Below are positions 1-64,000 of a stretch of DNA of 64,000 bases, piece after piece. The position numbers were made by a program, and so were the translations under genes. Below the pieces are notes generated by a model, which searched no databases, had not been told where the DNA came from, and saw nothing but the letters and a program-made list of their open reading frames with translations. Origin of the DNA: Pseudomonas azotoformans (lineage in GTDB: Bacteria > Pseudomonadota > Gammaproteobacteria > Pseudomonadales > Pseudomonadaceae); the NCBI RefSeq assembly GCF_001579805.1, contig NZ_CP014546.1, positions 6,014,001 through 6,078,000 of the forward strand, given 5' to 3'. Position 1 is the first letter of the stretch. The number at the start of each line of letters is the position of its first letter.

Positions 1-100
1 GGTGAGGACGGGGCGAATCTTAATGGCGCTTTGGAAGTGTGTCAAATTTATTTTCAACATTTTCCAAAATTTTTTGCCGGGATAACAATCACTTACCGTC

Positions 101-124
101 GAAACCCCGGAAAACCGGGGTTTC
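101..124 (-). terminator. Perfect hairpin downstream of gltX
   Basis: Arms 101-110 and 115-124 are fully complementary (10 bp, GC-rich core CCCCGG/CCGGGG) around an AAAA loop. It lies 19 bp past the gltX stop, so it probably ends the gltX transcript. There is no clear U-run on either side, so termination strength is uncertain. The remaining bases 1-100 are AT-rich and show no gene. Confidence 0.55.
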
Positions 125-142
125 GCCGTTTCAACCGCGTGC

Positions 143-1624
143 TTAAGCGATAGCGCCCAGCAGCTTTTCCCACTCTTTGTTTTCTTTCTTCGACACACCA
201 CCAAGCAAATCAAGGGCTTGGCGCAGACGGAAACGGGTCAAGTCCGGGCCGAGGATTTCCATCGCATCCAGCACCGACACCGAACTGGCCTGCCCGGTGA
301 TCGCGGCAAACATCAACGGCATGGCATCGCGCAATTTCAGTTCCAGGGATTCCACCACCGCCTGGATCGTCGCGGTGATCGCATCTTTCTCCCACTGGCG
401 CAGGCTTTCCAGCTTCCACAGGATCAACTGCATCAGCTGGCGAACCTGGTCACCGGAGAGTTTCTTCGACTCGAACAGCTTAGGATCCGGATTAACGCCC
501 CCGGCAAAGAAGAAACTGGCCAACGGTGCGACCTGGCTGAAGGTCTCCACCCTGCCCTGCACCAGCGGCGCGATCTTCATCATGTATTCAGGGTTCAGTG
601 CCCACTGCTGCACACGGCTGGCGAATTCTTCCACCGGCAGGTCACGCAGCCACTGGCCGTTGAGCCACGACAGTTTCTCGATGTCGAAGATCGGCCCGCC
701 GAGCGACACACGGGACAGATCAAAATTGTCGACCATTTCCTGCAACGAGAACTTCTCGCGCTCGTCCGGCATCGACCAGCCCATGCGGCCCAGGTAGTTG
801 AGCATCGCTTCCGGCATGAAGCCCATGCGCTCGTAGAAGGTCACCGAGGTCGGGTTCTTGCGCTTGGACAGCTTGCTCTTGTCCGGGTTACGCAGCAGCG
901 GCATGTAGCACAGCTGCGGCTGTTCCCAGCCAAAGTACTCGTAGAGCAGGATCAGTTTCGGCGCCGATGGCAACCACTCTTCGCCGCGCAGCACGTGGGT
1001 GATGCCCATCAGGTGGTCGTCGACCACGTTGGCCAGGAAGTACGTCGGCAGGCCGTCGGTCTTCATCAGCACTTGCATGTCCATGCGGTCCCACGGGATC
1101 TCGACGTCACCGCGCAGCATGTCCGGCACCACGCACACGCCTTCGCTTGGCACCTTCATGCGGATCACGTGAGGCTCGCCGGCGGCCAGGCGCTGGGCCA
1201 CTTCTTCTTTCGACAGCAGCAACGCGCGGCCGTCGTAGCGTGGAGTTTCGCCACGGGCCTGTTGCTCGGCGCGCATCTGGTCCAGCTCTTCTGCGGTGCA
1301 GAAGCACGGGAAGGCATGGCCCATGTCGACCAGTTGCTGGGTGTACTGCTTGTAGATGTCGCTGCGCTCGCTCTGGCGATACGGGCCGTGCGGGCCACCG
1401 ACGTCCGGGCCTTCGGCCCAGGTAATGCCCAACCAGCGCAGGGCATCGAAAATCTGCTGTTCCGACTCGCGGGTGGAACGCAGTTGATCGGTGTCTTCGA
1501 TCCGCAGGATGAATTCACCGCCGTGCTGCTTGGCAAAGCAGTAGTTGAACAAGGCGATGTAAGCAGTGCCGACGTGGGGATCCCCAGTAGGCGATGGCGC
1601 GATGCGCGTGCGGACGGTGGTCAT
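143..1624 (-). CDS. gltX: Glutamyl-tRNA synthetase
   Basis: Charges tRNA-Glu with glutamate in the cytoplasm (class I aminoacyl-tRNA synthetase). The 493-residue length is normal for the bacterial discriminating or non-discriminating enzyme. The N-terminus carries the HIGH-type signature SPTGDPHVG (about residues 11-19), followed by the catalytic core with LRGEEW. The KMSKS counterpart is KLSKRK near residue 255. The C-terminal third is the helical anticodon-binding region. The ATG start gives the family-typical [14 protein letters not shown] opening. It sits 81 bp after uvrB on the same strand, and the gltX-uvrB-aminotransferase order matches the conserved pseudomonad neighbourhood. Confidence 0.97.
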
Positions 1625-1705
1625 GGCAGGTCTCGAATGGGCGATAAAACTGAAAATTGAAACAAGGGGCGAATGGTAACAGCCCGGAGCACCCGGGCTC
1701 CAGCC

Positions 1706-3721
1706 TCACACCGCCAGCAGGCGCTCCCGCAACTTGCCGATCTCGTCCCGCGTCTGCGCTGCCGCCTCGAACTCCAGGTCCCGCGCCAATTGGTACATCT
1801 TCTCTTCCAACTGGCGGATGCGCTTGGTGATCTCACTCGGCGAGCGCAATTCGTTCTCGTACTTGGCGCTTTCCTCGGCTGCCTTGGCCATGCCTTTGCG
1901 CTTCTTGCTGCGCGAGCCCGGCACGGTGGCGCCTTCCATGATGTCGGCAACGTCCTTGAACACGCCCTTGGGCGTGATGCCATTTTCCAGGTTGAACGCA
2001 ATCTGCTTGTCGCGACGGCGCTGGGTCTCACCAATCGCCCGTTCCATGGAACCGGTAATGCGGTCCGCGTAGAGAATCGCCCGGCCATTGAGGTTCCGTG
2101 CCGCACGCCCGATGGTCTGGATCAACGAGCGTTCAGAGCGCAAAAAGCCCTCTTTGTCCGCATCGAGGATCGCCACCAGCGACACTTCCGGCATGTCCAG
2201 GCCTTCACGCAGCAGGTTGATGCCCACCAGCACATCAAAGGTGCCCAGGCGCAGATCGCGGATGATCTCCACGCGTTCCACAGTGTCGATGTCCGAGTGC
2301 AGGTAGCGCACGCGCACGCCGTGGTCGGCCAGGTAGTCGGTCAAGTCTTCGGACATGCGCTTGGTCAGCGTGGTGACCAGCACCCGCTCTTCCAGGGCCA
2401 CGCGCTTGGTGATTTCCGAGAGCAAGTCGTCGACCTGGGTCAGCGCCGGGCGGATTTCGATTTCCGGGTCGACCAAACCAGTCGGCCGCACCAGTTGCTC
2501 GATCACGCGGCCGGCATGCTCGGCCTCATAGTTGCCCGGCGTGGCGGACACAAAGATAGTCTGCGGGCTGATGGCCTCCCACTCATCAAAGCGCATCGGC
2601 CGGTTATCCAGGGCCGACGGCAAGCGGAAACCGTACTCCACCAGGGTTTCTTTACGCGAACGGTCGCCCTTATACATCGCCCCCACTTGCGGCACGCTGA
2701 CGTGGGACTCGTCGATCACCAGCAGCGCGTCAGGCGGCAGGTAATCGTAAAGCGTCGGCGGCGGCGCGCCGGATTCGCGGCCCGACAGGTAGCGCGAGTA
2801 GTTTTCGATGCCGTTGCAGTAGCCCAGCTCCAGGATCATCTCCAGGTCGAAACGGGTGCGCTGCTCCAGGCGCTGGGCTTCCACCAGCTTGTTATTGGAA
2901 CGCAGGTACTCCAGGCGTTCGGCCAACTCGACTTTGATGCCCTCAATGGCGCCCATCAGGGTTTCACGCGGGGTCACGTAGTGGCTTTTCGGATAGAAGG
3001 TGAAGCGCGGCAGCTTGCGGATCACCTCGCCGGTCAACGGGTCAAAGGCCGACAGGCTCTCGACTTCATCGTCGAACAGCTCGATGCGGATCGCTTCCAG
3101 GTCGGATTCCGCCGGGTAGATGTCGATCACATCGCCGCGCACGCGGAAGGTGGCACGGGCAAAGTCCATGTCGTTGCGGGTGTATTGCAGGCTGGTCAGG
3201 CGGCGCAACAGCTCGCGTTGATCGAGCTTGTCGCCGCGATCGACGTGCAGCACCATCTTCAGATAGGTTTCCGGGCTGCCCAGGCCGTAGATGCACGACA
3301 CCGTGGTGACGATGATCGCGTCCTTGCGCTCCAGCAAGGCCTTGGTCGCCGACAGCCGCATCTGCTCGATGTGGTCGTTGATCGACGCATCCTTCTCGAT
3401 AAAGGTATCGGAGGACGGCACGTAGGCTTCGGGCTGGTAGTAGTCGTAGTAGGAAACGAAGTACTCCACCGCGTTGTTCGGGAAGAACGCCTTGAACTCG
3501 CCGTATAGCTGAGCGGCCAGGGTCTTGTTCGGCGCCAGCACCAGGGTGGGTCGGTTGATCTGCGCAATGACGTTGGCGATGCTGAAGGTCTTGCCCGACC
3601 CGGTCACCCCGAGCAGGGTCTGGTGCGCCAGCCCGGCTTCGATGCCTTCGACCATCTGGCGAATGGCTTCCGGTTGATCGCCGGCGGGTTCAAAGCGGGT
3701 GACGAGCTGGAAATCCGACAT
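1706..3721 (-). CDS. uvrB: Excinuclease ABC subunit B
   Basis: Damage-verifying helicase-like subunit of nucleotide excision repair; it receives DNA from UvrA and recruits UvrC. The 671 residues are the expected length. Walker A is GVTGSGKT (about residue 39), the beta-hairpin region reads [12 protein letters not shown] near residue 92, and the DEAD-type box is DESH near residue 336. The helicase C-terminal motif QTIGRAARN follows, and a coiled UVR (UvrC-binding) segment with [19 protein letters not shown] ends the protein. No LexA-type CTGT-N8-ACAG box was seen upstream, so SOS control is not evident here. Confidence 0.97.
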
Positions 3722-4064
3722 AACGTACCTCGTGAAGTCACCCCAGACTCAAAACCGCCAGGGACGAAATAGCTCAGCAACCCGCGAATAATCATCGCAG
3801 GTTGCAGGAAAAAACCATGATAGCTGTAGAAGTGGTGGCGAATGTGACGGGTTTCAAGGCAATCGTCCTACACGCCTTTACCGATCAATGTTGCAATAAG
3901 ACTAACGGTCAGCAAATAAACCGAAAAACTTGGCCGAAAAGCCGTTTCGGCTGTCGCCTCAGGCGGTGATGGTCTCTATACTAACTCCCCGTTTGTGCAC
4001 CGCTCTAGTGCATTCGGCTGGAGCGCGACACGTCCCTCCTACCCCCCATAGAGCTGCCGCAAAA
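3722..4064. other. Divergent intergenic region uvrB / aminotransferase
   Basis: This 343-bp stretch has no convincing gene. It must hold the promoters of uvrB (leftward) and of the aminotransferase (rightward). A TATACT hexamer at 3977-3982 is a good -10 candidate for the rightward gene, but no matching TTGACA was found at the right spacing. A small hairpin GCCGAAA/TTTCGGC lies at 3933-3951. A longer in-frame extension of the aminotransferase runs through the region but lacks a ribosome binding site. Confidence 0.5.
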
Positions 4065-5261
4065 ATGAGCCTGTTCTCCGCTGTCGAAATGGCACCACGC
4101 GATCCAATCCTGGGCCTCAACGAAGCATTCAACGCCGATACACGAACCACCAAGGTCAACCTTGGCGTGGGCGTTTACTGCAACGAGGAGGGGAAGATTC
4201 CACTCTTGCGTGCCGTTGCCGAAGCGGAAGCCATTCGCGTGGCGCAACACGCCGCACGTGGCTACTTGCCAATCGACGGCATCGCGGCCTACGACAAGGC
4301 CGTGCAAACCCTGCTGTTCGGCGCTGAGTCGCCACTGCTGAACGCTGGCCGCGTCACCACCGTGCAAGCGGTAGGCGGCACTGGCGCGCTGAAGCTGGGT
4401 GCTGACTTCCTCAAGCAGCTGCTGCCAAACGCCGTCGTCGCTATCAGCGACCCGAGCTGGGAAAACCACCGCGCTCTGTTCGAAACCGCCGGTTTCCCGG
4501 TGCAGAACTACCGCTACTACGACGCCGCCACCCACGACGTGAACCGTGCCGGCCTGCTCGAAGACCTCAACGCCCTGCCGCCGCAGTCCATCGTGGTGCT
4601 GCACGCCTGCTGCCACAACCCGACCGGCGTCGACCTGAGCCCGGCCGACTGGCAGAACGTGCTGGACGTGATCAAGGCCAAGAACCTGGTGCCGTTCCTC
4701 GACATGGCCTACCAGGGCTTTGGCGACGGCATCCACGAAGACGCCGCCGCCGTACGCCTGTTCGCTGAATCGGGCCTGACCTTCTTTGTGTCCAGCTCGT
4801 TCTCCAAGTCGTTCTCCCTGTACGGCGAACGGGTGGGCGCACTGTCCATCGTCGGCGACTCCAAGGAAGAAAGCGCGCGCATCCTGTCCCAGGTCAAACG
4901 CGTGATCCGCACCAACTACTCCAACCCGCCAACCCACGGCGCGGCGATCGTTGCAGCGGTACTGAACAACCCTGAACTGCGCGCCCAGTGGGAAGCCGAA
5001 CTGGCCGAAATGCGCCTGCGCATCCGTGGCATGCGCGAGCAGATGGTGGCCGAACTGGCCAAGGCTGCTCCGGGCCACGACTTCAGCTTCGTCGGCCGCC
5101 AGCGTGGGATGTTCTCCTACTCCGGCCTGACCGTTGAGCAAGTCACCCGCTTGCGCAGCGAGTTCGGCATCTACGCCCTCGACACTGGCCGTATCTGTGT
5201 GGCGGCGTTGAACCAGTCGAACATTGATGCAGTCACAAAGGCAATCGTTCAGGTGCTGTAA
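4065..5261 (+). CDS. Aromatic amino acid aminotransferase (TyrB/PhhC-like)
   Basis: PLP-dependent class I transaminase that moves amino groups between aromatic amino acids (and probably aspartate) and 2-oxoglutarate. The start MSLFSAVEMAPRDPILGLNE at 4065 gives 398 residues, the usual size of this family; the 45 upstream codons look untranslated. Visible motifs include the HACCHNPTGVD loop, the DMAYQGFGDG strand and the PLP-lysine motif SSSFSKSFSLYGERVG. The C-terminal GRICVAALN holds the substrate-carboxylate region. It diverges from uvrB and is followed by a strong terminator, so it is monocistronic. Substrate choice among aromatic amino acids is inferred from the family. Confidence 0.93.
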   Translation: MSLFSAVEMAPRDPILGLNEAFNADTRTTKVNLGVGVYCNEEGKIPLLRAVAEAEAIRVAQHAARGYLPIDGIAAYDKAVQTLLFGAESPLLNAGRVTTVQAVGGTGALKLGADFLKQLLPNAVVAISDPSWENHRALFETAGFPVQNYRYYDAATHDVNRAGLLEDLNALPPQSIVVLHACCHNPTGVDLSPADWQNVLDVIKAKNLVPFLDMAYQGFGDGIHEDAAAVRLFAESGLTFFVSSSFSKSFSLYGERVGALSIVGDSKEESARILSQVKRVIRTNYSNPPTHGAAIVAAVLNNPELRAQWEAELAEMRLRIRGMREQMVAELAKAAPGHDFSFVGRQRGMFSYSGLTVEQVTRLRSEFGIYALDTGRICVAALNQSNIDAVTKAIVQVL

Positions 5262-5283
5262 ACCTGCAGCTGTTGCACCAGAA

Positions 5284-5309
5284 GGGGAAGCCGATGGCTT
5301 CCCCTTTTT
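5284..5309 (+). terminator. Rho-independent terminator of aminotransferase gene
   Basis: Stem GGGGAAGCC (5284-5292) and GGCTTCCCC (5296-5304) enclose a GAT loop and are followed at once by TTTTT, 22 bp after the stop codon. This is a textbook intrinsic terminator. Confidence 0.9.
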
Positions 5310-5361
5310 CGTCTCCAGCCCCTAGACTGAACCTTGACCGCCCCTTTGCTGTGAGAATGCT

Positions 5362-5571
5362 ATGAGAAACGACGACCTGGACCTGCGCGCCGACCGCGAC
5401 GAACTGCATGACTACGCTCCACGCGCACCGCAACCCAAGCGCCAGAAGAGCCTGGTGCTGCAAGTGGCACTGGGGGTCTTTCTGGGCGGCCTGGCGCTGT
5501 GGCTGGTGCAATTGGGTGCGACCGCACTGATGGCGAAGCTGGCGATGGGTACCCTGCAATTCGGCGGCTAA
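5362..5571 (+). CDS. Small single-pass membrane protein, unknown function
   Basis: A 69-residue protein with a charged, hydrophilic N-terminal half (several Asp/Arg, then PKRQK) and one hydrophobic helix from about residue 31 to 60. The basic stretch before the helix suggests the N-terminus stays in the cytoplasm. No known domain was recognised. The ATG follows a modest purine stretch. Its last 4 bp overlap the end of the convergent LysR gene. It resembles the small uncharacterised membrane proteins often annotated beside this aminotransferase in Pseudomonas, but that is recollection rather than proof. Confidence 0.6.
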
Positions 5572-6443
5572 GCCGCACGAATCGCCCCCTGCTCCTCCAA
5601 CAACTTCACAAAACTGTTCAAACTCTGCGACACCGTCCCCCGCCGCCAGATCAGCCAGGTGTGCAGGATCCGGAAGTTGTCCGTCAACGGCCACACGCTC
5701 ACCGCCGTCGACCCCGGCATGCTGTCGAGCATGCTGCGTGGCATCAGCGCCAGGCCCGCGCCGGCGCTGACGCAGGCGAGCATGCCGTGGTAGGACTCGA
5801 TCTCGAAGATCTTGCCCGGCACCGCGCCGTCCTGTGCAAACCAGCGTTCCAGGTGATGCCGGTATGAACAGTTGGAGCGAAAGGTGTAGATGCTCTCCCC
5901 GTTCACGTCCTGCCCACGGGTGATCGGCGCATGGTGCAGCGGCGCAATCACCACCATCTCTTCCTCAAACACCGCCAAGCCTTCCAGGGTTGCGTGCAGC
6001 AGCGGGCCGTCGACGAACGCCGCTGTCAACCGCCCGGACAACACGCCTTCGATCATGGTGCCCGAAGGCCCGGTACTCAGGTCCAGCTCGACCTTGGTGT
6101 GTTTCTGGTTGTACGCCGCCAGCAACGCCGGGATGCGCACCGCCGCCGTGCTTTCCAGCGAACCCAGGGCAAACGCGCCTTGGGGCTCCTCCCCCGCCAC
6201 GGTTGCGCGGGCTTCCTGTACGAGGTCGAGGATGCGCCGCGCATAACCCAGGAAATTCCATCCAGCCGGTGACAGGCGCAGGCGGCTTTTCTCGCGGATG
6301 AACAATTCCACACCCAAGTCCTGCTCCAGTTGCTTGATGCGCGTGGTCAGGTTCGATGGCACCCGATGAATCAACTGCGCGGCGGCGCTGATACTGCCTT
6401 GCTCGGCAACGGCCTTGAAGATTTCCAGCTGCACCAGATCCAC
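5568..6443 (-). CDS. ptrR: LysR-type regulator, PtrR/YneJ-like
   Basis: DNA-binding regulator with an N-terminal winged helix-turn-helix (about residues 1-60, with [20 protein letters not shown] as the recognition part) and a periplasmic-binding-like effector domain after residue 90. I place the start at a GTG (6443) preceded by GGAG, giving [19 protein letters not shown] and 291 residues. A longer frame would need an upstream TTG that overlaps the binding site. It is divergent from a Sad-type succinate semialdehyde dehydrogenase, the same arrangement as E. coli yneJ-yneI, where PtrR controls sad in response to putrescine metabolism. That neighbour pair is the main reason for the symbol. Confidence 0.75.
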
Positions 6444-6547
6444 ATCATTCTCCAATCGTGAACGTATTGCTTAATATTATTCAGTTTCCAGAAAAGAGAT
6501 AGCCCCGTACGCTGAACCCCACTTAATTCACTCAGCAGGACGGTGCC

Positions 6548-7930
6548 ATGAACGCGACTACCCACGCCCTCTCGATCAACCCGGCCAACGGCGAAATGGT
6601 CGGCAGCTACCCGTATGAAACCGCGCAGCAACTGGACGCCGCCCTCGACCGCTCCACCCTCGCCTTCCGCGCCTGGCGCCGCCAGCCCGTCAGCCAGCGC
6701 GCCGAACTGCTGTTGAGTTTGGCTTCTGCCCTGCGCGAACAAGCCGAAGACATGGCGCAGATGATCACCCTGGAAATGGGCAAACCCATCGCCCAGGCCC
6801 GTGCCGAAATCGAAAAATGCGCGCAACTCAGCGAATGGTACGCCGCCCATGGCCCGGCCATGCTCGCCCCGGAACCGACCCTGGTGGACAACGGCAGCGC
6901 GCAGATCGAATACCGCCCGCTGGGCCCGATCTTCGCCGTGATGCCGTGGAACTTCCCGGTGTGGCAAGTGCTGCGCGGCGCCGTGCCGACGATGTTGGCC
7001 GGCAACACCTATGTGCTCAAACATGCGCCGAATGTGATGGGCAGCGCCTATCTGATCCAACTGGCATTCCAGAAGGCCGGTTTCGCCGATGGCCTGTTTG
7101 AGGTGGTCAACGTGACCAACGAGGGCGTGTCCAAGGCTATTGCCGACCCGCGCATCGCCGCCGTCACCCTCACCGGCAGTGTGCGTGCCGGCGTCGCCAT
7201 CGGCTCTCAGGCCGGTGCCGCGCTGAAAAAATGCGTGCTGGAGCTGGGCGGTTCCGACCCCTTTATCGTGCTCAACGACGCCGACCTCGACGCCGCCGTG
7301 CAAGCCGCGCTGATCGGTCGTTTCCAAAACAGCGGCCAAGTCTGCGCCGCCGCCAAACGCCTGATCATCGAGGAAGGTGTAGCGCAAGCCTTCACCGCCA
7401 AATTCCTGGAGGCCAGCCGTGCCATGGTCATGGGCGACCCAACGTCAGCCACCACCTACATCGGCCCGATGGCGCGCTTTGACCTGCGCGACGAGTTGCA
7501 CGGCCAGGTCCAGGCGACCCTGGAAGAAGGCGCGACACTGTTGCTGGGCGGCAATAAAGTGCCCGGCGCCGGTAACTACTACGAGCCGACCGTGCTGGCA
7601 GGCGTCACCGACCAGATGACCTCGTTCAAACAGGAACTCTTCGGCCCGGTCGCTTCGATCATCACCGCACGCGACGCCGACCACGCCGTGGCCCTGGCGA
7701 ATGACAGCGAGTTCGGCCTCACCGCGAGCATCTTCACCACCGACCCGGCCAAGGCGCGCGATATCGCCAACCAGCTGGAAACCGGCGGTATCTTCGTCAA
7801 CGCCTTCAGCGTTTCCGACCCTCGGGTGGCGTTTGGTGGGGTGAAAAAGAGTGGTTTCGGCCGCGAGCTGTCGCACTTTGGCGTGCGGGAGTTCTGCAAC
7901 GCGCAGACGGTGTGGCTGGACCGCAAGTAA
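6548..7930 (+). CDS. sad: NAD(+)-dependent succinate semialdehyde dehydrogenase (Sad/YneI-like)
   Basis: Aldehyde dehydrogenase that would oxidise succinate semialdehyde to succinate at the end of putrescine/GABA breakdown. The 460 residues match the shorter Sad/YneI branch rather than GabD. Seen in the sequence: the PWNFPVWQ cofactor strand, the catalytic Glu in LELGGSDPF, the nucleophilic Cys in NSGQVCAAAKR and the C-terminal KKSGFGRELS. AGGA lies 7 bp before the ATG. It diverges from the PtrR-like LysR gene across a 104-bp promoter region with an AT-rich stretch, consistent with direct control by that regulator. Confidence 0.88.
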   Translation: MNATTHALSINPANGEMVGSYPYETAQQLDAALDRSTLAFRAWRRQPVSQRAELLLSLASALREQAEDMAQMITLEMGKPIAQARAEIEKCAQLSEWYAAHGPAMLAPEPTLVDNGSAQIEYRPLGPIFAVMPWNFPVWQVLRGAVPTMLAGNTYVLKHAPNVMGSAYLIQLAFQKAGFADGLFEVVNVTNEGVSKAIADPRIAAVTLTGSVRAGVAIGSQAGAALKKCVLELGGSDPFIVLNDADLDAAVQAALIGRFQNSGQVCAAAKRLIIEEGVAQAFTAKFLEASRAMVMGDPTSATTYIGPMARFDLRDELHGQVQATLEEGATLLLGGNKVPGAGNYYEPTVLAGVTDQMTSFKQELFGPVASIITARDADHAVALANDSEFGLTASIFTTDPAKARDIANQLETGGIFVNAFSVSDPRVAFGGVKKSGFGRELSHFGVREFCNAQTVWLDRK

Positions 7931-7961
7931 CACGCTTGGGTGGCGCGGGAAAGGGTCGTGG

Positions 7962-8870
7962 CTATCGCCCTCCCAGCCCCGCCACCAAGGCTTCCAGCAC
8001 CACACTGACCTTGGGCAGCGCCTGGCGATTCCTGACCCAGGCCAGCCTGATCGCAGCCCCCTCGGTGGCCAGCTGCGGCAGCACCTCAACCAGCTTGCCT
8101 TCCTCCAGCGATGGCCGGACCACCCACGACGGCAGTTGCACGATCCCACAACCGGCCAACGCAGCCTGCATCAAGCCGTCGCCATTGCCGATCACCAGGT
8201 GCGGCGCCATCTGCCAATGACGTGAAGTGCCCTGTTCACCGGCGAAGTTCCAGGGGCTGACGCGACCGTCCACCCAGCCGTAGGCGAGACACTGATGCCG
8301 TTCAAGCTCACGCTCGCACGTCGGGGTGCCATGGTTCGCCAAGTAATCCGGCGAGGCACACAACGTATGCCATTCGTGCGCGAGCACACGCTGTTCGATC
8401 GTTTCTGGCCAGCCCTGCGCTTCACCGACACGCACCACCAGATCCACACCCTCCTTGAAGGGGTCCACTAACCCGTCGCTGAAGGAAATGTGCGGCACCA
8501 AGGACGGAAAAGCCTGCAGCAAAGGCAGCAGCACCGGCAACACCCGCACGCGCCCAAACACATTGGGCAGATCAATGCGCACACGTCCACGCGGCTCGCT
8601 TTGCTCGGCGCGCAGCGACAGCTCGGCCTCCTCCAGGTCAGCCAGCACCCCCGTACAGGTACGGTAAAACGCCACGCCGGCCTCGGTGAGGGACAAGCGC
8701 CGCGTTGTGCGCAGAAACAGTCGAGCGCCCAGGCGCGTTTCAAGCCGCGCGATGCTTTTGCTGATGGCCGAGGCAGTCAGGCTCATTTTCTCGGCAGCGG
8801 CGGTAAAGCTGCCGTAGTCCGCAACACACACAAACACATCAATCCCTTTCAAGCGTTCGGAAGAAAACAT
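7962..8870 (-). CDS. LysR-family transcriptional regulator
   Basis: A 302-residue LTTR: winged helix-turn-helix in the first 60 residues (FTAAAEKMSLTASAISKSIARLETRLGARLF), a linker helix, then an effector-binding domain. It converges with sad and diverges from an MFS exporter 110 bp away, so that exporter is the likely target. The subgroup resembles the CrgA/AaeR-like regulators that end in a variable tail; here the tail ends VLEALVAGLGGR. Its inducer cannot be read from sequence. Confidence 0.88.
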   Translation of the reverse strand: MFSSERLKGIDVFVCVADYGSFTAAAEKMSLTASAISKSIARLETRLGARLFLRTTRRLSLTEAGVAFYRTCTGVLADLEEAELSLRAEQSEPRGRVRIDLPNVFGRVRVLPVLLPLLQAFPSLVPHISFSDGLVDPFKEGVDLVVRVGEAQGWPETIEQRVLAHEWHTLCASPDYLANHGTPTCERELERHQCLAYGWVDGRVSPWNFAGEQGTSRHWQMAPHLVIGNGDGLMQAALAGCGIVQLPSWVVRPSLEEGKLVEVLPQLATEGAAIRLAWVRNRQALPKVSVVLEALVAGLGGR

Positions 8871-8980
8871 GCACGCCCCGCATTTGTGAATTCAGGTCAG
8901 CCAAGCTGGTAATTAACATCCTAAATCAGAATTCAACTCAACAGTAAGCTAGGGTCAATGAACCCGGTACTGAGGCTCGG

Positions 8981-10180
8981 ATGCTGACCACGCTGAAAAA
9001 CTACCCCTTGACCGTCAACCTGCTTCTGAGTGCGTCACTGGTGTTGACCCTCGCCAGGGCCATCACCTTGCCCTATCTGGTGATCTACCTGTCGAGCCAG
9101 TTCCAATTGGGCGTCGCCGACATCGGCCTGGTGATCGGCAGTTCGCTGATCCTCGGCTCATTGTTGAGCCTGTACGGCGGTTTCCTGGTGGACAGCCAGC
9201 CAGGTTACCGCTTGATCCTGGGCTGCTGCGCGGTGTTCACCTGCGGTTTTCTGGCAGCGTTTGCCGCACGGGACCTGTGGGTGTTCTACGCCTGCCTGGT
9301 CGCGATCAACCTGGCGTACGCCGTCATTGATATCGCGGTCAAATCAGGATTTGGCCGGCTACTGCCCGTCGATGCGCGCAGTGAAGCATTTTCGATCAAA
9401 TACACCCTGACCAACATCGGCTACGCCGTCGGCCCTTTTCTCGGTGCGGGACTGGCCGCGCTCGCCATCAGTCTGCCCTTCCTGGCGTCGGCGATACTGG
9501 GCGCCGGTTTTTTTATCGTTTACGCCGTGTGGGGTGACAAGCACGCAATGCCCGTGGACACAAGCCAGCCCGGCGCGCCGTTCCTGGCGGTCGGCAAAGT
9601 GCTGCTCAGTGATTACCGGCTGGTGTGTTTTACCCTGGGCGGTGCACTCAGTGCCGTGGTGTTCGGCCAGTTCACCGCTTACCTCTCGCAATATCTGATC
9701 GTCACCACGACACCCGAAATGGCCTACCGGATAATCAGCAGCGTGGTGGCCACCAACGCGCTGATGGTGATCAGCCTGCAATACGTGATCGGCAAGCGAA
9801 TCACCCATCAGCACTTGAATCTGTGGCTCGCAGGTGGATTGGCCATGTTCATCGTCGGCCTGGCGGGGTTCGGCTTGTCCACCTCGCTGATGTTCTGGGT
9901 GGTATCCATGGCAGTCTTCACGCTCGGAGAGATCATCGTGTTCCCTGCCGAGTACATGTTCATCGACATCATCGCCCCCGATCATCTGCGGGGCATGTAC
10001 TACGCTGCGCAAAACCTGGGCAACGTTGGCGCGGCCCTGGGCCCGGTGCTGTGCGGGATGGTCTTGGCGACACACCCCGCCCACACCATGTTCTACATGC
10101 TCGCGCTGTTCGTTATCGCCGGCGGCTTGCTCTACAGTCTCGGTGCGTCGCTGGCAGGCAGGGTGAACGCTCCCACCTGA
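8981..10180 (+). CDS. MFS transporter, drug-efflux type (MdtH-like)
   Basis: Inner-membrane secondary transporter of 399 residues with about 12 hydrophobic segments and the usual cytoplasmic gap in the middle (around residues 185-205, DKHAMPVDTSQPG). The first helix pair is followed by a loop with GGFLVDSQPGYR, a variant of the MFS motif A. The architecture and length resemble the MdtH/YdeE group of multidrug exporters. It is divergent from a LysR regulator and converges on the emfourin gene with only 3 bp between stop codons. The substrate is unknown. Confidence 0.85.
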   Translation: MLTTLKNYPLTVNLLLSASLVLTLARAITLPYLVIYLSSQFQLGVADIGLVIGSSLILGSLLSLYGGFLVDSQPGYRLILGCCAVFTCGFLAAFAARDLWVFYACLVAINLAYAVIDIAVKSGFGRLLPVDARSEAFSIKYTLTNIGYAVGPFLGAGLAALAISLPFLASAILGAGFFIVYAVWGDKHAMPVDTSQPGAPFLAVGKVLLSDYRLVCFTLGGALSAVVFGQFTAYLSQYLIVTTTPEMAYRIISSVVATNALMVISLQYVIGKRITHQHLNLWLAGGLAMFIVGLAGFGLSTSLMFWVVSMAVFTLGEIIVFPAEYMFIDIIAPDHLRGMYYAAQNLGNVGAALGPVLCGMVLATHPAHTMFYMLALFVIAGGLLYSLGASLAGRVNAPT

Positions 10181-10183
10181 ACC

Positions 10184-10489
10184 TCAGCAACGGACATGCC
10201 GACGTACGCACTGCACCAACCCGTCCAGCGCCTGCGATTTGACCGGCGCGAGCACGCAAACCGTGTGCTCGCGCTCGTCTTCCTTCACCGTCAGGGTGTA
10301 ATGCACCTGGCCCGGATTACCGGGCGCAGGTGCATGGCTTTGCGGCAATTGAAAGAAATCGCACGCCTCGACAAGCCGCCGCAGTTCCTGCTGGTCTTGC
10401 TCCGGCAGCGCGTCCAACTCCACCGTCTGTGGCTTGGCCAAGCCCGGAAAATAACCGGGGCCGCCGTTTTCCTTGATCGAAATTTGCAT
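10184..10489 (-). CDS. Emfourin-like protealysin inhibitor
   Basis: A 101-residue soluble protein that begins MQISIKENGGPGYFPGL and has the short beta-strand/helix pattern of emfourin, the small protein that blocks protealysin-type M4 peptidases. It lies 14 bp downstream of an M4 peptidase gene on the same strand, the arrangement that defines protealysin-emfourin operons. The expected role is to hold the co-made protease inactive inside the cell. The assignment rests on the N-terminal pattern, size and gene order together. Confidence 0.8.
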   Translation of the reverse strand: MQISIKENGGPGYFPGLAKPQTVELDALPEQDQQELRRLVEACDFFQLPQSHAPAPGNPGQVHYTLTVKEDEREHTVCVLAPVKSQALDGLVQCVRRHVRC

Positions 10490-10503
10490 GGCCGCTCCTC
10501 ACG

Positions 10504-11568
10504 TCAGACAGAAATGCCGACCGCCTTCCAACCGTCCTTGACCGCCTTCTGCTCATCCTTGTTCGCGCCGTAGAGGCGGCCTGCAACATCGTAAGTGATG
10601 CGCGCAAAGCGCAGGAACCCCGAGTTGGGCCGCAGCCGCGCATCCCGCAGCGCGTCATACCAGATACGCCCGGCCCGTTCCCAGGCGAACCCGCCGAGCT
10701 TGGTCGCCACCTGATAGAACGCATGGTTGGGGATACCGGAATTGATATGCACCCCGCCATTGTCCTCGTAGGTGTGCACAAAATCATCCATGTGCCCCGG
10801 CTGAGGGTCCTTGCCCAGCAGTTTGTCGTCAAACGCCGTGCCGGGGGCTTTCATCGAGCGCAGGGCGGTGCCTTTGATCTTTTTGGTGAACAGTCCTTTG
10901 CCGATCAGCCAATCAGCGTCTTGCGCGCTTTGCTTCAAGGCATATTGCTTGATGAGCGAGCCGAACACATCCGACAGCGACTCGTTCAGCGCTCCGGACT
11001 GATTGAAATACATCAGCTTGGCCTCGTCCTCGGTGACGCCATGGGCCAACTCATGGCCAATTACGTCAAGCGCCACCGTGAAGCGGTTGAACAACTGCGC
11101 ATCCCCATCGCCAAACACCATCTGGGTCGAGTTCCAGAAGGCATTATTGTAGTTCTGGCCAAAATGCACCGTGGCGTCCAGCGCCATACCGGCGTCGTCG
11201 ATGGAGTTGCGATCAAAGACCTGGTCGAAAAAATCGAAGGTGGCGCCCAAGCCCTCGTAGGCTTCGTCCACCGCGGCATCACCGCTTGCGGGCTGCCCCT
11301 CACCACGCACCAGCGTGCCCGGCAGGCTGTCGGTGCCCTCGGCGCTGTAGATCGAGCGGCGCTTATCGGCGCCCATGGCCAGGGCCATGTGCGCCGGTCC
11401 TTTGGCAGGTTCGGCGACCATGCGCAACGAGCGGAAGGTTGTGTCTTTGGCGCGGGTGCGCAAGGCGACCTCACGTTGCGCTTTGTCGCCGTTGCGCGCG
11501 ATCTGGTCGAGCATATAGGGCGGGATCAGGCAGAAAATCGGATGGCGATGCGGCTGACGAACACACAT
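10504..11568 (-). CDS. M4-family zinc metallopeptidase, protealysin-like
   Basis: Thermolysin-fold protease. The zinc site HELAHGVTEDE and the third ligand Glu in GALNESLSDVFGS are both intact, and the C-terminal catalytic His region is in DDFVHTYEDNGGVHINSG. I take the ATG at 11568 (GGAG 7 bp upstream), which gives 354 residues. There is no export signal. Instead the short N-terminal propeptide has PPYMLDQIARNG, typical of protealysin-like precursors. Such proteases are intracellular or leave by non-classical routes and have been linked to host-cell invasion in Serratia. The next gene encodes the emfourin-type inhibitor. Confidence 0.92.
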   Translation of the reverse strand: MCVRQPHRHPIFCLIPPYMLDQIARNGDKAQREVALRTRAKDTTFRSLRMVAEPAKGPAHMALAMGADKRRSIYSAEGTDSLPGTLVRGEGQPASGDAAVDEAYEGLGATFDFFDQVFDRNSIDDAGMALDATVHFGQNYNNAFWNSTQMVFGDGDAQLFNRFTVALDVIGHELAHGVTEDEAKLMYFNQSGALNESLSDVFGSLIKQYALKQSAQDADWLIGKGLFTKKIKGTALRSMKAPGTAFDDKLLGKDPQPGHMDDFVHTYEDNGGVHINSGIPNHAFYQVATKLGGFAWERAGRIWYDALRDARLRPNSGFLRFARITYDVAGRLYGANKDEQKAVKDGWKAVGISV

Positions 11569-11696
11569 GGGCTGGCTCCAGCTGGCAGGTGAAAACGTTC
11601 GGGTCATCGATTCAGGATAGTCCCCAGGGGTTAACGCATGTCATCAATTGTCATTAACCTATGTTGCAGTCGTGTTTATCCAAGGAGGACTGACCG

Positions 11697-12623
11697 ATGC
11701 CAGCACGTAAAACCAAAATCGACCTTGCATACCGCCCCAGGCTCGCTGACCTGCGCCCGTTGATCGCACCGAGCCCCACGTTGTTGGAGGCACGGGCGGC
11801 GACGCCACGCGTCACCCCCGCCAAAGACTTGAAGGGCCGGCGCGGCTACGCCGAGGACTTTCTCGGCAGCTTCGGGGTGCCCTGGCCCACGGTGGAAGAG
11901 GCCTTGGCGGAGGATGCACAGAAGCGCCTGGACTACACGCACTTCTCGATCACGATGTCACGCGCCAAGCGGCTTGCGCTGTATGTGGGCGTCAACATCG
12001 ATGGTGGTCAGCACGTCGACATCATTCGCAGCAACGACGCCTGGGCCTATGACGGCCGCTTACCCATCGATGCGCAGGTGGGCGAAGCGCTGTATGCCAG
12101 CAATGGCCTGGATCGCGGCCACCTGGTCCGCCGGCAAGACCCCAACTGGGGCGACGAGGCGCAAGCCGCCAACCTCGACACCTTCCATTTCACCAACTGC
12201 TCGCCGCAGATGAGCGGGTTCAACCAGAAGACCTGGCTGGAGCTCGAAGACTACATCCTCGATAACACCCAACGCTGGAAAGCCCGCGCCACGGTGTTTA
12301 CCGGCCCGGTGTTCGCCGACGACGACCGAATGTACCGAGGCGTACAGATCCCCAAGGCGTTCTGGAAAGTGGTCGCTTACCTCAGCGACAACGGCAAGCC
12401 TAGCGCGAGTGCCTACATGATTGACCAGAGCCGCGAGCTGGGCCAACTCGACCTGGTGTTCGGCCAGCTCAGGACCTACCAGCGCAGCGTGATCCAGATA
12501 GAGCGCCTGACCGGCCTGCGCTTCGGCAACCTGGCCGACTACGACGGCTTCAGCAACGAAGAGCGCGCCACCGGCACGCGGATTGAAGCGCTGATACGAG
12601 GGCCTGAAGACATTCGCCTATGA
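11697..12623 (+). CDS. DNA/RNA non-specific endonuclease (NUC1 family)
   Basis: A 308-residue protein with the beta-beta-alpha-metal nuclease signature: DRGHLVRRQDPNWG near residue 139 contains the general-base His, and the metal-binding Asn lies in HFTNCSPQMSGFNQ about 30 residues on. These match Serratia nuclease/NUC1 enzymes that cut both DNA and RNA. No signal peptide is visible; the N-terminus is MPARKTKIDLAYRPR. Without a signal or an adjacent inhibitor gene, how the cell tolerates it is unclear; delivery by a secretion system is one possibility. A strong AAGGAGG precedes the ATG. It diverges from the M4 peptidase gene. Confidence 0.88.
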   Translation: MPARKTKIDLAYRPRLADLRPLIAPSPTLLEARAATPRVTPAKDLKGRRGYAEDFLGSFGVPWPTVEEALAEDAQKRLDYTHFSITMSRAKRLALYVGVNIDGGQHVDIIRSNDAWAYDGRLPIDAQVGEALYASNGLDRGHLVRRQDPNWGDEAQAANLDTFHFTNCSPQMSGFNQKTWLELEDYILDNTQRWKARATVFTGPVFADDDRMYRGVQIPKAFWKVVAYLSDNGKPSASAYMIDQSRELGQLDLVFGQLRTYQRSVIQIERLTGLRFGNLADYDGFSNEERATGTRIEALIRGPEDIRL

Positions 12624-12632
12624 CCCTCGCCC

Positions 12633-13076
12633 TCATTGCGCACTGATGTAATGAAACTGCGCCTGCGACTTCTCGACCGCCGCACGCACCTGATCTTTCT
12701 GTGCGTCGGTGCCCGAGTAGTAGATCTGCAAACCCTTCAAATCCTGCCCTTCGACGGCTTTACCGATCACGGCAACATCAACCGGGGTGCCGGCCCCCAT
12801 GATCAAAAAGAACACATCGCCCAAGCGCTTGGTATTCAGCAATTCGCTCCTGAGGCTGGCCGCGTTTTGGTCACCGGCCAGGGAAATCGCCAGGGTGTCG
12901 CCGAACATCCCACTTTTAGGGATGCTCATCGTGTGCAAGCGCAGTTTGTCTGAGTCGGCGGGCATCGACTTGACATAGGCAGTGGAGGCCTCGTCGAGAA
13001 TCTGCTTTTCAGATTTACCCTGAGTGGCACAACCGGCCAGGGTGGCGATAAGGACGAGCGCGATAACTGATTTCAC
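12633..13076 (-). CDS. Small lipoprotein, unknown function
   Basis: A 147-residue protein with a lipoprotein signal: MKSVIALVLIATLAGCATQ, lipobox LAGC with the acylated Cys at residue 16. The +2 residue is Ala, which favours outer-membrane sorting. The mature part is helical/hydrophilic with no recognised domain. It starts with GTG after AAGGAA. It converges on the endonuclease gene, whose stop is 9 bp away, and lies back-to-back with the cobalamin riboswitch. Cellular role unknown. Confidence 0.8.
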   Translation of the reverse strand: MKSVIALVLIATLAGCATQGKSEKQILDEASTAYVKSMPADSDKLRLHTMSIPKSGMFGDTLAISLAGDQNAASLRSELLNTKRLGDVFFLIMGAGTPVDVAVIGKAVEGQDLKGLQIYYSGTDAQKDQVRAAVEKSQAQFHYISAQ

Positions 13077-13191
13077 GGTGTATTCCTTGTGATAAAGCGA
13101 TCCATGGGCTGCGCATCATAGGAGCCTCACCGCCAGAGAGCTACCGTTGAGTGCACGACCTCCCGTTCAACCGCGTGATCGACTACCATAC

Positions 13192-13357
13192 CGCGCCGGT
13201 TCCCAAACGGGACTAATAGGGAATCCGAAGCGCGGTACACCCGCGTCAATCGGAACTGCCCCCGCAACTGTAGGTGCTGAGCCTGCTCCATGATGCCACT
13301 GGACCTTGTCCGGGAAGGCCGGAGCCTGGCGACGACGCATCAGTCAGGAGACCTGCC
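13192..13357 (+). ncRNA. Cobalamin riboswitch
   Basis: The leader shows the conserved B12-element order: GGTTCCCAAACGGGACTAAT followed by AGGGAA, then AACTGCCCCCGCAACTG, then GATGCCACTGG, CGGGAAGGC, and the closing AGTCAGGAGACCTGCC. It ends about 125 bp before an ABC importer operon. No strong terminator follows, so control is probably by blocking translation of the first gene. High cobalamin would shut the operon off. The first and last bases are approximate. Confidence 0.93.
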
Positions 13358-13481
13358 GGCCCAAGCTCAATGACTAACCGGCGGGGTGTCCGGGAAGGAC
13401 ATTCTTGCCTGCCTCTATCCTATCGCAGCGTTCAAGGGTGTATTTCCGAACGGCACGCACGCTTCACTCGGAGATAGCCCC

Positions 13482-14492
13482 ATGCTGCCACGCGTTACCG
13501 CCCTGCTTACCGGCCTGGGTTTCTGTGCCCTGGCCCAAGCCGCGCCCACCCACTACCCGCTGACCGTGGAAAACTGCGGCAGCACCCTAACCTTTCAGCA
13601 AGCCCCGGCCCGCAGCGTGACCATCGGCCAGGCCGCCACCGAAATGCTCTACGCCCTGGGCGTGGGCGACAAAGTAGTCGGCACTTCGCTGTGGTTCAAC
13701 AGCGTATTGCCGCAGTACAAGGCGCAGAACGATGGCATTGAGCGCCTGGCCAACAACGAGCCGAGCTTCGAAGCGGTGATCGCCAAGCGCCCGCAGCTGG
13801 TGGCCGCCGAGCTGGAATGGGTGGTCGGGCCGCAAGGCGTGGTCGGCACCCGCGAGCAATTCCATGAACTGAAAATTCCCACCTACCTGCTGCCCTCCGA
13901 CTGCGAAGGCAAGGACAACCTGGTGGGCGCCGACGGCACGCGGCTGGAGCCGTTCCGCATCGAGACGATCTATAAAAGCATCAGCCAACTCGCCGAGATC
14001 TTCGACGTGCAGGCGCGTGGCCAACAGTTGAACGACGAACTCAAGGCGCGCCTGGCCAAATCCGTTGCCACCGTGCAAAGCAAGGGCCTCAAGCAAGCCA
14101 GCGCGTTGGTGTGGTTCTCCAGTTCCGAGATGACCAGCGACCCCTATGTGGCCGGCCACAAGGGCATTCCGCAATTCATGCTGGAAACCCTCGGTTTGCA
14201 TAACGTCGTGCAGTCGGACGAAGAGTGGCCCGCCGTCGGCTGGGAAACCCTCGCCAAGGCCAACCCGACCGTGCTGGTGATCGCGCGCATGGACCGCCGC
14301 CGCTACCCCGCCGATGACCATGAAAAGAAACTCGCCTTCCTGCGCAGCGACCCGGTGACCCGCAACATGGACGCGGTGAAAAACAACCGCATCATCATCC
14401 TCGACGCGCTGGCGCTGCAAGCCAGCATCCGTACGTTCGACGGGCTTGAACAACTGGCCACGGCCATCGACGGCTACGACCTGTCCAAATGA
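13482..14492 (+). CDS. ABC transporter substrate-binding protein, corrinoid type (BtuF-like)
   Basis: Periplasmic binding protein of 336 residues. The ATG at 13482 is chosen because GGAG lies 8 bp upstream and the product then begins with a clean signal peptide (MLPRVTALLTGLGFCALAQA, cleavage after AQA). The upstream frame extension runs into the riboswitch. The mature protein has the helical-backbone fold of the BtuF/FecB family (TIGQAATEMLYALGVGDKVVG near the start). The gene overlaps the permease by 4 bp and is preceded by a cobalamin riboswitch, so its ligand is most likely vitamin B12 or a precursor. Siderophore or cobalt use is less likely. Confidence 0.85.
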   Translation: MLPRVTALLTGLGFCALAQAAPTHYPLTVENCGSTLTFQQAPARSVTIGQAATEMLYALGVGDKVVGTSLWFNSVLPQYKAQNDGIERLANNEPSFEAVIAKRPQLVAAELEWVVGPQGVVGTREQFHELKIPTYLLPSDCEGKDNLVGADGTRLEPFRIETIYKSISQLAEIFDVQARGQQLNDELKARLAKSVATVQSKGLKQASALVWFSSSEMTSDPYVAGHKGIPQFMLETLGLHNVVQSDEEWPAVGWETLAKANPTVLVIARMDRRRYPADDHEKKLAFLRSDPVTRNMDAVKNNRIIILDALALQASIRTFDGLEQLATAIDGYDLSK

Positions 14493-15493
14493 TCCGAACC
14501 CTACTCGCCCTGGCCCTGCTGCTGGCTGCTGTATTGGCTGGCGTCGCCATCGGCGAAACCGCCATCTCGCCGCAGGTGGTACTTCAAGTCCTCGCCAACA
14601 AACTGTGGGCGGCCGGCTACGTGCTCGACCCCATCGACGAAGGCGTGGTGTGGAACTACCGCCTCACCCGTACCCTGGTCGCCGCCGCGTGTGGTGCTGG
14701 GCTGGCGACCTGCGGCGTGATATTGCAATCGCTGTTGCGCAACCCGCTGGCCGATCCGTACCTGTTGGGCATCAGCGCCGGCGCCTCGACCGGCGCGGTG
14801 CTGGTGGCGTTGATGGGCGTGGGCGGCGGTTTGATCTCGTTGTCGGCGGGCGCGTTTGTCGGCGCCATGGCCGCGTTTGCGCTGGTGATCCTGCTCGCGC
14901 GCGCCAGCGGTTCGGCCAGTGGCACCGGCCAGATCATCCTGGCGGGCATTGCCGGGTCGCAGCTGTTCAATGCGCTCACCGCGTTCCTGATCACCAAATC
15001 CGCCAGTTCCGAGCAGGCACGCGGCATCATGTTCTGGTTGCTCGGTAACCTCAGTGGCGTGCGCTGGCCTTCGGTGTGGCTGGCGGTGCCGGTGGCGGTC
15101 GCAGGCTTGGCGGTGTGCCTGTGGCACCGTCGCGCCCTGGATGCGTTTACCTTCGGCAGCGACTCGGCGGCGTCCCTCGGTATTCCGGTGCGCCGGGTGC
15201 AGTTCGTGCTGGTGGGCTGCGCGGCGTTGGTGACGGCGGTGATGGTGTCGATTGTCGGCTCCATCGGGTTTGTGGGGCTGGTGATTCCCCACGCCGTGCG
15301 CCTGTTGCTTGGCACCGGGCATTCGCGCTTGCTGCCGGCCAGTGCGTTGGGTGGCGCGTTGTTCTTGATTGCGGCGGATGTGTTGTCGCGCACCTTGATC
15401 AAGGGCCAGGTGATTCCGGTCGGCGTGGTCACGGCGCTGGTCGGTGCGCCGGTGTTTGCGCTGATCCTCATTGGTCGGAGGAATGCGCGATGA
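14489..15493 (+). CDS. ABC transporter permease, FecCD/BtuC type
   Basis: Inner-membrane permease of 334 residues with about 10 hydrophobic helices. The coupling-loop region GSDSAASLGIPVRRVQ lies near residue 220, and the typical SIVGSIGFVGLVIPHAVRLL follows. The ATG overlaps the previous stop, as does the next gene (ATGA), so the three genes are translationally coupled. Together with the binding protein and ATPase it forms a type II importer. Substrate is inferred as corrinoid from the riboswitch. Confidence 0.9.
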   Translation: MIRTLLALALLLAAVLAGVAIGETAISPQVVLQVLANKLWAAGYVLDPIDEGVVWNYRLTRTLVAAACGAGLATCGVILQSLLRNPLADPYLLGISAGASTGAVLVALMGVGGGLISLSAGAFVGAMAAFALVILLARASGSASGTGQIILAGIAGSQLFNALTAFLITKSASSEQARGIMFWLLGNLSGVRWPSVWLAVPVAVAGLAVCLWHRRALDAFTFGSDSAASLGIPVRRVQFVLVGCAALVTAVMVSIVGSIGFVGLVIPHAVRLLLGTGHSRLLPASALGGALFLIAADVLSRTLIKGQVIPVGVVTALVGAPVFALILIGRRNAR

Positions 15494-16254
15494 CCGTGCT
15501 GAGCTGCACAGGATTGGGTTTCAAAGTGCGCGAGGCGCAGTTGCTGAGCGACATTCATCTGGACGTTCAGCCGGGCGAAACCCTCGGTATCGTCGGGCCG
15601 AACGGCTCCGGCAAATCCACCTTGCTCAAGTTGCTCGCCGGGCTGCGCACGCCAGCGTCCGGCGAAGTGCTGCTGGGCGGCCAGCGCCTGGGCAAGCTGT
15701 CGCGCCGCGCCATCGCGCAACAACTGGCGGTGGTGGAACAGCAGGCCGACACCGACGACGCCATCCGCGTGTTCGACGCCGTGGCGCTGGGCCGCACACC
15801 GTGGTTGTCGGCGCTGAGCCCGTGGTCACCGGAGGACGACGCCATCGTCAACCAGGCCCTGCACGACGTCGACGCCACCCACCTGAGCCACCGCGCCTGG
15901 CGCAGCCTCTCGGGCGGTGAGCGCCAGCGCGTGCACATCGCCCGTGCGTTGGCGCAACGGCCGCAGATCCTGTTGCTGGATGAGCCGACCAATCACCTGG
16001 ATATCCAGCATCAGCTGGGCATTTTGAAGGGGGTGCAAGGGTTGCCCGTCACCACCTTGATTGCCCTGCATGATCTGAACCAGGCGCTGACCTGCGATCG
16101 GCTGGCGGTGCTGGATCACGGGCAGTTGGTGGCACTGGGTAAACCACTGGACGTGCTGACGCCGCAGCGTTTGCAAGAGACGTTCGGCGTACAGGCACAC
16201 TACCTGACAGACCCGTTCGATGGCGCACAGATACTGCGTTTACGCCCGAACTAA
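15490..16254 (+). CDS. ABC transporter ATP-binding protein (BtuD/FecE type)
   Basis: Cytoplasmic ATPase of 254 residues. Walker A GPNGSGKST (about residue 37), Q-loop VVEQQ, signature LSGGERQRVHIARAL, Walker B ILLLDEPTNHLD and the switch His in LIALHDLNQ are all present. I place the start at the ATG in the ATGA overlap (15490); the longer frame runs inside the permease. Its stop overlaps by 4 bp the end of the convergent degenerate receiver gene, so the importer operon ends here. Confidence 0.92.
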   Translation: MTVLSCTGLGFKVREAQLLSDIHLDVQPGETLGIVGPNGSGKSTLLKLLAGLRTPASGEVLLGGQRLGKLSRRAIAQQLAVVEQQADTDDAIRVFDAVALGRTPWLSALSPWSPEDDAIVNQALHDVDATHLSHRAWRSLSGGERQRVHIARALAQRPQILLLDEPTNHLDIQHQLGILKGVQGLPVTTLIALHDLNQALTCDRLAVLDHGQLVALGKPLDVLTPQRLQETFGVQAHYLTDPFDGAQILRLRPN

Positions 16255-16571
16255 GCCTCTTGAAGCGAACGCTGGGTGTGACGTGACAAGGTCACGAACA
16301 ACTCGGGCACCTGATAGATCAGCGCCTGGCGGATCAGCGGATGGTCCTGGCAAAACGCCTTGAGATTGAAGCCGACCTCACGGCCGAGGTTGGCGTTGAT
16401 CAGTACCAGGTCAAATGCACGGTCGCCACAGCCGAGCAGCGTCGTCAGCTCGTCCAGGCTCGACACCGGCGCAATGGCGTAATAGCCCTGGTGGTTGAAG
16501 TCACGCTCCAGGCGCAGGCGCCGTTCGTGCTGGGTGTCGGCAATCATCACGCGCAAGCCCTTGTTGATCAT
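16251..16571 (-). CDS. Degenerate stand-alone receiver-like protein
   Basis: A 106-residue protein with receiver-domain layout. The acidic pocket is reduced (VMIADTQHERR in place of VVDDH), and the position of the phospho-accepting Asp is Asn (FDLVLINANLG, residue 59). It therefore cannot be phosphorylated in the normal way. The ATG at 16571 overlaps the stop of the RR-EAL gene (ATGA), so the two are translationally coupled. I infer a binding or titrating role in the fimbrial signalling system. The receiver assignment is by alignment of the strand with DLVVLD of neighbouring regulators, and homology is moderately certain. Confidence 0.6.
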   Translation of the reverse strand: MINKGLRVMIADTQHERRLRLERDFNHQGYYAIAPVSSLDELTTLLGCGDRAFDLVLINANLGREVGFNLKAFCQDHPLIRQALIYQVPELFVTLSRHTQRSLQEA

Positions 16572-17776
16572 GACCGGCTCCCGACGGCCGCAGCCGAGTG
16601 ATGCAACCAGCCCAGCAGATCGCTGCCGCTCATGGGCCGTGCATGCCAATAGCCTTGGCCGAGGGTGCAGCCCAGCGCCAGCAATGCGCGGTGTTGCTCA
16701 GCCGTTTCGATGCCTTCGATCACCACCGACATGTCCAGCGCCTCACCCAAGGCCAACGTGCTGCCGATCACCGCCAGGCAGCGCGGCTCATGCTTGAGGT
16801 TGCGTACAAACTCCGCATCCAGCTTGATTTCATTGAAGGGCAACTGACACAGGCGCTGCATCGAGGAAAACCCGGCGCCGAAGTCATCGATCGACAAGCG
16901 ACACCCCATCATCCGCAGGCGCACCAGGCTTTCCAGGCTGACATTCGGGGTTTCGAGCAGGCCGCTTTCGGTGATTTCAAAGGTGACATGGCTGCCCGCC
17001 ACACTGTGACTCTGCAGGATCTGCTTGATGTTGCCGGCCAGCTCGCGATTGGCCAACTGGCTGGCGCTCAGGTTGAACGCCATGTTCAACAGGCTGCCTT
17101 GGCACCTGGCGTGTTCGTGCACAGCCAAGGCCTGGTGCATCTGCAGGTACAAGCCCTCATCCAGCAAACCGTGGCGTTCCAGCGCTGGCAAAAACACGGC
17201 GGGCGACACGATGCCTCGCGTCGGATGCTCCCAGCGTGCCAACACTTCTACCCCGCACACGGCGCCGCTGCGCAGGTTGAACTTGGGTTGGTAATACGCC
17301 TGCAATTGCTCCTCGGCCAGCGCTCGGCGCATCTGGGCTTCGGTGGCACACGCGGGTGCGTCATCGGGTGGGCAGGCTGCGATAGGCCGGGCATGCAACT
17401 GCTTTTTTAGCAATGCTTCCAGCGCCCCCGCCTGCAAAGGTTTTTCCACATCCCCGAGGAACTCCAGCCCCAGCAACGAGACGATCTGGCGCACCGCACG
17501 GCGCAAGTCCGGCGACAACGAGCTGCTGATGATGATCGACCCGACCTGCCCGCTGGCGCCGACGCGCTGGATGAACTCAACGCCGTCCATGCCTTCCATC
17601 TGCAAGTCACAGAGCGCGATGTCCACCGGGCCTTCGCGGTCCAGCAGGGCCAGGGCCTGGGCACCGTCCGCAGCTTCGAACACCGTGGCGCAGCCCAAGT
17701 GTTCAAGCATTTTGACGGCAACGGAGCGCTGGAAAGCATGGTCTTCCAATACCAGGACACGTAGCGCAAAGGTCAT
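16568..17776 (-). CDS. Response regulator with EAL domain (RocR/PvrR-like)
   Basis: A 402-residue protein: receiver domain (residues 1-120, phospho-Asp in ALCDLQMEGMDG) joined to a c-di-GMP phosphodiesterase domain (about 145-395). The catalytic set looks complete: EVLARWEHP (the EAL variant found in RocR), NLSASQL, FEITES, DDFGAGFSS, IKLDAEF, EGIE and GQGYWHARPM. In P. aeruginosa RocR competes with RocA1 for the sensor RocS1 and lowers fimbrial gene expression. The same role is likely here because the sensor gene is immediately upstream. It has its own operator-promoter at 17809-17871. Confidence 0.88.
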   Translation of the reverse strand: MTFALRVLVLEDHAFQRSVAVKMLEHLGCATVFEAADGAQALALLDREGPVDIALCDLQMEGMDGVEFIQRVGASGQVGSIIISSSLSPDLRRAVRQIVSLLGLEFLGDVEKPLQAGALEALLKKQLHARPIAACPPDDAPACATEAQMRRALAEEQLQAYYQPKFNLRSGAVCGVEVLARWEHPTRGIVSPAVFLPALERHGLLDEGLYLQMHQALAVHEHARCQGSLLNMAFNLSASQLANRELAGNIKQILQSHSVAGSHVTFEITESGLLETPNVSLESLVRLRMMGCRLSIDDFGAGFSSMQRLCQLPFNEIKLDAEFVRNLKHEPRCLAVIGSTLALGEALDMSVVIEGIETAEQHRALLALGCTLGQGYWHARPMSGSDLLGWLHHSAAAVGSRS

Positions 17777-17808
17777 GAGGGCGGGACTCGTCTGTAGAGA
17801 AGTGCCCC

Positions 17809-17871
17809 ATTGTTTCGCGACTTGGCCTAAGTGGACCTAGGAAACGTCTCTACGCTTGTAGGAAATTTCCC
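17809..17871 (-). promoter_or_regulatory. Tandem BvgA-like operator and promoter, RR-EAL gene
   Basis: Primary site TAGGAAATTTCCC at 17859-17871, second copy TAGGAAACGTC at 17838, 21 bp apart. The -10-like AACAAT (coding strand) lies at 17809-17814, 23 bp beyond the second copy and about 32 bp before the start codon. The geometry matches five other promoters in the locus. Confidence 0.7.
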
Positions 17872-17886
17872 AAGAACGCCCACACC

Positions 17887-20800
17887 TCACGCCAGGTAAT
17901 CCTCCAACTGCTCCGCCAAGTGCTCCATCGACTGTTGCAAGGTATCCACGGCCGCCGTCAGCGCCGCCGCGTCCAGCCCTTGGGCCGCCGACTCAAGGGC
18001 CTCGCACGCGTGGATCAAGCCGGCGGCGCTGATAATCCGCGCACCGCCCTTGACCCGGTGGGCCAGGTCAGCGAGCCCTTGCACATCGTGCTGGGTAAAC
18101 AAGCGCATGAGCTTGGCCATGTCGCCGTCATTGCTCACGGCCAGGTCGCCCAGCAGGCGCTTGACCGACGCCTGGTCGCCACGGGCCAGTTGCTCCAGGC
18201 TGCTGATGTCGATGTCTTCCAACGGTGGCATGTCGGCCCGCGCGTCGGGTTGAACCACCGCCTGGGGTTTGACTTGCGCCAAGCGTGCACCCAGGTCCTT
18301 GAGGCTAATGGGCTTGAACAGGCAGTCGTCCATGCCCGCCTCGACGCAGCGCGCCTTCTCTTCGGCCAAGGCATTGGCGGTAAACCCCAGCACCAGACCG
18401 CGATGCAAGCCGCGCGCGGCCTCTTCGGCGCGAATCGCCCGCGCCAACGCGTAGCCATTCATGATCGGCATATTGCAGTCGGTGATGACCACATCGAACA
18501 GCTCGTTGCGCCAAGCCCGCAGGCCGTGGGCGCCGTCCTCGGCATCGGTGACCCGGTGGCCCAGGTAACCCAGTTGCTCCGACAACAACAGCCGGTTCGC
18601 CGGATAGTCGTCGATCACCAGGATATTCAGGGCCTCGCCAGCCACCTGGGGCTCAACCTCGGCCAAGGGTGCACAAGGTTCCAGGATCGGTGCATCCAAA
18701 CGCACTTCAATCTGCGTGCCCTGCCCCAACGTGCTGTCCAGGGTCAGGGTACCGCCCATCATTTCGCACAGGGTGCGGCTGATCACCAGCCCCAGCCCCG
18801 AGCCGCCACGGGGCGCCTGGCCATGGTTGTCCGCCTGGGTAAACGGGCTGAACAGGCGTTGCTGGTCTTGCGCGGAGATACCGCGCCCACTGTCCTCCAC
18901 GCGCAAGCACAGGGCCAGGCGTTCCTGCCCCGGCAAGACGTGCGCCCTGGCGACCAGGCGCACCTGGCCGGCATCGGTAAACTTGATCGCATTGCTCAGC
19001 AGGTTGGACAACACCTGCTTGAAGCGCTGCGGGTCGATCAGCACCTCGGTACTGATCTGTGCCTCCAGGTCCAGCTGCAAGCGCAGTTGTTTCTGCCGGG
19101 CGAGACCATCGAACACCCGCGCCACCGACTCGATCAGTTCACGCAGGTTGGCCCGCTCCGGCGCCAGCGACAGGCGCCCGGATTCAATACGCGCGATATC
19201 GAGAATATCGCCAATCAGGTCGAGCAGGCCCCGCGCCGCGCCGGAGGCGACTTCGATGGCCGAACGGTCGAGCACCCCCTTGTCGGCTTTTTTCATCGCC
19301 AGTTCGAGCATGCCGATCACCGCATTCATCGGCGTGCGGATCTCATGGCTCATGGTCGCCAGGAACGTGGTCTTCGCCCGGTTGGCGGCGTCGGCATCAT
19401 CCTTGGCGACTTGGAGTTCCTGCACCAAGCGCTGCCGCTCGCTGAGTTCTTCGCTCAGCGCCCGCTCGGCTTCGCGCCGCTTGCCGATCAACCAGCGCAA
19501 ATAGCCGATCCAGCCCAAGGCCAGTGCCAGCAGCACCGCCGCAATGGCAAAGCCCTGGAGAATCGCGCTGCGATTGCGCAGCCAATAGCTGTCGTCGATG
19601 ACCACCTCGTTGCGCCAGCGGTTGGTCAGCTCGTCCATTTCCTCGGGGGTGATGCTGAGCAGTGCCTTATCGAGGATCGAATACAACTCCAGCGCGCCGC
19701 GATTGGTCGCCAGGGCGATCCGCGCCGGCATCGTCCCAACGGTGCTGGTGACCTGCAAGCGATTGCGGTACTGCCGGGAGATCATATAGCGCGCACTGAT
19801 CAAGGAATTGATCGCGCCGTCCACTTCGCCCTTCGCCACCATGGCCATGGCGTCGACGGCGTTCTGTGCGGGCACCAATTGCACCTGGGGGAACTGCTCC
19901 ACCAGGTATTCGCGCATCACATTGCCCTGGACCAGGGCCAGGCGCTTGCCGGCCATCTGGTCGAGGGTCTGGGGCTTGTCATCGCCGATGGGCGTGACCA
20001 GCACAAACGGGTTGGTCAGGTACGGCCGCGTGAAGCGCAAGGCATTTTCACGCTCGGCACTGGGGGTAAACGCGGCCAGCATATCGGCCTTGCCGCTGGT
20101 GACCTGGTCGATCAGATCCTGCACCGACTCGGCCCGCTGCAGATCGAATTGCAGGCCGGTGCGCAGGCTGACCTTGGCCAGCACATCGGCGCTGATGCCA
20201 CGAAAGTTGCCGTCTTCATCGACAAACGTCAGCGGCAGGAAGTTTTCATTGATCGCCACCGTCACCCGTGGATGCTGCTCCATCCAGCGTTGTTCACTGT
20301 TGCTGAAGTGCAACGTCTGCCGACCCGGCATACTCGCACCGCCGGCACTCCAGCGACGCAGGATGGTCATGCGCTCCGCCGCCGGGATCGTCGTGAGCGC
20401 CGTATTGAGGATGCGCAGCAAGCGCTCGTTGCTGCGGCTGACGGCAAAGGCGAACGGCTGCACTTCCATCTGCGAGAAGTCGCTGAGCTGGACGTTGTTC
20501 AGGTAGTTCTTGTTGATCAGGTAGTTGGAACTGATGGAGTCGCCCAGGTAGACATCGGCCTGGCCGAACGCAACTGCGCCAATCGCACTCAAGGTCGACG
20601 GAAACAGTTGCACGGTCGCCTCGGGGTAAAACGCCTTGACCGCGTCCGGCGGCAGGTAGTGATAGAGCATCGCCACGTGCTTGCCCGCCAGGTTCGGCGG
20701 CAGGTTCTGGCTGTCACCAATCCGCGTGACCAGTACTGGCTGGTCATTGGCATACTCCTGGGACAGGGCCAACTCGGGGTCAGCGGCTTCAAATCCGTTG

Positions 20801-21177
20801 GCCGTGCCGAGCATGTCGATCTCGCCGCTTTTCAGCGCGGCAATCACCTCGGCGCGCGAGCTGTAGCGGCGCACATCGACCTGCATGTGCAGCAACTGCG
20901 CGATCAGTTGTGCATAGTCCGCGGTGATGCCCTGGTAATCGTCACCATTGCCGGTCATGCCGAAGGGCGAGTAGTCCGGGGCCGAAGCGCCTAACACCAG
21001 CGTGCGTTTGTGGCGCAGCCAGTTCCAGTCGGGCTCGTCGAGGCCGACCGAGTAATCTTCCACCGTCGAACGCCCGAGCAGATGCAACGACTCGCTAGAG
21101 GCCAATACGGGCGGTGCCGCCGCCAGCGCCCCCAGCAACAGCAGGCCGGCCACGTAGGTTCCGAGAAATCGCTTCAT
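17887..21177 (-). CDS. BvgS/RocS-type hybrid sensor histidine kinase
   Basis: A 1096-residue phosphorelay kinase. Order: signal peptide (MKRFLGTYVAGLLLLGALAA), two periplasmic solute-binding-like (Venus flytrap) domains (about 50-290 and 295-535), one transmembrane helix (about 545-570), a coiled linker, HisKA with FLATMSHEIRTPMNAV, an ATPase domain (NLLSNAIKF, DSGRGIS, GGSGLGL), a receiver with VVITDCNMP and a C-terminal Hpt with LAHRVKGGAR. All phosphotransfer residues are present. The double flytrap sensor is the hallmark of BvgS, EvgS and P. aeruginosa RocS1. It follows the RR1 gene directly (stop and start adjacent), forming a regulator-sensor operon. The ligand is unknown. Confidence 0.93.
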   Translation of the reverse strand: MKRFLGTYVAGLLLLGALAAAPPVLASSESLHLLGRSTVEDYSVGLDEPDWNWLRHKRTLVLGASAPDYSPFGMTGNGDDYQGITADYAQLIAQLLHMQVDVRRYSSRAEVIAALKSGEIDMLGTANGFEAADPELALSQEYANDQPVLVTRIGDSQNLPPNLAGKHVAMLYHYLPPDAVKAFYPEATVQLFPSTLSAIGAVAFGQADVYLGDSISSNYLINKNYLNNVQLSDFSQMEVQPFAFAVSRSNERLLRILNTALTTIPAAERMTILRRWSAGGASMPGRQTLHFSNSEQRWMEQHPRVTVAINENFLPLTFVDEDGNFRGISADVLAKVSLRTGLQFDLQRAESVQDLIDQVTSGKADMLAAFTPSAERENALRFTRPYLTNPFVLVTPIGDDKPQTLDQMAGKRLALVQGNVMREYLVEQFPQVQLVPAQNAVDAMAMVAKGEVDGAINSLISARYMISRQYRNRLQVTSTVGTMPARIALATNRGALELYSILDKALLSITPEEMDELTNRWRNEVVIDDSYWLRNRSAILQGFAIAAVLLALALGWIGYLRWLIGKRREAERALSEELSERQRLVQELQVAKDDADAANRAKTTFLATMSHEIRTPMNAVIGMLELAMKKADKGVLDRSAIEVASGAARGLLDLIGDILDIARIESGRLSLAPERANLRELIESVARVFDGLARQKQLRLQLDLEAQISTEVLIDPQRFKQVLSNLLSNAIKFTDAGQVRLVARAHVLPGQERLALCLRVEDSGRGISAQDQQRLFSPFTQADNHGQAPRGGSGLGLVISRTLCEMMGGTLTLDSTLGQGTQIEVRLDAPILEPCAPLAEVEPQVAGEALNILVIDDYPANRLLLSEQLGYLGHRVTDAEDGAHGLRAWRNELFDVVITDCNMPIMNGYALARAIRAEEAARGLHRGLVLGFTANALAEEKARCVEAGMDDCLFKPISLKDLGARLAQVKPQAVVQPDARADMPPLEDIDISSLEQLARGDQASVKRLLGDLAVSNDGDMAKLMRLFTQHDVQGLADLAHRVKGGARIISAAGLIHACEALESAAQGLDAAALTAAVDTLQQSMEHLAEQLEDYLA

Positions 21178-21804
21178 CTAGATCAGGCTGTTGCGCTTGG
21201 CGAAATCGGCCAGGTACACCACGGACTTCACCTTGAGTTTTTCGATCAGTCGCGTCTTGTAGGTGCTGACGGTCTTGTTGCTGAGCAGCATCGAATCACC
21301 GATTTCCTTGTTGCTCAGGCCCAGGGCCAGTTGCTGCAAAATCGTCAGCTCGCGATCGGACAAGCTCTGGATCAACTCCAGGTCCGTCGCATCGGCATCA
21401 CTGCGCCGCACCGAACTGGTGGCCAGGTTGGGAAAGAAGGTATAGCCGCCCATCACCGCTTTGATCGCCTTGACCAACTCGTCCAGGCCATTGGTCTTGG
21501 AGATGAATCCAGCCGCACCGGCCTTCATGCAGCGCATCGAATAGAACAGCGCCGACTGGGAGGTCAACACCAGCACTTTGGTCGGCACGCCCAGGCCGCT
21601 GATCCGCGAAATCACTTCAAGCCCGTCCAACTTGGGCATGGTGATGTCCAGCACCACCAGATCCGGCGCATGCTCGCGCACCAGTTGCACCGCGTCGGCA
21701 CCGTTGTCCGCCTCGGCCACCACTTCAAAGTGTTCCTGGTTGAGCAACATCTTGACGGAAGAGCGAATGAACGGGTGATCGTCCACAACTATCGCTTTAT
21801 GCAT
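21178..21804 (-). CDS. LuxR/NarL-type response regulator RR1 (BvgA/RocA-like)
   Basis: A 208-residue regulator: receiver (1-120) with the intact phospho-Asp at residue 53 (DLVVLDITMPKLDG) and a C-terminal LuxR helix-turn-helix (SDRELTILQQLALGLSNKEIG, then NKTVSTYKTRLIEKL). The ATG at 21804 is preferred because it gives the family start MHKAIVVDDHPFIRSS and follows AGAGGT. The sensor kinase gene begins directly after its stop, so this is the cognate regulator. It most likely binds the TAGGAAATTTCC elements across the locus, including the perfect palindrome upstream of itself. Confidence 0.92.
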   Translation of the reverse strand: MHKAIVVDDHPFIRSSVKMLLNQEHFEVVAEADNGADAVQLVREHAPDLVVLDITMPKLDGLEVISRISGLGVPTKVLVLTSQSALFYSMRCMKAGAAGFISKTNGLDELVKAIKAVMGGYTFFPNLATSSVRRSDADATDLELIQSLSDRELTILQQLALGLSNKEIGDSMLLSNKTVSTYKTRLIEKLKVKSVVYLADFAKRNSLI

Positions 21805-21912
21805 ACAGACCTCTGTAAGACAGCCGACGTACGAGCGTGCCAACGCCATGGACGGCATAAGGCCTCATCCATGAAATGCACCCGCCGAAAATACATGAGC
21901 ATCGCTCAATTG

Positions 21913-21926
21913 TAGGAAATTTCCTA
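21913..21926 (-). promoter_or_regulatory. Perfect TAGGAAATTTCCTA palindrome upstream of RR1-sensor operon
   Basis: The only fully symmetric copy of the element in the locus, 109 bp before the RR1 start codon. A second copy at 21-22 bp is weak at best, and no -10 hexamer stands at the position used by the other promoters. It could be an autoregulatory site with a different geometry. Confidence 0.65.
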
Positions 21927-21954
21927 AGAATTACCGCGCCGTGCAGGGAAGTTT

Positions 21955-22776
21955 TCACGGCGCAATGACCGCCTTGTCCAGCCACTGCAACAAGTCCCTT
22001 CCGGTCATGGGCCGCGCCAGGTGATAACCCTGGCCAACTTCGCAGCCGAGTTCCAGCAAACCCGCGCACACCCGAGGGCTGCTGACGCCTTCGATGACCA
22101 GGGTCATATCCAGCGAACGCACCAGCGCCCGTGTACCGGCCACCATCGAGCGGTTACGCAAACGGTCCAGGCGCTGCACGAACTTGCCATGCAGCTTGAT
22201 CTGGTTGAACGGCAGTTGGCACAGCGACTTGAGCGAGGAAAACCCCAGGCCGAAATCGTCCAGTGACAAACCGCAACCCAGCAGTTTGAGGCGCAGCAGG
22301 TTCTCTCGGGTCTGTGGCGCACACACCAGTACGCCGTTTTCCGCCAGTTCGAAGGTGAGTGTCGAACCCTTGAAGCGATGACGTTCCAGGGCCTGCCGGA
22401 TGTGCTCGACCAACGCCGGGCTGGCCAGTTGCGAGGCATGCAGGTTGAACGCCAGCGTCAGGCTCACGCCCTGGTGACGCAGAATCCCCAGCAACCCCAA
22501 ACCCTGCTCCAGCAATTGCGTGAACATCTGGTCGATCAAATCATAGGCCAGCACCGCCCCCAGGAAATCGGCCGGCAGTAATACACCGCGCGCCGGATGC
22601 TCCCAGCGCACCAGGGCTTCCACTCCGGTGACTGCCTTGCTGTGCAAGTGCAGTTGCGGTTGGAACCAGGCGCGAAACTCACCCAGGGCCAGGCCACGGC
22701 GCACCTCGTCTTCGGTGGGTAGAAGGCCACGCTCCCCCGCCTGTTTTTCCAGCACCTGTCCTGGTGGAAAGGTCAT
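21955..22776 (-). CDS. Stand-alone EAL-domain protein
   Basis: A 273-residue protein made almost wholly of an EAL domain. Several catalytic positions are kept: EALVRWEHP, NLHASQL, FELAEN, DDFGLGFSS, the Lys in IKLHGKF and the Gln in GQGYHLARPM. The Asp after the Lys is His, and the second Glu of EGVE is Ser (VIEGVSS), so activity may be reduced or the domain may only bind c-di-GMP. It is transcribed from its own element-bearing promoter between the fimbrial genes and RR1. I infer local c-di-GMP control of fimbriae, opposite or in addition to the RR-EAL protein. Confidence 0.8.
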   Translation of the reverse strand: MTFPPGQVLEKQAGERGLLPTEDEVRRGLALGEFRAWFQPQLHLHSKAVTGVEALVRWEHPARGVLLPADFLGAVLAYDLIDQMFTQLLEQGLGLLGILRHQGVSLTLAFNLHASQLASPALVEHIRQALERHRFKGSTLTFELAENGVLVCAPQTRENLLRLKLLGCGLSLDDFGLGFSSLKSLCQLPFNQIKLHGKFVQRLDRLRNRSMVAGTRALVRSLDMTLVIEGVSSPRVCAGLLELGCEVGQGYHLARPMTGRDLLQWLDKAVIAP

Positions 22777-22812
22777 CGTCTACCCCATCACTCAACCGAA
22801 CCGAGAGCCGAC

Positions 22813-22875
22813 ATAGTGGCGAGCGAGGTGGACACAGGTCGTAGCTTCTATCCGACCAGGCTGTAGGAAATTTCC
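22813..22875 (-). promoter_or_regulatory. Tandem BvgA-like operator and promoter, EAL gene
   Basis: Primary TAGGAAATTTCC at 22864-22875, second copy TAGCTTCTATCC at 22842-22853 (22 bp apart). The -10-like CACTAT on the coding strand is at 22813-22818, 23 bp beyond the second copy and 36 bp before the start codon. Confidence 0.7.
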
Positions 22876-22886
22876 GACACAAATCC

Positions 22887-23903
22887 TCAGTAGTAAATCA
22901 CCTGCACCACCATCACCGCTTCAAACGGCCCGACCTGCGGGTCGCCCAACGCCACGACGGAGGCGCTGAAGGGCACGTCGATATGGCTGACACTGGCCGC
23001 GAACACCGCCAGGGGGAACGGCTCGTTGATCGGCACCCGATTGTTGCGGGCATCGCGGACCTGGATGCCGAACTGGCTGTCCGCCTTCGGCAACACGTTG
23101 TAAAGGCCCTGCTGATTGGCCGTCACCAGCGTGGCGCCGATATTCAGGGCGGTACTGCACTTTTTTTCCAGCGCCAGGCTGAACGGCTGGGTAGGGTTGG
23201 GCGGCGAGAAACCGGTGGTGGTTTTCTGGATCACGCCGAAATCCACAATGCCCGGCTCCGGGGTCACGGTGACGTCCACCGTGCACGCGGTGCCGACGAT
23301 GTTCTGCAAACCACTGAGCTGGAAACGGAAGTTGCCATTCGGGTTACTCGGCCCTCCGTTGAGGCCATACAGGCCGTCAAACTGGAACACGTCATAGGTG
23401 TCCTGGGACGGCCGTTGCAGCGGTAGCAACCCGCGTTTGCGGATCACCACCTGGAAGGCAATGCTTGGGTTGGCCAGGGAACACGGCAGCATCTCGGCAT
23501 TGTTGGTCGCGCCAGGGCAGCCACGGGAAATGAATCCAGTGTTCACGCCCTGGGTCGGGTTGGAACTCCAGTCGCCATCCCAAGCGGTGACCTGCCGATA
23601 GACCAGGCCGAACTCAATGCCCCAGGCCGTAGCGTTGAGGCCGGCAGGGTTGCCATAGAAGTAAATCGGGTCGTCCTCGTCAAAATGCTGATCGTGCAAT
23701 TTGAAGCACTTGGCCGGCACCACGTGGGTCTTCGAGCGCCAGATGATCGTGCCGTCTGGCACGGTGTCTGGCACCGACACCGGGCCGATGTACTCGCTCA
23801 GGTAATTACCGTCGTTCTCCGACTTGCACAACAGCGCCCATGACGCCTGGGAAAACACCAGCAACAACGCTGCCAGGCACAGCCTCGGGCCCCAACCGGT
23901 CAT
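22887..23903 (-). CDS. Fimbrial tip/adhesin-like subunit, pilus B
   Basis: A 338-residue secreted protein with a signal peptide (MTGWGPRLCLAALLLVFSQASWA) and a start at 23903 that overlaps the chaperone stop (ATGA). The N-terminal half is a probable receptor-binding domain. The C-terminal half has the pilin pattern: TACTVDVTVTPEPGIVDFGVI, a second Cys in ALEKKCST and a C-terminal beta-strand ending VMVVQVIYY for donor-strand exchange. As the last gene of a pilin-usher-chaperone operon and twice pilin size, it fits a tip adhesin. The bound receptor cannot be told. Confidence 0.78.
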   Translation of the reverse strand: MTGWGPRLCLAALLLVFSQASWALLCKSENDGNYLSEYIGPVSVPDTVPDGTIIWRSKTHVVPAKCFKLHDQHFDEDDPIYFYGNPAGLNATAWGIEFGLVYRQVTAWDGDWSSNPTQGVNTGFISRGCPGATNNAEMLPCSLANPSIAFQVVIRKRGLLPLQRPSQDTYDVFQFDGLYGLNGGPSNPNGNFRFQLSGLQNIVGTACTVDVTVTPEPGIVDFGVIQKTTTGFSPPNPTQPFSLALEKKCSTALNIGATLVTANQQGLYNVLPKADSQFGIQVRDARNNRVPINEPFPLAVFAASVSHIDVPFSASVVALGDPQVGPFEAVMVVQVIYY

Positions 23904-24625
23904 GGCTTCACGGCCTGGCACGCGGTGGCGGTGCAGGTGAACGGCGTGTCGGTCTGCCCGCCGAAATCATTCATGTTCGACACCCGCAACTCGCTGAACC
24001 CCAGGCTGGCCAACGGCAAACGTGCGCTGGCATGGGGTGCGATCATCACCGTCTCCACCGGCATCTTGGTTTTCTGCGGGCCCACCAACAGGCCGACCAC
24101 AGTGATGTGGAACGGCGTCGGGTTGCTCACTTGCAATTGCTTGGCCGCCGGGTCGATCACCAGGCTCAGCCCCTCGGCCATGTCGGCGCCGCGCTCGCGC
24201 TTCACCGAGGCTGGGCGATAGAACAATTTGATCTTCGACTGCAAGGCAATCTGCATCGCATTGACCGCCTCGCTCTTGGGCGGGATCTCACGGATGTTGA
24301 GGTAGAACACCGATTCACGGTCCGTGGGCAACGTGGTCTGGGGCAATTTCACAATACGCAGCACGCTGCTCTCATTCGGTTCGATACGTTGCAGCGGCGG
24401 CAGCACCATGAACGGCGTGGTGATTTTCTTGCCCTGCTCGTCCTCGATCCAGGACTGCACCACAAACGGCAGTTGCAGGTTCTTGTTGCTGACCGTGACA
24501 CTCACCGAAGTGGCGCTTTCTTCGAAAATCACGCGGGTGCGATCCGGCACCACGGCCGCGTTGGCCAACAACGGCACACACAGCACGGCCAGGCGCGCGA
24601 TACGGTTGAACATCAATCGAGACAT
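23900..24625 (-). CDS. Periplasmic fimbrial chaperone, pilus B
   Basis: A 241-residue PapD-type chaperone. The ATG at 24625 (GGAG 9 bp upstream) is preferred over an upstream TTG. Signal peptide ends near LLANA; the mature protein starts AVVPDRTRVIFEESATSVSV, and the N-domain holds WIEDEQGKK, PFMVLPPLQRIEPNESSVLRI (the G1 donor strand) and the conserved DRESVFYLNIREIPP. It donates a strand to pilus B subunits in the periplasm and delivers them to the usher. Coupled to the downstream adhesin gene. Confidence 0.92.
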   Translation of the reverse strand: MSRLMFNRIARLAVLCVPLLANAAVVPDRTRVIFEESATSVSVTVSNKNLQLPFVVQSWIEDEQGKKITTPFMVLPPLQRIEPNESSVLRIVKLPQTTLPTDRESVFYLNIREIPPKSEAVNAMQIALQSKIKLFYRPASVKRERGADMAEGLSLVIDPAAKQLQVSNPTPFHITVVGLLVGPQKTKMPVETVMIAPHASARLPLASLGFSELRVSNMNDFGGQTDTPFTCTATACQAVKP

Positions 24626-24658
24626 CAGGGAACACTCCAAGTCAACGGATTAGGGGGA

Positions 24659-25417
24659 TCACAAACACCGCACGGGTGTCGGGATATTGGTCACGACGTC
24701 TTCCGGCGGCAGCACCGCCAACGCGCAGAGATGGCTGTCGTCCCAGCGTGCCACCAGCTCGGCCCCGGCCTTGGCGCCAAGCAAATACGTGATGCCCGCC
24801 TCCCCGACAATGCCGACTTCCTTGTGGGTGTGTTTGTCCTGCACCGAGGCCCCGAACGGCACCACCTGGCCGTTGGCCTGGGTCAGTTCGACATAGGCGT
24901 TGTAGCCCTGGGCGGCAGCAAAGTTGACGTAGCCGATGGCGCCCTCAGTCAACGCCAGGCGCTGGATCGGGTTGGACACTTCGGTCTTGAGCGGCAGTTT
25001 TTCGATGTTCACCCGCGCCTCATAGGCCTGGAACGCCGGCAGCCCATCCATCACCGTGTAGCCGTCGCGGTTGGAGCGCGCCTGGCCGGTGAAGGCCACG
25101 TCCGGCACGCCGTCGGTCGACACCAGCAACCGCGTATCGCCATTAGAGCCATTGCCATGGGCCGTGACGCCGTAGCGGGTCACCACCAACGAGCTGTCGA
25201 ACTCGCCGGTCAGCGAGCGGTACGTGCTGCCATCGGTGGTGGCCGAGGCATTGGCGCGGTAGGTGGACGCACGCTTGCCGACATAGGCATTCACGTATTT
25301 GTTGTCGCCCATGCCGCCGTACACCTGGTAGTTCATGCCTTCGCCATCGTCGTGGCTGTAGCCGACACTGGTTGACGTCGCGCCGGGGCTGGCGCGCTGC
25401 ACCGTCGCGGACATCAT
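24659..25417 (-). pseudogene. Usher of pilus B, C-terminal fragment (frameshifted)
   Basis: These 252 codons encode the last barrel strands and the two C-terminal plug-like domains of an outer-membrane usher (conserved TDGVPDVAFTGQ, RVNIEKLPLKTEV, PFGASVQD, GEAGITYLLG and a terminal Cys-rich end). The frame opens with ATGATG that overlaps the stop of the upstream fragment. On its own it has no signal peptide and could not insert in the membrane. With one more G in the upstream G5 run it would join the N-terminal fragment in frame. It might still be translated by re-initiation but would not be exported. Confidence 0.85.
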
Positions 25418-27099
25418 CGAATTGCCCCCAGCGGCACGCTCACCCCCAGGTACAGCTGGGTGTCGCGGTTCTGCGCGTTGCGGGTCTGGAACGCCGACAG
25501 GTTGACGTTGATGTTCTTGACGTTGCCCACGGCAAAACTGCGCGCCAGCGACAGGCCGAAACGGTCCGAGGGCGCGGCGTCCCAGTAAGTGGAATGGTCA
25601 AACGACAGGCTGGTGGACAGCCACGCAAAGCGCTTGGCCAGCATCACCGAATAGCGCTGCTTGCCGGCATTCAGCGAATAGGCATCCGGATCCCCGACAA
25701 ACTGTGAGAAGTTGGTGAAGGTGCGGTCGGAAAACCGGTAGCCGAGGAAGCGTAAATCGGTGCCAATCGCATCGAAGTGCTTGGAATAGTTGATGCGGTA
25801 GGAGTTGCCCACCACGGTCTCGGCGCTGTTGCGCAACGTGGCCCTGGAGGTGGTGACGTCGGCGGAAATCGCGCCAAACACGCCGAGGTCCTTGCCCAGG
25901 CCCACGGCATGGGAGAGATAGCCGCTGGCTGCCAGCACACCGCCGTAGAGTGTCCAGTCCTGGGACAGGCCATAAGCCAGTTCGGACGCCACGAAACCCG
26001 GCTCGGTGCCGCCCTTGCCGGTCAAGCGCGGTTGGCCCGCCGACACTTTGTAGCGCAACTCGCCGTCACGGGACAGGAACGGCACCGCCGCCGTGGTCAC
26101 GGTAAAGGTCTGCTCGGTGCCGTCTTCCTCATGCACGGTCACGTCCAGCGTGCCCTGCACACTGCTGTTGAGGTCTTGGATGCTGAACGCGCCCGGCGTC
26201 ACCGTGGTGGAATACAACACGCGGCCCTGCTGGGCCACGGTCACCCTCGCGTTGGTGCGCGCCAGGCCGCTGATCAAGGGCGCATAGCCGCGCAGATTGG
26301 GCGGCAGCATGCGGTCATCGCTGCTCAGGCTCACCCCGCGCAGGGCGAAGGTGTCGAACACATCGGAGTTGAGATAGTCCTCGCCCACCGAGAGTTTCGA
26401 GCGAATCGAAGGCAGCGCACGGTAGGCGTACAGGCGGTTGAGCTGGAACGCCTGCTCATTGCCACGCCCGCCCTGGCTGCCGCTGTCTTGCTGGGCCTGG
26501 TAGTCGGCCCGCAGGCGCCAGGCATCGATGTTCAAACCGGCGGTGCCGTAGCTCTGCAATACCGTGGAGTTGCCGCTGGTGGTGGACTGGCGCTGGTTGG
26601 CGATCACCCGGTAATCCAGCAGCGCACCGTCCAGCCCGTCGCTCCAGGCGGCGGGCGGGATGTAGTTGGGGTCGTCATATTCGAACGACGCCTGGGGCAG
26701 GCTGATCACCAGCCGGCCCAGGTTCTGCGCGTAGTTGATCGAGGCGTTGGTGATCGCGGTAAGGTCCACGCACCGGCCATCAGCAAGGCGCGGCAGGCTT
26801 TCGAACAGGTCGGGCTTTAGACCGAAGGTCGCCACCAGCGCTTCGGGCAAGCAGGCATAACTGTCCTGCGCCGAACGTCCCCTGTTGAATTCAATGGAAC
26901 GTGTTCCGAAATAACGTTGGTTGACCACGATATCCACCACATAACTGCCGGGCACCGTGTAATGCGCTTGGGTGAACTGCCCGAGACTGACGTGATCGTC
27001 AGAGTCGATATTCAAGAACTCCGAATTAAACTCCACCGCGAAGGAATAACGCGCGCAGGAAAGTAATACGCAAGACACGAAAAGTTTGCGACAGCCCAC
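25414..27099 (-). pseudogene. Usher of pilus B, N-terminal fragment (frameshifted)
   Basis: The 561 residues cover the signal peptide, the N-terminal periplasmic domain that receives chaperone-subunit complexes (VEFNSEFLNIDS at the mature start), the first part of the 24-strand barrel and the plug (GVSLSSDDRMLPPNLRGYAPLI). The frame ends abruptly at VSVPLGAIR with TGA. The start is a GTG after AAGGG. The remaining barrel and C-terminal domains are in the -1 frame directly after. Cause: a G5 run at 25425-25429 where G6 would read on as VPLGGNSMMSATVQRA. As written, no working usher is made for pilus B. Confidence 0.85.
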
Positions 27100-27135
27100 G
27101 GAAATAACCCTTTTATCAACCAGGCAACAGGCAAG

Positions 27136-27160
27136 AAAAAAGGGGCTCGCGCCCCTTTTT
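27136..27160 (-). terminator. Intergenic terminator between pilin B and usher B
   Basis: GGGGC (27142-27146) and GCCCC (27151-27155) form a GC stem flanked by A-rich and T-rich runs on both sides, 23 bp past the pilin stop. It likely lets only part of the transcripts read into usher, chaperone and adhesin, so pilin is made in excess. Confidence 0.8.
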
Positions 27161-27182
27161 CATCACAACCGATAAAGCACTA

Positions 27183-27716
27183 TCAGTTGTAAGCCACGGT
27201 GAAGTTGGCAACGCTGTCCGCTTCACCGGTGGTCACGGTGGCGGCGGTGGCTTCGTACATGGCGGCGAAGGTCACGGTGTTGTTGCCGTTCTGCAATACC
27301 ACCGGTGCAACTTGTTCCTTACCGTTGTCGAGCATCTCGCCGGCGCTGGCCTGCAGGCGGATACCGACGTTCTGGGCCAGGCCAGTGGTGGCGAACAGGC
27401 CCGGTACCGCCGGGTCTTGCACGCCGCTGAAGGTGAAGCGCGCGTTCTGCTGGGTGGAGGTATCGCACTCGGTCAGGATGATGTCGAACTTGGTCGGCGT
27501 GGAGCGATCACCGACGGCGCGGAACTGGTTCGACGGCACCTGGCCCAGGGACACGGTCTGGTCCAGGGAATTGGCGTCGATGCCGCAGGCGCCCGAAACG
27601 ATCTCACCGATGAAACGCACGGTGCCTGGGTTACCGCTCGCCGGCGTGGCCGCGTTGGCGAAGGAAGCAAGGCCCATGGCAACAGCAGCGGCAGTAACAG
27701 CGACAATCTTTTTCAT
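27183..27716 (-). CDS. Major fimbrial subunit, pilus B
   Basis: A 177-residue type 1-like pilin. The ATG at 27716 gives a proper signal peptide (MKKIVAVTAAAVAMGLASFA, cleavage near ANA); the longer frame is upstream leader. The mature protein begins ATPASGNPGTVRFIGEIVSG and has the paired cysteines ACGIDANS and TECDTSTQ that close the pilin loop. The C-terminal donor-strand motif ends NFTVAYN. First gene of the pilus B operon, with its own operator-promoter 200 bp upstream. Confidence 0.9.
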   Translation of the reverse strand: MKKIVAVTAAAVAMGLASFANAATPASGNPGTVRFIGEIVSGACGIDANSLDQTVSLGQVPSNQFRAVGDRSTPTKFDIILTECDTSTQQNARFTFSGVQDPAVPGLFATTGLAQNVGIRLQASAGEMLDNGKEQVAPVVLQNGNNTVTFAAMYEATAATVTTGEADSVANFTVAYN

Positions 27717-27918
27717 GAGTTCAACTCTAGGGTTAATTATGGTTAGGCCCAGAAACCCGACTTCCCAAACAGACACTACCGACACTTATCTAAATCCCCA
27801 TCCCGAAGAACAGCGCGCATCCGTTAAAACACGTTAAGTGTTTTGGCTGTTCGCTCAGTTAAAGCGTCGCTAACAACCTGGCTATTGAAGAAGTTCAAAC
27901 ATCTCTATGGCGGGAGGA

Positions 27919-27982
27919 ATCATGAGCGTCGGCCTTAGTTGGAAATGTAAGTTCCTTCTCCGCAAACTGTAGGAATTTTCCC
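27919..27982 (-). promoter_or_regulatory. Tandem BvgA-like operator and promoter, pilin B
   Basis: Primary TAGGAATTTTCCC at 27970-27982, second copy TAAGTTCCTTCTC at 27948-27960 (22 bp apart). The -10-like CATGAT on the coding strand is at 27919-27924, 23 bp beyond. This implies an unusually long leader of about 195 bases before the pilin start. Confidence 0.65.
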
Positions 27983-28016
27983 GGCGAATATTCCTTCAGA
28001 TAAAGCCTCTTCCACT

Positions 28017-30518
28017 TCAAGGTGCCTTGCAGATCGCCTCCATCACCCGATAGCCATCCACTGGTGCGGTCTGGCTGATATCCAGCTCGACCGTGCAACG
28101 CTGCGCAGCTTTCTCGCCCCACTTCATGCTGTAGACCTTGCCCTCGTCGACGGCGATCAGCACCTGCCCGGCCTGCCCGACCACGCCTGCGCTCACGCCC
28201 TTGTCGTCGAGCACCGTGGTGCCGAACGGCGGCAGCGAACCGTCCTGCAAGCGCACACTGAGCACGACTTTTTCCGAGCGGCGCGCGGCGAACGCCGCCT
28301 TGACCACTGCGCCACGGCGCGGCACCACGTTGGTCACGCCGTCGTCGATGTCGACGCTGGTGTCCAGCTCGCCCGTGTCCAGGGCCACGCGGTTCTTGCG
28401 ATACGGCGTCACGTAGGGCACCAGCGCATAGCCCTTCTGGTTGGTGAGGGTGCCGGGAGCATTGAGCACGCCGACATTGGGCGTGTCCTTGATTTCCACC
28501 AGGGCCACGGTTTCGCTGAGCGCCTGACCAAACTCCACGCCATCGCCATGGGCCAGCACCGAACCCGATGCACTCACCGAGGCCTGCCGGTAGCCATTGC
28601 CCACGCTCACACCTGCGCCCAACTGGGCATACGGCGCACGGTAACCGACCAGTGCCGAGCCATTGTTGCCGGCCAGGTCCGAACGGTTGGCATTGACGTT
28701 GTACGTCAGGTTGCCGTCGTTGCCGCTGAGGCCGGCACGCTGGTCCAGGCTGCCGTCATTGTTGCGGGTGACCGAGTAGGTGGCGGTGCTGCGGGTCTGG
28801 CCGATGGGCATCGACACGGTGAACACCACCTGGTTGTTCTCGCCGTAGTTGTCGGTGAGGGTCTTGCTGGCATACACGCCGTAGGTCACGCCTTTGTGTT
28901 GGGTGTTGAAGCCCAGTTGCATCTGTTTGTCCTGGCGCGAAGACCCCCAATAATGCTGCTGGCTCATGTTGAGGTAGAACGAGCCACGGCTGCCCAGGGC
29001 CTGATTGACACTGGCCTCGACCTTGCTGCGCTTGGACAGGCCGAAATAGTCGTTGGGGTCCTGCAGGCGCACGGCCTCCTCGAAGTCACGGTAGCCCTCG
29101 GTGGAATAGCGATACCCGGCAAAACGCACCGAAGTGCCCGTCTCGAAGGCCTTGCCATAACGCACGCTCACGCTCTGGCCTTTTTGCTGGCCGCCCTGCG
29201 CCTGGGGCACATCCGCCTGGGCCTGGGTGACATCCACCGACACCGCCCCCAGGCTGCCCAGGCTCTTGCCGACGCCCACCACCCCGGCGCGGTAGAAATC
29301 CGCGCCCAGCAGGCCGCCATACAGCGTCAGGTCAAAAGGCAGGCCGTAGGCCAACGATGCCTGGGCAAATGCGGGGCGCTGGCCACCGTCCACAGCGTTG
29401 TATTCACCCAGGGTCATGCTGTAGCGCCAGGTTTTTTCCCGCAGCATATTGCCCAAGGTGGCGTAAGGCTGGGTGAAGCGGCGCTCGCGGCCGTCGGCCT
29501 CGGTGATGATGATTTCCAGGTCGCCGCTGCCCGAGGCGGCGTTGAGGTCATCGATCTCGAACGCGCCGGGGGCCACGTAGGTGGTATAGAGGGAAAAGCC
29601 GTTCTGGCGCACTTCAACCTTGGCCTGGCTTTCGGCAATGCCACGGATGATCGGCGCGTAACCCTGCATCGAGTCCGGCAACATGCCCATGTCCGACGCC
29701 ACCTGCACGCCACGGAACGGGATGCTGTCGAACACATCCCCCGGCGTGAAACTCTCGCCCAGGGTCAGGGTGCCCTTGAGTGCGGTGAGGTCCCGTTGCG
29801 CGTAGGTGTTGCTGCGCTGCCAATCCTGCTGGCCCTCCTCATCCTGGCGGAATGAAGAGCTGCTGCGAAAACGCCAGTCGCCCAGATTGAAACCGCCATT
29901 GGCATACAGGTTGTACTGGCTGCCGCTGCCGCGCCTGTCAGACTGGGTCTGCGCTGCGGAAAACTGATAGTTGAGCATCGCCGCGTTAATGCCACGGTCC
30001 CAGTCTTGAGGCGCGACATAACCGGCCGCATCTCGGCGCAGGGCGATCTGCGGCACGCTGATATCGAGGGCCAGGTGGTTGGCGTCGAAACTCACCGACG
30101 CGCCCTCGACCATGGCCGCCAGGTCAATGCATGCCGGCAACGCGTCACCCGGCACCTGGAACGCCTCCAGCTTTACACCCAGTTCCTTGAGAAACGCCTC
30201 GGACAGACAAACCCGTACTTCACCGCTGGCTTCATCCTTGGCGAAGGTCATGTCGCGGCGGTCGAAAAAACTCTGGTTCAGGCGAATCACCACCGGGTAG
30301 GTGCCAGGACCAATGCTGCCGCTGTTGGCGATGGCGTCCAGGTCCAGGTTCGGCCCGGCGCTGGTGCCGCCAAAGGACTGCATGAAACTGGCATCAAACT
30401 TCGCCGGCTCTTCGGCAAACGCCACGCCGCCCATCAACGCGGCCAGCACGGCGGCGGACAAGCGCAAAGGCGTGAAGGGCACGGTCAGGCAGTCAAGGTT
30501 CAAGGCATAGGTTCGCAT
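28017..30518 (-). CDS. Outer-membrane fimbrial usher, pilus A
   Basis: Intact usher of 833 residues. The ATG at 30518 gives MRTYALNLDCLTVPF and a signal segment that ends near GGVAFA. The mature N-domain starts AEEPAKFDASFMQSFGG. The barrel contains the plug (GVQVASDMGMLPDSMQGYAPII), and the C-terminal domains include PFGTTVLDDKGVSAGVVGQAG. The chaperone-subunit complexes of pilus A pass through it. It is 75 bp after the chaperone gene. The gene ends 94 bp before the -10 of the pilus B promoter, so pilus A and B units lie head to tail. Confidence 0.95.
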   Translation of the reverse strand: MRTYALNLDCLTVPFTPLRLSAAVLAALMGGVAFAEEPAKFDASFMQSFGGTSAGPNLDLDAIANSGSIGPGTYPVVIRLNQSFFDRRDMTFAKDEASGEVRVCLSEAFLKELGVKLEAFQVPGDALPACIDLAAMVEGASVSFDANHLALDISVPQIALRRDAAGYVAPQDWDRGINAAMLNYQFSAAQTQSDRRGSGSQYNLYANGGFNLGDWRFRSSSSFRQDEEGQQDWQRSNTYAQRDLTALKGTLTLGESFTPGDVFDSIPFRGVQVASDMGMLPDSMQGYAPIIRGIAESQAKVEVRQNGFSLYTTYVAPGAFEIDDLNAASGSGDLEIIITEADGRERRFTQPYATLGNMLREKTWRYSMTLGEYNAVDGGQRPAFAQASLAYGLPFDLTLYGGLLGADFYRAGVVGVGKSLGSLGAVSVDVTQAQADVPQAQGGQQKGQSVSVRYGKAFETGTSVRFAGYRYSTEGYRDFEEAVRLQDPNDYFGLSKRSKVEASVNQALGSRGSFYLNMSQQHYWGSSRQDKQMQLGFNTQHKGVTYGVYASKTLTDNYGENNQVVFTVSMPIGQTRSTATYSVTRNNDGSLDQRAGLSGNDGNLTYNVNANRSDLAGNNGSALVGYRAPYAQLGAGVSVGNGYRQASVSASGSVLAHGDGVEFGQALSETVALVEIKDTPNVGVLNAPGTLTNQKGYALVPYVTPYRKNRVALDTGELDTSVDIDDGVTNVVPRRGAVVKAAFAARRSEKVVLSVRLQDGSLPPFGTTVLDDKGVSAGVVGQAGQVLIAVDEGKVYSMKWGEKAAQRCTVELDISQTAPVDGYRVMEAICKAP

Positions 30519-30593
30519 GGCAGCACTCAATACGAGGCCATCACGCTGCGGCGGCAACGTGTGGTCAGGTTCGCAAGGGAATGGACGACAGCG

Positions 30594-31337
30594 TCAGGGG
30601 GCGCTGGTGATGGCGACTTTGCTCGGCTCGCTGTAGCCGCCGAAATCATTGATGGCGGAGAACATCACCTCGCCGGTGCGGGCGGTGAACCCCGGCAGTG
30701 CGTAGCGCTGGCGGCTCATGGGGGCGACCATTTTCGGCTCGTCCACCTCGACGGTCTGCCCGCCGCCCATGGCCTTCACGCCAATAAACGACACGTGGAA
30801 GGCCGACGGGTTGTTCACCTCCAACAGGGTCTTGCCCTGTTCCTGCACCAGGCTCCAGCGCAGTTGCGGCAGTGCATCCAGCGTATTGCCCTGGAGGCCG
30901 GCGGGGCGGTAGAACAGTTTGATGCGGGTGCGCATGGCGATCTTCAGGGTGTTCTCGTCGGCCTTGGCGGCCACCGGAATTTCCTGGGCATTGAAATAGA
31001 ACACCGACTCCCGGTCCTCGGGCAGCGCGCCCGGCACTTTCTGGATGCGCACCATCTGCTCTTTGTGCGGGTCCAGGCGAAACAGCGGTGGCGTGGCCAC
31101 GAAGGGGGTCGGCGTGGTGTTGTCATCCGCCTCGGTGTTGACCCAGGTCTGCACTGCATAGGGCTGTGCGGTGGTGTTGCCAACGGTGATAGAGGCGTCG
31201 CGCTTGTTGCCGTCGAACACGATGCGCGTGCCGCCGAGCATCACACCGGCCTGGCTGATGCCGCTGAGCAGCATCAGGGCAAGTAGCGCCGTGCTTTTGA
31301 AAGGCGTGGTTTTGAAAGGGGTCACAAAACGTTTCAT
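30594..31337 (-). CDS. Periplasmic fimbrial chaperone, pilus A
   Basis: A 247-residue PapD-type chaperone. The ATG at 31337 follows a strong GAGGAGG and gives MKRFVTPFKTTPFKSTALLA, a signal peptide ending at SQA. The mature start GVMLGGTRIVFDGNKRDASI, the donor strand PLFRLDPHKEQMVRIQKV and the conserved EDRESVFYFNAQEIP are diagnostic. It serves the pilus A pilin and adhesin. It lies between pilin and usher in the usual order. Confidence 0.94.
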   Translation of the reverse strand: MKRFVTPFKTTPFKSTALLALMLLSGISQAGVMLGGTRIVFDGNKRDASITVGNTTAQPYAVQTWVNTEADDNTTPTPFVATPPLFRLDPHKEQMVRIQKVPGALPEDRESVFYFNAQEIPVAAKADENTLKIAMRTRIKLFYRPAGLQGNTLDALPQLRWSLVQEQGKTLLEVNNPSAFHVSFIGVKAMGGGQTVEVDEPKMVAPMSRQRYALPGFTARTGEVMFSAINDFGGYSEPSKVAITSAP

Positions 31338-31391
31338 CTCGATCCTCCTCTTGGCGCCCCAACCCAAATGGGCCGGGGCGTTGCACAGGGC

Positions 31392-31940
31392 TTACTGGTA
31401 GTCGACGGTGAACGCCGCCTTGGCATTGGCCGGGCCCGCCGTGGCCGCGCCGGTAGCGATGTAGTTGGCGGTGAAGCGCAGCGGCTGGGTGAGGTCCAGG
31501 TACGGCGAGGACTCCAGGCCCACTTGCACGTCCTTGCCGGTGGCATCCTTGATCTGCACGGCGACGTTGGTGGCCACGCCGGCTTCCGGCGACAGGCCGA
31601 TCCACTGGCCGCTGGCACCGGCGTTGCCGCTCAGGGACAGGAACTTCACCACGGCTTTCTTGCCGGTCACGCTGCAGCCTGGGGCGGTGGTGTCGATGGT
31701 CAGGGTGAACGCGCCACCGCCTGCCACTTGGCCGGCCGACGCCAGGGACGTCACGGGCACGCTGCCCAGGCCCACATCCCCGGCGCCGGCCGAACCGTTG
31801 AGGTCCTCGACTACCACCGGGCAGGTGTTGTCGGTGACGCTGCCGATGAAGTTGATTTCGCCGTCGGCCGCCAGTGCCGCCTGCGAAGTACCTGCCAGAA
31901 CCAGGGCGAGGGTCAAACCTTTGAGAGCAAACTTTTTCAT
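31392..31940 (-). CDS. Major fimbrial subunit, pilus A
   Basis: A 182-residue type 1-like pilin with signal peptide MKKFALKGLTLALVLAGTSQ, cleaved near ALA. The mature protein begins ADGEINFIGSVTDNTCPVVV; the pilin Cys pair is NTCPV and APGCSV. It ends FTVDYQ, the donor-strand tail. Highly expressed pilins typically open the operon, as here. Its promoter carries two good copies of the regulatory element. A GC-rich hairpin (31352-31382) lies between it and the chaperone gene and may reduce read-through. Confidence 0.92.
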   Translation of the reverse strand: MKKFALKGLTLALVLAGTSQAALAADGEINFIGSVTDNTCPVVVEDLNGSAGAGDVGLGSVPVTSLASAGQVAGGGAFTLTIDTTAPGCSVTGKKAVVKFLSLSGNAGASGQWIGLSPEAGVATNVAVQIKDATGKDVQVGLESSPYLDLTQPLRFTANYIATGAATAGPANAKAAFTVDYQ

Positions 31941-32044
31941 GATCACATCCACAGTTATGAAGGAGTGTCTGGTGGCCGAATGAAGGCCTTCAGACTCGGC
32001 GACGTGGCGGCCCAGGTAAGGGCCAGCGCGTTTCGTCTGGGTTC

Positions 32045-32107
32045 ATTATCGAAAGATGGGCAGTACGGCTATGTAGGAAACGTCGCCTCACTTGTAGGAA
32101 AATTCCC
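32045..32107 (-). promoter_or_regulatory. Tandem BvgA-like operator and promoter, pilin A
   Basis: Primary TAGGAAAATTCCC at 32095-32107 and a strong second copy TAGGAAACGTC at 32074 (21 bp apart). The -10 GATAAT on the coding strand is at 32045-32050, 23 bp beyond the second copy and 104 bp before the start codon. This is the clearest example in the locus. Confidence 0.75.
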
Positions 32108-32132
32108 ACAAAAAAGTTCCGGATTTTCACCC

Positions 32133-32173
32133 AAAAAAAACCACGCCACAGGCTCGATGAACCGGTGGCGTGG
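32133..32173 (-). terminator. Terminator of the pilus A adhesin gene
   Basis: Read leftward, CCACGCCAC (32165-32173 strand complement) pairs with GTGGCGTGG (32141-32149 complement) and is followed by eight T (32133-32140). It lies 21 bp past the adhesin stop and before the pilin A promoter, so the adhesin gene is a separate transcription unit. Confidence 0.85.
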
Positions 32174-32194
32174 TGGGTATTGCGCTGGGAAAGC

Positions 32195-33259
32195 TCAGCG
32201 ATAGGTCACGGAAAAGCTCGCGTAGCCATTCGCTGAACCCGGCGTGGGCGTTGGCCCGTCGGCAGTCTGGATATACCGCGCCTTGAGCGGCACCGTGGTG
32301 GTGCCATTGACGATCTGCGTGAGCCGCACCGGCTGGCCCAGGTTCATCGGCGTGTTGTCGTTGCGCAGCACTTGGATGGCCACGCCTTGGGCCGTGGAAT
32401 CGCTCGACAAACTCAAGATGCCGTTGGCCGCGTCGAGGATGTTCGAGGTCTTGTTGCCATCGATCTGGATATTGGCGTAGTTGCCATTGAAATAGCCGTT
32501 GGCGTTGCTCGGATAGTTACTGCCGGCGATGCAGGAGTTGAGCGTGATCGCGAACGGCTGGGCCGGCGTGGTGGAGTTTTTACCGTTGAACACGCGTTTT
32601 TCCCAGGTGCCCATGGGCACCGTGATCTGGTCACCCGGCGCCGTCGGCATGGAGCAGCCGGCCACGGTCACGGTGGCGGTGAACGTCAGGTCGAAGATAT
32701 GACCACGGTCCGAATCGCCCTTGGCCACCAGTTGATTAATAGTGTGGGTGCCGGGGGCAATGTCGCCGGTCTTGATCAATGCATAGCGCATCAGCGCGCC
32801 GCTCATGCCGCTGAGGGCGTAGGAAATATTCAGGTTGAGCTCAAACGGGACAAACCGGCTCGGGTTGTCCGCCTGCCCCTGCCACGGGGTGGCAAAACCG
32901 GTCATGTAGATCGCCACGCCAATGCCGGGCACATTGGTCTGCAACAGCGAACTGGCTGGCACCCGCACCACATCCACCGGGATATTCGTGGCCACCGGGC
33001 CGATCAGCGTGGTGGCGTAACGCGCGACCAGGCCGCACACCAGGCGGTCATTGAACGGCACCGTGCGTATCGGCGCGTTGTTGTTGAGGGTGGTGCCGAT
33101 GGGCACGTCACGCGGTGCGAACACCGTACCGGCCGCCAGCGTAAGTTGCTTGGGGGTGCCGTTGCCAGAGTCCCAAGTACAGGCCGCCATGGCCGGCGAC
33201 GCCGCCAGCGCCAGGGCCGATACCGCGAAATACTGTGCGAGGGTTGACTTGATGTTCAT
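32195..33259 (-). CDS. Fimbrial tip/adhesin-like subunit, pilus A
   Basis: A 354-residue exported protein: signal peptide MNIKSTLAQYFAVSALALAA ending at AMA, an N-terminal domain that probably binds the receptor (Cys residues at ACTWDSG and RLVCGL), then a C-terminal pilin domain with VAGCSMPTAPGD, NSCIAGS and the donor strand ending ASFSVTYR. The two-domain layout and size fit a tip adhesin. Unusually it comes first in the locus with its own promoter and terminator, so its amount is set apart from pilin A. Confidence 0.82.
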   Translation of the reverse strand: MNIKSTLAQYFAVSALALAASPAMAACTWDSGNGTPKQLTLAAGTVFAPRDVPIGTTLNNNAPIRTVPFNDRLVCGLVARYATTLIGPVATNIPVDVVRVPASSLLQTNVPGIGVAIYMTGFATPWQGQADNPSRFVPFELNLNISYALSGMSGALMRYALIKTGDIAPGTHTINQLVAKGDSDRGHIFDLTFTATVTVAGCSMPTAPGDQITVPMGTWEKRVFNGKNSTTPAQPFAITLNSCIAGSNYPSNANGYFNGNYANIQIDGNKTSNILDAANGILSLSSDSTAQGVAIQVLRNDNTPMNLGQPVRLTQIVNGTTTVPLKARYIQTADGPTPTPGSANGYASFSVTYR

Positions 33260-33342
33260 GTGTGAAGCCCTGATGAAAGCGACTGCCTGCCAGGGGGGTC
33301 GCCTGTTGATCGAGGCCCGGCCCTCAAGCCGGATGAGCCACG

Positions 33343-33406
33343 ATTATCGGCACTGGACATCACCTAACCCGTAGCTTCCTTCCCACCAAGCTGTAGGAAA
33401 TTTCCC
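33343..33406 (-). promoter_or_regulatory. Tandem BvgA-like operator and promoter, adhesin A
   Basis: Primary TAGGAAATTTCCC at 33394-33406, second copy TAGCTTCCTTCCC at 33372 (22 bp apart). The -10 GATAAT on the coding strand is at 33343-33348, 23 bp beyond the second copy and 83 bp before the ATG. Confidence 0.75.
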
Positions 33407-33416
33407 GCGCACAACC

Positions 33417-34043
33417 TCACACCAAATCGTTACGCCGGGCGAATTCCGCCAGGTACACCACCGACTTGACGTTGAGTTTTTCGATCAGGCGGGTCTTGTA
33501 GGTGCTGACGGTCTTGTTGCTGATCCGCAGCGCTTCACCGATCTGCTTGTTGCTCAGACCCAGGGACAACTGCTGCAAGATGCTCAGCTCACGCTCGGAC
33601 AACCGCGCGATCAACTCGCCGTCCGTGCTTTGCACATCCACGCGCCGCACCGCGTGAGTGGCCAGGTCGGGGAAAAAGGTATAGCCGTCCATCAGCGTCT
33701 TCACGCCTTTGACCAGCTCATCCAACGCATCGCACTTGGACAAAAAGCCCGCCGCACCGGCCTTGCGGCAACGGGTGACGTAGCACTGCGCCGATTGCGC
33801 GGTCAGTACCAACACCTTGCACGGCGGAGCCAGGTGGGCCAGTTGGGCAATCACCTCCAGCCCATCCAGGTCGGGCAGCAGGATTTCCAGGATCACCAGG
33901 TCGGGCGCCCGCTCACTCGCCCATTGCAGCCCCTGTACACCGTTGCCGGCTTCCCACACGACGCCAAAGCCCAGTCCGGCCAGCAACGCTTTGACCGATG
34001 CCCGGATAAACGGGTGGTCATCCACCACTAACGCGCGATACAT
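33417..34043 (-). CDS. LuxR/NarL-type regulator RR2 with Glu at the phospho-Asp position
   Basis: A 208-residue paralogue of RR1 with the same layout and a near-identical DNA-binding end (GLSNKQIG, NKTVSTYKTRLIEKLNVKSVVYLAEFARRN). The ATG at 34043 follows AAAGGAGG; the 92 codons upstream in frame are promoter DNA. The strand that holds the phospho-Asp reads DLVILEILLPDLDG, so residue 53 is Glu where RR1 has Asp. Asp-to-Glu changes often mimic phosphorylation, so RR2 may be active without a kinase. It is transcribed from its own tandem-element promoter. Direct target overlap with RR1 is inferred from the shared recognition helix. Confidence 0.9.
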   Translation of the reverse strand: MYRALVVDDHPFIRASVKALLAGLGFGVVWEAGNGVQGLQWASERAPDLVILEILLPDLDGLEVIAQLAHLAPPCKVLVLTAQSAQCYVTRCRKAGAAGFLSKCDALDELVKGVKTLMDGYTFFPDLATHAVRRVDVQSTDGELIARLSERELSILQQLSLGLSNKQIGEALRISNKTVSTYKTRLIEKLNVKSVVYLAEFARRNDLV

Positions 34044-34103
34044 ACCGCCTCCTTTCCCCTGTGAGTGCCATCCGTTGCGGCTGAAGAACGCCGAAGGGCA
34101 TGG

Positions 34104-34167
34104 ATGATCAAGGGAAGGAACAACGGGATAGTTAGGTTTCATCCTTCTGATTCGTAGGATTTTTCCC
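34104..34167 (-). promoter_or_regulatory. Tandem BvgA-like operator and promoter, RR2 gene
   Basis: Primary TAGGATTTTTCCC at 34155-34167, second copy TAGGTTTCATCC at 34133 (22 bp apart). The -10-like GATCAT on the coding strand is at 34104-34109, 23 bp beyond and 60 bp before the start. It would place RR2 under autocontrol or RR1 control. Confidence 0.68.
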
Positions 34168-34176
34168 AGCAAACCC

Positions 34177-34686
34177 CTAAACCGTCGGCGCGAAGCGGTA
34201 TTCCATGTGGGTGGTCTGCCAGATAGGGTCGGCTTCGATGTCGATGACGCTGAAGCCTTGGCGCACCCAGAAATCGATGGCACCCGGCAGGAAGGGATGC
34301 GTGTGCAGGTAGAGCGCATCGACCCCGTTCTGTCTGGCCAAGGCCTTCAACGCTTGATACAGCTCACCGGCCAATCCGCCACGCCGAAACGCCGGAAGCA
34401 CGAACAGGCGTACCACCTCTACGGTTTTGGTCGCGTGATAATCCAACTGAGCAAATCGATGGTCGTAGGGCAGATAGCCGATAGCGGCCACGATTGCGCC
34501 CCCGTGGCGGGCGATCAGGAATTGGCCGTCGCCCTGCAGGTAGGTGGATTCAAAGTGCGCCAGGTCGGCAGGCGCGCCGGCTGCGCTGAGCTTGGGAAAC
34601 AGCGCGGCGCGTGCCTGTAGAGTGAAGGCCAGCACCTCGGGGATGTCGGTGAGGGTGGCCGCGCGAATGCTGGGTTTTAGCGTCAA
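34177..34686 (-). CDS. GNAT-family N-acetyltransferase
   Basis: Transfers an acetyl group from acetyl-CoA to an unknown amine. The fold is recognised by the acetyl-CoA loop region RLFVLPAFRRGGLAGELYQAL (motif R/Q-x-x-G-x-G/A) and the C-terminal GAIDFWVRQGFSVID. I take a TTG at 34686 because GGGAGGG stands just upstream and the product then starts MTLKPSIRAATLTDIPEV (169 residues). A GTG at 34722 in the same frame is possible. It lies just left of the RR2 promoter element and outside the fimbrial regulon. Confidence 0.82.
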   Translation of the reverse strand: MTLKPSIRAATLTDIPEVLAFTLQARAALFPKLSAAGAPADLAHFESTYLQGDGQFLIARHGGAIVAAIGYLPYDHRFAQLDYHATKTVEVVRLFVLPAFRRGGLAGELYQALKALARQNGVDALYLHTHPFLPGAIDFWVRQGFSVIDIEADPIWQTTHMEYRFAPTV

Positions 34687-34725
34687 ATCACCCTCCCACA
34701 GCGTGCCCGTTGGCGATTCCACCTG

Positions 34726-35466
34726 TCAGTCAGGCGCCAGGAATTCACGGAAGTCGCTCTCCAGCATCTGCGCTCTGTGGGTGTGCTTTTTGAGCGCTGC
34801 CTCGAAACCTGAAGAGGCCGCTGTTTCAAGGATGGCAATGGCCTTGGCGCGCTCGGCATCCCCCACGGCTGCCTGCAGGAAACCGTCGCTACCGGTCACC
34901 GCATGGTTCGGAAAAATATTCGGCTGCTCAGACACGGCAAAGATGAACAACGCGCCCCATGAGTCATAGAGTGCATCGAAGGGTGGCTTGCTGAAGTCCA
35001 AGTCCCGATGCTGGTTCATCAGGTAGAAACGCTCCCAGCCCGACTTGCCGCCGAACCGCCGGTAGTCCGTGTCCATGTGGCTGTTGCGGGCAATCAGTCC
35101 TTGGCCTGAAAGGGCGACGGCCATGCCTTCATAAAACCATTTCGGCAGATACTCGAAAGGTTCCCGACCACACAGATGTATTTGGAAGAAGTGCACCAGC
35201 TCATGGTGGATCAGTTGCTCCAGCGTAGAAGCGGCAGCTGTCAGATCGGACAGATGCTTCTCATCGGAAAAGGTGAGGTGAATGCCCGAGATATCCCCGG
35301 TGTTGCCCACGAAGCCGCCCAAATGAAACCGACAGTGTGGCTGGGCATGGTCATCACGACTGGAGAACTGCAATTTGCACGCGTCAAAAGCCTTGCTGGC
35401 CATGGCTCGCAAGCTATCTTGTACTGTCGGTGTAAATCCGTTCGGCGGGTCAAAAGTGCACTGCAT
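34726..35466 (-). CDS. Putative HEXXH metallopeptidase-like protein
   Basis: A 246-residue protein (ATG at 35466) with LIHHELVHFFQIH, an HEXXH zinc motif near residue 124, and YLPKWFYEGMAVALSG about 20 residues later, whose Glu fits the third ligand of gluzincins (peptidase MA-like layout). No signal peptide or membrane helix is visible. The rest of the protein has no recognised domain. It may be a real peptidase of unknown substrate or an inactive relative. Its stop is 39 bp before the GNAT start. Confidence 0.6.
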   Translation of the reverse strand: MQCTFDPPNGFTPTVQDSLRAMASKAFDACKLQFSSRDDHAQPHCRFHLGGFVGNTGDISGIHLTFSDEKHLSDLTAAASTLEQLIHHELVHFFQIHLCGREPFEYLPKWFYEGMAVALSGQGLIARNSHMDTDYRRFGGKSGWERFYLMNQHRDLDFSKPPFDALYDSWGALFIFAVSEQPNIFPNHAVTGSDGFLQAAVGDAERAKAIAILETAASSGFEAALKKHTHRAQMLESDFREFLAPD

Positions 35467-35568
35467 GAACTGTCCCAAATGGCAGGTTGGCGTACTGTCA
35501 ATTTGAGGGCAATTGTAAAAAAAACAAGCGCGCATTTCAGGCGGCGAATGCGCGAAGTCTCAACCCCT

Positions 35569-36108
35569 TCACTGGCGCAATTCACACACCGCGTTGCCCT
35601 TCATGCCCGACGCATGCACGCTCACATGACGCACACGGAAACCGGGCTTCTGGACGAGCTGCTTCTCTTCCCACTGACCCCCGTTCTCGATCTGGTAACC
35701 GATAGCGCCATCGGCTTGCCAGGTCAGGCGTAGGGTATAAACGCCGTTCTGGTCGAGGGTTTGATGAATCGCCGTATCAATCACCGGCTTGGCCTTGTTG
35801 AACGTGCGCAGGTTGAAAATGCGCTGGTCCGTACCGGCCGGCGAATAACTGGAAAGAAACAACGTATCGTCTTCGGCCGCATCCTCGGCGGCCGCAAGGA
35901 TGACCGAAGGCACCCACTTCTCGCCACGGTCCTGGGTGTCGGTGGTCACCTTGCACGTCAACTGACCCTTGCCCGTAACGTCCTGACGCCAGGCGGTCTC
36001 GAAGTAGCCGTAGGGCACATCGAAACGCAGGGTTTTCTCGGTGACTTGCTCACAGCCGGCCAGCAGGCAAAGCGCCGATAGACCGATGAATCCTTGAAGA
36101 ACCTTCAC
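35569..36108 (-). CDS. Lipoprotein, unknown function
   Basis: A 179-residue lipoprotein: MKVLQGFIGLSALCLLAGCE with the lipobox LAGC and acyl-Cys at residue 19. The +2 residue is Glu, which does not block outer-membrane sorting. The mature part is beta-rich, with two further Cys (TCKVTTD and AVCELRQ) that could form a disulfide. The start is a GTG after AAGGA. No family recognised. The HEXXH gene begins 102 bp downstream, so they may share a transcript. Confidence 0.78.
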   Translation of the reverse strand: MKVLQGFIGLSALCLLAGCEQVTEKTLRFDVPYGYFETAWRQDVTGKGQLTCKVTTDTQDRGEKWVPSVILAAAEDAAEDDTLFLSSYSPAGTDQRIFNLRTFNKAKPVIDTAIHQTLDQNGVYTLRLTWQADGAIGYQIENGGQWEEKQLVQKPGFRVRHVSVHASGMKGNAVCELRQ

Positions 36109-36144
36109 GTGCTGTCCTTGGCTTGAATGGGGGGGAGCGCAAGG

Positions 36145-37089
36145 TTACCCGGACGAAGGAAGATTGAGTACTCCCCCACCGACGCGTTGACTGATCCACC
36201 GGCGGCTGCAGGCAAGCACACTCGCCCCCATCGCCACCGGAAAATGAATAAACCCATGGGCCGCCTCCGGCAGCAAATGCGCCTCGGCCCCCGGCCATCG
36301 CTCGGCTATCAGCAGCGTGTCATCCTTCAACGGGTCCAACTCACCCACGAACATCAACGCCGGCGGCAAGCCGTCGAAGTCGCCATACAAGGGTGACAAC
36401 GGCGGCTGGCGTCGCGCCTCATCGCTCAACCCCGGCGTGAGCAGGCGCAGCGCCTCGACCATGCCCGGCCCGTCCAGCAACAAGGTGTCGGGCCCCGCTG
36501 TGCGCACGCTGGGTGTGCCGGTCAAGTCGTAGACGCCGTAATACAACACCGCCCCGCTCACCCGCTGGAGCAGCGCTGGCCATTGCTTCAACGCCAGCAA
36601 GGTCGCCGCCGCCAGGTGCCCGCCGGCCGATTCGCCGACGACGATCACCGGTAAGCCGGCAAACTCCTCAGTGGTGAGCAGCCACCGCGCCGCCGCCAGG
36701 CAGTCGTCCATCAGCCCTTCGACCGGCGTGTCGACCGCCAGCCGATAATCCACCGACACCACCGCCACGTCACAGGCGTTGACCATACCCAGGTTGAGGT
36801 CGTCATCCATCTGCGCATTGCCGATCACCCAGCCGCCACCGTGGATATCCAGCACCACGCCCTTGGGCTTGCCGCTGGGGCGCAAGATGCGTACGGGGAC
36901 GGTGTCGACGTAGTGGGTGTCAGCCAGAGGGGCTTTCTTGATCGTTTGACTGACCCGCAACAGCGCCTGGATCAAACGCGGCGTGACGCGATTGCGGATC
37001 TTGAAGCGCGGCAGCCAGGCGAGCTTTTGGTTGAAGCGCCGCATCTCGGCCCGTTCGGGCTCGCTGGCGGGCCATGCTTTAACGGCCAT
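36145..37089 (-). CDS. Alpha/beta hydrolase, hormone-sensitive-lipase type
   Basis: Cytoplasmic carboxylesterase of 314 residues. The oxyanion-hole motif DIHGGGWVIG, the nucleophile elbow GESAGGH, the acid in VGELDPLKDD and the His in AAHGFIHFP are all visible, the pattern of the HSL (lipase family IV) group. The ATG overlaps the TspO stop, so the two genes are coupled. The substrate is unknown; short-chain esters are typical for the family. Confidence 0.9.
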   Translation of the reverse strand: MAVKAWPASEPERAEMRRFNQKLAWLPRFKIRNRVTPRLIQALLRVSQTIKKAPLADTHYVDTVPVRILRPSGKPKGVVLDIHGGGWVIGNAQMDDDLNLGMVNACDVAVVSVDYRLAVDTPVEGLMDDCLAAARWLLTTEEFAGLPVIVVGESAGGHLAAATLLALKQWPALLQRVSGAVLYYGVYDLTGTPSVRTAGPDTLLLDGPGMVEALRLLTPGLSDEARRQPPLSPLYGDFDGLPPALMFVGELDPLKDDTLLIAERWPGAEAHLLPEAAHGFIHFPVAMGASVLACSRRWISQRVGGGVLNLPSSG

Positions 37090-37529
37090 CAGCGGTTATT
37101 CCGCAGGATCGAGAAGTTCAGCGCCGCCGCCACACACAGCCACGCCAGGTACGGGAACAGGATCAAGCCGGTGATCAGGTCCAACTGCACCGCCAGCACC
37201 ACCATCGTCGCCACGGTCAGCCACAACACCGCCAGAATCACCATCCCGGCGAGGATGCGATGGGCGCCGAAAAACACCGGCGTCCACAAGGTGTTCAACG
37301 CAATCTGCGCCGCCCACAACGCCAACACGGTTTGGCTGCCCGGAATCAGGCTCAGGCGGTAACCGGCCCAGGCCAGCAGCAGGTAAATAATCGTCCACGC
37401 CACCGGGAACAGCCAATTGGGCGGCGTGAAGCTGGGCTTGACCAGGGATTCGTACCAGGCACCCGGTTTGAAGAGCATGCCGGTACTGGCAGCGGCGGCG
37501 CAGGCGAGCAGGAAGATGAAGAAGGTCAT
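37089..37529 (-). CDS. TspO/MBR-family membrane protein
   Basis: A 146-residue five-helix protein of the translocator/tryptophan-rich sensory family. Start at 37529 after AAGGA; the upstream frame extension has no binding site. The signature is FTPPNWLFPVAWTIIYLLLAWAGY near residue 34, and later LNTLWTPVFFGAHRI, both characteristic. Family members bind porphyrins and affect tetrapyrrole and stress responses. It overlaps the hydrolase start by one base of ATGA. Confidence 0.92.
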   Translation of the reverse strand: MTFFIFLLACAAAASTGMLFKPGAWYESLVKPSFTPPNWLFPVAWTIIYLLLAWAGYRLSLIPGSQTVLALWAAQIALNTLWTPVFFGAHRILAGMVILAVLWLTVATMVVLAVQLDLITGLILFPYLAWLCVAAALNFSILRNNR

Positions 37530-37594
37530 AGTCGATCCTTGGCTGGGCATTTCAAGCTTGGACGTGCGGGACGCGGGTAAAAGTTCACTGCCAT

Positions 37595-38155
37595 TCAGGG
37601 TTCCACTATTTCCAGCCAAGGCCAACGCGCCTGATAACTGCGGGCCTTGTGCATAAACAATGCAGGTTCCGGATGCAGCGGGTTGATGCGCAGCACGCCC
37701 TGTGCCACGTCCTCCAGCCCATACGGCGCATACAACTCGCCCGTCGCAACCTCCAAGCCGATGCACGTACCCGCCACCAGGTAACGATCAATCCCCTGCT
37801 TGGCCGTGTGCAACTGCGGATAAGGCCGCCCAAAGCGTTCGCCATACCACAGGTGCACCCGCGCCTGGTTCTTTACCTCGACATTGACGCCCAGGTCCTC
37901 GAACAACCGCTCGGCCGCCCGGATGACCACGTCTTCGGCCTCGTAGGACAGGTCGGTATCAAAATAGAAAACGTCGTAGTCCTTGACGCCCTGGGCCGCG
38001 GGCAAATTCGACTGATGATTCCACACCGCCTGGAACAGGCAGCCCGCCGTGAGAAAGCACTGGTCTACCCCGAGGTCAGGCAGGCGCGCGGTGATTTCGG
38101 CGTTGATGGGGTTGGCCATGGCCAGGCTGAGCAAATCGTCGACGGTCAATGTCAT
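37595..38155 (-). CDS. Nucleotidyltransferase family protein (NTP_transf_6)
   Basis: A 186-residue soluble protein that resembles the NTP_transf_6/DUF925 group: the strand FLTAGCLFQAVWNHQ, the metal-binding pair KDYDVFYFDTDLSYEAED and VNVEVKNQARVHLWY. The substrate of this family is not known. AAAGGAA precedes the ATG. It is followed by the TspO-hydrolase pair on the same strand with a 65-bp gap. Confidence 0.85.
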   Translation of the reverse strand: MTLTVDDLLSLAMANPINAEITARLPDLGVDQCFLTAGCLFQAVWNHQSNLPAAQGVKDYDVFYFDTDLSYEAEDVVIRAAERLFEDLGVNVEVKNQARVHLWYGERFGRPYPQLHTAKQGIDRYLVAGTCIGLEVATGELYAPYGLEDVAQGVLRINPLHPEPALFMHKARSYQARWPWLEIVEP

Positions 38156-38332
38156 GGGCGTTCCTTTCTATCGGGCCAGCGTCAGGCCCCTACTGTAGCG
38201 CACCCTCATGACAAGGTTTCTTCGCTATTTTTGCCAGCGGTTGGAATATTCCCCCCACCCCGAACGTTTTGAATTCAACTCGCGCCCTCCTGCGAAGGGG
38301 CGCTCGGCACATTGAACGAGCGGGGAATCATC

Positions 38333-38797
38333 ATGGCGATTGTATTGTCGGGACATGGCTTGGCCTGCGGGGACGGGTTCCCGCCTTTTGCACTGCCGAG
38401 GGGTTTTACGCTGTATTTCTGGACCGCCGACGGCATTCCCATCCGCGATAACGTGGCGGGCCGGATCGAAGCCGACCCCGCGTCGATGAACCCGCGCCTG
38501 GCCCCTAACGTCGTGTCCCGAGGCGGGCTGGTGAAGGATTACTGGTTGCTGGACTCCACCAACCCGCCGCTGACGATCAACCCCACGCCGCCGCCTCACA
38601 CGCAGTTGATCGCCGGTGCCGGTGACGTCTGGCGGTTGAGCGAGATCATGGCGTCCTATGAAGCCAAGGGCTGGGGCGACATCAATAACCCCACACCGGT
38701 GCATTGGTGCGCCTGCCGCAGCAACTTGCCGGCGCCCGCTTGGCAACAGTCGCTGAGGCCGTTTAATCCTGACCCGAAAAAACCTGCCTGGCGCTAA
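38333..38797 (+). CDS. Stv-like domain protein (putative adhesin/effector domain)
   Basis: A 154-residue protein starting MAIVLSGHGLACGDGFPPFA. The N-terminal part, SGHG..., then LPRGFTLYFWTADG, resembles what is described as the putative adhesin Stv domain seen in polymorphic-toxin proteins, but I recall this from pattern only. No signal peptide. Two Cys near the end (HWCACRS). GGGGA precedes the ATG at 38333. The gene converges on a 77-residue unknown gene with 3 bp between stops. Function unknown. Confidence 0.6.
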   Translation: MAIVLSGHGLACGDGFPPFALPRGFTLYFWTADGIPIRDNVAGRIEADPASMNPRLAPNVVSRGGLVKDYWLLDSTNPPLTINPTPPPHTQLIAGAGDVWRLSEIMASYEAKGWGDINNPTPVHWCACRSNLPAPAWQQSLRPFNPDPKKPAWR

Positions 38798-38800
38798 CGC

Positions 38801-39034
38801 CTAGCCCTTCAATTCAGTTGCCCGATTGCTCGCTGCGTCGTCGTAGGCCACATACAGTGACTCGGCGATCTGGCTTTTGATGGCTTTGGTCGACTCCAGC
38901 CCCAGCACAAACCCTTCGGCCTTGCCGCCGGCACGGTTGAGTTCTTCATGGGTGGAAGCGCCGGTGATAGCGTCGAGAAGCTTGGTGGCGTGAGGACCGA
39001 CGCCTTTGGGGAGGGAGATTTGGTCAATGGACAT
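38801..39034 (-). CDS. Small hypothetical protein
   Basis: A 77-residue hydrophilic protein (MSIDQISLPKGVGPHATKLL...) with predicted helices and no signal or membrane segment. The start at 39034 follows a GGTATCG-rich stretch with GAGG-like bases; upstream in-frame codons look non-coding. No family recognised. Its stop lies 3 bp from that of the convergent Stv-like gene. Possible partner protein, but convergent order makes this weak. Confidence 0.5.
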   Translation of the reverse strand: MSIDQISLPKGVGPHATKLLDAITGASTHEELNRAGGKAEGFVLGLESTKAIKSQIAESLYVAYDDAASNRATELKG

Positions 39035-39249
39035 GGGCGATACCTTGCAAGAGGGAGATCGGTAGCGCGTGGAACCACTGCCGGGGTGGGCATGGTAGAC
39101 CTGTTTGCGCAGATGTCCCAATCCCTCGCATCAACCGGCCCGATCCCGCGCGCCAAAAAAAATCACCCACCGCATGCTGGCCCCGGCACGCCAGCGTCGC
39201 TGACGTGCAGCAGCCCTTAAGACCGACCCACAATAACAAAGAGGTTCTT

Positions 39250-40482
39250 ATGCCCGTGCTCCCGCGCTTCAAGCGCCGCGCCCTATCCGTGTTGATCGGC
39301 GCCGCAACACTCGCGCTGTCGCTGTCCGCCTGCGCGTCCCCGCCCTACCCCCATGCCCAGGAACCGATTGGCGACGTGCAGGCCATCTACGACGGCAAAC
39401 TCAGCCCCGAACTGGCGGTGACCACCTTCCGCAATACCGACCGCTTGTTCCCGGTACGCACCATCAAGGCTGGCGGTCATCCGTTCCCGCTGCCGCGCAG
39501 CAACCAGCCATTGGCTCCGGTGGCCTTCGACTTCAAAGGCAAGCACTACAGCCTCGACGACTACGTGACGACCAACCGCGTCACCGGGCTGCTGGTGCTC
39601 AAGGACGGCAAGATCGTCGATGAACGCTACACCCACGGAAACACCGCCGAAACCCGCTGGATGTCAATGTCGGTGGCCAAATCGGTCACCTCAACCCTGG
39701 TGGGCGCAGCCCTACAGGACGGCTCGATCAAAAGCCTGGACGACAAAGTCACCCACTACCTGCCCGCCCTGGCCGGCAGCGCCTATGACCAAGTCACCGT
39801 GCGGCAGATCCTGGCCATGCGTTCCGGGGTCAAATGGAACGAGCAATACACCGACCCCACCTCAGACGAACGCCACCTGATCCAACTGCGCAGCGAACAA
39901 GTGACCGGCTCCCTGCTCAAGTTCATGGCCACTCTCTCCACCGCCGCGCCACCGGGCACCCGCACCAACTACAGTACCGGTGAAACCCAAGTACTCGGCC
40001 AACTGGTCAGCGCCGCCGTGGGCAAGCCGCTCACCCTATACCTCAGCGAGAAAATCTGGGCGCCCTATGGCATGCAGACCGACGCCAAATGGTGGCTCGA
40101 CGGCGCCAATGGCAACGAAGTGGGCGGCAGCGGCATCAGCGCGACACTTGAGGACTACGGCCGCTTCGGCCAATTCGTACTCAGCGGCGGCAAGGCCGGT
40201 GGCAAGCAGGTATTGCCGGAAGGCTGGATGAATTTTGCCAGCGCTGTCACCGGTTCGGACGCCGCCTACGGCGATTTCGCCTCCATGTGGTGGCCCGGCT
40301 GGACCGACGCGTCCAAGGCCGATAAAGCCTTCACCGCAGCCGGAACGTTCGGTCAGTACATTTACATCAACCCGACCAAAAACGTGGTGATCGTGGTGTG
40401 GCAGGCCCAAACCCAACCCACTGGCGGCAAAGTGATCGACGACATGGTCGCGTTTGACGCGATTGCCAAAGTGCTGCCGTAA
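39250..40482 (+). CDS. Serine hydrolase, beta-lactamase/esterase (class C-like) lipoprotein
   Basis: A 410-residue protein with a lipoprotein-type leader (MPVLPRFKRRALSVLIGAAT, lipobox region LSACAS with Cys near residue 27). The SxxK catalytic motif is SVAK in WMSMSVAKSVTST, and the Tyr of the second motif is in TNYSTGETQ. These are the penicillin-binding-protein/class C fold residues shared by esterases such as EstB. True beta-lactamase activity cannot be inferred. The start at 39250 follows GAGG. A strong hairpin ends the unit. Confidence 0.87.
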   Translation: MPVLPRFKRRALSVLIGAATLALSLSACASPPYPHAQEPIGDVQAIYDGKLSPELAVTTFRNTDRLFPVRTIKAGGHPFPLPRSNQPLAPVAFDFKGKHYSLDDYVTTNRVTGLLVLKDGKIVDERYTHGNTAETRWMSMSVAKSVTSTLVGAALQDGSIKSLDDKVTHYLPALAGSAYDQVTVRQILAMRSGVKWNEQYTDPTSDERHLIQLRSEQVTGSLLKFMATLSTAAPPGTRTNYSTGETQVLGQLVSAAVGKPLTLYLSEKIWAPYGMQTDAKWWLDGANGNEVGGSGISATLEDYGRFGQFVLSGGKAGGKQVLPEGWMNFASAVTGSDAAYGDFASMWWPGWTDASKADKAFTAAGTFGQYIYINPTKNVVIVVWQAQTQPTGGKVIDDMVAFDAIAKVLP

Positions 40483-40489
40483 CTGAACA

Positions 40490-40522
40490 GGGGGCGGGCC
40501 ATTCTGACGCTGGCCCGCCCCC
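40490..40522. terminator. Bidirectional hairpin between hydrolase and LysR genes
   Basis: Arms GGGGGCGGGCC (40490-40500) and GGCCCGCCCCC (40512-40522) are perfectly complementary. It lies between two convergent stop codons and probably ends both transcripts, though there is no good U-run. Confidence 0.75.
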
Positions 40523-40526
40523 TTGA

Positions 40527-41411
40527 TCACCGCCCCAACACCCCTTTTACGAACTCCACAAAACTGCGGACCTTCGGCGTCACCTGCCGACCCGCCGTGT
40601 ACAGCAAGTTCATCGGCAACACCGGCACGTTGTAGTCCGGCAACAACGCCACCAACGTGCCCTTGCGCAGCGCGTCGTTCACCAACTCCTGGGGCAACAA
40701 CACCACGCCCAGCCCGGCCACCGCCGCCGAGAGCAGCGGGTCGCCCTGATTAATCGTCAAACGGCTTGTAATCGGCACCTCCACCCGCCCCTCCGGCCCG
40801 TCGAACTGCAAGTGCGAGCGCCCATCCGAATAGGCAAACGCCAGGCATTCATGCTCCTGCAAATCCCAAGGGTTGGTGATGCTCGGCCGCCGCGCCAGGT
40901 AGGCCGGCGCCGCGCACAACACCATCTGATAAGGCTTGAGGGGCAAGGCGGTCAGGCCGCTGTCGGCCAGCTCGCCGATGCGGAACACCACGTCGTAGCC
41001 GTCTTCCACCAAGTCGATCAGCTCGTTGGACAAGGTCAGGTCCACCGACACCTGCGGGTACTTGACCATGTACTCCAGCAAACGCGGCGCCAGGGTGCTG
41101 ACGCCAAAGGTGACCGGCGCATTGATGCGCAAGCGCCCACTGGGCACGCCACGGGTGACGGCGGCCATTTCTTCGGCGGCGTCCATGTCCGCCAGAATCA
41201 GCTTGGCGCGTTGATAAAACGTGCGCCCAAAATCCGTCAGGCTCTGCTTGCGCGTGGTGCGGTTGAGCAGCGACACACCCAGGTGCTGCTCCAGCATCTT
41301 CACCTGCTTGCCGATCAATTGCGGCGACAGGTTCAACTCATTCGCCACCGCACTGAACGAGCCCAGTTCCACGGCTTTGACGAAAGTGGCCATCAAGGTA
41401 AGGCGGTCCAT
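40527..41411 (-). CDS. LysR-family transcriptional regulator
   Basis: A 294-residue LTTR with the helix-turn-helix AVANELNLSPQLIGKQVKMLEQ in the first 60 residues and a standard effector domain (RINAPVTFGVSTLAPRL onward). It diverges from a quinone-oxidoreductase gene with 101 bp between starts, the classic arrangement for an LTTR and its target. The subgroup resembles regulators of reductase/efflux genes. Inducer unknown. Confidence 0.9.
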   Translation of the reverse strand: MDRLTLMATFVKAVELGSFSAVANELNLSPQLIGKQVKMLEQHLGVSLLNRTTRKQSLTDFGRTFYQRAKLILADMDAAEEMAAVTRGVPSGRLRINAPVTFGVSTLAPRLLEYMVKYPQVSVDLTLSNELIDLVEDGYDVVFRIGELADSGLTALPLKPYQMVLCAAPAYLARRPSITNPWDLQEHECLAFAYSDGRSHLQFDGPEGRVEVPITSRLTINQGDPLLSAAVAGLGVVLLPQELVNDALRKGTLVALLPDYNVPVLPMNLLYTAGRQVTPKVRSFVEFVKGVLGR

Positions 41412-41512
41412 TGGAAACCCGTTGTTTCTAGTGTTGCGCCATCCTAGACCTTTATCCCACGCCTTCCCAAGCCTAAATTGAACGCCTTATCGATCAACAT
41501 TGAGGCTCCCCC

Positions 41513-42502
41513 ATGCCACGCATTGTCCGACTCCACGCCTACGGCGACGCCAGCGTCTTGCAACTCGAAGACATCGACGTACCCGCCCCCGCCGCCGATG
41601 AAGTGCAAATCGACGTCAAAGCCTTCGGCCTCAACCGCGCCGAAGTGATGTTCCGCAACCACGCCTACCTGCAAGAAGCCGAATTCCCCAGCCGCCTCGG
41701 CTACGAAGCGGCCGGCGTAGTCGCCGCCGTCGGCGCCAACGTCACCGACCTGAAGGTGGGCGACGCCGTCAGCGTCATCCCACCGCTCGACATCGCCCGC
41801 TGGGGCACCTACGGCGAAGTCGCCAACGTGCCCGCCCACCTCACCGTCAAACACCCACAAAACCTCAACTTCGTCCAAGCCGCCGCCTCCTGGATGCAAT
41901 ACGTCACCGCCTGGGGCGCCCTGGTCGAACAAGCCAAACTCACCACAGGCGACTTCGTATTGGTGACCGCCGCCTCCAGCAGCGTCGGCCTCGCCGCCTT
42001 CCAGATCGCCCGCAGCGTCGGCGCCACCGCCATCGCCGTCACCCGCACCCGCGCCAAACAACAAGCCCTGCTCGACGCCGGCGCCCACCACGTCATCGTC
42101 AGCGACGAAGAAGACCTGGTGCAACGCGTGATGCAACTCACCGACGGCCAAGGCGCCCGCGTGGTGTTCGACCCCATAGGCGGGCCGGGCTTTGAAGCTC
42201 TCACCCAAAGCATGGCCCAGGGCGGGATCTTGCTGGAGTACGGCGCGTTAAGTACCGAGCCGACGCCGTTTCCGCTGTTTACCGTCTTGGGCAAATGTTT
42301 GACGCTGAAGGGGTATCTGTACGCCGAGATCGTGGCCGACCCGGCTGCGTTGGCGCGGGCCAAGGCGTTTATTTTGGACGGGCTGGCATCGGGCGCATTG
42401 GCGCCAGTGATTGCGAAGACGTTTGCGTTGGATGAGGTGCAGGACGCGCATCGGTATTTGGAAGCGAACCAGCAAGTGGGCAAGGTGGTGGTGACGGTGT
42501 GA
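41513..42502 (+). CDS. NADPH:quinone oxidoreductase / zinc-less MDR alcohol dehydrogenase family
   Basis: A 329-residue medium-chain reductase: GroES-like domain first (ALGNRAEVMFRN-type region, FGLNRAEVMFRNHAY here) and a Rossmann domain with VLVTAASSSVGLAAFQIA, the NADP-binding loop. The structural/catalytic Zn ligands of alcohol dehydrogenases are not apparent, which favours the QOR branch. GAGG lies 8 bp before the ATG. It is divergent from the LysR gene that likely controls it. Natural substrate unknown, possibly quinones or enals. Confidence 0.88.
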   Translation: MPRIVRLHAYGDASVLQLEDIDVPAPAADEVQIDVKAFGLNRAEVMFRNHAYLQEAEFPSRLGYEAAGVVAAVGANVTDLKVGDAVSVIPPLDIARWGTYGEVANVPAHLTVKHPQNLNFVQAAASWMQYVTAWGALVEQAKLTTGDFVLVTAASSSVGLAAFQIARSVGATAIAVTRTRAKQQALLDAGAHHVIVSDEEDLVQRVMQLTDGQGARVVFDPIGGPGFEALTQSMAQGGILLEYGALSTEPTPFPLFTVLGKCLTLKGYLYAEIVADPAALARAKAFILDGLASGALAPVIAKTFALDEVQDAHRYLEANQQVGKVVVTV

Positions 42503-42552
42503 GGGCGGTGTCCTAGGACATTTCCCAAAGCTGGGCAGTGGGTTGCCCGATT

Positions 42553-42845
42553 GCCTACGCCTGCGTCAGAATCCGCCGGCTTGTGCGCTGGGGTGGTGGA
42601 ATCTATGGTTGCGCGGTCGCTGAATTTTTCGGTGATCGGGTTTAGTAGCCTGATGGTTTATCCAGACAAAGTGCACAAGCTTCAATCAGTCAGACGACTC
42701 CGTCTGCACTTGATGGTGGCTGTGCGCAGGGCGCCTCCGGGCGCGCCGGCTTTCGTTTGGATTCCCCGGTCTACTAACCTGCGTACAGCTGCCTCCCTTT
42801 TGTTTAGTAGCTGAGGGGTGGTGGCCTAAAAACAGGAATGCAAAC
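42553..42845 (+). ncRNA. Structured leader of DUF6124 gene 1
   Basis: About 290 bp upstream of the first DUF6124 gene closely match the leader of the second copy, far better than the intergenic DNA around them. Shared parts: GTTTAGTAG (42640), a GCGCC-TCCG-GGCGC hairpin with a UNCG-type loop (42731-42744), CTACTAAC (42771), then GTTTAGTAG again (42802) inside the loop of a GC-rich hairpin that ends about 20 bases before the ATG. It looks like a structured 5' RNA with alternative pairings. Boundaries are approximate. Confidence 0.55.
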
Positions 42846-43085
42846 ATGTTTGAAGGTTCACAAGGTTCGAATGCGCTCTTTTACGTCGCTCCAGACGCCA
42901 GTAACGAAATCCTCATTACCAACAGCTACGAAACCTTTTCCTCAGTCAGCACGCTCCTGCTTGATCTTTCAGAAGACCTGAGTGGAAAACACCGTGATAT
43001 CGCCTTGGCAATTTACCAATTGAGTGAATTGGGTGTGCTGCTCACAGCGAAGCTGTTAAATCGTGAGGCGCCTAGCGTCGGCTGA
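42846..43085 (+). CDS. DUF6124 family protein, copy 1
   Basis: A 79-residue soluble helical protein (MFEGSQGSNALFYVAPDASN, then SYETFSSVSTLL and SGKHRDIALAIYQLSELGVLL). DUF6124 proteins are small, abundant in Pseudomonas, of unknown function and usually found as paralogues. AGGAA stands 7 bp before the ATG. It is a tandem paralogue of the gene at 43646; the two share about 70% of residues and their leaders. A hairpin terminator follows at 43141. Confidence 0.78.
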   Translation: MFEGSQGSNALFYVAPDASNEILITNSYETFSSVSTLLLDLSEDLSGKHRDIALAIYQLSELGVLLTAKLLNREAPSVG

Positions 43086-43140
43086 TTGCTAGCCATCCAG
43101 AGTGCTAGCTCGTTTGGTTGCCAAAGAGCCATTCGAGAAA

Positions 43141-43179
43141 AGGGACGGATTAGTTAAATCGAAAAATAAATCCGTCCCT
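43141..43179 (+). repeat. Hairpin repeat AGGGACGGATT / AATCCGTCCCT, copy 1
   Basis: Perfect 11-bp arms (43141-43151 and 43169-43179) around an AT-rich loop, followed by CTTT. It lies just after DUF6124 copy 1 and could act as its terminator. The same hairpin type recurs at 43926 and 44425. Bases 43180-43335 between it and the next leader hold no gene that I can support. Confidence 0.7.
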
Positions 43180-43335
43180 CTTTCCCCGTTTTCTGATTGG
43201 GCGGGGATTGGGAGGCGGGATTGAATTTCAGAAAGAGGCTACAGGAGCCCCGATCAATGCGTACAGCAATGGCGCAAAAACTCTGCCGCTGCGCCACGCA
43301 TTTGCGCAGTTGAAGCCGGGATAAGTCCCAAAGCC

Positions 43336-43645
43336 ATCCGGCACCTTGCTCCGGTGCCTACGCCTACGTCAGAATCTGCCGGCTTGTGCGCTGTGGTGGT
43401 CGAATCTAAGGTTGCGTGGTCGCTGAATTTCTCGGTGATCGGGTTTAGTAGCCTGATGGGTCAATTACGTTTAGTGCATGAGCATCATCAATCTGACATC
43501 CCAGTCTGTGCTTGATGGTGGCTGTACGCAGGGCGCCTTCGGGCGCGCCGGCTTTGCGTAATTCCCCGGTCTACTAACCTGCGTACAGCTGCCACCCTCT
43601 CGTTTAGTAGCGATGAGATGGCGGCCCAAATCAGGAATTACGAGC
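43336..43645 (+). ncRNA. Structured leader of DUF6124 gene 2
   Basis: Matches the leader of copy 1. GTTTAGTAG at 43443, the GCGCC-TTCG-GGCGC hairpin at 43533-43546 (loop UUCG here, UCCG in copy 1, both UNCG), CTACTAAC at 43571, and GTTTAGTAG at 43602 in the loop of a GCTGCCACC/GATGGCGGC hairpin (43588-43625). The middle segment between the first GTTTAGTAG and the UNCG hairpin diverges between copies, while flanking parts are held. Boundaries are approximate. Confidence 0.55.
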
Positions 43646-43885
43646 ATGTTGAAAGCCACAACAGAACCAACCCGCCTCTTCACCGTCGCTACCGAAGCAA
43701 GCACTGAAACCCTCATCACCAACAGCTATGAAACGTTTGCCCCTGTCAGCACCCTGCTGATTGAGCTGTCCGAGGATCTGACCGGCAAACACCGTGATAT
43801 TGCGTTGGCCATTCATCAACTGAGTGAGTTAGGCGTACTGCTCACGGCCAAGCTTCTAGACTGTGAAGCACCTTGCGCACGCTAA
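43646..43885 (+). CDS. DUF6124 family protein, copy 2
   Basis: A 79-residue paralogue of copy 1 (MLKATTEPTRLFTVATEAST; shared TNSYETF, STLL, LTGKHRDIALAIHQLSELGVLLTAKLL). The start at 43646 follows AGGAA and aligns with copy 1; an upstream in-frame ATG lies inside the leader hairpin. Unknown function; the C-terminal six residues differ most between copies. A hairpin of the same repeat type ends the unit at 43926. Confidence 0.78.
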   Translation: MLKATTEPTRLFTVATEASTETLITNSYETFAPVSTLLIELSEDLTGKHRDIALAIHQLSELGVLLTAKLLDCEAPCAR

Positions 43886-43925
43886 TCATCCGAAATACAT
43901 AGAGCTATCGCCAGTATGAAAAAAA

Positions 43926-43959
43926 AGGGGCGAATTTATAGGAAAACAAATCCGCCCCT
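43926..43959. repeat. Hairpin repeat, copy 2 (AGGGGCGAATTT / AAATCCGCCCCT)
   Basis: Twelve-bp arms (43926-43937 and 43948-43959) with one mismatch and an AAAAAA run on the left. It lies between two convergent genes (DUF6124 copy 2 and DUF3892) and could end both. It is related to the hairpins at 43141 and 44425. Confidence 0.7.
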
Positions 43960-43967
43960 CCCTAACC

Positions 43968-44252
43968 TCACAGACACTCGGGGAGACTTAGCAGATTGTT
44001 CGGCTGCTCACCATCGTTCTGCGTTTTCAGGTATTTATTCCCGGAGGCACTTTTTGCGACGATTACCCAGACGGATTCGCCATTGGCACTAACCCAAAAT
44101 CTCCACTTACCAGATTCAACACCCGCAATTGCGTCTACAAGGGACAATTTCCATCGTCCACCATCCTCATTGAGTCCTCCAATGCTTTGAATACGCTCAT
44201 GTGCGCTTTGGCGGTTGGTTTTGTTGATACAGGTGACTCTGTGGTCTGACAT
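43968..44252 (-). CDS. DUF3892 domain protein
   Basis: A 94-residue protein that matches the DUF3892 pattern: [20 protein letters not shown] and [14 protein letters not shown] at the start, [18 protein letters not shown] in the middle, then the closing NGLKYLKT-type segment ([22 protein letters not shown]). Function unknown; members are often near mobile or defence genes. AGGAAG lies 7 bp before the ATG. It is in the accessory islet between DUF6124 and AbiGi genes. Confidence 0.85.
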
Positions 44253-44424
44253 TTCTACTTCCTTTTGAATTGTCTAACATTTAATTAAAGGCAATAGCCC
44301 GTTCCTGCTATCAAAGCGTACGTTCTTGAGAATATAAGGGGGATATATTTTTAGGAAAATTAATCACCTCATCTCCACTAAAGAAAAAAATTGTGAGACC
44401 AGCAAAATTAATGACGGAGACAAA

Positions 44425-44464
44425 AGGACGGGCTAATTTTCAAAAACTAAATCCGTCCCTTTTT
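44425..44464. repeat. Hairpin repeat, copy 3
   Basis: GGACGG (44426-44431) and CCGTCC (44453-44458) form the stem, again with an AT-rich middle (AATTTTCAAAAACTAAAT) and followed by CCCTTTTT. It lies between the DUF3892 gene and the end of the AbiGi-like gene. Similar to the hairpins at 43141 and 43926 in sequence, spacing and position beside gene ends. Confidence 0.65.
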
Positions 44465-44503
44465 CACGCTCCACCTTGAAAAACCGCCCCTTACAAACGC
44501 CAC

Positions 44504-45247
44504 TTAAAAGTCAGTCGCAATTTGATCACTAGTCAATATTCTGGTCGTCAATTTTTCAACCTCCCGCATCGTAAAATTAGCACCTTTCGCAGAACGGAGA
44601 TGATTAACAAAGTCATTTATCTCACTCTCATCTTTTATTATTATATATTTTATATCATTAGGCTCAAAAGCCAGACGAAGCTTCGAAACACTCTTATTCG
44701 CGGCGCGCTTCACACTCTCATCTTTAAACTCTTTAGCCGAATAATACATCTCACAATCATGATCAATATTGGGCACAAAACGCCACTCTCGCTCATCTGA
44801 AAATCTGTACAACTTCGGCTCATGCCCTTCCCGCTCCAACATGCCCTCATAGTTTTTTATATATCGTGCAATATCAGACAACTGACGATACGCAGTGACA
44901 GCAGAATCATCTTCTGCCCCATCACCCTCATAATAAAGAAGCGACTGCTCATAACTATGAGCAAGACTCGAATCATTCTGTACATAGAGAACCGGATTCA
45001 AATGATTTCGAACCGCCCAGTCACGCGTAAGACCAATCCCATAACAACCATAACTCGATATATGATCTTTGATTTGAGACAACGGTATATCACAAAAACT
45101 TACCATAGGAACATGGATGGTGGCACGCTTCTCCTTAAACTTTATAGTCTCCTTACAATACTTTACACGAAAAGTATCTATCAGAATCCCTTCGAGCGCC
45201 TCACGACTATCAGTAAGATGAATAAGAGAATTTGAACTAATAGGCAT
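44504..45247 (-). CDS. AbiGi-like abortive-infection family protein
   Basis: A 247-residue protein of the AbiGi/DUF2971-like pattern: SLIHLTDSREALEGIL at the start, then VPMVSFCDIPLSQIKDHIS and the diagnostic YGCYGIGLTRDWAVRNHLNPVLYV. The central FSDEREWRFVPN fits the same family. In the lactococcal AbiG system AbiGi is the antitoxin-side partner of AbiGii. No second gene of that kind is adjacent here. The gene and its flanks are clearly richer in A+T than the surrounding genes, which suggests recent transfer. Confidence 0.75.
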   Translation of the reverse strand: MPISSNSLIHLTDSREALEGILIDTFRVKYCKETIKFKEKRATIHVPMVSFCDIPLSQIKDHISSYGCYGIGLTRDWAVRNHLNPVLYVQNDSSLAHSYEQSLLYYEGDGAEDDSAVTAYRQLSDIARYIKNYEGMLEREGHEPKLYRFSDEREWRFVPNIDHDCEMYYSAKEFKDESVKRAANKSVSKLRLAFEPNDIKYIIIKDESEINDFVNHLRSAKGANFTMREVEKLTTRILTSDQIATDF

Positions 45248-45637
45248 TTTATTAAATACTCACACTAATTATAAAAATACATCCAAAACAGCCCAACACA
45301 AAAAAATGGCCACTTGCAGGGTTATTATTTACGTCACCGCACTGATTAAACACGCCATATCACAAGTTAAAACGGCACGAATAGTTTCAAATATTATTGG
45401 TTTTTCTTGTAGTGAACCAATGCGGGTCTGCATGGCGTGGGTATCCTTGTCTAGATTGAAGGCGCTGAGGCCAATCTTCCTTGAACTGGGCTAGCACGCT
45501 GTGCGAATCCAGCAACCAGCCAGCCAAGAGATATCGCTGAAAATACCGGAATCGTGGCAAAAAGCCATCGTATTTTAGTAGGATTCAAAATAGAGGAAAA
45601 CTGCTGACCGTAGTCCGTCCAATCCCTTCGAACGCAC
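45248..45637. other. AT-rich to GC-rich boundary, no gene seen
   Basis: This 390-bp stretch has no ORF with a plausible start and composition; short frames on both strands (for instance at 45306) look random. The left half is AT-rich like the AbiGi gene, the right half returns to normal GC, so a junction of acquired DNA lies within. It must contain the leftward promoter of the AbiGi gene. No repeat or tRNA was recognised at the junction. Confidence 0.5.
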
Positions 45638-47476
45638 CTACCTCCCCAACAACTCCCTAACCCTCCCCCCCAACACCTCCACCGCAAACGGCTTCGTCAA
45701 CACCCCCATCCCCGCCCCCAACTGCCCATACCCCATCACCGCATTCTCCGCATATCCCGTAATAAACAACGTCTTCAACCCCGGCCGCAATTCCATCCCC
45801 GCCTCCGCCATCTGCCGCCCATTCATCCCCCCCGGCAACCCCACATCCGTCACCAGCAAATCAATATGCACATCCGACCTCAACAGCTTCAGCCCTGCCG
45901 CGCTGTCGGCCGCTTCAATCACGGTGTAGCCCAGTTCACCGAGGACGTCGGCAAGCAGCATGCGCACCGTGGACTCGTCGTCCACCAACAGCACGGTTTC
46001 GCCGTGTTGGGCGACTTCAATATCCACTTGCCCTGGGGCCAGTTCATCCCCTGGCGCCGCGCCGTGGTGGCGTGGGAGGTAGAGGGACACGCAGGTGCCT
46101 TCGCCTTCGGTGGAGTGCAGGTGCACTTGGCCGCCGGATTGTTGGGCGAAGCCGTAGATCATGGACAGGCCCAGGCCGGTGCCTTGGCCGATGGGTTTGG
46201 TGGTGAAGAAGGGTTCGAACACGTGGGCCATGACGTCGGGGGACATGCCGGTGCCGGTGTCGGTGACGCTCAGGCGCAGGTACGGGCCTTCGGCCAGGTC
46301 GTAGGCGCGGGCGGCGGTGGCGTCGAGCCAGTGGTTGCTGGTTTGCAGTTGGATGCGGCCGCCTTGGGGCATGGCGTCGCGGGCGTTGATGCACAGGTTG
46401 AGCAGGGCGTTTTCCAGTTGGCTGACGTCGACGAAGGCGGTCCAGGCATCGGCGACGCCGGTGGTTTCGATCTGGATGCCGGGGCCGGCGGTGCGTTGGA
46501 TGAGTTCGGCCATGCCGTACATCAGGGTGTTGACGTTGGTGGCGCGCGGTTCCAGGGTTTGCCGGCGTGAGAAGGCCAGCAGGCGTTGGGTGAGGACGGC
46601 GGCGCGTTTGGCCGAGCCTTGGGCGGCGACCATGTATTTGTCGACGTCGCTGAGGCGGCCTTGGGTGATGCGGCGGTTCATCAGTTCGAGCGCGCCGGAG
46701 ATGCCGGCGAGCAGGTTGTTGAAGTCGTGGGCCAGGCCGCCGGTGAGTTGGCCGACGGCTTCCATTTTCTGCGATTGGCGCAGTTTTTCTTCGGCCTGCA
46801 TGAGCATGGCGGTGCGTTCGGCTACACGCTGCTCCAGGGTTTCGTTGAGGGCGCGCAGTTCAGCCTGGGCGTCGCGCAGGGCTTCGTCGGCGATGGTGCG
46901 TTCCAGCAGGTCGGCGGCTTGGCGGGCGAGGATGTCGAGCAGGCGCAGGTCGCGTTCGGACGGCTGGTGCGGCATGCTCCAGTGGGTGGAGATCATGCCG
47001 AGCAGGCGGCCATCGCGGGACAACAACGGGGTGGTCTGGGCCGAGCGGATGCCAGTGTTGCGGAAGGCTTGCAGGTCGTCGGTGCCGGCGATGTCGGGCC
47101 ATTCTTCGAAGTCGGGGATGATGGCGCGCTGGCCCAGTTGCAGGGCCATGGTGCAACTGCTGTAGGCCATAGGGCTCACCCATTGCCAGAACCCGACCGC
47201 TTCCGGTGGCAGACCGCGCGAACACAAGAGCTGCAACTGGCCGCCATGGCCGGACGGGTGCCCTTCTGGGCACAGCAGCTGCATGGTGCCGAACTGCGAG
47301 CCGGTGATGGACACGGCGGCGTCGACGATCTTGCCGTAGAGGGCTTCGAGGTCTTGCTCGCCGATCAGGTCGAGGCTGATGCGGTGCAGGAATTCGATGT
47401 CCGACAGGGCGGTTTCCGAGTCACGAGAAACGCCAAGGGGGAAAGCGGCCGGGAAGGCGGTGCGTAGGGTTTTCAT
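45638..47476 (-). CDS. GAF-domain hybrid histidine kinase with C-terminal receiver
   Basis: A 612-residue soluble sensor with start at 47476 (MKTLRTAFPAAFPLG). A TTG further upstream has no binding site. The N-terminal GAF domain spans about 20-190 (GSQFGTMQLLCPEGHP, CRGLPPEAV-type strand, RSAQTTPLLSRDGRLLGM). A coiled coil follows, then HisKA with QLTGGLAHDFNNLLAGI, an ATPase domain (DTGTGMS, GQGTGLGLSM) and a receiver with DLLVTDVGLPGGMNG. No membrane segment is seen, so it senses a cytoplasmic cue. No cognate regulator is adjacent. Its GC-rich third codon positions argue that it belongs to the host backbone. Confidence 0.9.
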   Translation of the reverse strand: MKTLRTAFPAAFPLGVSRDSETALSDIEFLHRISLDLIGEQDLEALYGKIVDAAVSITGSQFGTMQLLCPEGHPSGHGGQLQLLCSRGLPPEAVGFWQWVSPMAYSSCTMALQLGQRAIIPDFEEWPDIAGTDDLQAFRNTGIRSAQTTPLLSRDGRLLGMISTHWSMPHQPSERDLRLLDILARQAADLLERTIADEALRDAQAELRALNETLEQRVAERTAMLMQAEEKLRQSQKMEAVGQLTGGLAHDFNNLLAGISGALELMNRRITQGRLSDVDKYMVAAQGSAKRAAVLTQRLLAFSRRQTLEPRATNVNTLMYGMAELIQRTAGPGIQIETTGVADAWTAFVDVSQLENALLNLCINARDAMPQGGRIQLQTSNHWLDATAARAYDLAEGPYLRLSVTDTGTGMSPDVMAHVFEPFFTTKPIGQGTGLGLSMIYGFAQQSGGQVHLHSTEGEGTCVSLYLPRHHGAAPGDELAPGQVDIEVAQHGETVLLVDDESTVRMLLADVLGELGYTVIEAADSAAGLKLLRSDVHIDLLVTDVGLPGGMNGRQMAEAGMELRPGLKTLFITGYAENAVMGYGQLGAGMGVLTKPFAVEVLGGRVRELLGR

Positions 47477-47612
47477 GGGGCTACCAAGGGAATGGCATTG
47501 AGCTATTAGCAGGTTATCAGCAAAGCTGTGACCACGCGCAATGGGCAGACGTTCGGTGGCGATCGCTGCCAAGTGCCGTTAGTTCACTGGCTTGACGGTC
47601 AGGCGTCGATTA

Positions 47613-48524
47613 TCAGCGCGACTTCAAGTGGACATCCGCCAGCACTTCCCAGGTCTTGCGCCCTTGAGGCAATAGCGGCTCGCCCGCAAATCGATATTCG
47701 CCCAGCCCCTTCAGCACCGCCTGGTCCATCGCGCTATCACCCGAACCGTGCTCGATGGACAACTGAGGCAACGCAGAGCCCTGCTGGTATTGCACTTTCA
47801 CGATGACATGCCTGGCCTCCGGCCCAGGCTTGAAGACGGCTGACACCTCGTCTTGAACACGCCACATCCTGCGCTTGAGCCGACTCTGCGCGGTCCCGAC
47901 CCAGACTTGGTTGTAACGTTGCTCTTGCTCAGCGCTGAGTGTTACACCACGGGCGCGTAACCGCTGAATACCGTCCCAGGCTTCGCCGAAACTGGATCGG
48001 GTCGCGCTCAGGTAAAGCGCCAGTGCGCCCTGCTGATCTTGCGGGCCGCCCTTGCCTTCTTCCATCAGCTTGGCCAAGCCGAGGTCCGCACTGGCGCTGT
48101 CCTTGATGGCCGCTGCGCGCCGGTAAAACTGGCGGGTTTTCACATAGTCCGGCGGCCCGTCGAGACCGCTTTGGGCGAGATCAGCCAAGAAGAGGTAAGC
48201 CTGTTCATCGACGTCGGCCACCGCCTGGTAAAGCGCCTTGGCTTTCGGGATGTCTCGCGACACGCCATGACCTCTTTCATAGAGGTTGCCGAGCATGATC
48301 TTGCACTTCAAGTTGCCTTTGTCGCTGCGGTCCTGGATGTAGTCAACCTGCTTGCGCGTGATGGAGGCTTCATCCCGGAAGGCCCAGCAACGCAGGCCGG
48401 CCATAGGATCATCCTGGGTACTGGTGCTTTGGCACCCACTCATCAGCGTGGCGAGTGCCAGCAAAACCAAGGGGAAGCGAACGCCAACCCCGAGAACAGC
48501 GGCGCGATTGATCCAGCGATGCAA
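47613..48524 (-). CDS. Sel1-repeat lipoprotein with TonB-C-like tail
   Basis: A 303-residue lipoprotein: a hydrophobic leader and lipobox LMSGCQ (acyl-Cys near residue 31), then tetratricopeptide-like Sel1 repeats from about residue 60 to 195 (MLGNLYERGHGVSRDIPKA, LAKLMEEGKGGPQDQQGAL). The last 80 residues resemble the TonB C-terminal fold (VIVKVQYQQGSALPQLSIEH, SAMDQAVLKGLGEYRF). Such proteins bind partners at the envelope; role unknown. AAGGAG precedes the ATG at 12 bp. Confidence 0.8.
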   Translation of the reverse strand: MHRWINRAAVLGVGVRFPLVLLALATLMSGCQSTSTQDDPMAGLRCWAFRDEASITRKQVDYIQDRSDKGNLKCKIMLGNLYERGHGVSRDIPKAKALYQAVADVDEQAYLFLADLAQSGLDGPPDYVKTRQFYRRAAAIKDSASADLGLAKLMEEGKGGPQDQQGALALYLSATRSSFGEAWDGIQRLRARGVTLSAEQEQRYNQVWVGTAQSRLKRRMWRVQDEVSAVFKPGPEARHVIVKVQYQQGSALPQLSIEHGSGDSAMDQAVLKGLGEYRFAGEPLLPQGRKTWEVLADVHLKSR

Positions 48525-48733
48525 GGCTCATCTCCTTATGCTTGCGTGAAATTGATTGCATTGTGCCATCTTTCAGCTGATTGGCCTTACCGGAATGTGT
48601 GCGTTCGGGCGGCCTTGTCCGCAGCGCGGCGCTCCCTTTCATCCATACGCAGGACCGGGCGTGCTTTCACAGCGCTGAAAAATAGCCTGGCGGTGTTGTA
48701 GACTTCCCGGCCTTCAACCCCCTACTTGAGAAC

Positions 48734-49040
48734 ATGGACGTGAAAAAACGCCTGCTGCTCGGATGCATCACCTTAACCCTGGGCCGGCTGCACCTTCACC
48801 GGCGCCAACGAAGTGGCACCGGGCGAATACATGATCACCAGCCATGGCAGCATCTTCAATTCCCGTGAAGGCCTGCTGGAGAACATCAACCAGAAAGCCG
48901 CGAAAGTCTGCGACGGCAAGCCGTATCACCTGGAAGGCGATAGCGGCGCGAACATGGTGGTGAGCACCACCACGCATATTGGGCAGACGCCCACTACCGT
49001 GCTGGGCTTGAAGGCGGTGTGCGAAGGTCGCAAAGAATAG
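48734..49040 (+). pseudogene. Small lipoprotein broken by a single-base frameshift
   Basis: Read from ATG 48734, the gene gives MDVKKRLLLGCITLTLG and then leaves the frame of the long downstream ORF, which starts at 48813 only by an internal ATG. Removing one G from GGG at 48781-48783 restores LTLAGCTFTGANEVAPGEYM, a perfect lipobox and a 101-residue lipoprotein ending in CEGRKE. So the gene carries an extra G inside the lipobox codons. It may be a true mutation or a reading error in a G run. Confidence 0.75.
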
Positions 49041-49065
49041 CGCTCGTCTTCTTTCGGAGGTTTCC

Positions 49066-49428
49066 ATGGCTCAATCCAAACGCGACAGCACCCGCATCGA
49101 ACGCCGCCTTGTCGCTGCGCTCACCGACGCCTGCGAAACCGCCAAAGCAGAAATCCCAGGGTTTGAATGGTTGACCCACACGGTCAATTACGCCGACTTC
49201 CCAGGCAGCCTGCGTATCACCTGGGTCTTCGACACTCGTGCCAGCCAGGCGCAGGCCGTGGCGGCGGGGTTGGACGCGCGTATCCGCGAGTTGACCGCCA
49301 CCGCACTGCATGATGCCGAGATCCCGCCCGTGCAATTGGCGCGTTGCGTTCACCTGGATTCTGAAGAAGCCTGCCACGCCCAGCACGGCGGCAATTGGCG
49401 TTTGCGCCTGATGCGCTCAGCCAACTAG
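49066..49428 (+). CDS. Conserved hypothetical protein
   Basis: A 120-residue soluble protein that starts MAQSKRDSTRIERRL after a strong GGAGG. Helices and a few strands are predicted; two cysteines occur (ACETA and RCVHLDSEEACHA). No known domain. It follows the broken lipoprotein gene at 25 bp, so they may form a small operon. No signal peptide. Confidence 0.65.
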   Translation: MAQSKRDSTRIERRLVAALTDACETAKAEIPGFEWLTHTVNYADFPGSLRITWVFDTRASQAQAVAAGLDARIRELTATALHDAEIPPVQLARCVHLDSEEACHAQHGGNWRLRLMRSAN

Positions 49429-49498
49429 AGACTGACACCCAACTGCTGGATAATGCCCCCGCCCTGTTCCTCGCCTGCCGATAAGGAAGTCCTGTCCC

Positions 49499-50746
49499 AT
49501 GAAGTTGCCGTTTTCCGCTGCCCTGCTCGCGTCTGCCCTGCTGGCGCCGTCCTTTGCCCAGGCCGATGACGCCGCGTTGGTCGACACGCTCAAGGCCTTC
49601 ACCCGTTGTGACGAGACGTTCTTCAGCCGCCTGAACACCCATCGCGACGCCTGGCAGGCCTATGCGCCGCTCAAGCAGCAAAAGGACTTCACCTGGATCG
49701 CGGTGCGCGACCGTACCGAACCCAAGGCCTCGGCCGTGCCGGTGAGTGCGCCGGCCATCGCGGGGTTGAAGCTGCTGTCGTATAACGATGAGGTCAGCGA
49801 TCTTGGTCCGCTGGGCCTGTATTACTTCTGGGGCTTTACGGTGGACGGCCCGATTGATGAGGTCGCCCCGCGCCTCGCGGCGTTGCTCGACCAACCCGCT
49901 GCGCTGCAAAAAGGCGAGGGGCAATACACGCGCAGCGAGTTGAAGGTGGGCAACAGTTGGCAGGCGATCAAGCCGATGCCGGGCAAGGCGCCGGGGCTGC
50001 GCAATGTGGAGCGGGTGCTGATCGTGGAGCCGGAGGGCAAGTATTCCCGTGTGAGCTGTTCGGTGCAGGGTGGCGTGAATGCCGGGTTGCTGGCGCTGTT
50101 GCGGCCGGACATCGCGCCGGTGGATTACCCGCGCACCGTGGCGGAAACCAACCTCGGCGATGTGCCGGTGCCGCCCAACGTGCTTAAGGGGCTCGACGCG
50201 CCGCTGTTGCAGCCCAAGTTCAAGACGTTGAGCTACAGCTACCTGTCGAAGAACGCCGCGGGCAAGGACGCGCCGATCACCATCCGCTTCAAGGCCGAAG
50301 ACGGTTTGTTGGTGAAGAATGAAGCCTACGGCGCCGCCTTCAATGTGGACCGTTTGATGCTGGCGGACCTGATCCAGCTGAAGTCGAAAATGAACGGCGT
50401 GGGCGAAGGCCAGGTGCTGCAGACCCGTGAGGCCGAGGTGAAATTGCCGACGAGCTGGGCGCCGGGCCAGACCCTGAGTGCGCACTTGAAGATGGCCAAC
50501 GTGCCGGTCAAGCCCACCGACAAACCGCTCGAAACCACCTTGACCTGCAAGGTGGGCGAGCGCTTCCCGGCACGCCAGGTGTTTGCGTCGTTGACGGGCG
50601 ATGCCATCCGGTTGGCCTGCGAGCAGGACGGTTATGCGTCGTCGCGCGCGTTTATCGAGGACCTGGGCGTGGCGCTGACGCTGGAGTCGACGTCGAGCCA
50701 GACCCACTATGTGAATGAAATCCAGACGCTGGACGTGGTGCGCTGA
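49499..50746 (+). CDS. Secreted hypothetical protein
   Basis: A 415-residue exported protein with a type I signal peptide (MKLPFSAALLASALLAPSFA, cleavage near AQA). The mature part is beta-rich, with four cysteines (TRCDE, VSCSV, LTCKV, LACEQ) that could make two periplasmic disulfides. No family recognised. It ends directly next to a TetR gene on the opposite strand (stop codons adjoin). Unknown role. Confidence 0.72.
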   Translation: MKLPFSAALLASALLAPSFAQADDAALVDTLKAFTRCDETFFSRLNTHRDAWQAYAPLKQQKDFTWIAVRDRTEPKASAVPVSAPAIAGLKLLSYNDEVSDLGPLGLYYFWGFTVDGPIDEVAPRLAALLDQPAALQKGEGQYTRSELKVGNSWQAIKPMPGKAPGLRNVERVLIVEPEGKYSRVSCSVQGGVNAGLLALLRPDIAPVDYPRTVAETNLGDVPVPPNVLKGLDAPLLQPKFKTLSYSYLSKNAAGKDAPITIRFKAEDGLLVKNEAYGAAFNVDRLMLADLIQLKSKMNGVGEGQVLQTREAEVKLPTSWAPGQTLSAHLKMANVPVKPTDKPLETTLTCKVGERFPARQVFASLTGDAIRLACEQDGYASSRAFIEDLGVALTLESTSSQTHYVNEIQTLDVVR

Positions 50747-51334
50747 CTAAAGCCCCTGCCCCTGCAAAAACGTGTCGACCTGGCGTTCGAAGCCAGGTCG
50801 CTCGAACTTCACCAGCGCCATGCGCCACAGGCCTTGCAGGTAGGTAAGGATCACCGAGGCGGTCACCTGCGGGTCGAGGGCGGCTGGCAGCAGGCCCTGG
50901 GCCTGATCCTCACCCAGGCGCTCGGCCATGATGCCGCGCACCGCTTCCAACCCCTGCTCGGCGCGCTCGCGCAGTTCCGGGTCTGACAACACCACGTCCG
51001 TCACCATCGCGGCCACCATGCACAGGGGCGATGGCATCTGTGCGCCTTCCAGGTCATCAAGGATCACGCTGAAAAATGCGCGAATACCCTCGGCCGCCGT
51101 GGGCGCCGATACCAGGGCTTCCAGGCGCCGCGCCACCACATCGTCTTCGTAACGCTGCACGCAAGCCAGGTACAGCTGCTTCTTGCTCTTGAGCGAGTTG
51201 TAGAAGGAGCTTTCGCCGATGTCCATGACCTTGAGCAAGTCGCGCAGGCCAGTGGCGACGTAGCCGCGTTGCCAAAACAGCACCTTGGCCTTCTCGACGG
51301 CCTGGTCGTAATCAAACGCAATTTTTCTCGCCAT
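50747..51334 (-). CDS. TetR-family regulator
   Basis: A 195-residue repressor: helix-turn-helix domain in residues 1-60 (GYVATGLRDLLKVMDIGESSFYNSLKSKKQLYL), then a ligand-binding helical core. It diverges from an epoxide-hydrolase gene with 108 bp between starts. That gap has two related palindromes (51352-51367, 51402-51419), the likely operators. The ligand is unknown; a hydrophobic xenobiotic is typical of this arrangement. Confidence 0.9.
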   Translation of the reverse strand: MARKIAFDYDQAVEKAKVLFWQRGYVATGLRDLLKVMDIGESSFYNSLKSKKQLYLACVQRYEDDVVARRLEALVSAPTAAEGIRAFFSVILDDLEGAQMPSPLCMVAAMVTDVVLSDPELRERAEQGLEAVRGIMAERLGEDQAQGLLPAALDPQVTASVILTYLQGLWRMALVKFERPGFERQVDTFLQGQGL

Positions 51335-51351
51335 GGGTCACCTGCCAATTC

Positions 51352-51367
51352 TGTATCGGCCGATACA
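51352..51367. promoter_or_regulatory. TetR operator palindrome 1
   Basis: TGTATCGGCCGATACA is a perfect 16-bp palindrome 17 bp from the TetR start codon. It shares TGTAnCGnnCGnTACA with the second copy 50 bp on, a spacing near five helical turns. Confidence 0.75.
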
Positions 51368-51401
51368 ATATCATTGACGAGGGATTTCTGCTCAGGCTAT
51401 T

Positions 51402-51419
51402 TTGTAGCGATCGTTACAA
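51402..51419. promoter_or_regulatory. TetR operator palindrome 2
   Basis: TTGTAGCGATCGTTACAA is an 18-bp near-palindrome centred on CGATCG, 23 bp before the epoxide-hydrolase start. Same core as palindrome 1. Confidence 0.7.
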
Positions 51420-51442
51420 ACCATTGAACCCTGGAGACAGAA

Positions 51443-52681
51443 ATGCCCGCGACATTCGATTTTTCCGCCCATCGCCCCTTGGTATTGCCGCCGGCCACGG
51501 AGGCTGTCACCCCGTTTGAGGTACACGTGCCCCAGGCCGCCATCGAGGATTTGCAACTGCGTTTGCGCATGGCCCGCTGGCCTGATCAGGAGTTGGTGGA
51601 GGACTGGTCGCAAGGTGTGCCGTTGGATGCCGCGAAGTCGCTGGTGGACTACTGGCTCAACGGTTATGACTGGCGCACGTTTGAAGCGCGCTTGAACAGC
51701 TTCCCGCAGTTCCGCACGCGGATCGACGGCGTGGGTATTTACTTCATTCACGCACGCTCGCCGCACCTGAACGCTACGCCAATTCTGCTGACCCACGGTT
51801 GGCCCGGCTCGGTGCTGGAGTTCCTGAATGTGATCGAGCGCCTCACCGATCCGGTGGCGTTCGGCGGCAAGGCTGAAGATGCGTTTCATGTGGTGGTGCC
51901 GGCGATTCCCGGCTACGGCTTTTCCGACAAACCCACCGAGCAAGGCTGGAACCCGGCGCGCATCGCCCGCGCCTGGGCGGTGCTGATGACGCAGCGGTTG
52001 GGTTACAAGCACTGGGTGGCCCAAGGCGGCGATTGGGGCGCGGCCATCACCACCGCACTGGCCGGCCAGGCACCCGAGGGCCTGATGGCGGCGCACGTCA
52101 ATTTGCCGATGGTGGTGCCGGCGCAATTACCCGCCAACCCGACCGAAGAAGAGCGTCAGGCCCTTGAGGACATCGAGCGTTACGTCAGCGACAAGGCCGG
52201 CTACGCCAACCAGATGAACACCCGCCCGCAAACCATCGGCTATGCCCTGAACGATTCGCCGGTGGCCCTGGCCACGTGGATGTATGAAAAATTCTGGGAG
52301 TGGACCGACAACAACGGCCGCCCCGAAGACGCCCTCACCCGCGACCAGATGCTCGACGACATCTCGTTGTACTGGTTCACCGGCACCGGCACGTCCAGCG
52401 CGCGCCTGTATTGGGAAGGCGTGGGCGCGACCATTCGTGGGGCGGACTTTTTCTCGTCGGCGCGGGGCGGCGTGGAGCGTATCCAGGTGCCGATGGGCGC
52501 GAGCATTTTCCCCGCTGAAACCTTCAAGCCGCCACGGGCGTGGGCAGAAGCGGCGTGGGCCAATCTGTTCTATTGGAATGCGGTGGACAAGGGCGGCCAC
52601 TTTGCGGCGTTTGAACAACCGCAGGTTTTTGCCGAGGAATTGTGGAAGGCGTTCCGGCCGTTTCGCGCAACCACAGGCTGA
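51443..52681 (+). CDS. Epoxide hydrolase family protein (alpha/beta hydrolase)
   Basis: A 412-residue enzyme with the N-terminal epoxide-hydrolase domain (FEVHVPQAAIEDLQLRLRMA, DWSQGVPL) and then the hydrolase fold. HGWPGSVLEF is the oxyanion motif; QGGDWGAAI holds the nucleophilic Asp; the C-terminal His is in DKGGHFAAFE. This matches juvenile-hormone-type/microbial epoxide hydrolases. The upstream TetR operators suggest induction by its substrate. Cytoplasmic, no signal peptide. Confidence 0.9.
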   Translation: MPATFDFSAHRPLVLPPATEAVTPFEVHVPQAAIEDLQLRLRMARWPDQELVEDWSQGVPLDAAKSLVDYWLNGYDWRTFEARLNSFPQFRTRIDGVGIYFIHARSPHLNATPILLTHGWPGSVLEFLNVIERLTDPVAFGGKAEDAFHVVVPAIPGYGFSDKPTEQGWNPARIARAWAVLMTQRLGYKHWVAQGGDWGAAITTALAGQAPEGLMAAHVNLPMVVPAQLPANPTEEERQALEDIERYVSDKAGYANQMNTRPQTIGYALNDSPVALATWMYEKFWEWTDNNGRPEDALTRDQMLDDISLYWFTGTGTSSARLYWEGVGATIRGADFFSSARGGVERIQVPMGASIFPAETFKPPRAWAEAAWANLFYWNAVDKGGHFAAFEQPQVFAEELWKAFRPFRATTG

Positions 52682-52748
52682 TCGGCCCCTTGTGTTTTAG
52701 CCGTGGCTGCACTCAACTATGTGCCCTCCCCTCTAGCGAGTATCGACA

Positions 52749-53924
52749 TTGGAACGTTATGAATCGCTGGTCATCGGCTTGGGCGCCATGGGTGCCGCCA
52801 CGGTGTACCAACTGGCCAAGGCCGGCGTGAAGGTCGCCGGGATCGACCGTCATCACCCTCCCCACACGCTTGGTTCCAGCCATGGCGATACGCGGATCAC
52901 GCGGTTGTCGGTGGGTGAAGGCGCGCAGTACGTGCCCATCGTGCGTAATTCGCATCGCATCTGGCGGGAGTTGGAGGCGCTGTCGGGGGAGTCGTTGTTC
53001 GAACAGTCGGGGTTGCTGGTGCTCACCTCCCGTGAGGATTTCGACCCAAGCGATGAAACCGACTTCACCTTGCGCACCATTGGCCTGGCGCAAACCTACG
53101 GTATCGAGCATGAGGTGCTGGACGCGGCGCAGATTCGCCAGCGCTTTCGGCAGTTTGCCCAGGTGGTCGACAGCGCTATCGGCTATTACGAACCCGGTGG
53201 CGGGTTCGTGCGGCCCGAGCGCTGCATCGAAGTGCAGTTGCGTCTGGCCGAACAACAGGGCGCGACGTTGTACACAGGCGAAACCGTGACCCACATCTGC
53301 TCGGACGAGTACGGCGTGACGGTGACCACCGACCAACGCACCTTGCAGGCCGACAAGCTAGTGGTCAGCGCGGGCAACTGGGCGGGGGGGTTGCTGGGGG
53401 CGCCGTTTGATCGGTTGCTCAAGGTCTATCGCCAGCAGCTGTTCTGGTTCGAAACGGAGCTGGATGCGGCGCTGGTCGGCGCGTCTCCTACGTTCATTTT
53501 TACCCATGGGCCGGGCGAGGGTCACACTAACTACGGCTTCCCGGCGTTGCCTGGCGAGGGCAGTTTGAAAGTGGCGACGGCGCAGTATCACACCGTGTCC
53601 ACGCCGCAGACGCTCGACCGCACCGTTTCGCCCGCCCAGGAGCGGGAGATGTACGAGCAACAGGTGCAGGGCCGTATCGCCGGGCTGACGGCCAAGGTGG
53701 TCAAGTCGGCGGTGTGCGCCTACACGGTGACGCCGGACCATCATTTCATCATCGACCGGCACCCGAGGCTGCAGCACACCTTGGTGGTGTCGCCGTGTTC
53801 GGGGCATGGCTTCAAGCATTCGGCGGCATTGGGTGAGGCGTTTGCGCAGTGGTGCGTGAAGGGCGAGAGCGAGTTGGATCTGTCGTCGTTTTCGTTGAAG
53901 CGTTTTGAAGGACAATCGTTCTAA
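52749..53924 (+). CDS. solA: N-methyl-L-tryptophan oxidase / sarcosine-oxidase type FAD enzyme
   Basis: A 391-residue FAD-dependent amine oxidase. The N-terminus has the dinucleotide fold VIGLGAMGAATVYQLAKAGV (beta-alpha-beta, GxGxxG), then SSHGDTRITR as the FAD-linkage region, and a Cys in SPCSGHGFKHS that would bind FAD covalently. The pattern matches SolA and monomeric sarcosine oxidase, which oxidise N-methyl amines and release formaldehyde and H2O2. The start is TTG; no ATG is nearby. It follows the epoxide hydrolase by 67 bp. Exact substrate not certain, so the symbol is tentative. Confidence 0.82.
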   Translation: MERYESLVIGLGAMGAATVYQLAKAGVKVAGIDRHHPPHTLGSSHGDTRITRLSVGEGAQYVPIVRNSHRIWRELEALSGESLFEQSGLLVLTSREDFDPSDETDFTLRTIGLAQTYGIEHEVLDAAQIRQRFRQFAQVVDSAIGYYEPGGGFVRPERCIEVQLRLAEQQGATLYTGETVTHICSDEYGVTVTTDQRTLQADKLVVSAGNWAGGLLGAPFDRLLKVYRQQLFWFETELDAALVGASPTFIFTHGPGEGHTNYGFPALPGEGSLKVATAQYHTVSTPQTLDRTVSPAQEREMYEQQVQGRIAGLTAKVVKSAVCAYTVTPDHHFIIDRHPRLQHTLVVSPCSGHGFKHSAALGEAFAQWCVKGESELDLSSFSLKRFEGQSF

Positions 53925-53936
53925 GAACGAGGGGCT

Positions 53937-54659
53937 TCAAAAGCTGCGGACCAACGAACCAAACAGATCACCCTCGGGCATTTTGCTCACTGGGATCTCG
54001 GCATTTTCAAACCACTCCCGACTGGCCTCAGGGTGCGGGCCGCTCAGCACCACCACGCCCTTTTCAAAGGTATACCGCGCCGCCGCCACGTCTCCGTTGC
54101 GGTAGGTGGCGATGGTTTTATACGACCCTTTCGGAAAGTACGGGCCATCCTGGAAGAACACTTGGTCAGGCTTGCCCGCCCACGTGACCTGCACCGCGGC
54201 GTCGGCGATGCCGGGCACTTCGAAACCGGGGCGGCCGGCTTCGCCGTCGAGGTCCTGGGGGATCAGGCCAAGGTTGTTGTCATCCGCCAGGTAGGCGCCC
54301 ATGCACAAGCCCAGGTAGCGGCCACCGTTGGCGACGTAGCCGCGGATGGCCTCGCTGCGCGCATCACCCAGGCTGCGCAGCGCTGCGGGAATGTCCTGGC
54401 CGCCGCCAGGTTGTACGTAGAGGTCGTAGCGCGCCAGGGTTTGTGGCGTGATGTCGATCGACTCATCCGCGCCCACAAAATCGATGTGATAGTTGGGATT
54501 GAGTCGTTGCAGGGCTTTCGCCACGTTTTCGGAACAGTCATCACAACCCGCCGGGCCCCGGTAGATGGCGACGTGGGTGATAGGCGTCGCGGCCTCGGCC
54601 GGTGACGGCAGCAGCAGCGCAAAAGCAAACAAGGTGGCGGCGGTGGCTCGCAGGTTCAT
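53937..54659 (-). CDS. BPL-N domain protein (amidotransferase-like fold), exported
   Basis: A 240-residue protein with signal peptide MNLRATAATLFAFALLLPSP (cleavage near AEA). The mature part resembles the biotin-protein-ligase N-terminal domain, a class I glutamine-amidotransferase fold: ARYDLYVQPGGGQDIPAALR and YLGLCMGAYLA with the elbow Cys. A CxxC-type pair (GCDDCS) sits near the mature start. GGAG precedes the ATG at 54659; the longer frame is not used. Periplasmic location with a Cys nucleophile suggests a hydrolase, but the reaction is unknown. Confidence 0.8.
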   Translation of the reverse strand: MNLRATAATLFAFALLLPSPAEAATPITHVAIYRGPAGCDDCSENVAKALQRLNPNYHIDFVGADESIDITPQTLARYDLYVQPGGGQDIPAALRSLGDARSEAIRGYVANGGRYLGLCMGAYLADDNNLGLIPQDLDGEAGRPGFEVPGIADAAVQVTWAGKPDQVFFQDGPYFPKGSYKTIATYRNGDVAAARYTFEKGVVVLSGPHPEASREWFENAEIPVSKMPEGDLFGSLVRSF

Positions 54660-54775
54660 GGCGATGGGCTCCAGGGCGGACACCCCAAAGCCTATAGCGA
54701 TTGCGCCGTTCAATCCGTTAACAGTTGTAAAAACTCGGCGCCTTGCTACCGCCTTAAGGCGTCACGCCAGTGGCT

Positions 54776-55402
54776 TCATTGGGCAAACGCATACGTCCCG
54801 CCCTGCTCCACCGCCTTGCGATACGCAGGTCGCGCCTGGAATTTCTCCACCCACGCCGCCAAGTTCGGGTAGGCCTGCAACTTGCCCTGGGCCCTGGCGA
54901 TTTCACCGATAAAGCTCATCTGAATATCCGCGCCGCTCAGCTCATCGCCGAGCAGGTAGGCTCTGCCCGCGAGCACGTCGTTCAGGTAACCGAGGTAGTT
55001 GGCGACTTCCGATTCGATCCGCGGATGCAACGGTGCGCCTGCCTCGCCCAGGCGGCCGACGTAGAGGTTGAGCATCAACGGCAACATGGCCGAACCTTCG
55101 GCAAAGTGCAGCCATTGCACGTAGTGGTCGTAGGTGGCGCTGGCAGGGTCCGGTTGCAGACGGCCCTGGCCGTGGCGGCGGATCAGGTAGTCGATGATGG
55201 CGGCGGACTCGATCAGCACCAGGCCGCCGTCTTCGATCACCGGGGATTTGCCCAGCGGGTTGATCGCCTTGAGCTCCGGCGGTGCGAGATTGGTTTTCGG
55301 GTCGCGCTGATAGCGCTTGATCTCGTAGGGCAAGCCGAGTTCTTCGAGCAGCCACAGGATGCGTTGCGAGCGTGAGTTGTTGAGGTGGTGGACGATGATC
55401 AT
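54776..55402 (-). CDS. Glutathione S-transferase
   Basis: A 208-residue soluble GST. The N-terminal thioredoxin-like domain (HHLNNSRSQRILWLLEELGLPYE, then NPLGKSPVIEDGG with the glutathione-binding cis-Pro, and ESAAIIDYL) is followed by the all-helical C-domain with DELSGADIQMSF. Likely detoxifies electrophiles. The region is compact: a BPL-N gene follows downstream at 116 bp. Class (beta or theta-like) not assignable. Confidence 0.93.
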   Translation of the reverse strand: MIIVHHLNNSRSQRILWLLEELGLPYEIKRYQRDPKTNLAPPELKAINPLGKSPVIEDGGLVLIESAAIIDYLIRRHGQGRLQPDPASATYDHYVQWLHFAEGSAMLPLMLNLYVGRLGEAGAPLHPRIESEVANYLGYLNDVLAGRAYLLGDELSGADIQMSFIGEIARAQGKLQAYPNLAAWVEKFQARPAYRKAVEQGGTYAFAQ

Positions 55403-55531
55403 TGAAGGCTCCGCAGGGCGAGAGGGGTGTCTTGGAACAGACTACGCCAGCCTTCGGGAGTGCCGACAAATAATTTTCTGCGTGACGGACGCCGTGGTTA
55501 CCATGGGAATCGATTCGAGAGGAGGCACAGC

Positions 55532-55987
55532 ATGGATCTGAAATTCAGCCACGTCGACATACTGGTCGAAAACCTTGAAGAGGCCTGTGCCTATTACGCA
55601 CACATTCTCAAGGCACGCATTTCCAAGACGTTCGTGTGGGAACGCGGCGGCCTGCACGTGCGGTATGCCGTGGTGCTGATGGGGCAAGAACGCTTCATGC
55701 TGGTCCAGCCGATCGCCGGGAACTTGCGAGAGCTGTTGGACGCCCACGGCGAAGGCATGATTTACCGCCACTGCTACACCACGCCGGACATCGAGATCGC
55801 TTATGACGAACTGATCGCCGCCGGTGTGCAGCCGGAGAACGAAAACGGCGTGCCCCTGGCCCGCGAGAACCTGCAATCACCGTCCGGGGGGCGCATTATC
55901 TGGCTGCCCAAGCGTTTCGGGCATTTCTCCATGGAGATCCTCGAAGAGGCGACCCTGGAGGCGTTTATTGTGGAGGCGTTTGGCTGA
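55532..55987 (+). CDS. VOC/glyoxalase-superfamily protein
   Basis: A 151-residue metal-dependent superfamily member: FSHVDILVENLEEACAYYAHIL at the start is the first beta-alpha-beta unit, and the second repeat includes YTTPDIEIAYDELIAAGVQ and GGRIIWLPKRFGHFSMEIL. The start at 55532 follows GAGAGGAGG. Metal ligands are plausible (His in FSHVD, Glu in MEILEE). Substrate unknown. Its end overlaps the convergent TetR gene by 23 bp. Confidence 0.85.
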   Translation: MDLKFSHVDILVENLEEACAYYAHILKARISKTFVWERGGLHVRYAVVLMGQERFMLVQPIAGNLRELLDAHGEGMIYRHCYTTPDIEIAYDELIAAGVQPENENGVPLARENLQSPSGGRIIWLPKRFGHFSMEILEEATLEAFIVEAFG

Positions 55988-56591
55988 TCGAGGCCCACGC
56001 CGCCTGCGCCAGCAACGCGGCGTAGTGATTCGGGCTGTGCTTGACCCGGCCGGATAACCACGCACGGGCATAGCTTTCGGCCGCGCCGATGATCAGCGAC
56101 AGCAGCAGTTCTGCCGGGATATGGCTGAACGCCTCACGGCGGCCTTCGTCGCTCATCCACTCGGTCAATTGCGCGTTGCGCTGTTTGTTACGGGTGAGCA
56201 GTTCGTCCTTGTGCGGGCCGTTGGCCACGGCGAAACGGCTCTGGAACATAAAGCGCGCCCATTCGGGTTGCGCATCCACCCACTCCACATAACTGCGCAC
56301 CAGCGCTTCCACACCAGCCTGGGCGGTTTGCGCCTGTTTGAGGTGTTGCTCCCGCAATGCGGCCTGATCTTCCAACGCGGCAAAAAACAGCGCGGCGACG
56401 ATGCCTTCCTTGTTGCCGAAGTGATGGTAAATGGCGCCCACGCTGGTCTCGCACCGCGCGCGGATGGTTTCGATATTCGTCGCTTCAATACCCACGTCGT
56501 TAAAGCTGGCCAGGGCCTCGCGCAGGATGCTGCGCTTGAGGTCGCTGCGCCGGCCCGGGAAGGTGCGCTCGATCAGGTCAGGTGCGTGCAT
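55965..56591 (-). CDS. TetR-family regulator
   Basis: A 208-residue repressor. I take the ATG at 56591 (MHAPDLIERTFPGRRSDLKR), since residues upstream in frame fall in the promoter region. The helix-turn-helix is GIEATNIETIRARCETSVGAIYHHFGNKEGIV. It diverges from the DUF4442 gene over 136 bp with two clear palindromes (56670-56704), the probable operators for both. Convergent overlap of 23 bp with the VOC gene at its end. Confidence 0.9.
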   Translation of the reverse strand: MHAPDLIERTFPGRRSDLKRSILREALASFNDVGIEATNIETIRARCETSVGAIYHHFGNKEGIVAALFFAALEDQAALREQHLKQAQTAQAGVEALVRSYVEWVDAQPEWARFMFQSRFAVANGPHKDELLTRNKQRNAQLTEWMSDEGRREAFSHIPAELLLSLIIGAAESYARAWLSGRVKHSPNHYAALLAQAAWASISQTPPQ

Positions 56592-56651
56592 GAAGTGGCT
56601 CGCCAAATGTACGGAGTCTAATGGTACGGCCGCCCGCAGAGAAGGCACGGC

Positions 56652-56704
56652 TTGACATGGCTGGATTTTACGGAATATTGTTCCGTTACAGAATATTATT
56701 CTGT
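56652..56704 (+). promoter_or_regulatory. Promoter and twin TetR operators of the DUF4442 gene
   Basis: TTGACA (56652-56657) is a consensus -35. Two 17-bp palindromes follow: ACGGAATATTGTTCCGT (56670-56686, one mismatch) and ACAGAATATTATTCTGT (56688-56704, perfect), starting 18 bp apart. The first covers the -10 area (ATATTG at 56675-56680), so binding would block transcription. Confidence 0.75.
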
Positions 56705-56727
56705 AATCATTATCAAGAGGATTATCC

Positions 56728-57168
56728 ATGAGCCAGTTTCTCAACCTGTTCAACAGCGCAGGCCCTGCAGCGTTTAGCCAAATGGCCTGCCAAGTGGCGC
56801 CCTACTTCAGCACCATCAACCCGCAAGTCGCCGAGCTGCGGCCTGGGCACGCAGTGGTCAACGTGCCGTTTCGCAAGGAAATCACCAACCACCTGGCCTC
56901 CGTGCATGCCATTGCGTTGTGCAACGCGGCGGAACTGGCGGGTGGGACGATGACGGACGTGTCGATCCCCCAAGGCGCCAAGTGGATCCCCAAGGGCATG
57001 ACCGTGGAATACCTGGCGAAGGCAAAGTCGAACATCCGCGCCGTGGCGGATGGCAGCGGCATTGATTGGTCCACCGCAGGGGACAAGATCGTGCCGGTGG
57101 ATATTTTTGATGAGGGCGACGTGAAGGTGTTCACCGCCCGGATCACCATGAATGTGAAGATCGCCTGA
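56728..57168 (+). CDS. DUF4442 hotdog-fold thioesterase-like protein
   Basis: A 146-residue protein of the hotdog superfamily (ELRPGHAVVNVPFRKEITNH, then VHAIALCNAAELAGGTMTDV). Members hydrolyse or bind acyl-CoA or acyl-carrier thioesters. Catalytic residues in this branch are not well fixed, so the activity is inferred. The gene is under a consensus promoter overlapped by a TetR operator pair and diverges from that TetR gene. The last codons are followed by the OPT transporter gene on the other strand. Confidence 0.83.
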   Translation: MSQFLNLFNSAGPAAFSQMACQVAPYFSTINPQVAELRPGHAVVNVPFRKEITNHLASVHAIALCNAAELAGGTMTDVSIPQGAKWIPKGMTVEYLAKAKSNIRAVADGSGIDWSTAGDKIVPVDIFDEGDVKVFTARITMNVKIA

Positions 57169-57206
57169 GGCCCTGGCGGCTGGCTCGGCAACTGCCGAGC
57201 CACGCT

Positions 57207-58943
57207 TCAGCTCACCATCGACCACAGTGAAGCACCTACGCCGGTGATGCTCTCCCCCGCAATCAAGCCGGCGGCGGCGGTAATTGCAAAGCGTTCGGTG
57301 AGGCTCGGCCAGCGGCAGCTCAGCAGCCAAGTCAGTATGGCGCCCAGGGCCATCATCAGCGAGACCGAGGCCGGCAGCACAAAGGCCAGGCCCAGGGCGG
57401 CGGCACTCGGGAGGAAGCGGGCACGATGGGCAGGCAAGGTGCTGTCCAGCACACCGAGCACTACGCCAACCAGGCCGCCGATGGCAATCGCCCAGCGGAT
57501 GCTGGTCGACAGTGAATCCAACCCATGGGTGAGGGTTTGCGCCACGGCTTTCCAGGTAGCGACCGCCGGGGCTGGCCACTCTTCGGTGAGCAGCATGGTT
57601 TGCGGATCCGGGATCAACGCCAGGTAGGCGAAGACGCCAACGATACTGCCGATGAAAATCCCCAGGATCTGCGCGATCACCTGCTTATGCGGCGTGGCGC
57701 CGATGGCCTTGCCCACCTTGAAATCATTCATCAAGTCGGTGCACTGCCCTGCCGAGCCACCGGCCGTGTTGGCGCTCATCAGGTTGATCGGCACCTGCCC
57801 CGGCGCGACGATGCCAAAGCTCAGCTGGGACAGCTGCCCGATGGCGCCAATAGGCGGAATGCCGGTGGCACCCACCACGCGCGCAGCCACGGCGGCGAGG
57901 CAGATCGCCAAAGGAATGGTGAGCAAGGCCATGCCGAGATTGATGCCGAACAGCAACGCCTGCAAGCTCACCACCAGCACGATCGCCAACGCAAAACCGG
58001 CCGCCGGCCCCGGTTTTGGCACCGTCCAGCTTGATCCGCCGCTGGCGTGAGTGGACCGGTACAACGCCCACAAACGAATCGCCAGCGAGGCCAAGGTGGA
58101 ACACACCATCAGGCTCACACCCGGCCACAGCAACCACTCCACCAACGCGGCGAACTGCGGGCCGCTGCTGCCCGCAGGCAAGGTCACCAACTGTTGCGCC
58201 AGCAGCCAGGGACCCAGGCCACCCCAGGCGAGCAAGGCGCCGAGCAGCAAGGTCAGGCCCACGCGAATGCCGATAATGCCGCCAAACCCCACCAGCAATA
58301 GCGAAGGGTCGGCAGTAAACGTCAGGCGCTCCAACGGGGCACTGGGCGACCAGCGCGGGAAGGCCCACATAAAGGTATCCACCCACTTGACCAGCCCGGA
58401 GAGTAAGGCGGCGCTGAGCAGCACCTTCAAGCGCGTCGCGGCTTCGCGTCCGTGATTGTAGATGTGCAACAGGGTTTCCAGGGTGGCCATGCCCTCGGGG
58501 AATTTCAGCGCCTTGTCATTGAGCAGCGAGGGCCGTAGATACCAGGCGATCCAGATGCCCAGGAAACTCACCGAGAACACCCAGGCGATCATCGGGATGG
58601 CGTCCAACTGGTTGCCGGTCAGCAAGGTATAGGCCGGGATCGGCGCCACCAACCCACCCGAAATAATCGACGCGGCGGCTGACGCGACGGTCTGGTTGAT
58701 GTTGCTTTCGTGCAAGGTCCACGGCAGGTGGTCGGTGGAACGCTTGGCCACGCCTTGAAAGATGGCGTAGCCGATCAGCAGCGCGATGATCGACATGTTG
58801 AACGACCAGCCGATCTTCAACCCGGCGTAGACATTGGACGGCGTGAGCAGGATGCCGAGGACGCTGCCGGTGAGGACGGCGCGCAGGCTGAGTTCGCGGG
58901 TGACGGGGCCGTGCGGGAGGGTCGTTGGCGGGGCTGAAGTCAT
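57207..58943 (-). CDS. OPT-family oligopeptide (or metal-chelate) transporter
   Basis: Inner-membrane protein of 578 residues with about 14-15 hydrophobic helices. Family marks: TPSNVYAGLKIGWSFNMSIIA near the start, and SANTAGGSAGQCTDLMNDFKVG in the middle, a conserved OPT stretch. Bacterial OPT proteins bring in small peptides or metal-chelate complexes by proton symport. Shorter than the usual 640-700 residues but complete from start to stop. Its own promoter region and a REP-like inverted pair separate it from the chemoreceptor gene. Confidence 0.88.
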   Translation of the reverse strand: MTSAPPTTLPHGPVTRELSLRAVLTGSVLGILLTPSNVYAGLKIGWSFNMSIIALLIGYAIFQGVAKRSTDHLPWTLHESNINQTVASAAASIISGGLVAPIPAYTLLTGNQLDAIPMIAWVFSVSFLGIWIAWYLRPSLLNDKALKFPEGMATLETLLHIYNHGREAATRLKVLLSAALLSGLVKWVDTFMWAFPRWSPSAPLERLTFTADPSLLLVGFGGIIGIRVGLTLLLGALLAWGGLGPWLLAQQLVTLPAGSSGPQFAALVEWLLWPGVSLMVCSTLASLAIRLWALYRSTHASGGSSWTVPKPGPAAGFALAIVLVVSLQALLFGINLGMALLTIPLAICLAAVAARVVGATGIPPIGAIGQLSQLSFGIVAPGQVPINLMSANTAGGSAGQCTDLMNDFKVGKAIGATPHKQVIAQILGIFIGSIVGVFAYLALIPDPQTMLLTEEWPAPAVATWKAVAQTLTHGLDSLSTSIRWAIAIGGLVGVVLGVLDSTLPAHRARFLPSAAALGLAFVLPASVSLMMALGAILTWLLSCRWPSLTERFAITAAAGLIAGESITGVGASLWSMVS

Positions 58944-59022
58944 GCGGAGTCCTTTCGGCGACGAAACAGAGCGACCTAGTAAGTGAGCCCTGTAGAAGCC
59001 GAAGGTTCCTGTGGTGGGAGAG

Positions 59023-59166
59023 CTTCCTGTGGTGAGCGGGCTTGCCCCGCGTTGGGCTGCGAAGCGGCCCTAAATTCTGGCGACTCGGTTTAACTGACGA
59101 TGCGCGGTGTTTTTAATGGGGCTGCTTCGCAGCCCAGCGCGGGGCAAGCCCGCTCACTACAGGAAG
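59023..59166. repeat. Inverted pair of REP-like sequences
   Basis: Arms of about 48 bp (59023-59070 and 59118-59166) are near-perfect inverted copies with the core GAGCGGGCTTGCCCCGCG, separated by 47 bp of non-repetitive DNA. This is the layout of REP doublets common in fluorescent pseudomonads. They are mobilised by RAYT transposases encoded elsewhere. No RAYT gene is in this window. Confidence 0.8.
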
Positions 59167-59189
59167 CCTGATAGCCACAAAAAACCTGC

Positions 59190-61247
59190 TCAACCCAGGC
59201 GAAACCGCGCAGTATTGTCGCTCAATGCCTGGCTGCCTTTGCTCAAGGTGTCGGCCGCCCGGTTCACTGCCCGTGCGCCATCAAGCAAACGCCCGGCCGC
59301 CTGGTCCACTTGCTGGATATTGCCGCTCACTTCATCCGCCGTCGCCGCTTGCTCTTCAACAGCGGTGGCGATCTGCGCCAAGGTGTCGGTGACGTGCTGC
59401 ACCGCACCGGCAATCTCGCCCAAACGCGTGCCCAACCCGGTGACGGATTCAGCATCCGTCAGTGCCTGTTCACACGCGGCGCCCATCAACGTGACCGCTT
59501 GGCTGACCGTGGCGCGCAGGCTGTCGACCGTGCCGGCGATCTGCGCCGTGGACGCCTGGGTGCGTTGCGACAGGCTGCGCACTTCATCAGCCACCACGGC
59601 AAACCCTCGGCCCTGCTCACCGGCACGGGCGGCTTCGATGGCGGCGTTGAGCGCCAGCAGGTTGGTCTGCTCGGCAATGCCACGGATGGTGTCGACCACC
59701 GATTGAATCTGCTGGCCCTGCTGGCTGACCTGCTCCAGCGCATCGGCGGTGTCGGTCAAGCGCAGGTTGAGTTGTTGGATACTGGCCGTGGTGCGCTGGC
59801 TGTCGCGGCTGCTGTCTTCGGCGATGCGCCGGGTCTGCTGGGCGCTGCCGGAAGCTTGTTCGCAGCTCTTGGCAACACCCAGGGACGTCGCGGCCAACTG
59901 GGTGGCCGCAGCGGCAATCTGGCTGATTTGTTGTTGCTGGTCTTCGACTTCGGTAAGGGTGCTGCCCGACTGGGAGTTGAGGGTCAGCACCGCCGAACCC
60001 AGTTGCTGCGTCTCGTGATTGACCCCCAATAGACTGGTGCGCAACTGCACCACCGCCACGTTCAACGCGGTACTGATGGCCGCGAGCTCATCGCGCCCTT
60101 CCACCGCCACCTCGACGCACAGGTTGCCGTCCCGCAGCGACTCGGCCAGGGTGGTGATGCCACTGGCGCTACGGCGGATCGAGGCTTGCAGGCAGATGAA
60201 CAGGTACAACGCGGCCAGCGCCAACAGGCTGAAGGTCGCCGCCACCGGCACGAACTTCTGCAACGAGCGATCACGGTAGTGACCCAGGCGCGCATCCAGC
60301 GAATCGAGGGATTGATTGCGCAGCGCGCCCAGGCTGTCGAGCATACCGTCGACACTGGTTTCGAAGGCCGCCGTGTCGAGCTTGATGGTGCCGCCAAACA
60401 CGCCGTCGTCGAGTACTTTGAGCTCATTGTCCAGGCGTTGCAGGCTGTTGTCGTACTGCACAGTCCAGGGTTCCAGCCCGGCATACTGCTTGGCCTTGAG
60501 CGAGGCCGCGGCCTTGACCAACTGGTCCCGCGCATCACCGATGCGGCCGCGCAGGTCACGCATCTGCAAACGGCTCTGCAAGGTGAACTGCCCCGAGGCA
60601 ATGGACGACTGGCCGACACTGGCCATGCGGCCAATGCGCTCGATCAGGTCGGGGGTGTGCTGGGTAGACATCTGCATCAGCAGGTAGGTTTCCAGCCACG
60701 GGTCGAGGATCAACCCGGCGTCCAGGGTGATCTGCTCGCGAAGGGTTTGCATCGCGGTCAGGGCCGAGGTGAAACGGTCGTAACCGTCCGGCCACCAGCC
60801 CACGGTGCGCAGGGATTGGGAGTCCATGCCCTTGACTGTCGCCTGCAAGGCGTCGAAGCGCGCGAGGATATCGGCACTGGCGTGCTGGGCTTTGAGCGAA
60901 TCGCCCAGGGCTTGCAGGCTTTGCAGGATCACCGGGAAGTTGGCATCCACCTTGTCCATTGCCGCTTTCGCCGCCGGAGTGGGCGCGTGCAGGATGTCCG
61001 CCGCCTTCCAGCGCGCGGCCAGGTTGCGCTGGGCCGTCAACTGGCCATCCAGCGCATCCAGGGCCAACAGTTGCCGGACGCCGGACTGCTCGCTGGAAAT
61101 CACGGTTAATTTGTCGCGATAGTCCGAGCCGATCATCCACAGGCTACCCGCCAGGGGCAGCATGAACAGGAAGAACAGGATCTGGAACTTGCGCGCAAAA
61201 CCAAAACGCCCCAGCAGGCGAATACCCGGTGACAAAAGGCTGTGCAT
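59190..61247 (-). CDS. Methyl-accepting chemotaxis protein
   Basis: A 685-residue chemoreceptor with start at 61247 (MHSLLSPGIRLLG), which places the first membrane helix near residue 25; the longer frame upstream is unlikely. TM1 is FQILFFLFMLPLAGSLWMIG, a periplasmic helical domain spans about 50-330, TM2 is FSLLALAALYLFICLQ, then a HAMP-like linker and the signalling hairpin with GIAEQTNLLALNAAIEAARA near the tip. Methylation-site regions flank it. No pentapeptide CheR tether is at the C-terminus (it ends ALSDNTARFRLG). Ligand unknown. Confidence 0.93.
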   Translation of the reverse strand: MHSLLSPGIRLLGRFGFARKFQILFFLFMLPLAGSLWMIGSDYRDKLTVISSEQSGVRQLLALDALDGQLTAQRNLAARWKAADILHAPTPAAKAAMDKVDANFPVILQSLQALGDSLKAQHASADILARFDALQATVKGMDSQSLRTVGWWPDGYDRFTSALTAMQTLREQITLDAGLILDPWLETYLLMQMSTQHTPDLIERIGRMASVGQSSIASGQFTLQSRLQMRDLRGRIGDARDQLVKAAASLKAKQYAGLEPWTVQYDNSLQRLDNELKVLDDGVFGGTIKLDTAAFETSVDGMLDSLGALRNQSLDSLDARLGHYRDRSLQKFVPVAATFSLLALAALYLFICLQASIRRSASGITTLAESLRDGNLCVEVAVEGRDELAAISTALNVAVVQLRTSLLGVNHETQQLGSAVLTLNSQSGSTLTEVEDQQQQISQIAAAATQLAATSLGVAKSCEQASGSAQQTRRIAEDSSRDSQRTTASIQQLNLRLTDTADALEQVSQQGQQIQSVVDTIRGIAEQTNLLALNAAIEAARAGEQGRGFAVVADEVRSLSQRTQASTAQIAGTVDSLRATVSQAVTLMGAACEQALTDAESVTGLGTRLGEIAGAVQHVTDTLAQIATAVEEQAATADEVSGNIQQVDQAAGRLLDGARAVNRAADTLSKGSQALSDNTARFRLG

Positions 61248-61563
61248 GTCCCACCACTCCCCAAAAACGACCCACGCGGTGCACCGCGGGGTGAAGCCTT
61301 GAAATGACTGACGGCAAAATGCCATGTCATTGATTAGCTTGGCTCAAGCAAGATACGGGCCGTTGATAGAAGGACTGGAGACAGACGGGCGCGCCCACTG
61401 AGCGTGCACGTGCCGTGCTCGAAAATGGGGCAAAAGCACTCAGTGGCGAAGGGATAGCTGTAACTAATGGCGCAGTGCGTAGGAACAGCGGAATTACTTC
61501 CTGCTGATGAGCACTTTTCCTCCCGCTCACACTGAAATCTCCTAATACCACTGGAGATTCATC
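61248..61563. other. Intergenic region, chemoreceptor / M35 peptidase
   Basis: A 316-bp divergent stretch without a supported gene. It holds the promoters of both flanking genes. A TCAA-N14-GCCGTCA string on the leftward strand is near, but does not fit, a FliA promoter (its spacing is one base short). GGAG stands 7 bp before the M35 start. Confidence 0.5.
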
Positions 61564-62076
61564 ATGGCACGTGCACTTAACAGCTCCGAACGCAGAACTT
61601 TCCGTGCAGCTCGCTATGCCGCGTTGCGCTCACTGGAATTCACCATCCATCACCTGAACGGCGGCAATGCCGATGTCGCTAGGGTGTGGATGGGCGTCCA
61701 GCAACCTGGAAACCTGCAAGTCTTGGCTCAACGCCTGTACCGGATTTTTCAGGCACTGCAAAACATTCATGAAGGGCAGGTCAACTGCGAACCCAATGCA
61801 GATTGGTATGCGGAGGTCCACCCCAACGACGCGGGACATCACATCACGCTGGGAGGGGCATTCTTCACCGCCCCGACCTATGGCAACGACTCGCGCGCTG
61901 GCACGTTGATCCACGAAACCAGCCATTTCAACGATGTGCTGGGCACCGACGACCACGCCTACGGCCAGGAAGCCTGCCTGCGACTGGTGCAACAAGCCGA
62001 GCAAGGCGACGGCAACCTGCACACCGTCCTGACCAACGCCGACAACTGGGAATACTTGGTGGAACACACCTACTGA
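61564..62076 (+). CDS. M35-family (Asp-zincin) metallopeptidase-like protein
   Basis: A 170-residue protein with the deuterolysin/peptidyl-Lys endopeptidase motif: HETSHF (HEXXH) near residue 118 and GTDDHAYG about 10 residues on, where the Asp is the third zinc ligand. It is short for this family and has no signal peptide, so it is either cytoplasmic or sent out by a non-Sec route (type VI cargo is a possibility). GGAG precedes the ATG. A strong terminator follows, and then an IS element and a small exported-protein gene. Confidence 0.85.
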   Translation: MARALNSSERRTFRAARYAALRSLEFTIHHLNGGNADVARVWMGVQQPGNLQVLAQRLYRIFQALQNIHEGQVNCEPNADWYAEVHPNDAGHHITLGGAFFTAPTYGNDSRAGTLIHETSHFNDVLGTDDHAYGQEACLRLVQQAEQGDGNLHTVLTNADNWEYLVEHTY

Positions 62077-62095
62077 GTTGCGTTTGCAGCACTCG

Positions 62096-62124
62096 AAAAA
62101 GCCTGTTATCGAACAGGCTTTTTT
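62096..62124 (+). terminator. Intrinsic terminator after the M35 peptidase gene
   Basis: AAAAAGCCTGTT (62096-62107) and AACAGGCTTTTTT (62112-62124) form a long stem around a short loop and end in a T-run, 20 bp past the stop. The left end of the IS element is 9 bp further on. Confidence 0.9.
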
Positions 62125-62185
62125 CATCACCCTGTCCCGTCCTGAATAAGGTTTACGCCTTCTGACCTATCTTCAGGAGGAGTCA

Positions 62186-62587
62186 ATGGATTCGGGCAAA
62201 AGGCGGAGCCAGCGTGACTACACGCTAGCCTTTAAATTATCGGTCGTAGACCAGGTCGAAAAGGGCGAGTTGAGTTATAAAGAGGCTCAACGGCGCTACG
62301 GCATTCAGGGCCGGTCCACAGTACTGGTCTGGCTACGCAAGCACGGCCGGCAGGACTGGAGCCAAGGCGCGTCAATTCGAGAGCCGAGGAGCAGGTCCAT
62401 GACCGAGCCAACCCTCCCGCTGACCCCCGAGCAGCGGATCAAAGAGCTCGAAGAACAGCTGGCGCTAAGCAATCAGAAAGCGCAATTCTTCGAAGCCGTC
62501 GTGAATGTTCTGAAAAATGACTACGGTGTTTCCGTCGTAAAAAAGCGACCCGGCAAGTCCTCTCGCAAGGGCAAATCCAAGGCCTGA
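62186..62587 (+). CDS. IS3-family transposase OrfA
   Basis: A 133-residue DNA-binding protein: helix-turn-helix near residues 20-60 (KLSVVDQVEKGELSYKEAQRRYGIQ) and a leucine-zipper-like C-terminal helix (QRIKELEEQLALSNQKAQFF). Within its end is A AAA AAG (62539-62545), in phase for a -1 ribosome slip. The slipped frame stays open into orfB. AGGAGG lies before the ATG. It binds the IS ends and dimerises for transposition. Confidence 0.9.
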   Translation: MDSGKRRSQRDYTLAFKLSVVDQVEKGELSYKEAQRRYGIQGRSTVLVWLRKHGRQDWSQGASIREPRSRSMTEPTLPLTPEQRIKELEEQLALSNQKAQFFEAVVNVLKNDYGVSVVKKRPGKSSRKGKSKA

Positions 62588-62610
62588 GCATCACGAGGGC
62601 TTGCCTGTTT

Positions 62611-63408
62611 ATGAGCATTTCGCGCCAAGCGTATTACCAACGCAATCGGGTTTTCGACGAGAGGGCTCGTCAAGATCAAGAGGTCATGGACTTTGTTCTT
62701 GAAAAGCGCCGCCGTCAGCCACGGATAGGCACGCGCAAGCTGCATTACCTGATGAGCGTTGAAGTTGGTGCATCAGTTCGGGTCGGCAGAGACCGCCTGT
62801 TTAGCATCCTGCGCAACGCTCGAGAACTGGTTGTACGCAAACGGGCATACCACAAAACGACGGACAGCCATCACCGTTTTCGCCGACACCCTAACCTGCT
62901 CAAAGCAGGTCATGAGCAGATAGTGGCCAATAGGCCAGAGCAGGTCTGGGTTGCAGACATCACCTACCTGCCGACACAGGAAAGCGTGGCTTATGTGAGC
63001 CTGGTGACAGACGCCTACTCGCGCAAGATCGTAGGCCATCATGTGCATGAGAGCTTGCATACCGAGTCGGTAATCAAGGCGATGGAAAAGGCAGTTGGTG
63101 AGCGCCGAAGCACGCTGCCACTGATCCATCACTCAGACCGTGGAGCCCAATACTGCTCTGAGCTTTATCAACGCTTGCACGCTAGTCATGGCGTCAGGTG
63201 CTCAATGACCGACGGCTATGACTGCTACCAGAATGCTCTGGCGGAGAGGATAAACGGCATTTTGAAGACCGAGTTCCTGCTGTATCGCCCTAAAAATCTG
63301 GCGGACGCAGTGAAAATGGTGGATGAGTCGGTGCTGATCTACAACGGGGAACGGCCACACCTGTCCCTGAAATACAAAACGCCCGATGCGGTGCATCGGG
63401 CGTTTTGA
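62611..63408 (+). CDS. IS3-family transposase OrfB (catalytic, also made as OrfAB fusion)
   Basis: A 265-residue integrase-like catalytic domain. DDE residues: Asp in VADITYLP, Asp in HHSDRGAQY, Glu in ALAERINGILK. The HTH-21-like N-terminal part is QAYYQRNRVF. The same frame is open upstream to the A6G slip site, so the functional transposase is most likely the OrfAB fusion made by programmed -1 frameshifting, as in IS150/IS911-type elements. Whether a free OrfB is used is unclear. Confidence 0.92.
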   Translation: MSISRQAYYQRNRVFDERARQDQEVMDFVLEKRRRQPRIGTRKLHYLMSVEVGASVRVGRDRLFSILRNARELVVRKRAYHKTTDSHHRFRRHPNLLKAGHEQIVANRPEQVWVADITYLPTQESVAYVSLVTDAYSRKIVGHHVHESLHTESVIKAMEKAVGERRSTLPLIHHSDRGAQYCSELYQRLHASHGVRCSMTDGYDCYQNALAERINGILKTEFLLYRPKNLADAVKMVDESVLIYNGERPHLSLKYKTPDAVHRAF

Positions 63409-63467
63409 GACTGAAACAGGTGTAAACCTATTTCAGGACTAGACACCCGCTCTATCAGGAGTTGACC

Positions 63468-63932
63468 ATGGATCGTCGATTACTACGTGCCTTCTCGCTC
63501 GCAATGGCGTGCTCACTGGCACCCTCTGCTTACGCACTGAATACCGAGGAAGCCGAACCCCACCTACTCATGGAGTACGCTGTGACCTTGAGTGCCCATG
63601 CAGCCAAACATCAGTGGCAACGTTTGTGGCATGCCACGCGTCTGGCCCACTACTTCAACCCGGCTCATACCACGCACTTCACACCGCCCTCGAGTAAAGC
63701 AGGCGAGAAGATCGTGCACACGCTGGCCAACGCCACCAGTGTCACGGCATATAAAACCAGCCTGGCAACGTATCGTTATGAGTTCGGCGATAAGGTCGGT
63801 ATAGAGCGCGGCATTGCTGTCACCGCGATCTGCGTCGATGTCGATTGGCGCAGCCTGCCTGAAGGCACCGACGCTGAAGACGCAAGCGGCATGGGCAGCG
63901 TCAGTCTGCTGCTGGCCCGACCTTGCCCGTAA
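63468..63932 (+). CDS. Exported hypothetical protein
   Basis: A 154-residue protein with a Sec signal peptide (MDRRLLRAFSLAMACSLAPS, cleavage near AYA). The mature part has no known domain; it contains many His and Tyr (AKHQWQRLWHATRLAHYF) and one Cys pair (AICVDVDW and ARPCP). The ATG at 63468 follows AGGAG. The IS right end is only 22 bp upstream, so its original promoter lies on the other side of the insertion and the gene may now rely on an IS-borne promoter. Confidence 0.7.
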   Translation: MDRRLLRAFSLAMACSLAPSAYALNTEEAEPHLLMEYAVTLSAHAAKHQWQRLWHATRLAHYFNPAHTTHFTPPSSKAGEKIVHTLANATSVTAYKTSLATYRYEFGDKVGIERGIAVTAICVDVDWRSLPEGTDAEDASGMGSVSLLLARPCP

Positions 63933-63934
63933 CC

Positions 63935-63968
63935 CAAAAAAAGCCGCCTGGCTAACTTAGCAGGCGGC
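63935..63968 (-). terminator. Terminator for a leftward gene beyond the window
   Basis: GCCGCCTG (63943-63950) and CAGGCGGC (63961-63968) pair; read on the minus strand the stem is followed by seven T (63935-63941). This orientation suggests it ends a gene to the right of the window, though it can also stop the rightward exported-protein transcript. Confidence 0.75.
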
Positions 63969-64000
63969 TGTCCTTCAACTGTTTGATCGGTCATCGGCGG

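Follow-up and report, generated by a model that had tools for sequence, protein, structure and literature searches.

A fimbrial locus of Pseudomonas azotoformans raises the question of whether the palindromes upstream of its genes form a promoter code of the kind used by BvgA in Bordetella, and which regulators might read it. The window, meaning the whole 64,000-nucleotide stretch analysed here, comes from a genome of 6.86 Mb, and the named relatives of the locus belong to Pseudomonas species. As judged from sequence and comparison, the observation is real and is a Pseudomonas variant of the BvgA-type promoter architecture; the whole explanation, a promoter code of a Roc-type regulon in which stacked response-regulator dimers would bind, activate and recruit polymerase, is given a probability of about 0.8.

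By its predicted protein families, the stretch is a Roc-type locus with a RocS/BvgS-like kinase, a RocR-like EAL protein, two BvgA/EvgA-family regulators and two chaperone-usher operons. The preliminary description had named a BvgS-like kinase and two BvgA-like regulators, an assignment that is supported by Pfam and by solved relatives and can be put more precisely as Roc-type. Following the Pfam assignments, the transcription order begins with RR2, the tip-adhesin-like gene, the subunit 1/chaperone/usher operon and the subunit 2/second usher/adhesin operon, and continues after this second fimbrial operon with the EAL gene, RR1 with the kinase, and the receiver-EAL gene. The features, assigned by Pfam apart from the probable chaperone, are as follows:

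16568..17776, minus strand, receiver-EAL protein, RocR-like (best solved relative RocR 3sy8, 346 bits)
17887..21177, minus strand, BvgS/RocS-like kinase (two SBP_bac_3, HisKA, HATPase_c, receiver and Hpt domains)
21178..21858, minus strand, RR1, receiver-GerE regulator (the start may be 21804)
21955..22776, minus strand, EAL-only protein
22887..27785, minus strand, second chaperone-usher operon (subunit 2, usher, probable chaperone, adhesin)
28017..31952, minus strand, first chaperone-usher operon (subunit 1, chaperone, usher)
32195..33259, minus strand, fimbrial tip-adhesin-like gene (Fimbrial domain 193-353)
33417..34043, minus strand, RR2, receiver-GerE regulator (65% identical to RR1)

For RR2 a longer open reading frame, 33417-34319, exists, and 34043 is the probable start. 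The usher of the second operon is open in two frames, and the chaperone of that operon is probably encoded at 23900-24640, as suggested by position and relatives, in a region outside the Pfam run. The domain set of the kinase is that of the Roc type; a PAS domain, reported for RocS1, gave no Pfam match in the window kinase at E 1e-3. The receiver-EAL protein shares 46% identity with RocR and is a RocR-related partner.

Seven TAGGAAATTTCC-type palindromes were found, each upstream of one of seven minus-strand units, exactly where the preliminary description had placed them, and every one of them runs on into CCTAC on the coding (minus) strand. It had also been claimed that in six of the seven a second copy starts 21 or 22 bp closer to the gene, with a -10-like hexamer beyond it; both statements hold, the second copy being usually weaker, the step being 21 bp at 17859 and 32095 and 22 bp at 22864, 27970, 33394 and 34155, and the hexamers, identical to those originally listed, starting exactly 23 bp beyond the second copy. 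All six hexamers have A at position 2, A at position 5 and T at position 6. The elements of the six units are listed below, each hexamer lying 23 bp past its proximal copy:

17859..17872, minus strand, distal (primary) palindrome of the RocR-like gene, TGGGAAATTTCCTA
17838..17851, minus strand, proximal copy of the RocR-like gene, AGAGACGTTTCCTA, 21 bp step
17809..17814, minus strand, -10-like AACAAT of the RocR-like gene
22864..22877, minus strand, distal palindrome of the EAL gene, TCGGAAATTTCCTA
22842..22855, minus strand, proximal copy of the EAL gene, TCGGATAGAAGCTA, 22 bp step
22813..22818, minus strand, -10-like CACTAT of the EAL gene
27970..27983, minus strand, distal palindrome of fimbrial subunit 2, CGGGAAAATTCCTA
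27948..27961, minus strand, proximal copy of fimbrial subunit 2, GGAGAAGGAACTTA, 22 bp step
27919..27924, minus strand, -10-like CATGAT of fimbrial subunit 2
32095..32108, minus strand, distal palindrome of fimbrial subunit 1, TGGGAATTTTCCTA
32074..32087, minus strand, proximal copy of fimbrial subunit 1, GGCGACGTTTCCTA, 21 bp step
32045..32050, minus strand, -10-like GATAAT of fimbrial subunit 1
33394..33407, minus strand, distal palindrome of the tip-adhesin-like gene, CGGGAAATTTCCTA
33372..33385, minus strand, proximal copy of the tip-adhesin-like gene, TGGGAAGGAAGCTA, 22 bp step
33343..33348, minus strand, -10-like GATAAT of the tip-adhesin-like gene
34155..34168, minus strand, distal palindrome of RR2, TGGGAAAAATCCTA
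34133..34146, minus strand, proximal copy of RR2, AAGGATGAAACCTA, 22 bp step
34104..34109, minus strand, -10-like GATCAT of RR2

When up to two mismatches to TAGGAAATTTCC are allowed, the window contains 16 matches at 10 places, whereas 100 shuffles average 2.1 matches and never exceed 7. The three places beyond the seven claimed are 32820, 42514 and 61533, and the 42514 palindrome was rejected as part of the code, having neither a second copy nor a -10. In the four 22-bp cases of the window the second copy fits only 3-4 of the 7 half-site bases and is weak within the window alone; its support comes from aligning 44 coded sites, of which 43 lie outside the window and one belongs to L194, the window's own DNA. 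A consensus scan of 16500-35000 for ordinary sigma70-like promoters returned one, on the opposite strand and inside a gene, and this near-absence fits a dependence on activators, though it proves nothing.

The geometry was fixed from the window first and then tested on related loci. Of the 42 sites from which the weight matrix was built, 7 come from the window, which makes its window counts partly circular; a plain consensus took the place of the matrix in the register test. This consensus gave 61 gene-strand matches in the window and L001-L022, reduced to 50 by dereplication and to 43 by the removal of second copies, namely 8 sites in the window and 35 outside. A -10-like hexamer at 44 or 45 past CCTA was present at 27 of these 35 dereplicated gene-facing sites outside the window, while 1000 mononucleotide shuffles gave a mean of 2.1 and a maximum of 9; any other single register from 24 to 65 was occupied at no more than 4 of the 35 sites. 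L002-9895, one of the 27, precedes RR1 itself, a gene whose promoter is otherwise arranged differently, and may be a chance match, and the eight misses are L001-20063, L004-19773, L009-14289, L012-16419, L013-8427, two sites in L015, and L021-8921.

A wider set, comprising sites with a matrix score (PWM) of at least 17 in roc-type loci in both orientations with second copies dropped, contained 166 rows, or 121 after dereplication, of which 111 lie outside the window and the remaining 10 belong to the window or to L194. The -10 stood at 44 or 45 in 43 of the 111 rows outside the window; in a 115-row version that includes L194 rows, 44 were observed against a mean of 7.3 and a maximum of 16 in 300 dinucleotide shuffles. 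Strong sites (PWM at least 24; roc-type loci, both orientations, two rows being the window's own DNA) miss the register in 17 of 53 cases, and spacing variants of 24 bp occur in L117 and L118. Among the 43 coded sites outside the window, 35 are followed within 700 bp by a homologue of a window gene or of the autotransporter gene (12 RocR, 6 EAL, 5 autotransporter, 4 regulator, 3 subunit 2, 3 subunit 1 and 2 tip adhesin), and the other 8 are placed otherwise. The spacing is 21 bp in 5/5 autotransporter promoters and 22 bp in 6/6 EAL and 3/3 subunit-2 promoters, and the two spacings are mixed in RocR and subunit-1 promoters. Orthologous promoters are not fully independent samples.

The coded sites also make it possible to weigh a reading in which the distal palindrome alone binds a regulator, the second copy is vestigial or serves as an upstream contact for polymerase, and the constant position of the -10 is a legacy of duplicated promoters. 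The weakness of the second copy in four of the six window cases favours this reading, but the -10 moves with the second copy: among the 41 scorable coded sites outside the window (second half-site at least 3/7 and a single register; one more row fitted both registers), a spacing of 22 is paired with register 45 in 29 sites and a spacing of 21 with register 44 in 11, one site combining 21 with 45, so that spacing and register agree in 40 of 41 (Fisher p ~4e-9, uncorrected for relatedness) and the -10 keeps a fixed position relative to the proximal copy. In addition, the aligned second copy retains GGA and TCCTAC (44 rows, one from L194), while the sequence between the copy and the -10 has drifted. 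We therefore regard binding at the distal palindrome alone as unlikely and prefer a promoter in which both copies would be occupied. In the same 44-row alignment the -10 consensus is (C/G)AnaAT, and there is no conserved -35 signal between the second copy and the -10.

The background scan required a PWM score of at least 16, in both orientations, with A2 and T6 of the hexamer at the register. In the window 6 of 12 sites were at the register, together with 47 of 101 in roc relatives (other registers average 8.7), 12 of 35 in distant roc loci (average 3.5), 6 of 38 in other Pseudomonas loci (average 5.0; this set is not neutral, as many of the 38 sites lie upstream of the regulator used to select those loci or are recurrences of one conserved sequence) and 3 of 37 at other near-match places of the same genome (average 3.4). 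Unselected stretches of the same genome, 300 kb in total, contain no site with a score of at least 16, and neither do 65 kb from four other usher regions of the genome (L123-L126). The code as a general trait of fimbrial promoters was rejected, since these four of the six usher regions outside the window have no sites of that score. A chance origin, with degenerate palindromes and A..T hexamers chosen by eye, can appeal to the fact that near-palindromes with two mismatches are not rare, as TAGGAAATTTCC has 127 such near-matches on both strands of the genome and the reversed pattern has 65; it is contradicted by the register and shuffle tests outside the window and by the empty unselected DNA, and was rejected as extremely improbable. 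For the 100 listed of these 127 matches, the places outside the window are covered by 65 stretches, one of which carries the full code, in agreement with the expectation that enrichment would be confined to this locus and a few places elsewhere.

At 2427446 there is a primary palindrome with a 7/7 second half-site and TAAATT at the register; L085 (1664887), by eye a second off-locus case, was rejected, as it fails the criteria of the background scan. The 2427446 promoter heads the gene for an autotransporter adhesin of 684 residues that contains pertactin and AIDA stretches; by coordinate, this gene and the locus are ~3.6 Mb apart. A homologue with 73% identity, from P. fluorescens 28B5 (L001), lies inside the roc locus there behind the same promoter, and the same is true of homologues in L004 and L005; in G451 (L188) and G480 (L191/L193) the distance between an RR1 relative and an autotransporter with the same promoter is 4-8 kb. 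Of 298 genomes of the genus, 6 encode the protein (E 1e-150 or better), and RR1 relatives (E 1e-75 or better), present in 92 of the 298, accompany it in 5 of these 6. The autotransporters of G310 and G209 are more distant (54% identity), and no code facing the autotransporter gene was found in the 1.5 kb flanks of G310, G209 and G441 (partial).

The palindrome before RR1 had been implied to be an exception, and this is the case, as neither a canonical second copy nor a -10 is found at the code's positions. Two elements are distinguished here:

21913..21926, minus strand, palindrome before RR1, TAGGAAATTTCCTA, in a different layout
21888..21893, minus strand, TATTTT, possible -10 of RR1, 19 nt past the palindrome

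TAnnTT 19 nt after a site or near-site occurs in 11 of 13 aligned RR1 upstream regions (the window, L001-L006, L008-L010 and L013) and is absent from L011 and L012; the layout has no canonical second copy. The RR1 promoter looks like a distinct single-site layout that relatives have kept, perhaps for autoregulation.

The likeness to BvgA is close. The consensus palindrome TAGGAAATTTCCTA differs at 1 of 14 bases from the BvgA primary site of Pfha, TAAGAAATTTCCTA, and hence qualifies as a strong inverted heptad near it. It has been reported, in the available text of PMC7250471, that BvgA sites follow a 22-bp step and that the proximal dimer abuts the -35 region. In the window the further site follows at 21 or 22 bp, as one further copy only, and the 23 bp from this copy to the hexamer, the putative -10, place it against the -35 position. 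Pfha and Pptx of Bordetella pertussis, as described in the same text, likewise have a strong distal inverted heptad and weaker proximal sites, and their head-to-head dimers 22 bp apart correspond to copies at such steps here, where dimers would be expected to bind; there are two copies here, whereas Pfha binds three dimers and Pptx six (PMC7250471). Unlike BvgA, the window uses a step of 21 as well as 22 bp, and it has regulators of the Roc type that are coupled to EAL proteins.

EvgA of the EvgS/EvgA system of Escherichia coli is the best solved relative of RR1 (144 bits) and has almost the same recognition stretch: SNKTVSTYKTRLIEKL is common to RR1 and RR2, with close versions in EvgA and in RocA1 of the P. 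aeruginosa group. The NCBIfam equivalog cut-offs were not reached for EvgA (177.8 against 251 bits) or FimZ (177.9 against 271 bits). The palindrome, the recognition stretch and the recurrence in roc loci together support the original proposal of one regulon with BvgA-family dimers stacked up to polymerase. A third RR1 relative, 64% identical to RR1, is encoded elsewhere in the genome (G000:C1:3819466), and another regulator common in Pseudomonas has an almost identical recognition stretch; therefore, RR1 and RR2 are candidate readers only, and the third relative is a further candidate. Both facts speak for real sites that are mainly read by another BvgA-family regulator, such as this third relative, or that in part serve a repressor; however, the loci in which coded promoters recur also encode relatives of RR1 or RR2, and a site adjoining the -35 suits activation, though it is compatible with repression. 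We judge such a reader or repressor quite improbable and retain activation by RR1 and/or RR2.

The Roc system of P. aeruginosa (RocS1/RocA1/RocR, RocA2, RocA3), as presented in the available text of PMC12051241, resembles the window locus in its kinase with two SBP_bac_3 domains and Hpt, in its receiver-HTH and receiver-EAL partners and in its control of chaperone-usher fimbriae, a role that is predicted for the window locus. The window locus differs in that a single run contains two regulators and two cup operons, and in its additional EAL-only gene. RR1 is 56% identical to RocA1 of the P. aeruginosa group, and the window sites precede cup operons; according to the same text, the DAP-seq targets of RocA1-RocA3 include the roc1 locus, cupB and cupC, their motifs are very similar and their targets overlap, RocR is a c-di-GMP brake, and the reason why RocA1-RocA3 act on different promoters in vivo is left open (PMC12051241). 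That available text describes no promoter geometry for RocA sites, and a literature search, mostly without subscription papers, found neither a tandem geometry nor a -10 register for them.

G126, of the P. aeruginosa group, encodes RocR at 97% and, at 49%, another RocR-like protein, the latter figure being the one given for RocR3 in the text of PMC12051241. The rocA1-rocR intergenic region of G126 carries the full code before rocR. The cupC-side site has the tandem and no -10 at the code register, and the best candidate at cupB1 is weak (score 9, ~227 bp before the probable start codon), a distance of 214 bp being reported for RocA3 binding in PA14 (PMC12051241, available text). Both the cupC-side and the cupB-side sites were rejected as members of the code, as they do not fit the register. 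Since the full register is found at rocR only among the G126 roc/cup sites examined, the code is partly kept there.

The proposed mechanism would begin with phosphorylation of RR1 and/or RR2 by the RocS/BvgS-like kinase. A regulator dimer would nucleate on the strong distal palindrome, centred at about -64 (-63.5 or -64.5), and cooperativity would bring a second dimer to the weaker copy, which lies 21-22 bp closer to the gene and is centred at about -42.5; these centres assume that the hexamer is the -10 with its first base at -12. The proximal dimer would abut the -35 position and recruit sigma70 polymerase without a -35 element, with the polymerase sitting on the A..(A/T)T -10 at a fixed distance. 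If the hexamer is the -10, the copy positions would correspond to a class II arrangement in which another dimer is stacked upstream, the pattern published for BvgA. The predicted targets are both fimbrial operons, the tip-adhesin-like gene, RR2, the two EAL proteins and the off-locus autotransporter adhesin; the EAL targets would likely act as a c-di-GMP brake, and RR1 would probably be autoregulated via its differently arranged single site. A tentative extension, which we find rather doubtful, is that the choice of 21 or 22 is a second layer of the code, in which the proximal dimer replaces the -35 and a one-base shift of the distal dimer picks RR1 or RR2, or a phosphorylation level. On this reading a target gene that carries the code could also move away from the locus and remain under its control, as the distant autotransporter gene suggests.

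The layout is kept in related bacteria and is therefore probably a genuine switch, similar in operation to one known from the whooping-cough bacterium. A readable code, consisting of a distal palindrome, a step of 21 or 22, roughly two turns of the DNA, a proximal copy, a distance of 23 and a -10 with no -35, would allow Roc targets to be predicted from sequence and makes the question of promoter choice by RocA1-RocA3 testable. It appears to represent a BvgA dimer-stacking promoter outside Bordetella, within a regulon that would link fimbriae, an autotransporter adhesin and c-di-GMP breakdown.

Upstream of RR1, a BvgA/EvgA-family receiver-GerE regulator, the palindrome is followed by 19 nt and then TAnnTT (window 21888-21926), and the same order is found in the fetched loci L001-L006, L008-L010, and L013; the layout of RR1's own putative promoter differs from the tandem code, in which a usually weaker copy lies 21 or 22 bp nearer the gene, and is kept in these relatives. 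Three further sites are listed below, the first two read by eye.

L117:1338, plus strand, site adjoining a roc kinase gene, second copy seemingly 24 bp on
L118:17900, minus strand, site adjoining a roc kinase gene, second copy seemingly 24 bp on
L111:2678-2699, minus strand, coded site with TAGAAT at register, genome G126 (P. aeruginosa group)

The 24-bp distance at L117 and L118 is possibly a spacing variant. Downstream of the L111 site lie a LuxR-type response regulator gene and then a kinase-like stretch.

Another Pseudomonas regulator (L046, L079) has a recognition stretch nearly identical to that of RR1/RR2; a single TTCCTACA-type site often occurs upstream of it (L023-L080), mostly 90-1000 bp away, and the tandem code is not present at these sites.

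Two further features lie in the window.

24659-27099, minus strand, second usher, two open frames (25414-27099 and 24659-25417)
32133-32173, minus strand, hairpin with T run, read by eye

The usher frames share a 4 nt overlap, and both parts form a single frame in L001 (P. fluorescens 28B5); the two frames point to a gene broken by a frameshift or sequence error. The hairpin, which the consensus scan of 16500-35000 did not list, separates the tip-adhesin-like gene from the promoter of subunit 1 and is probably a terminator, which fits these genes as separate transcription units.
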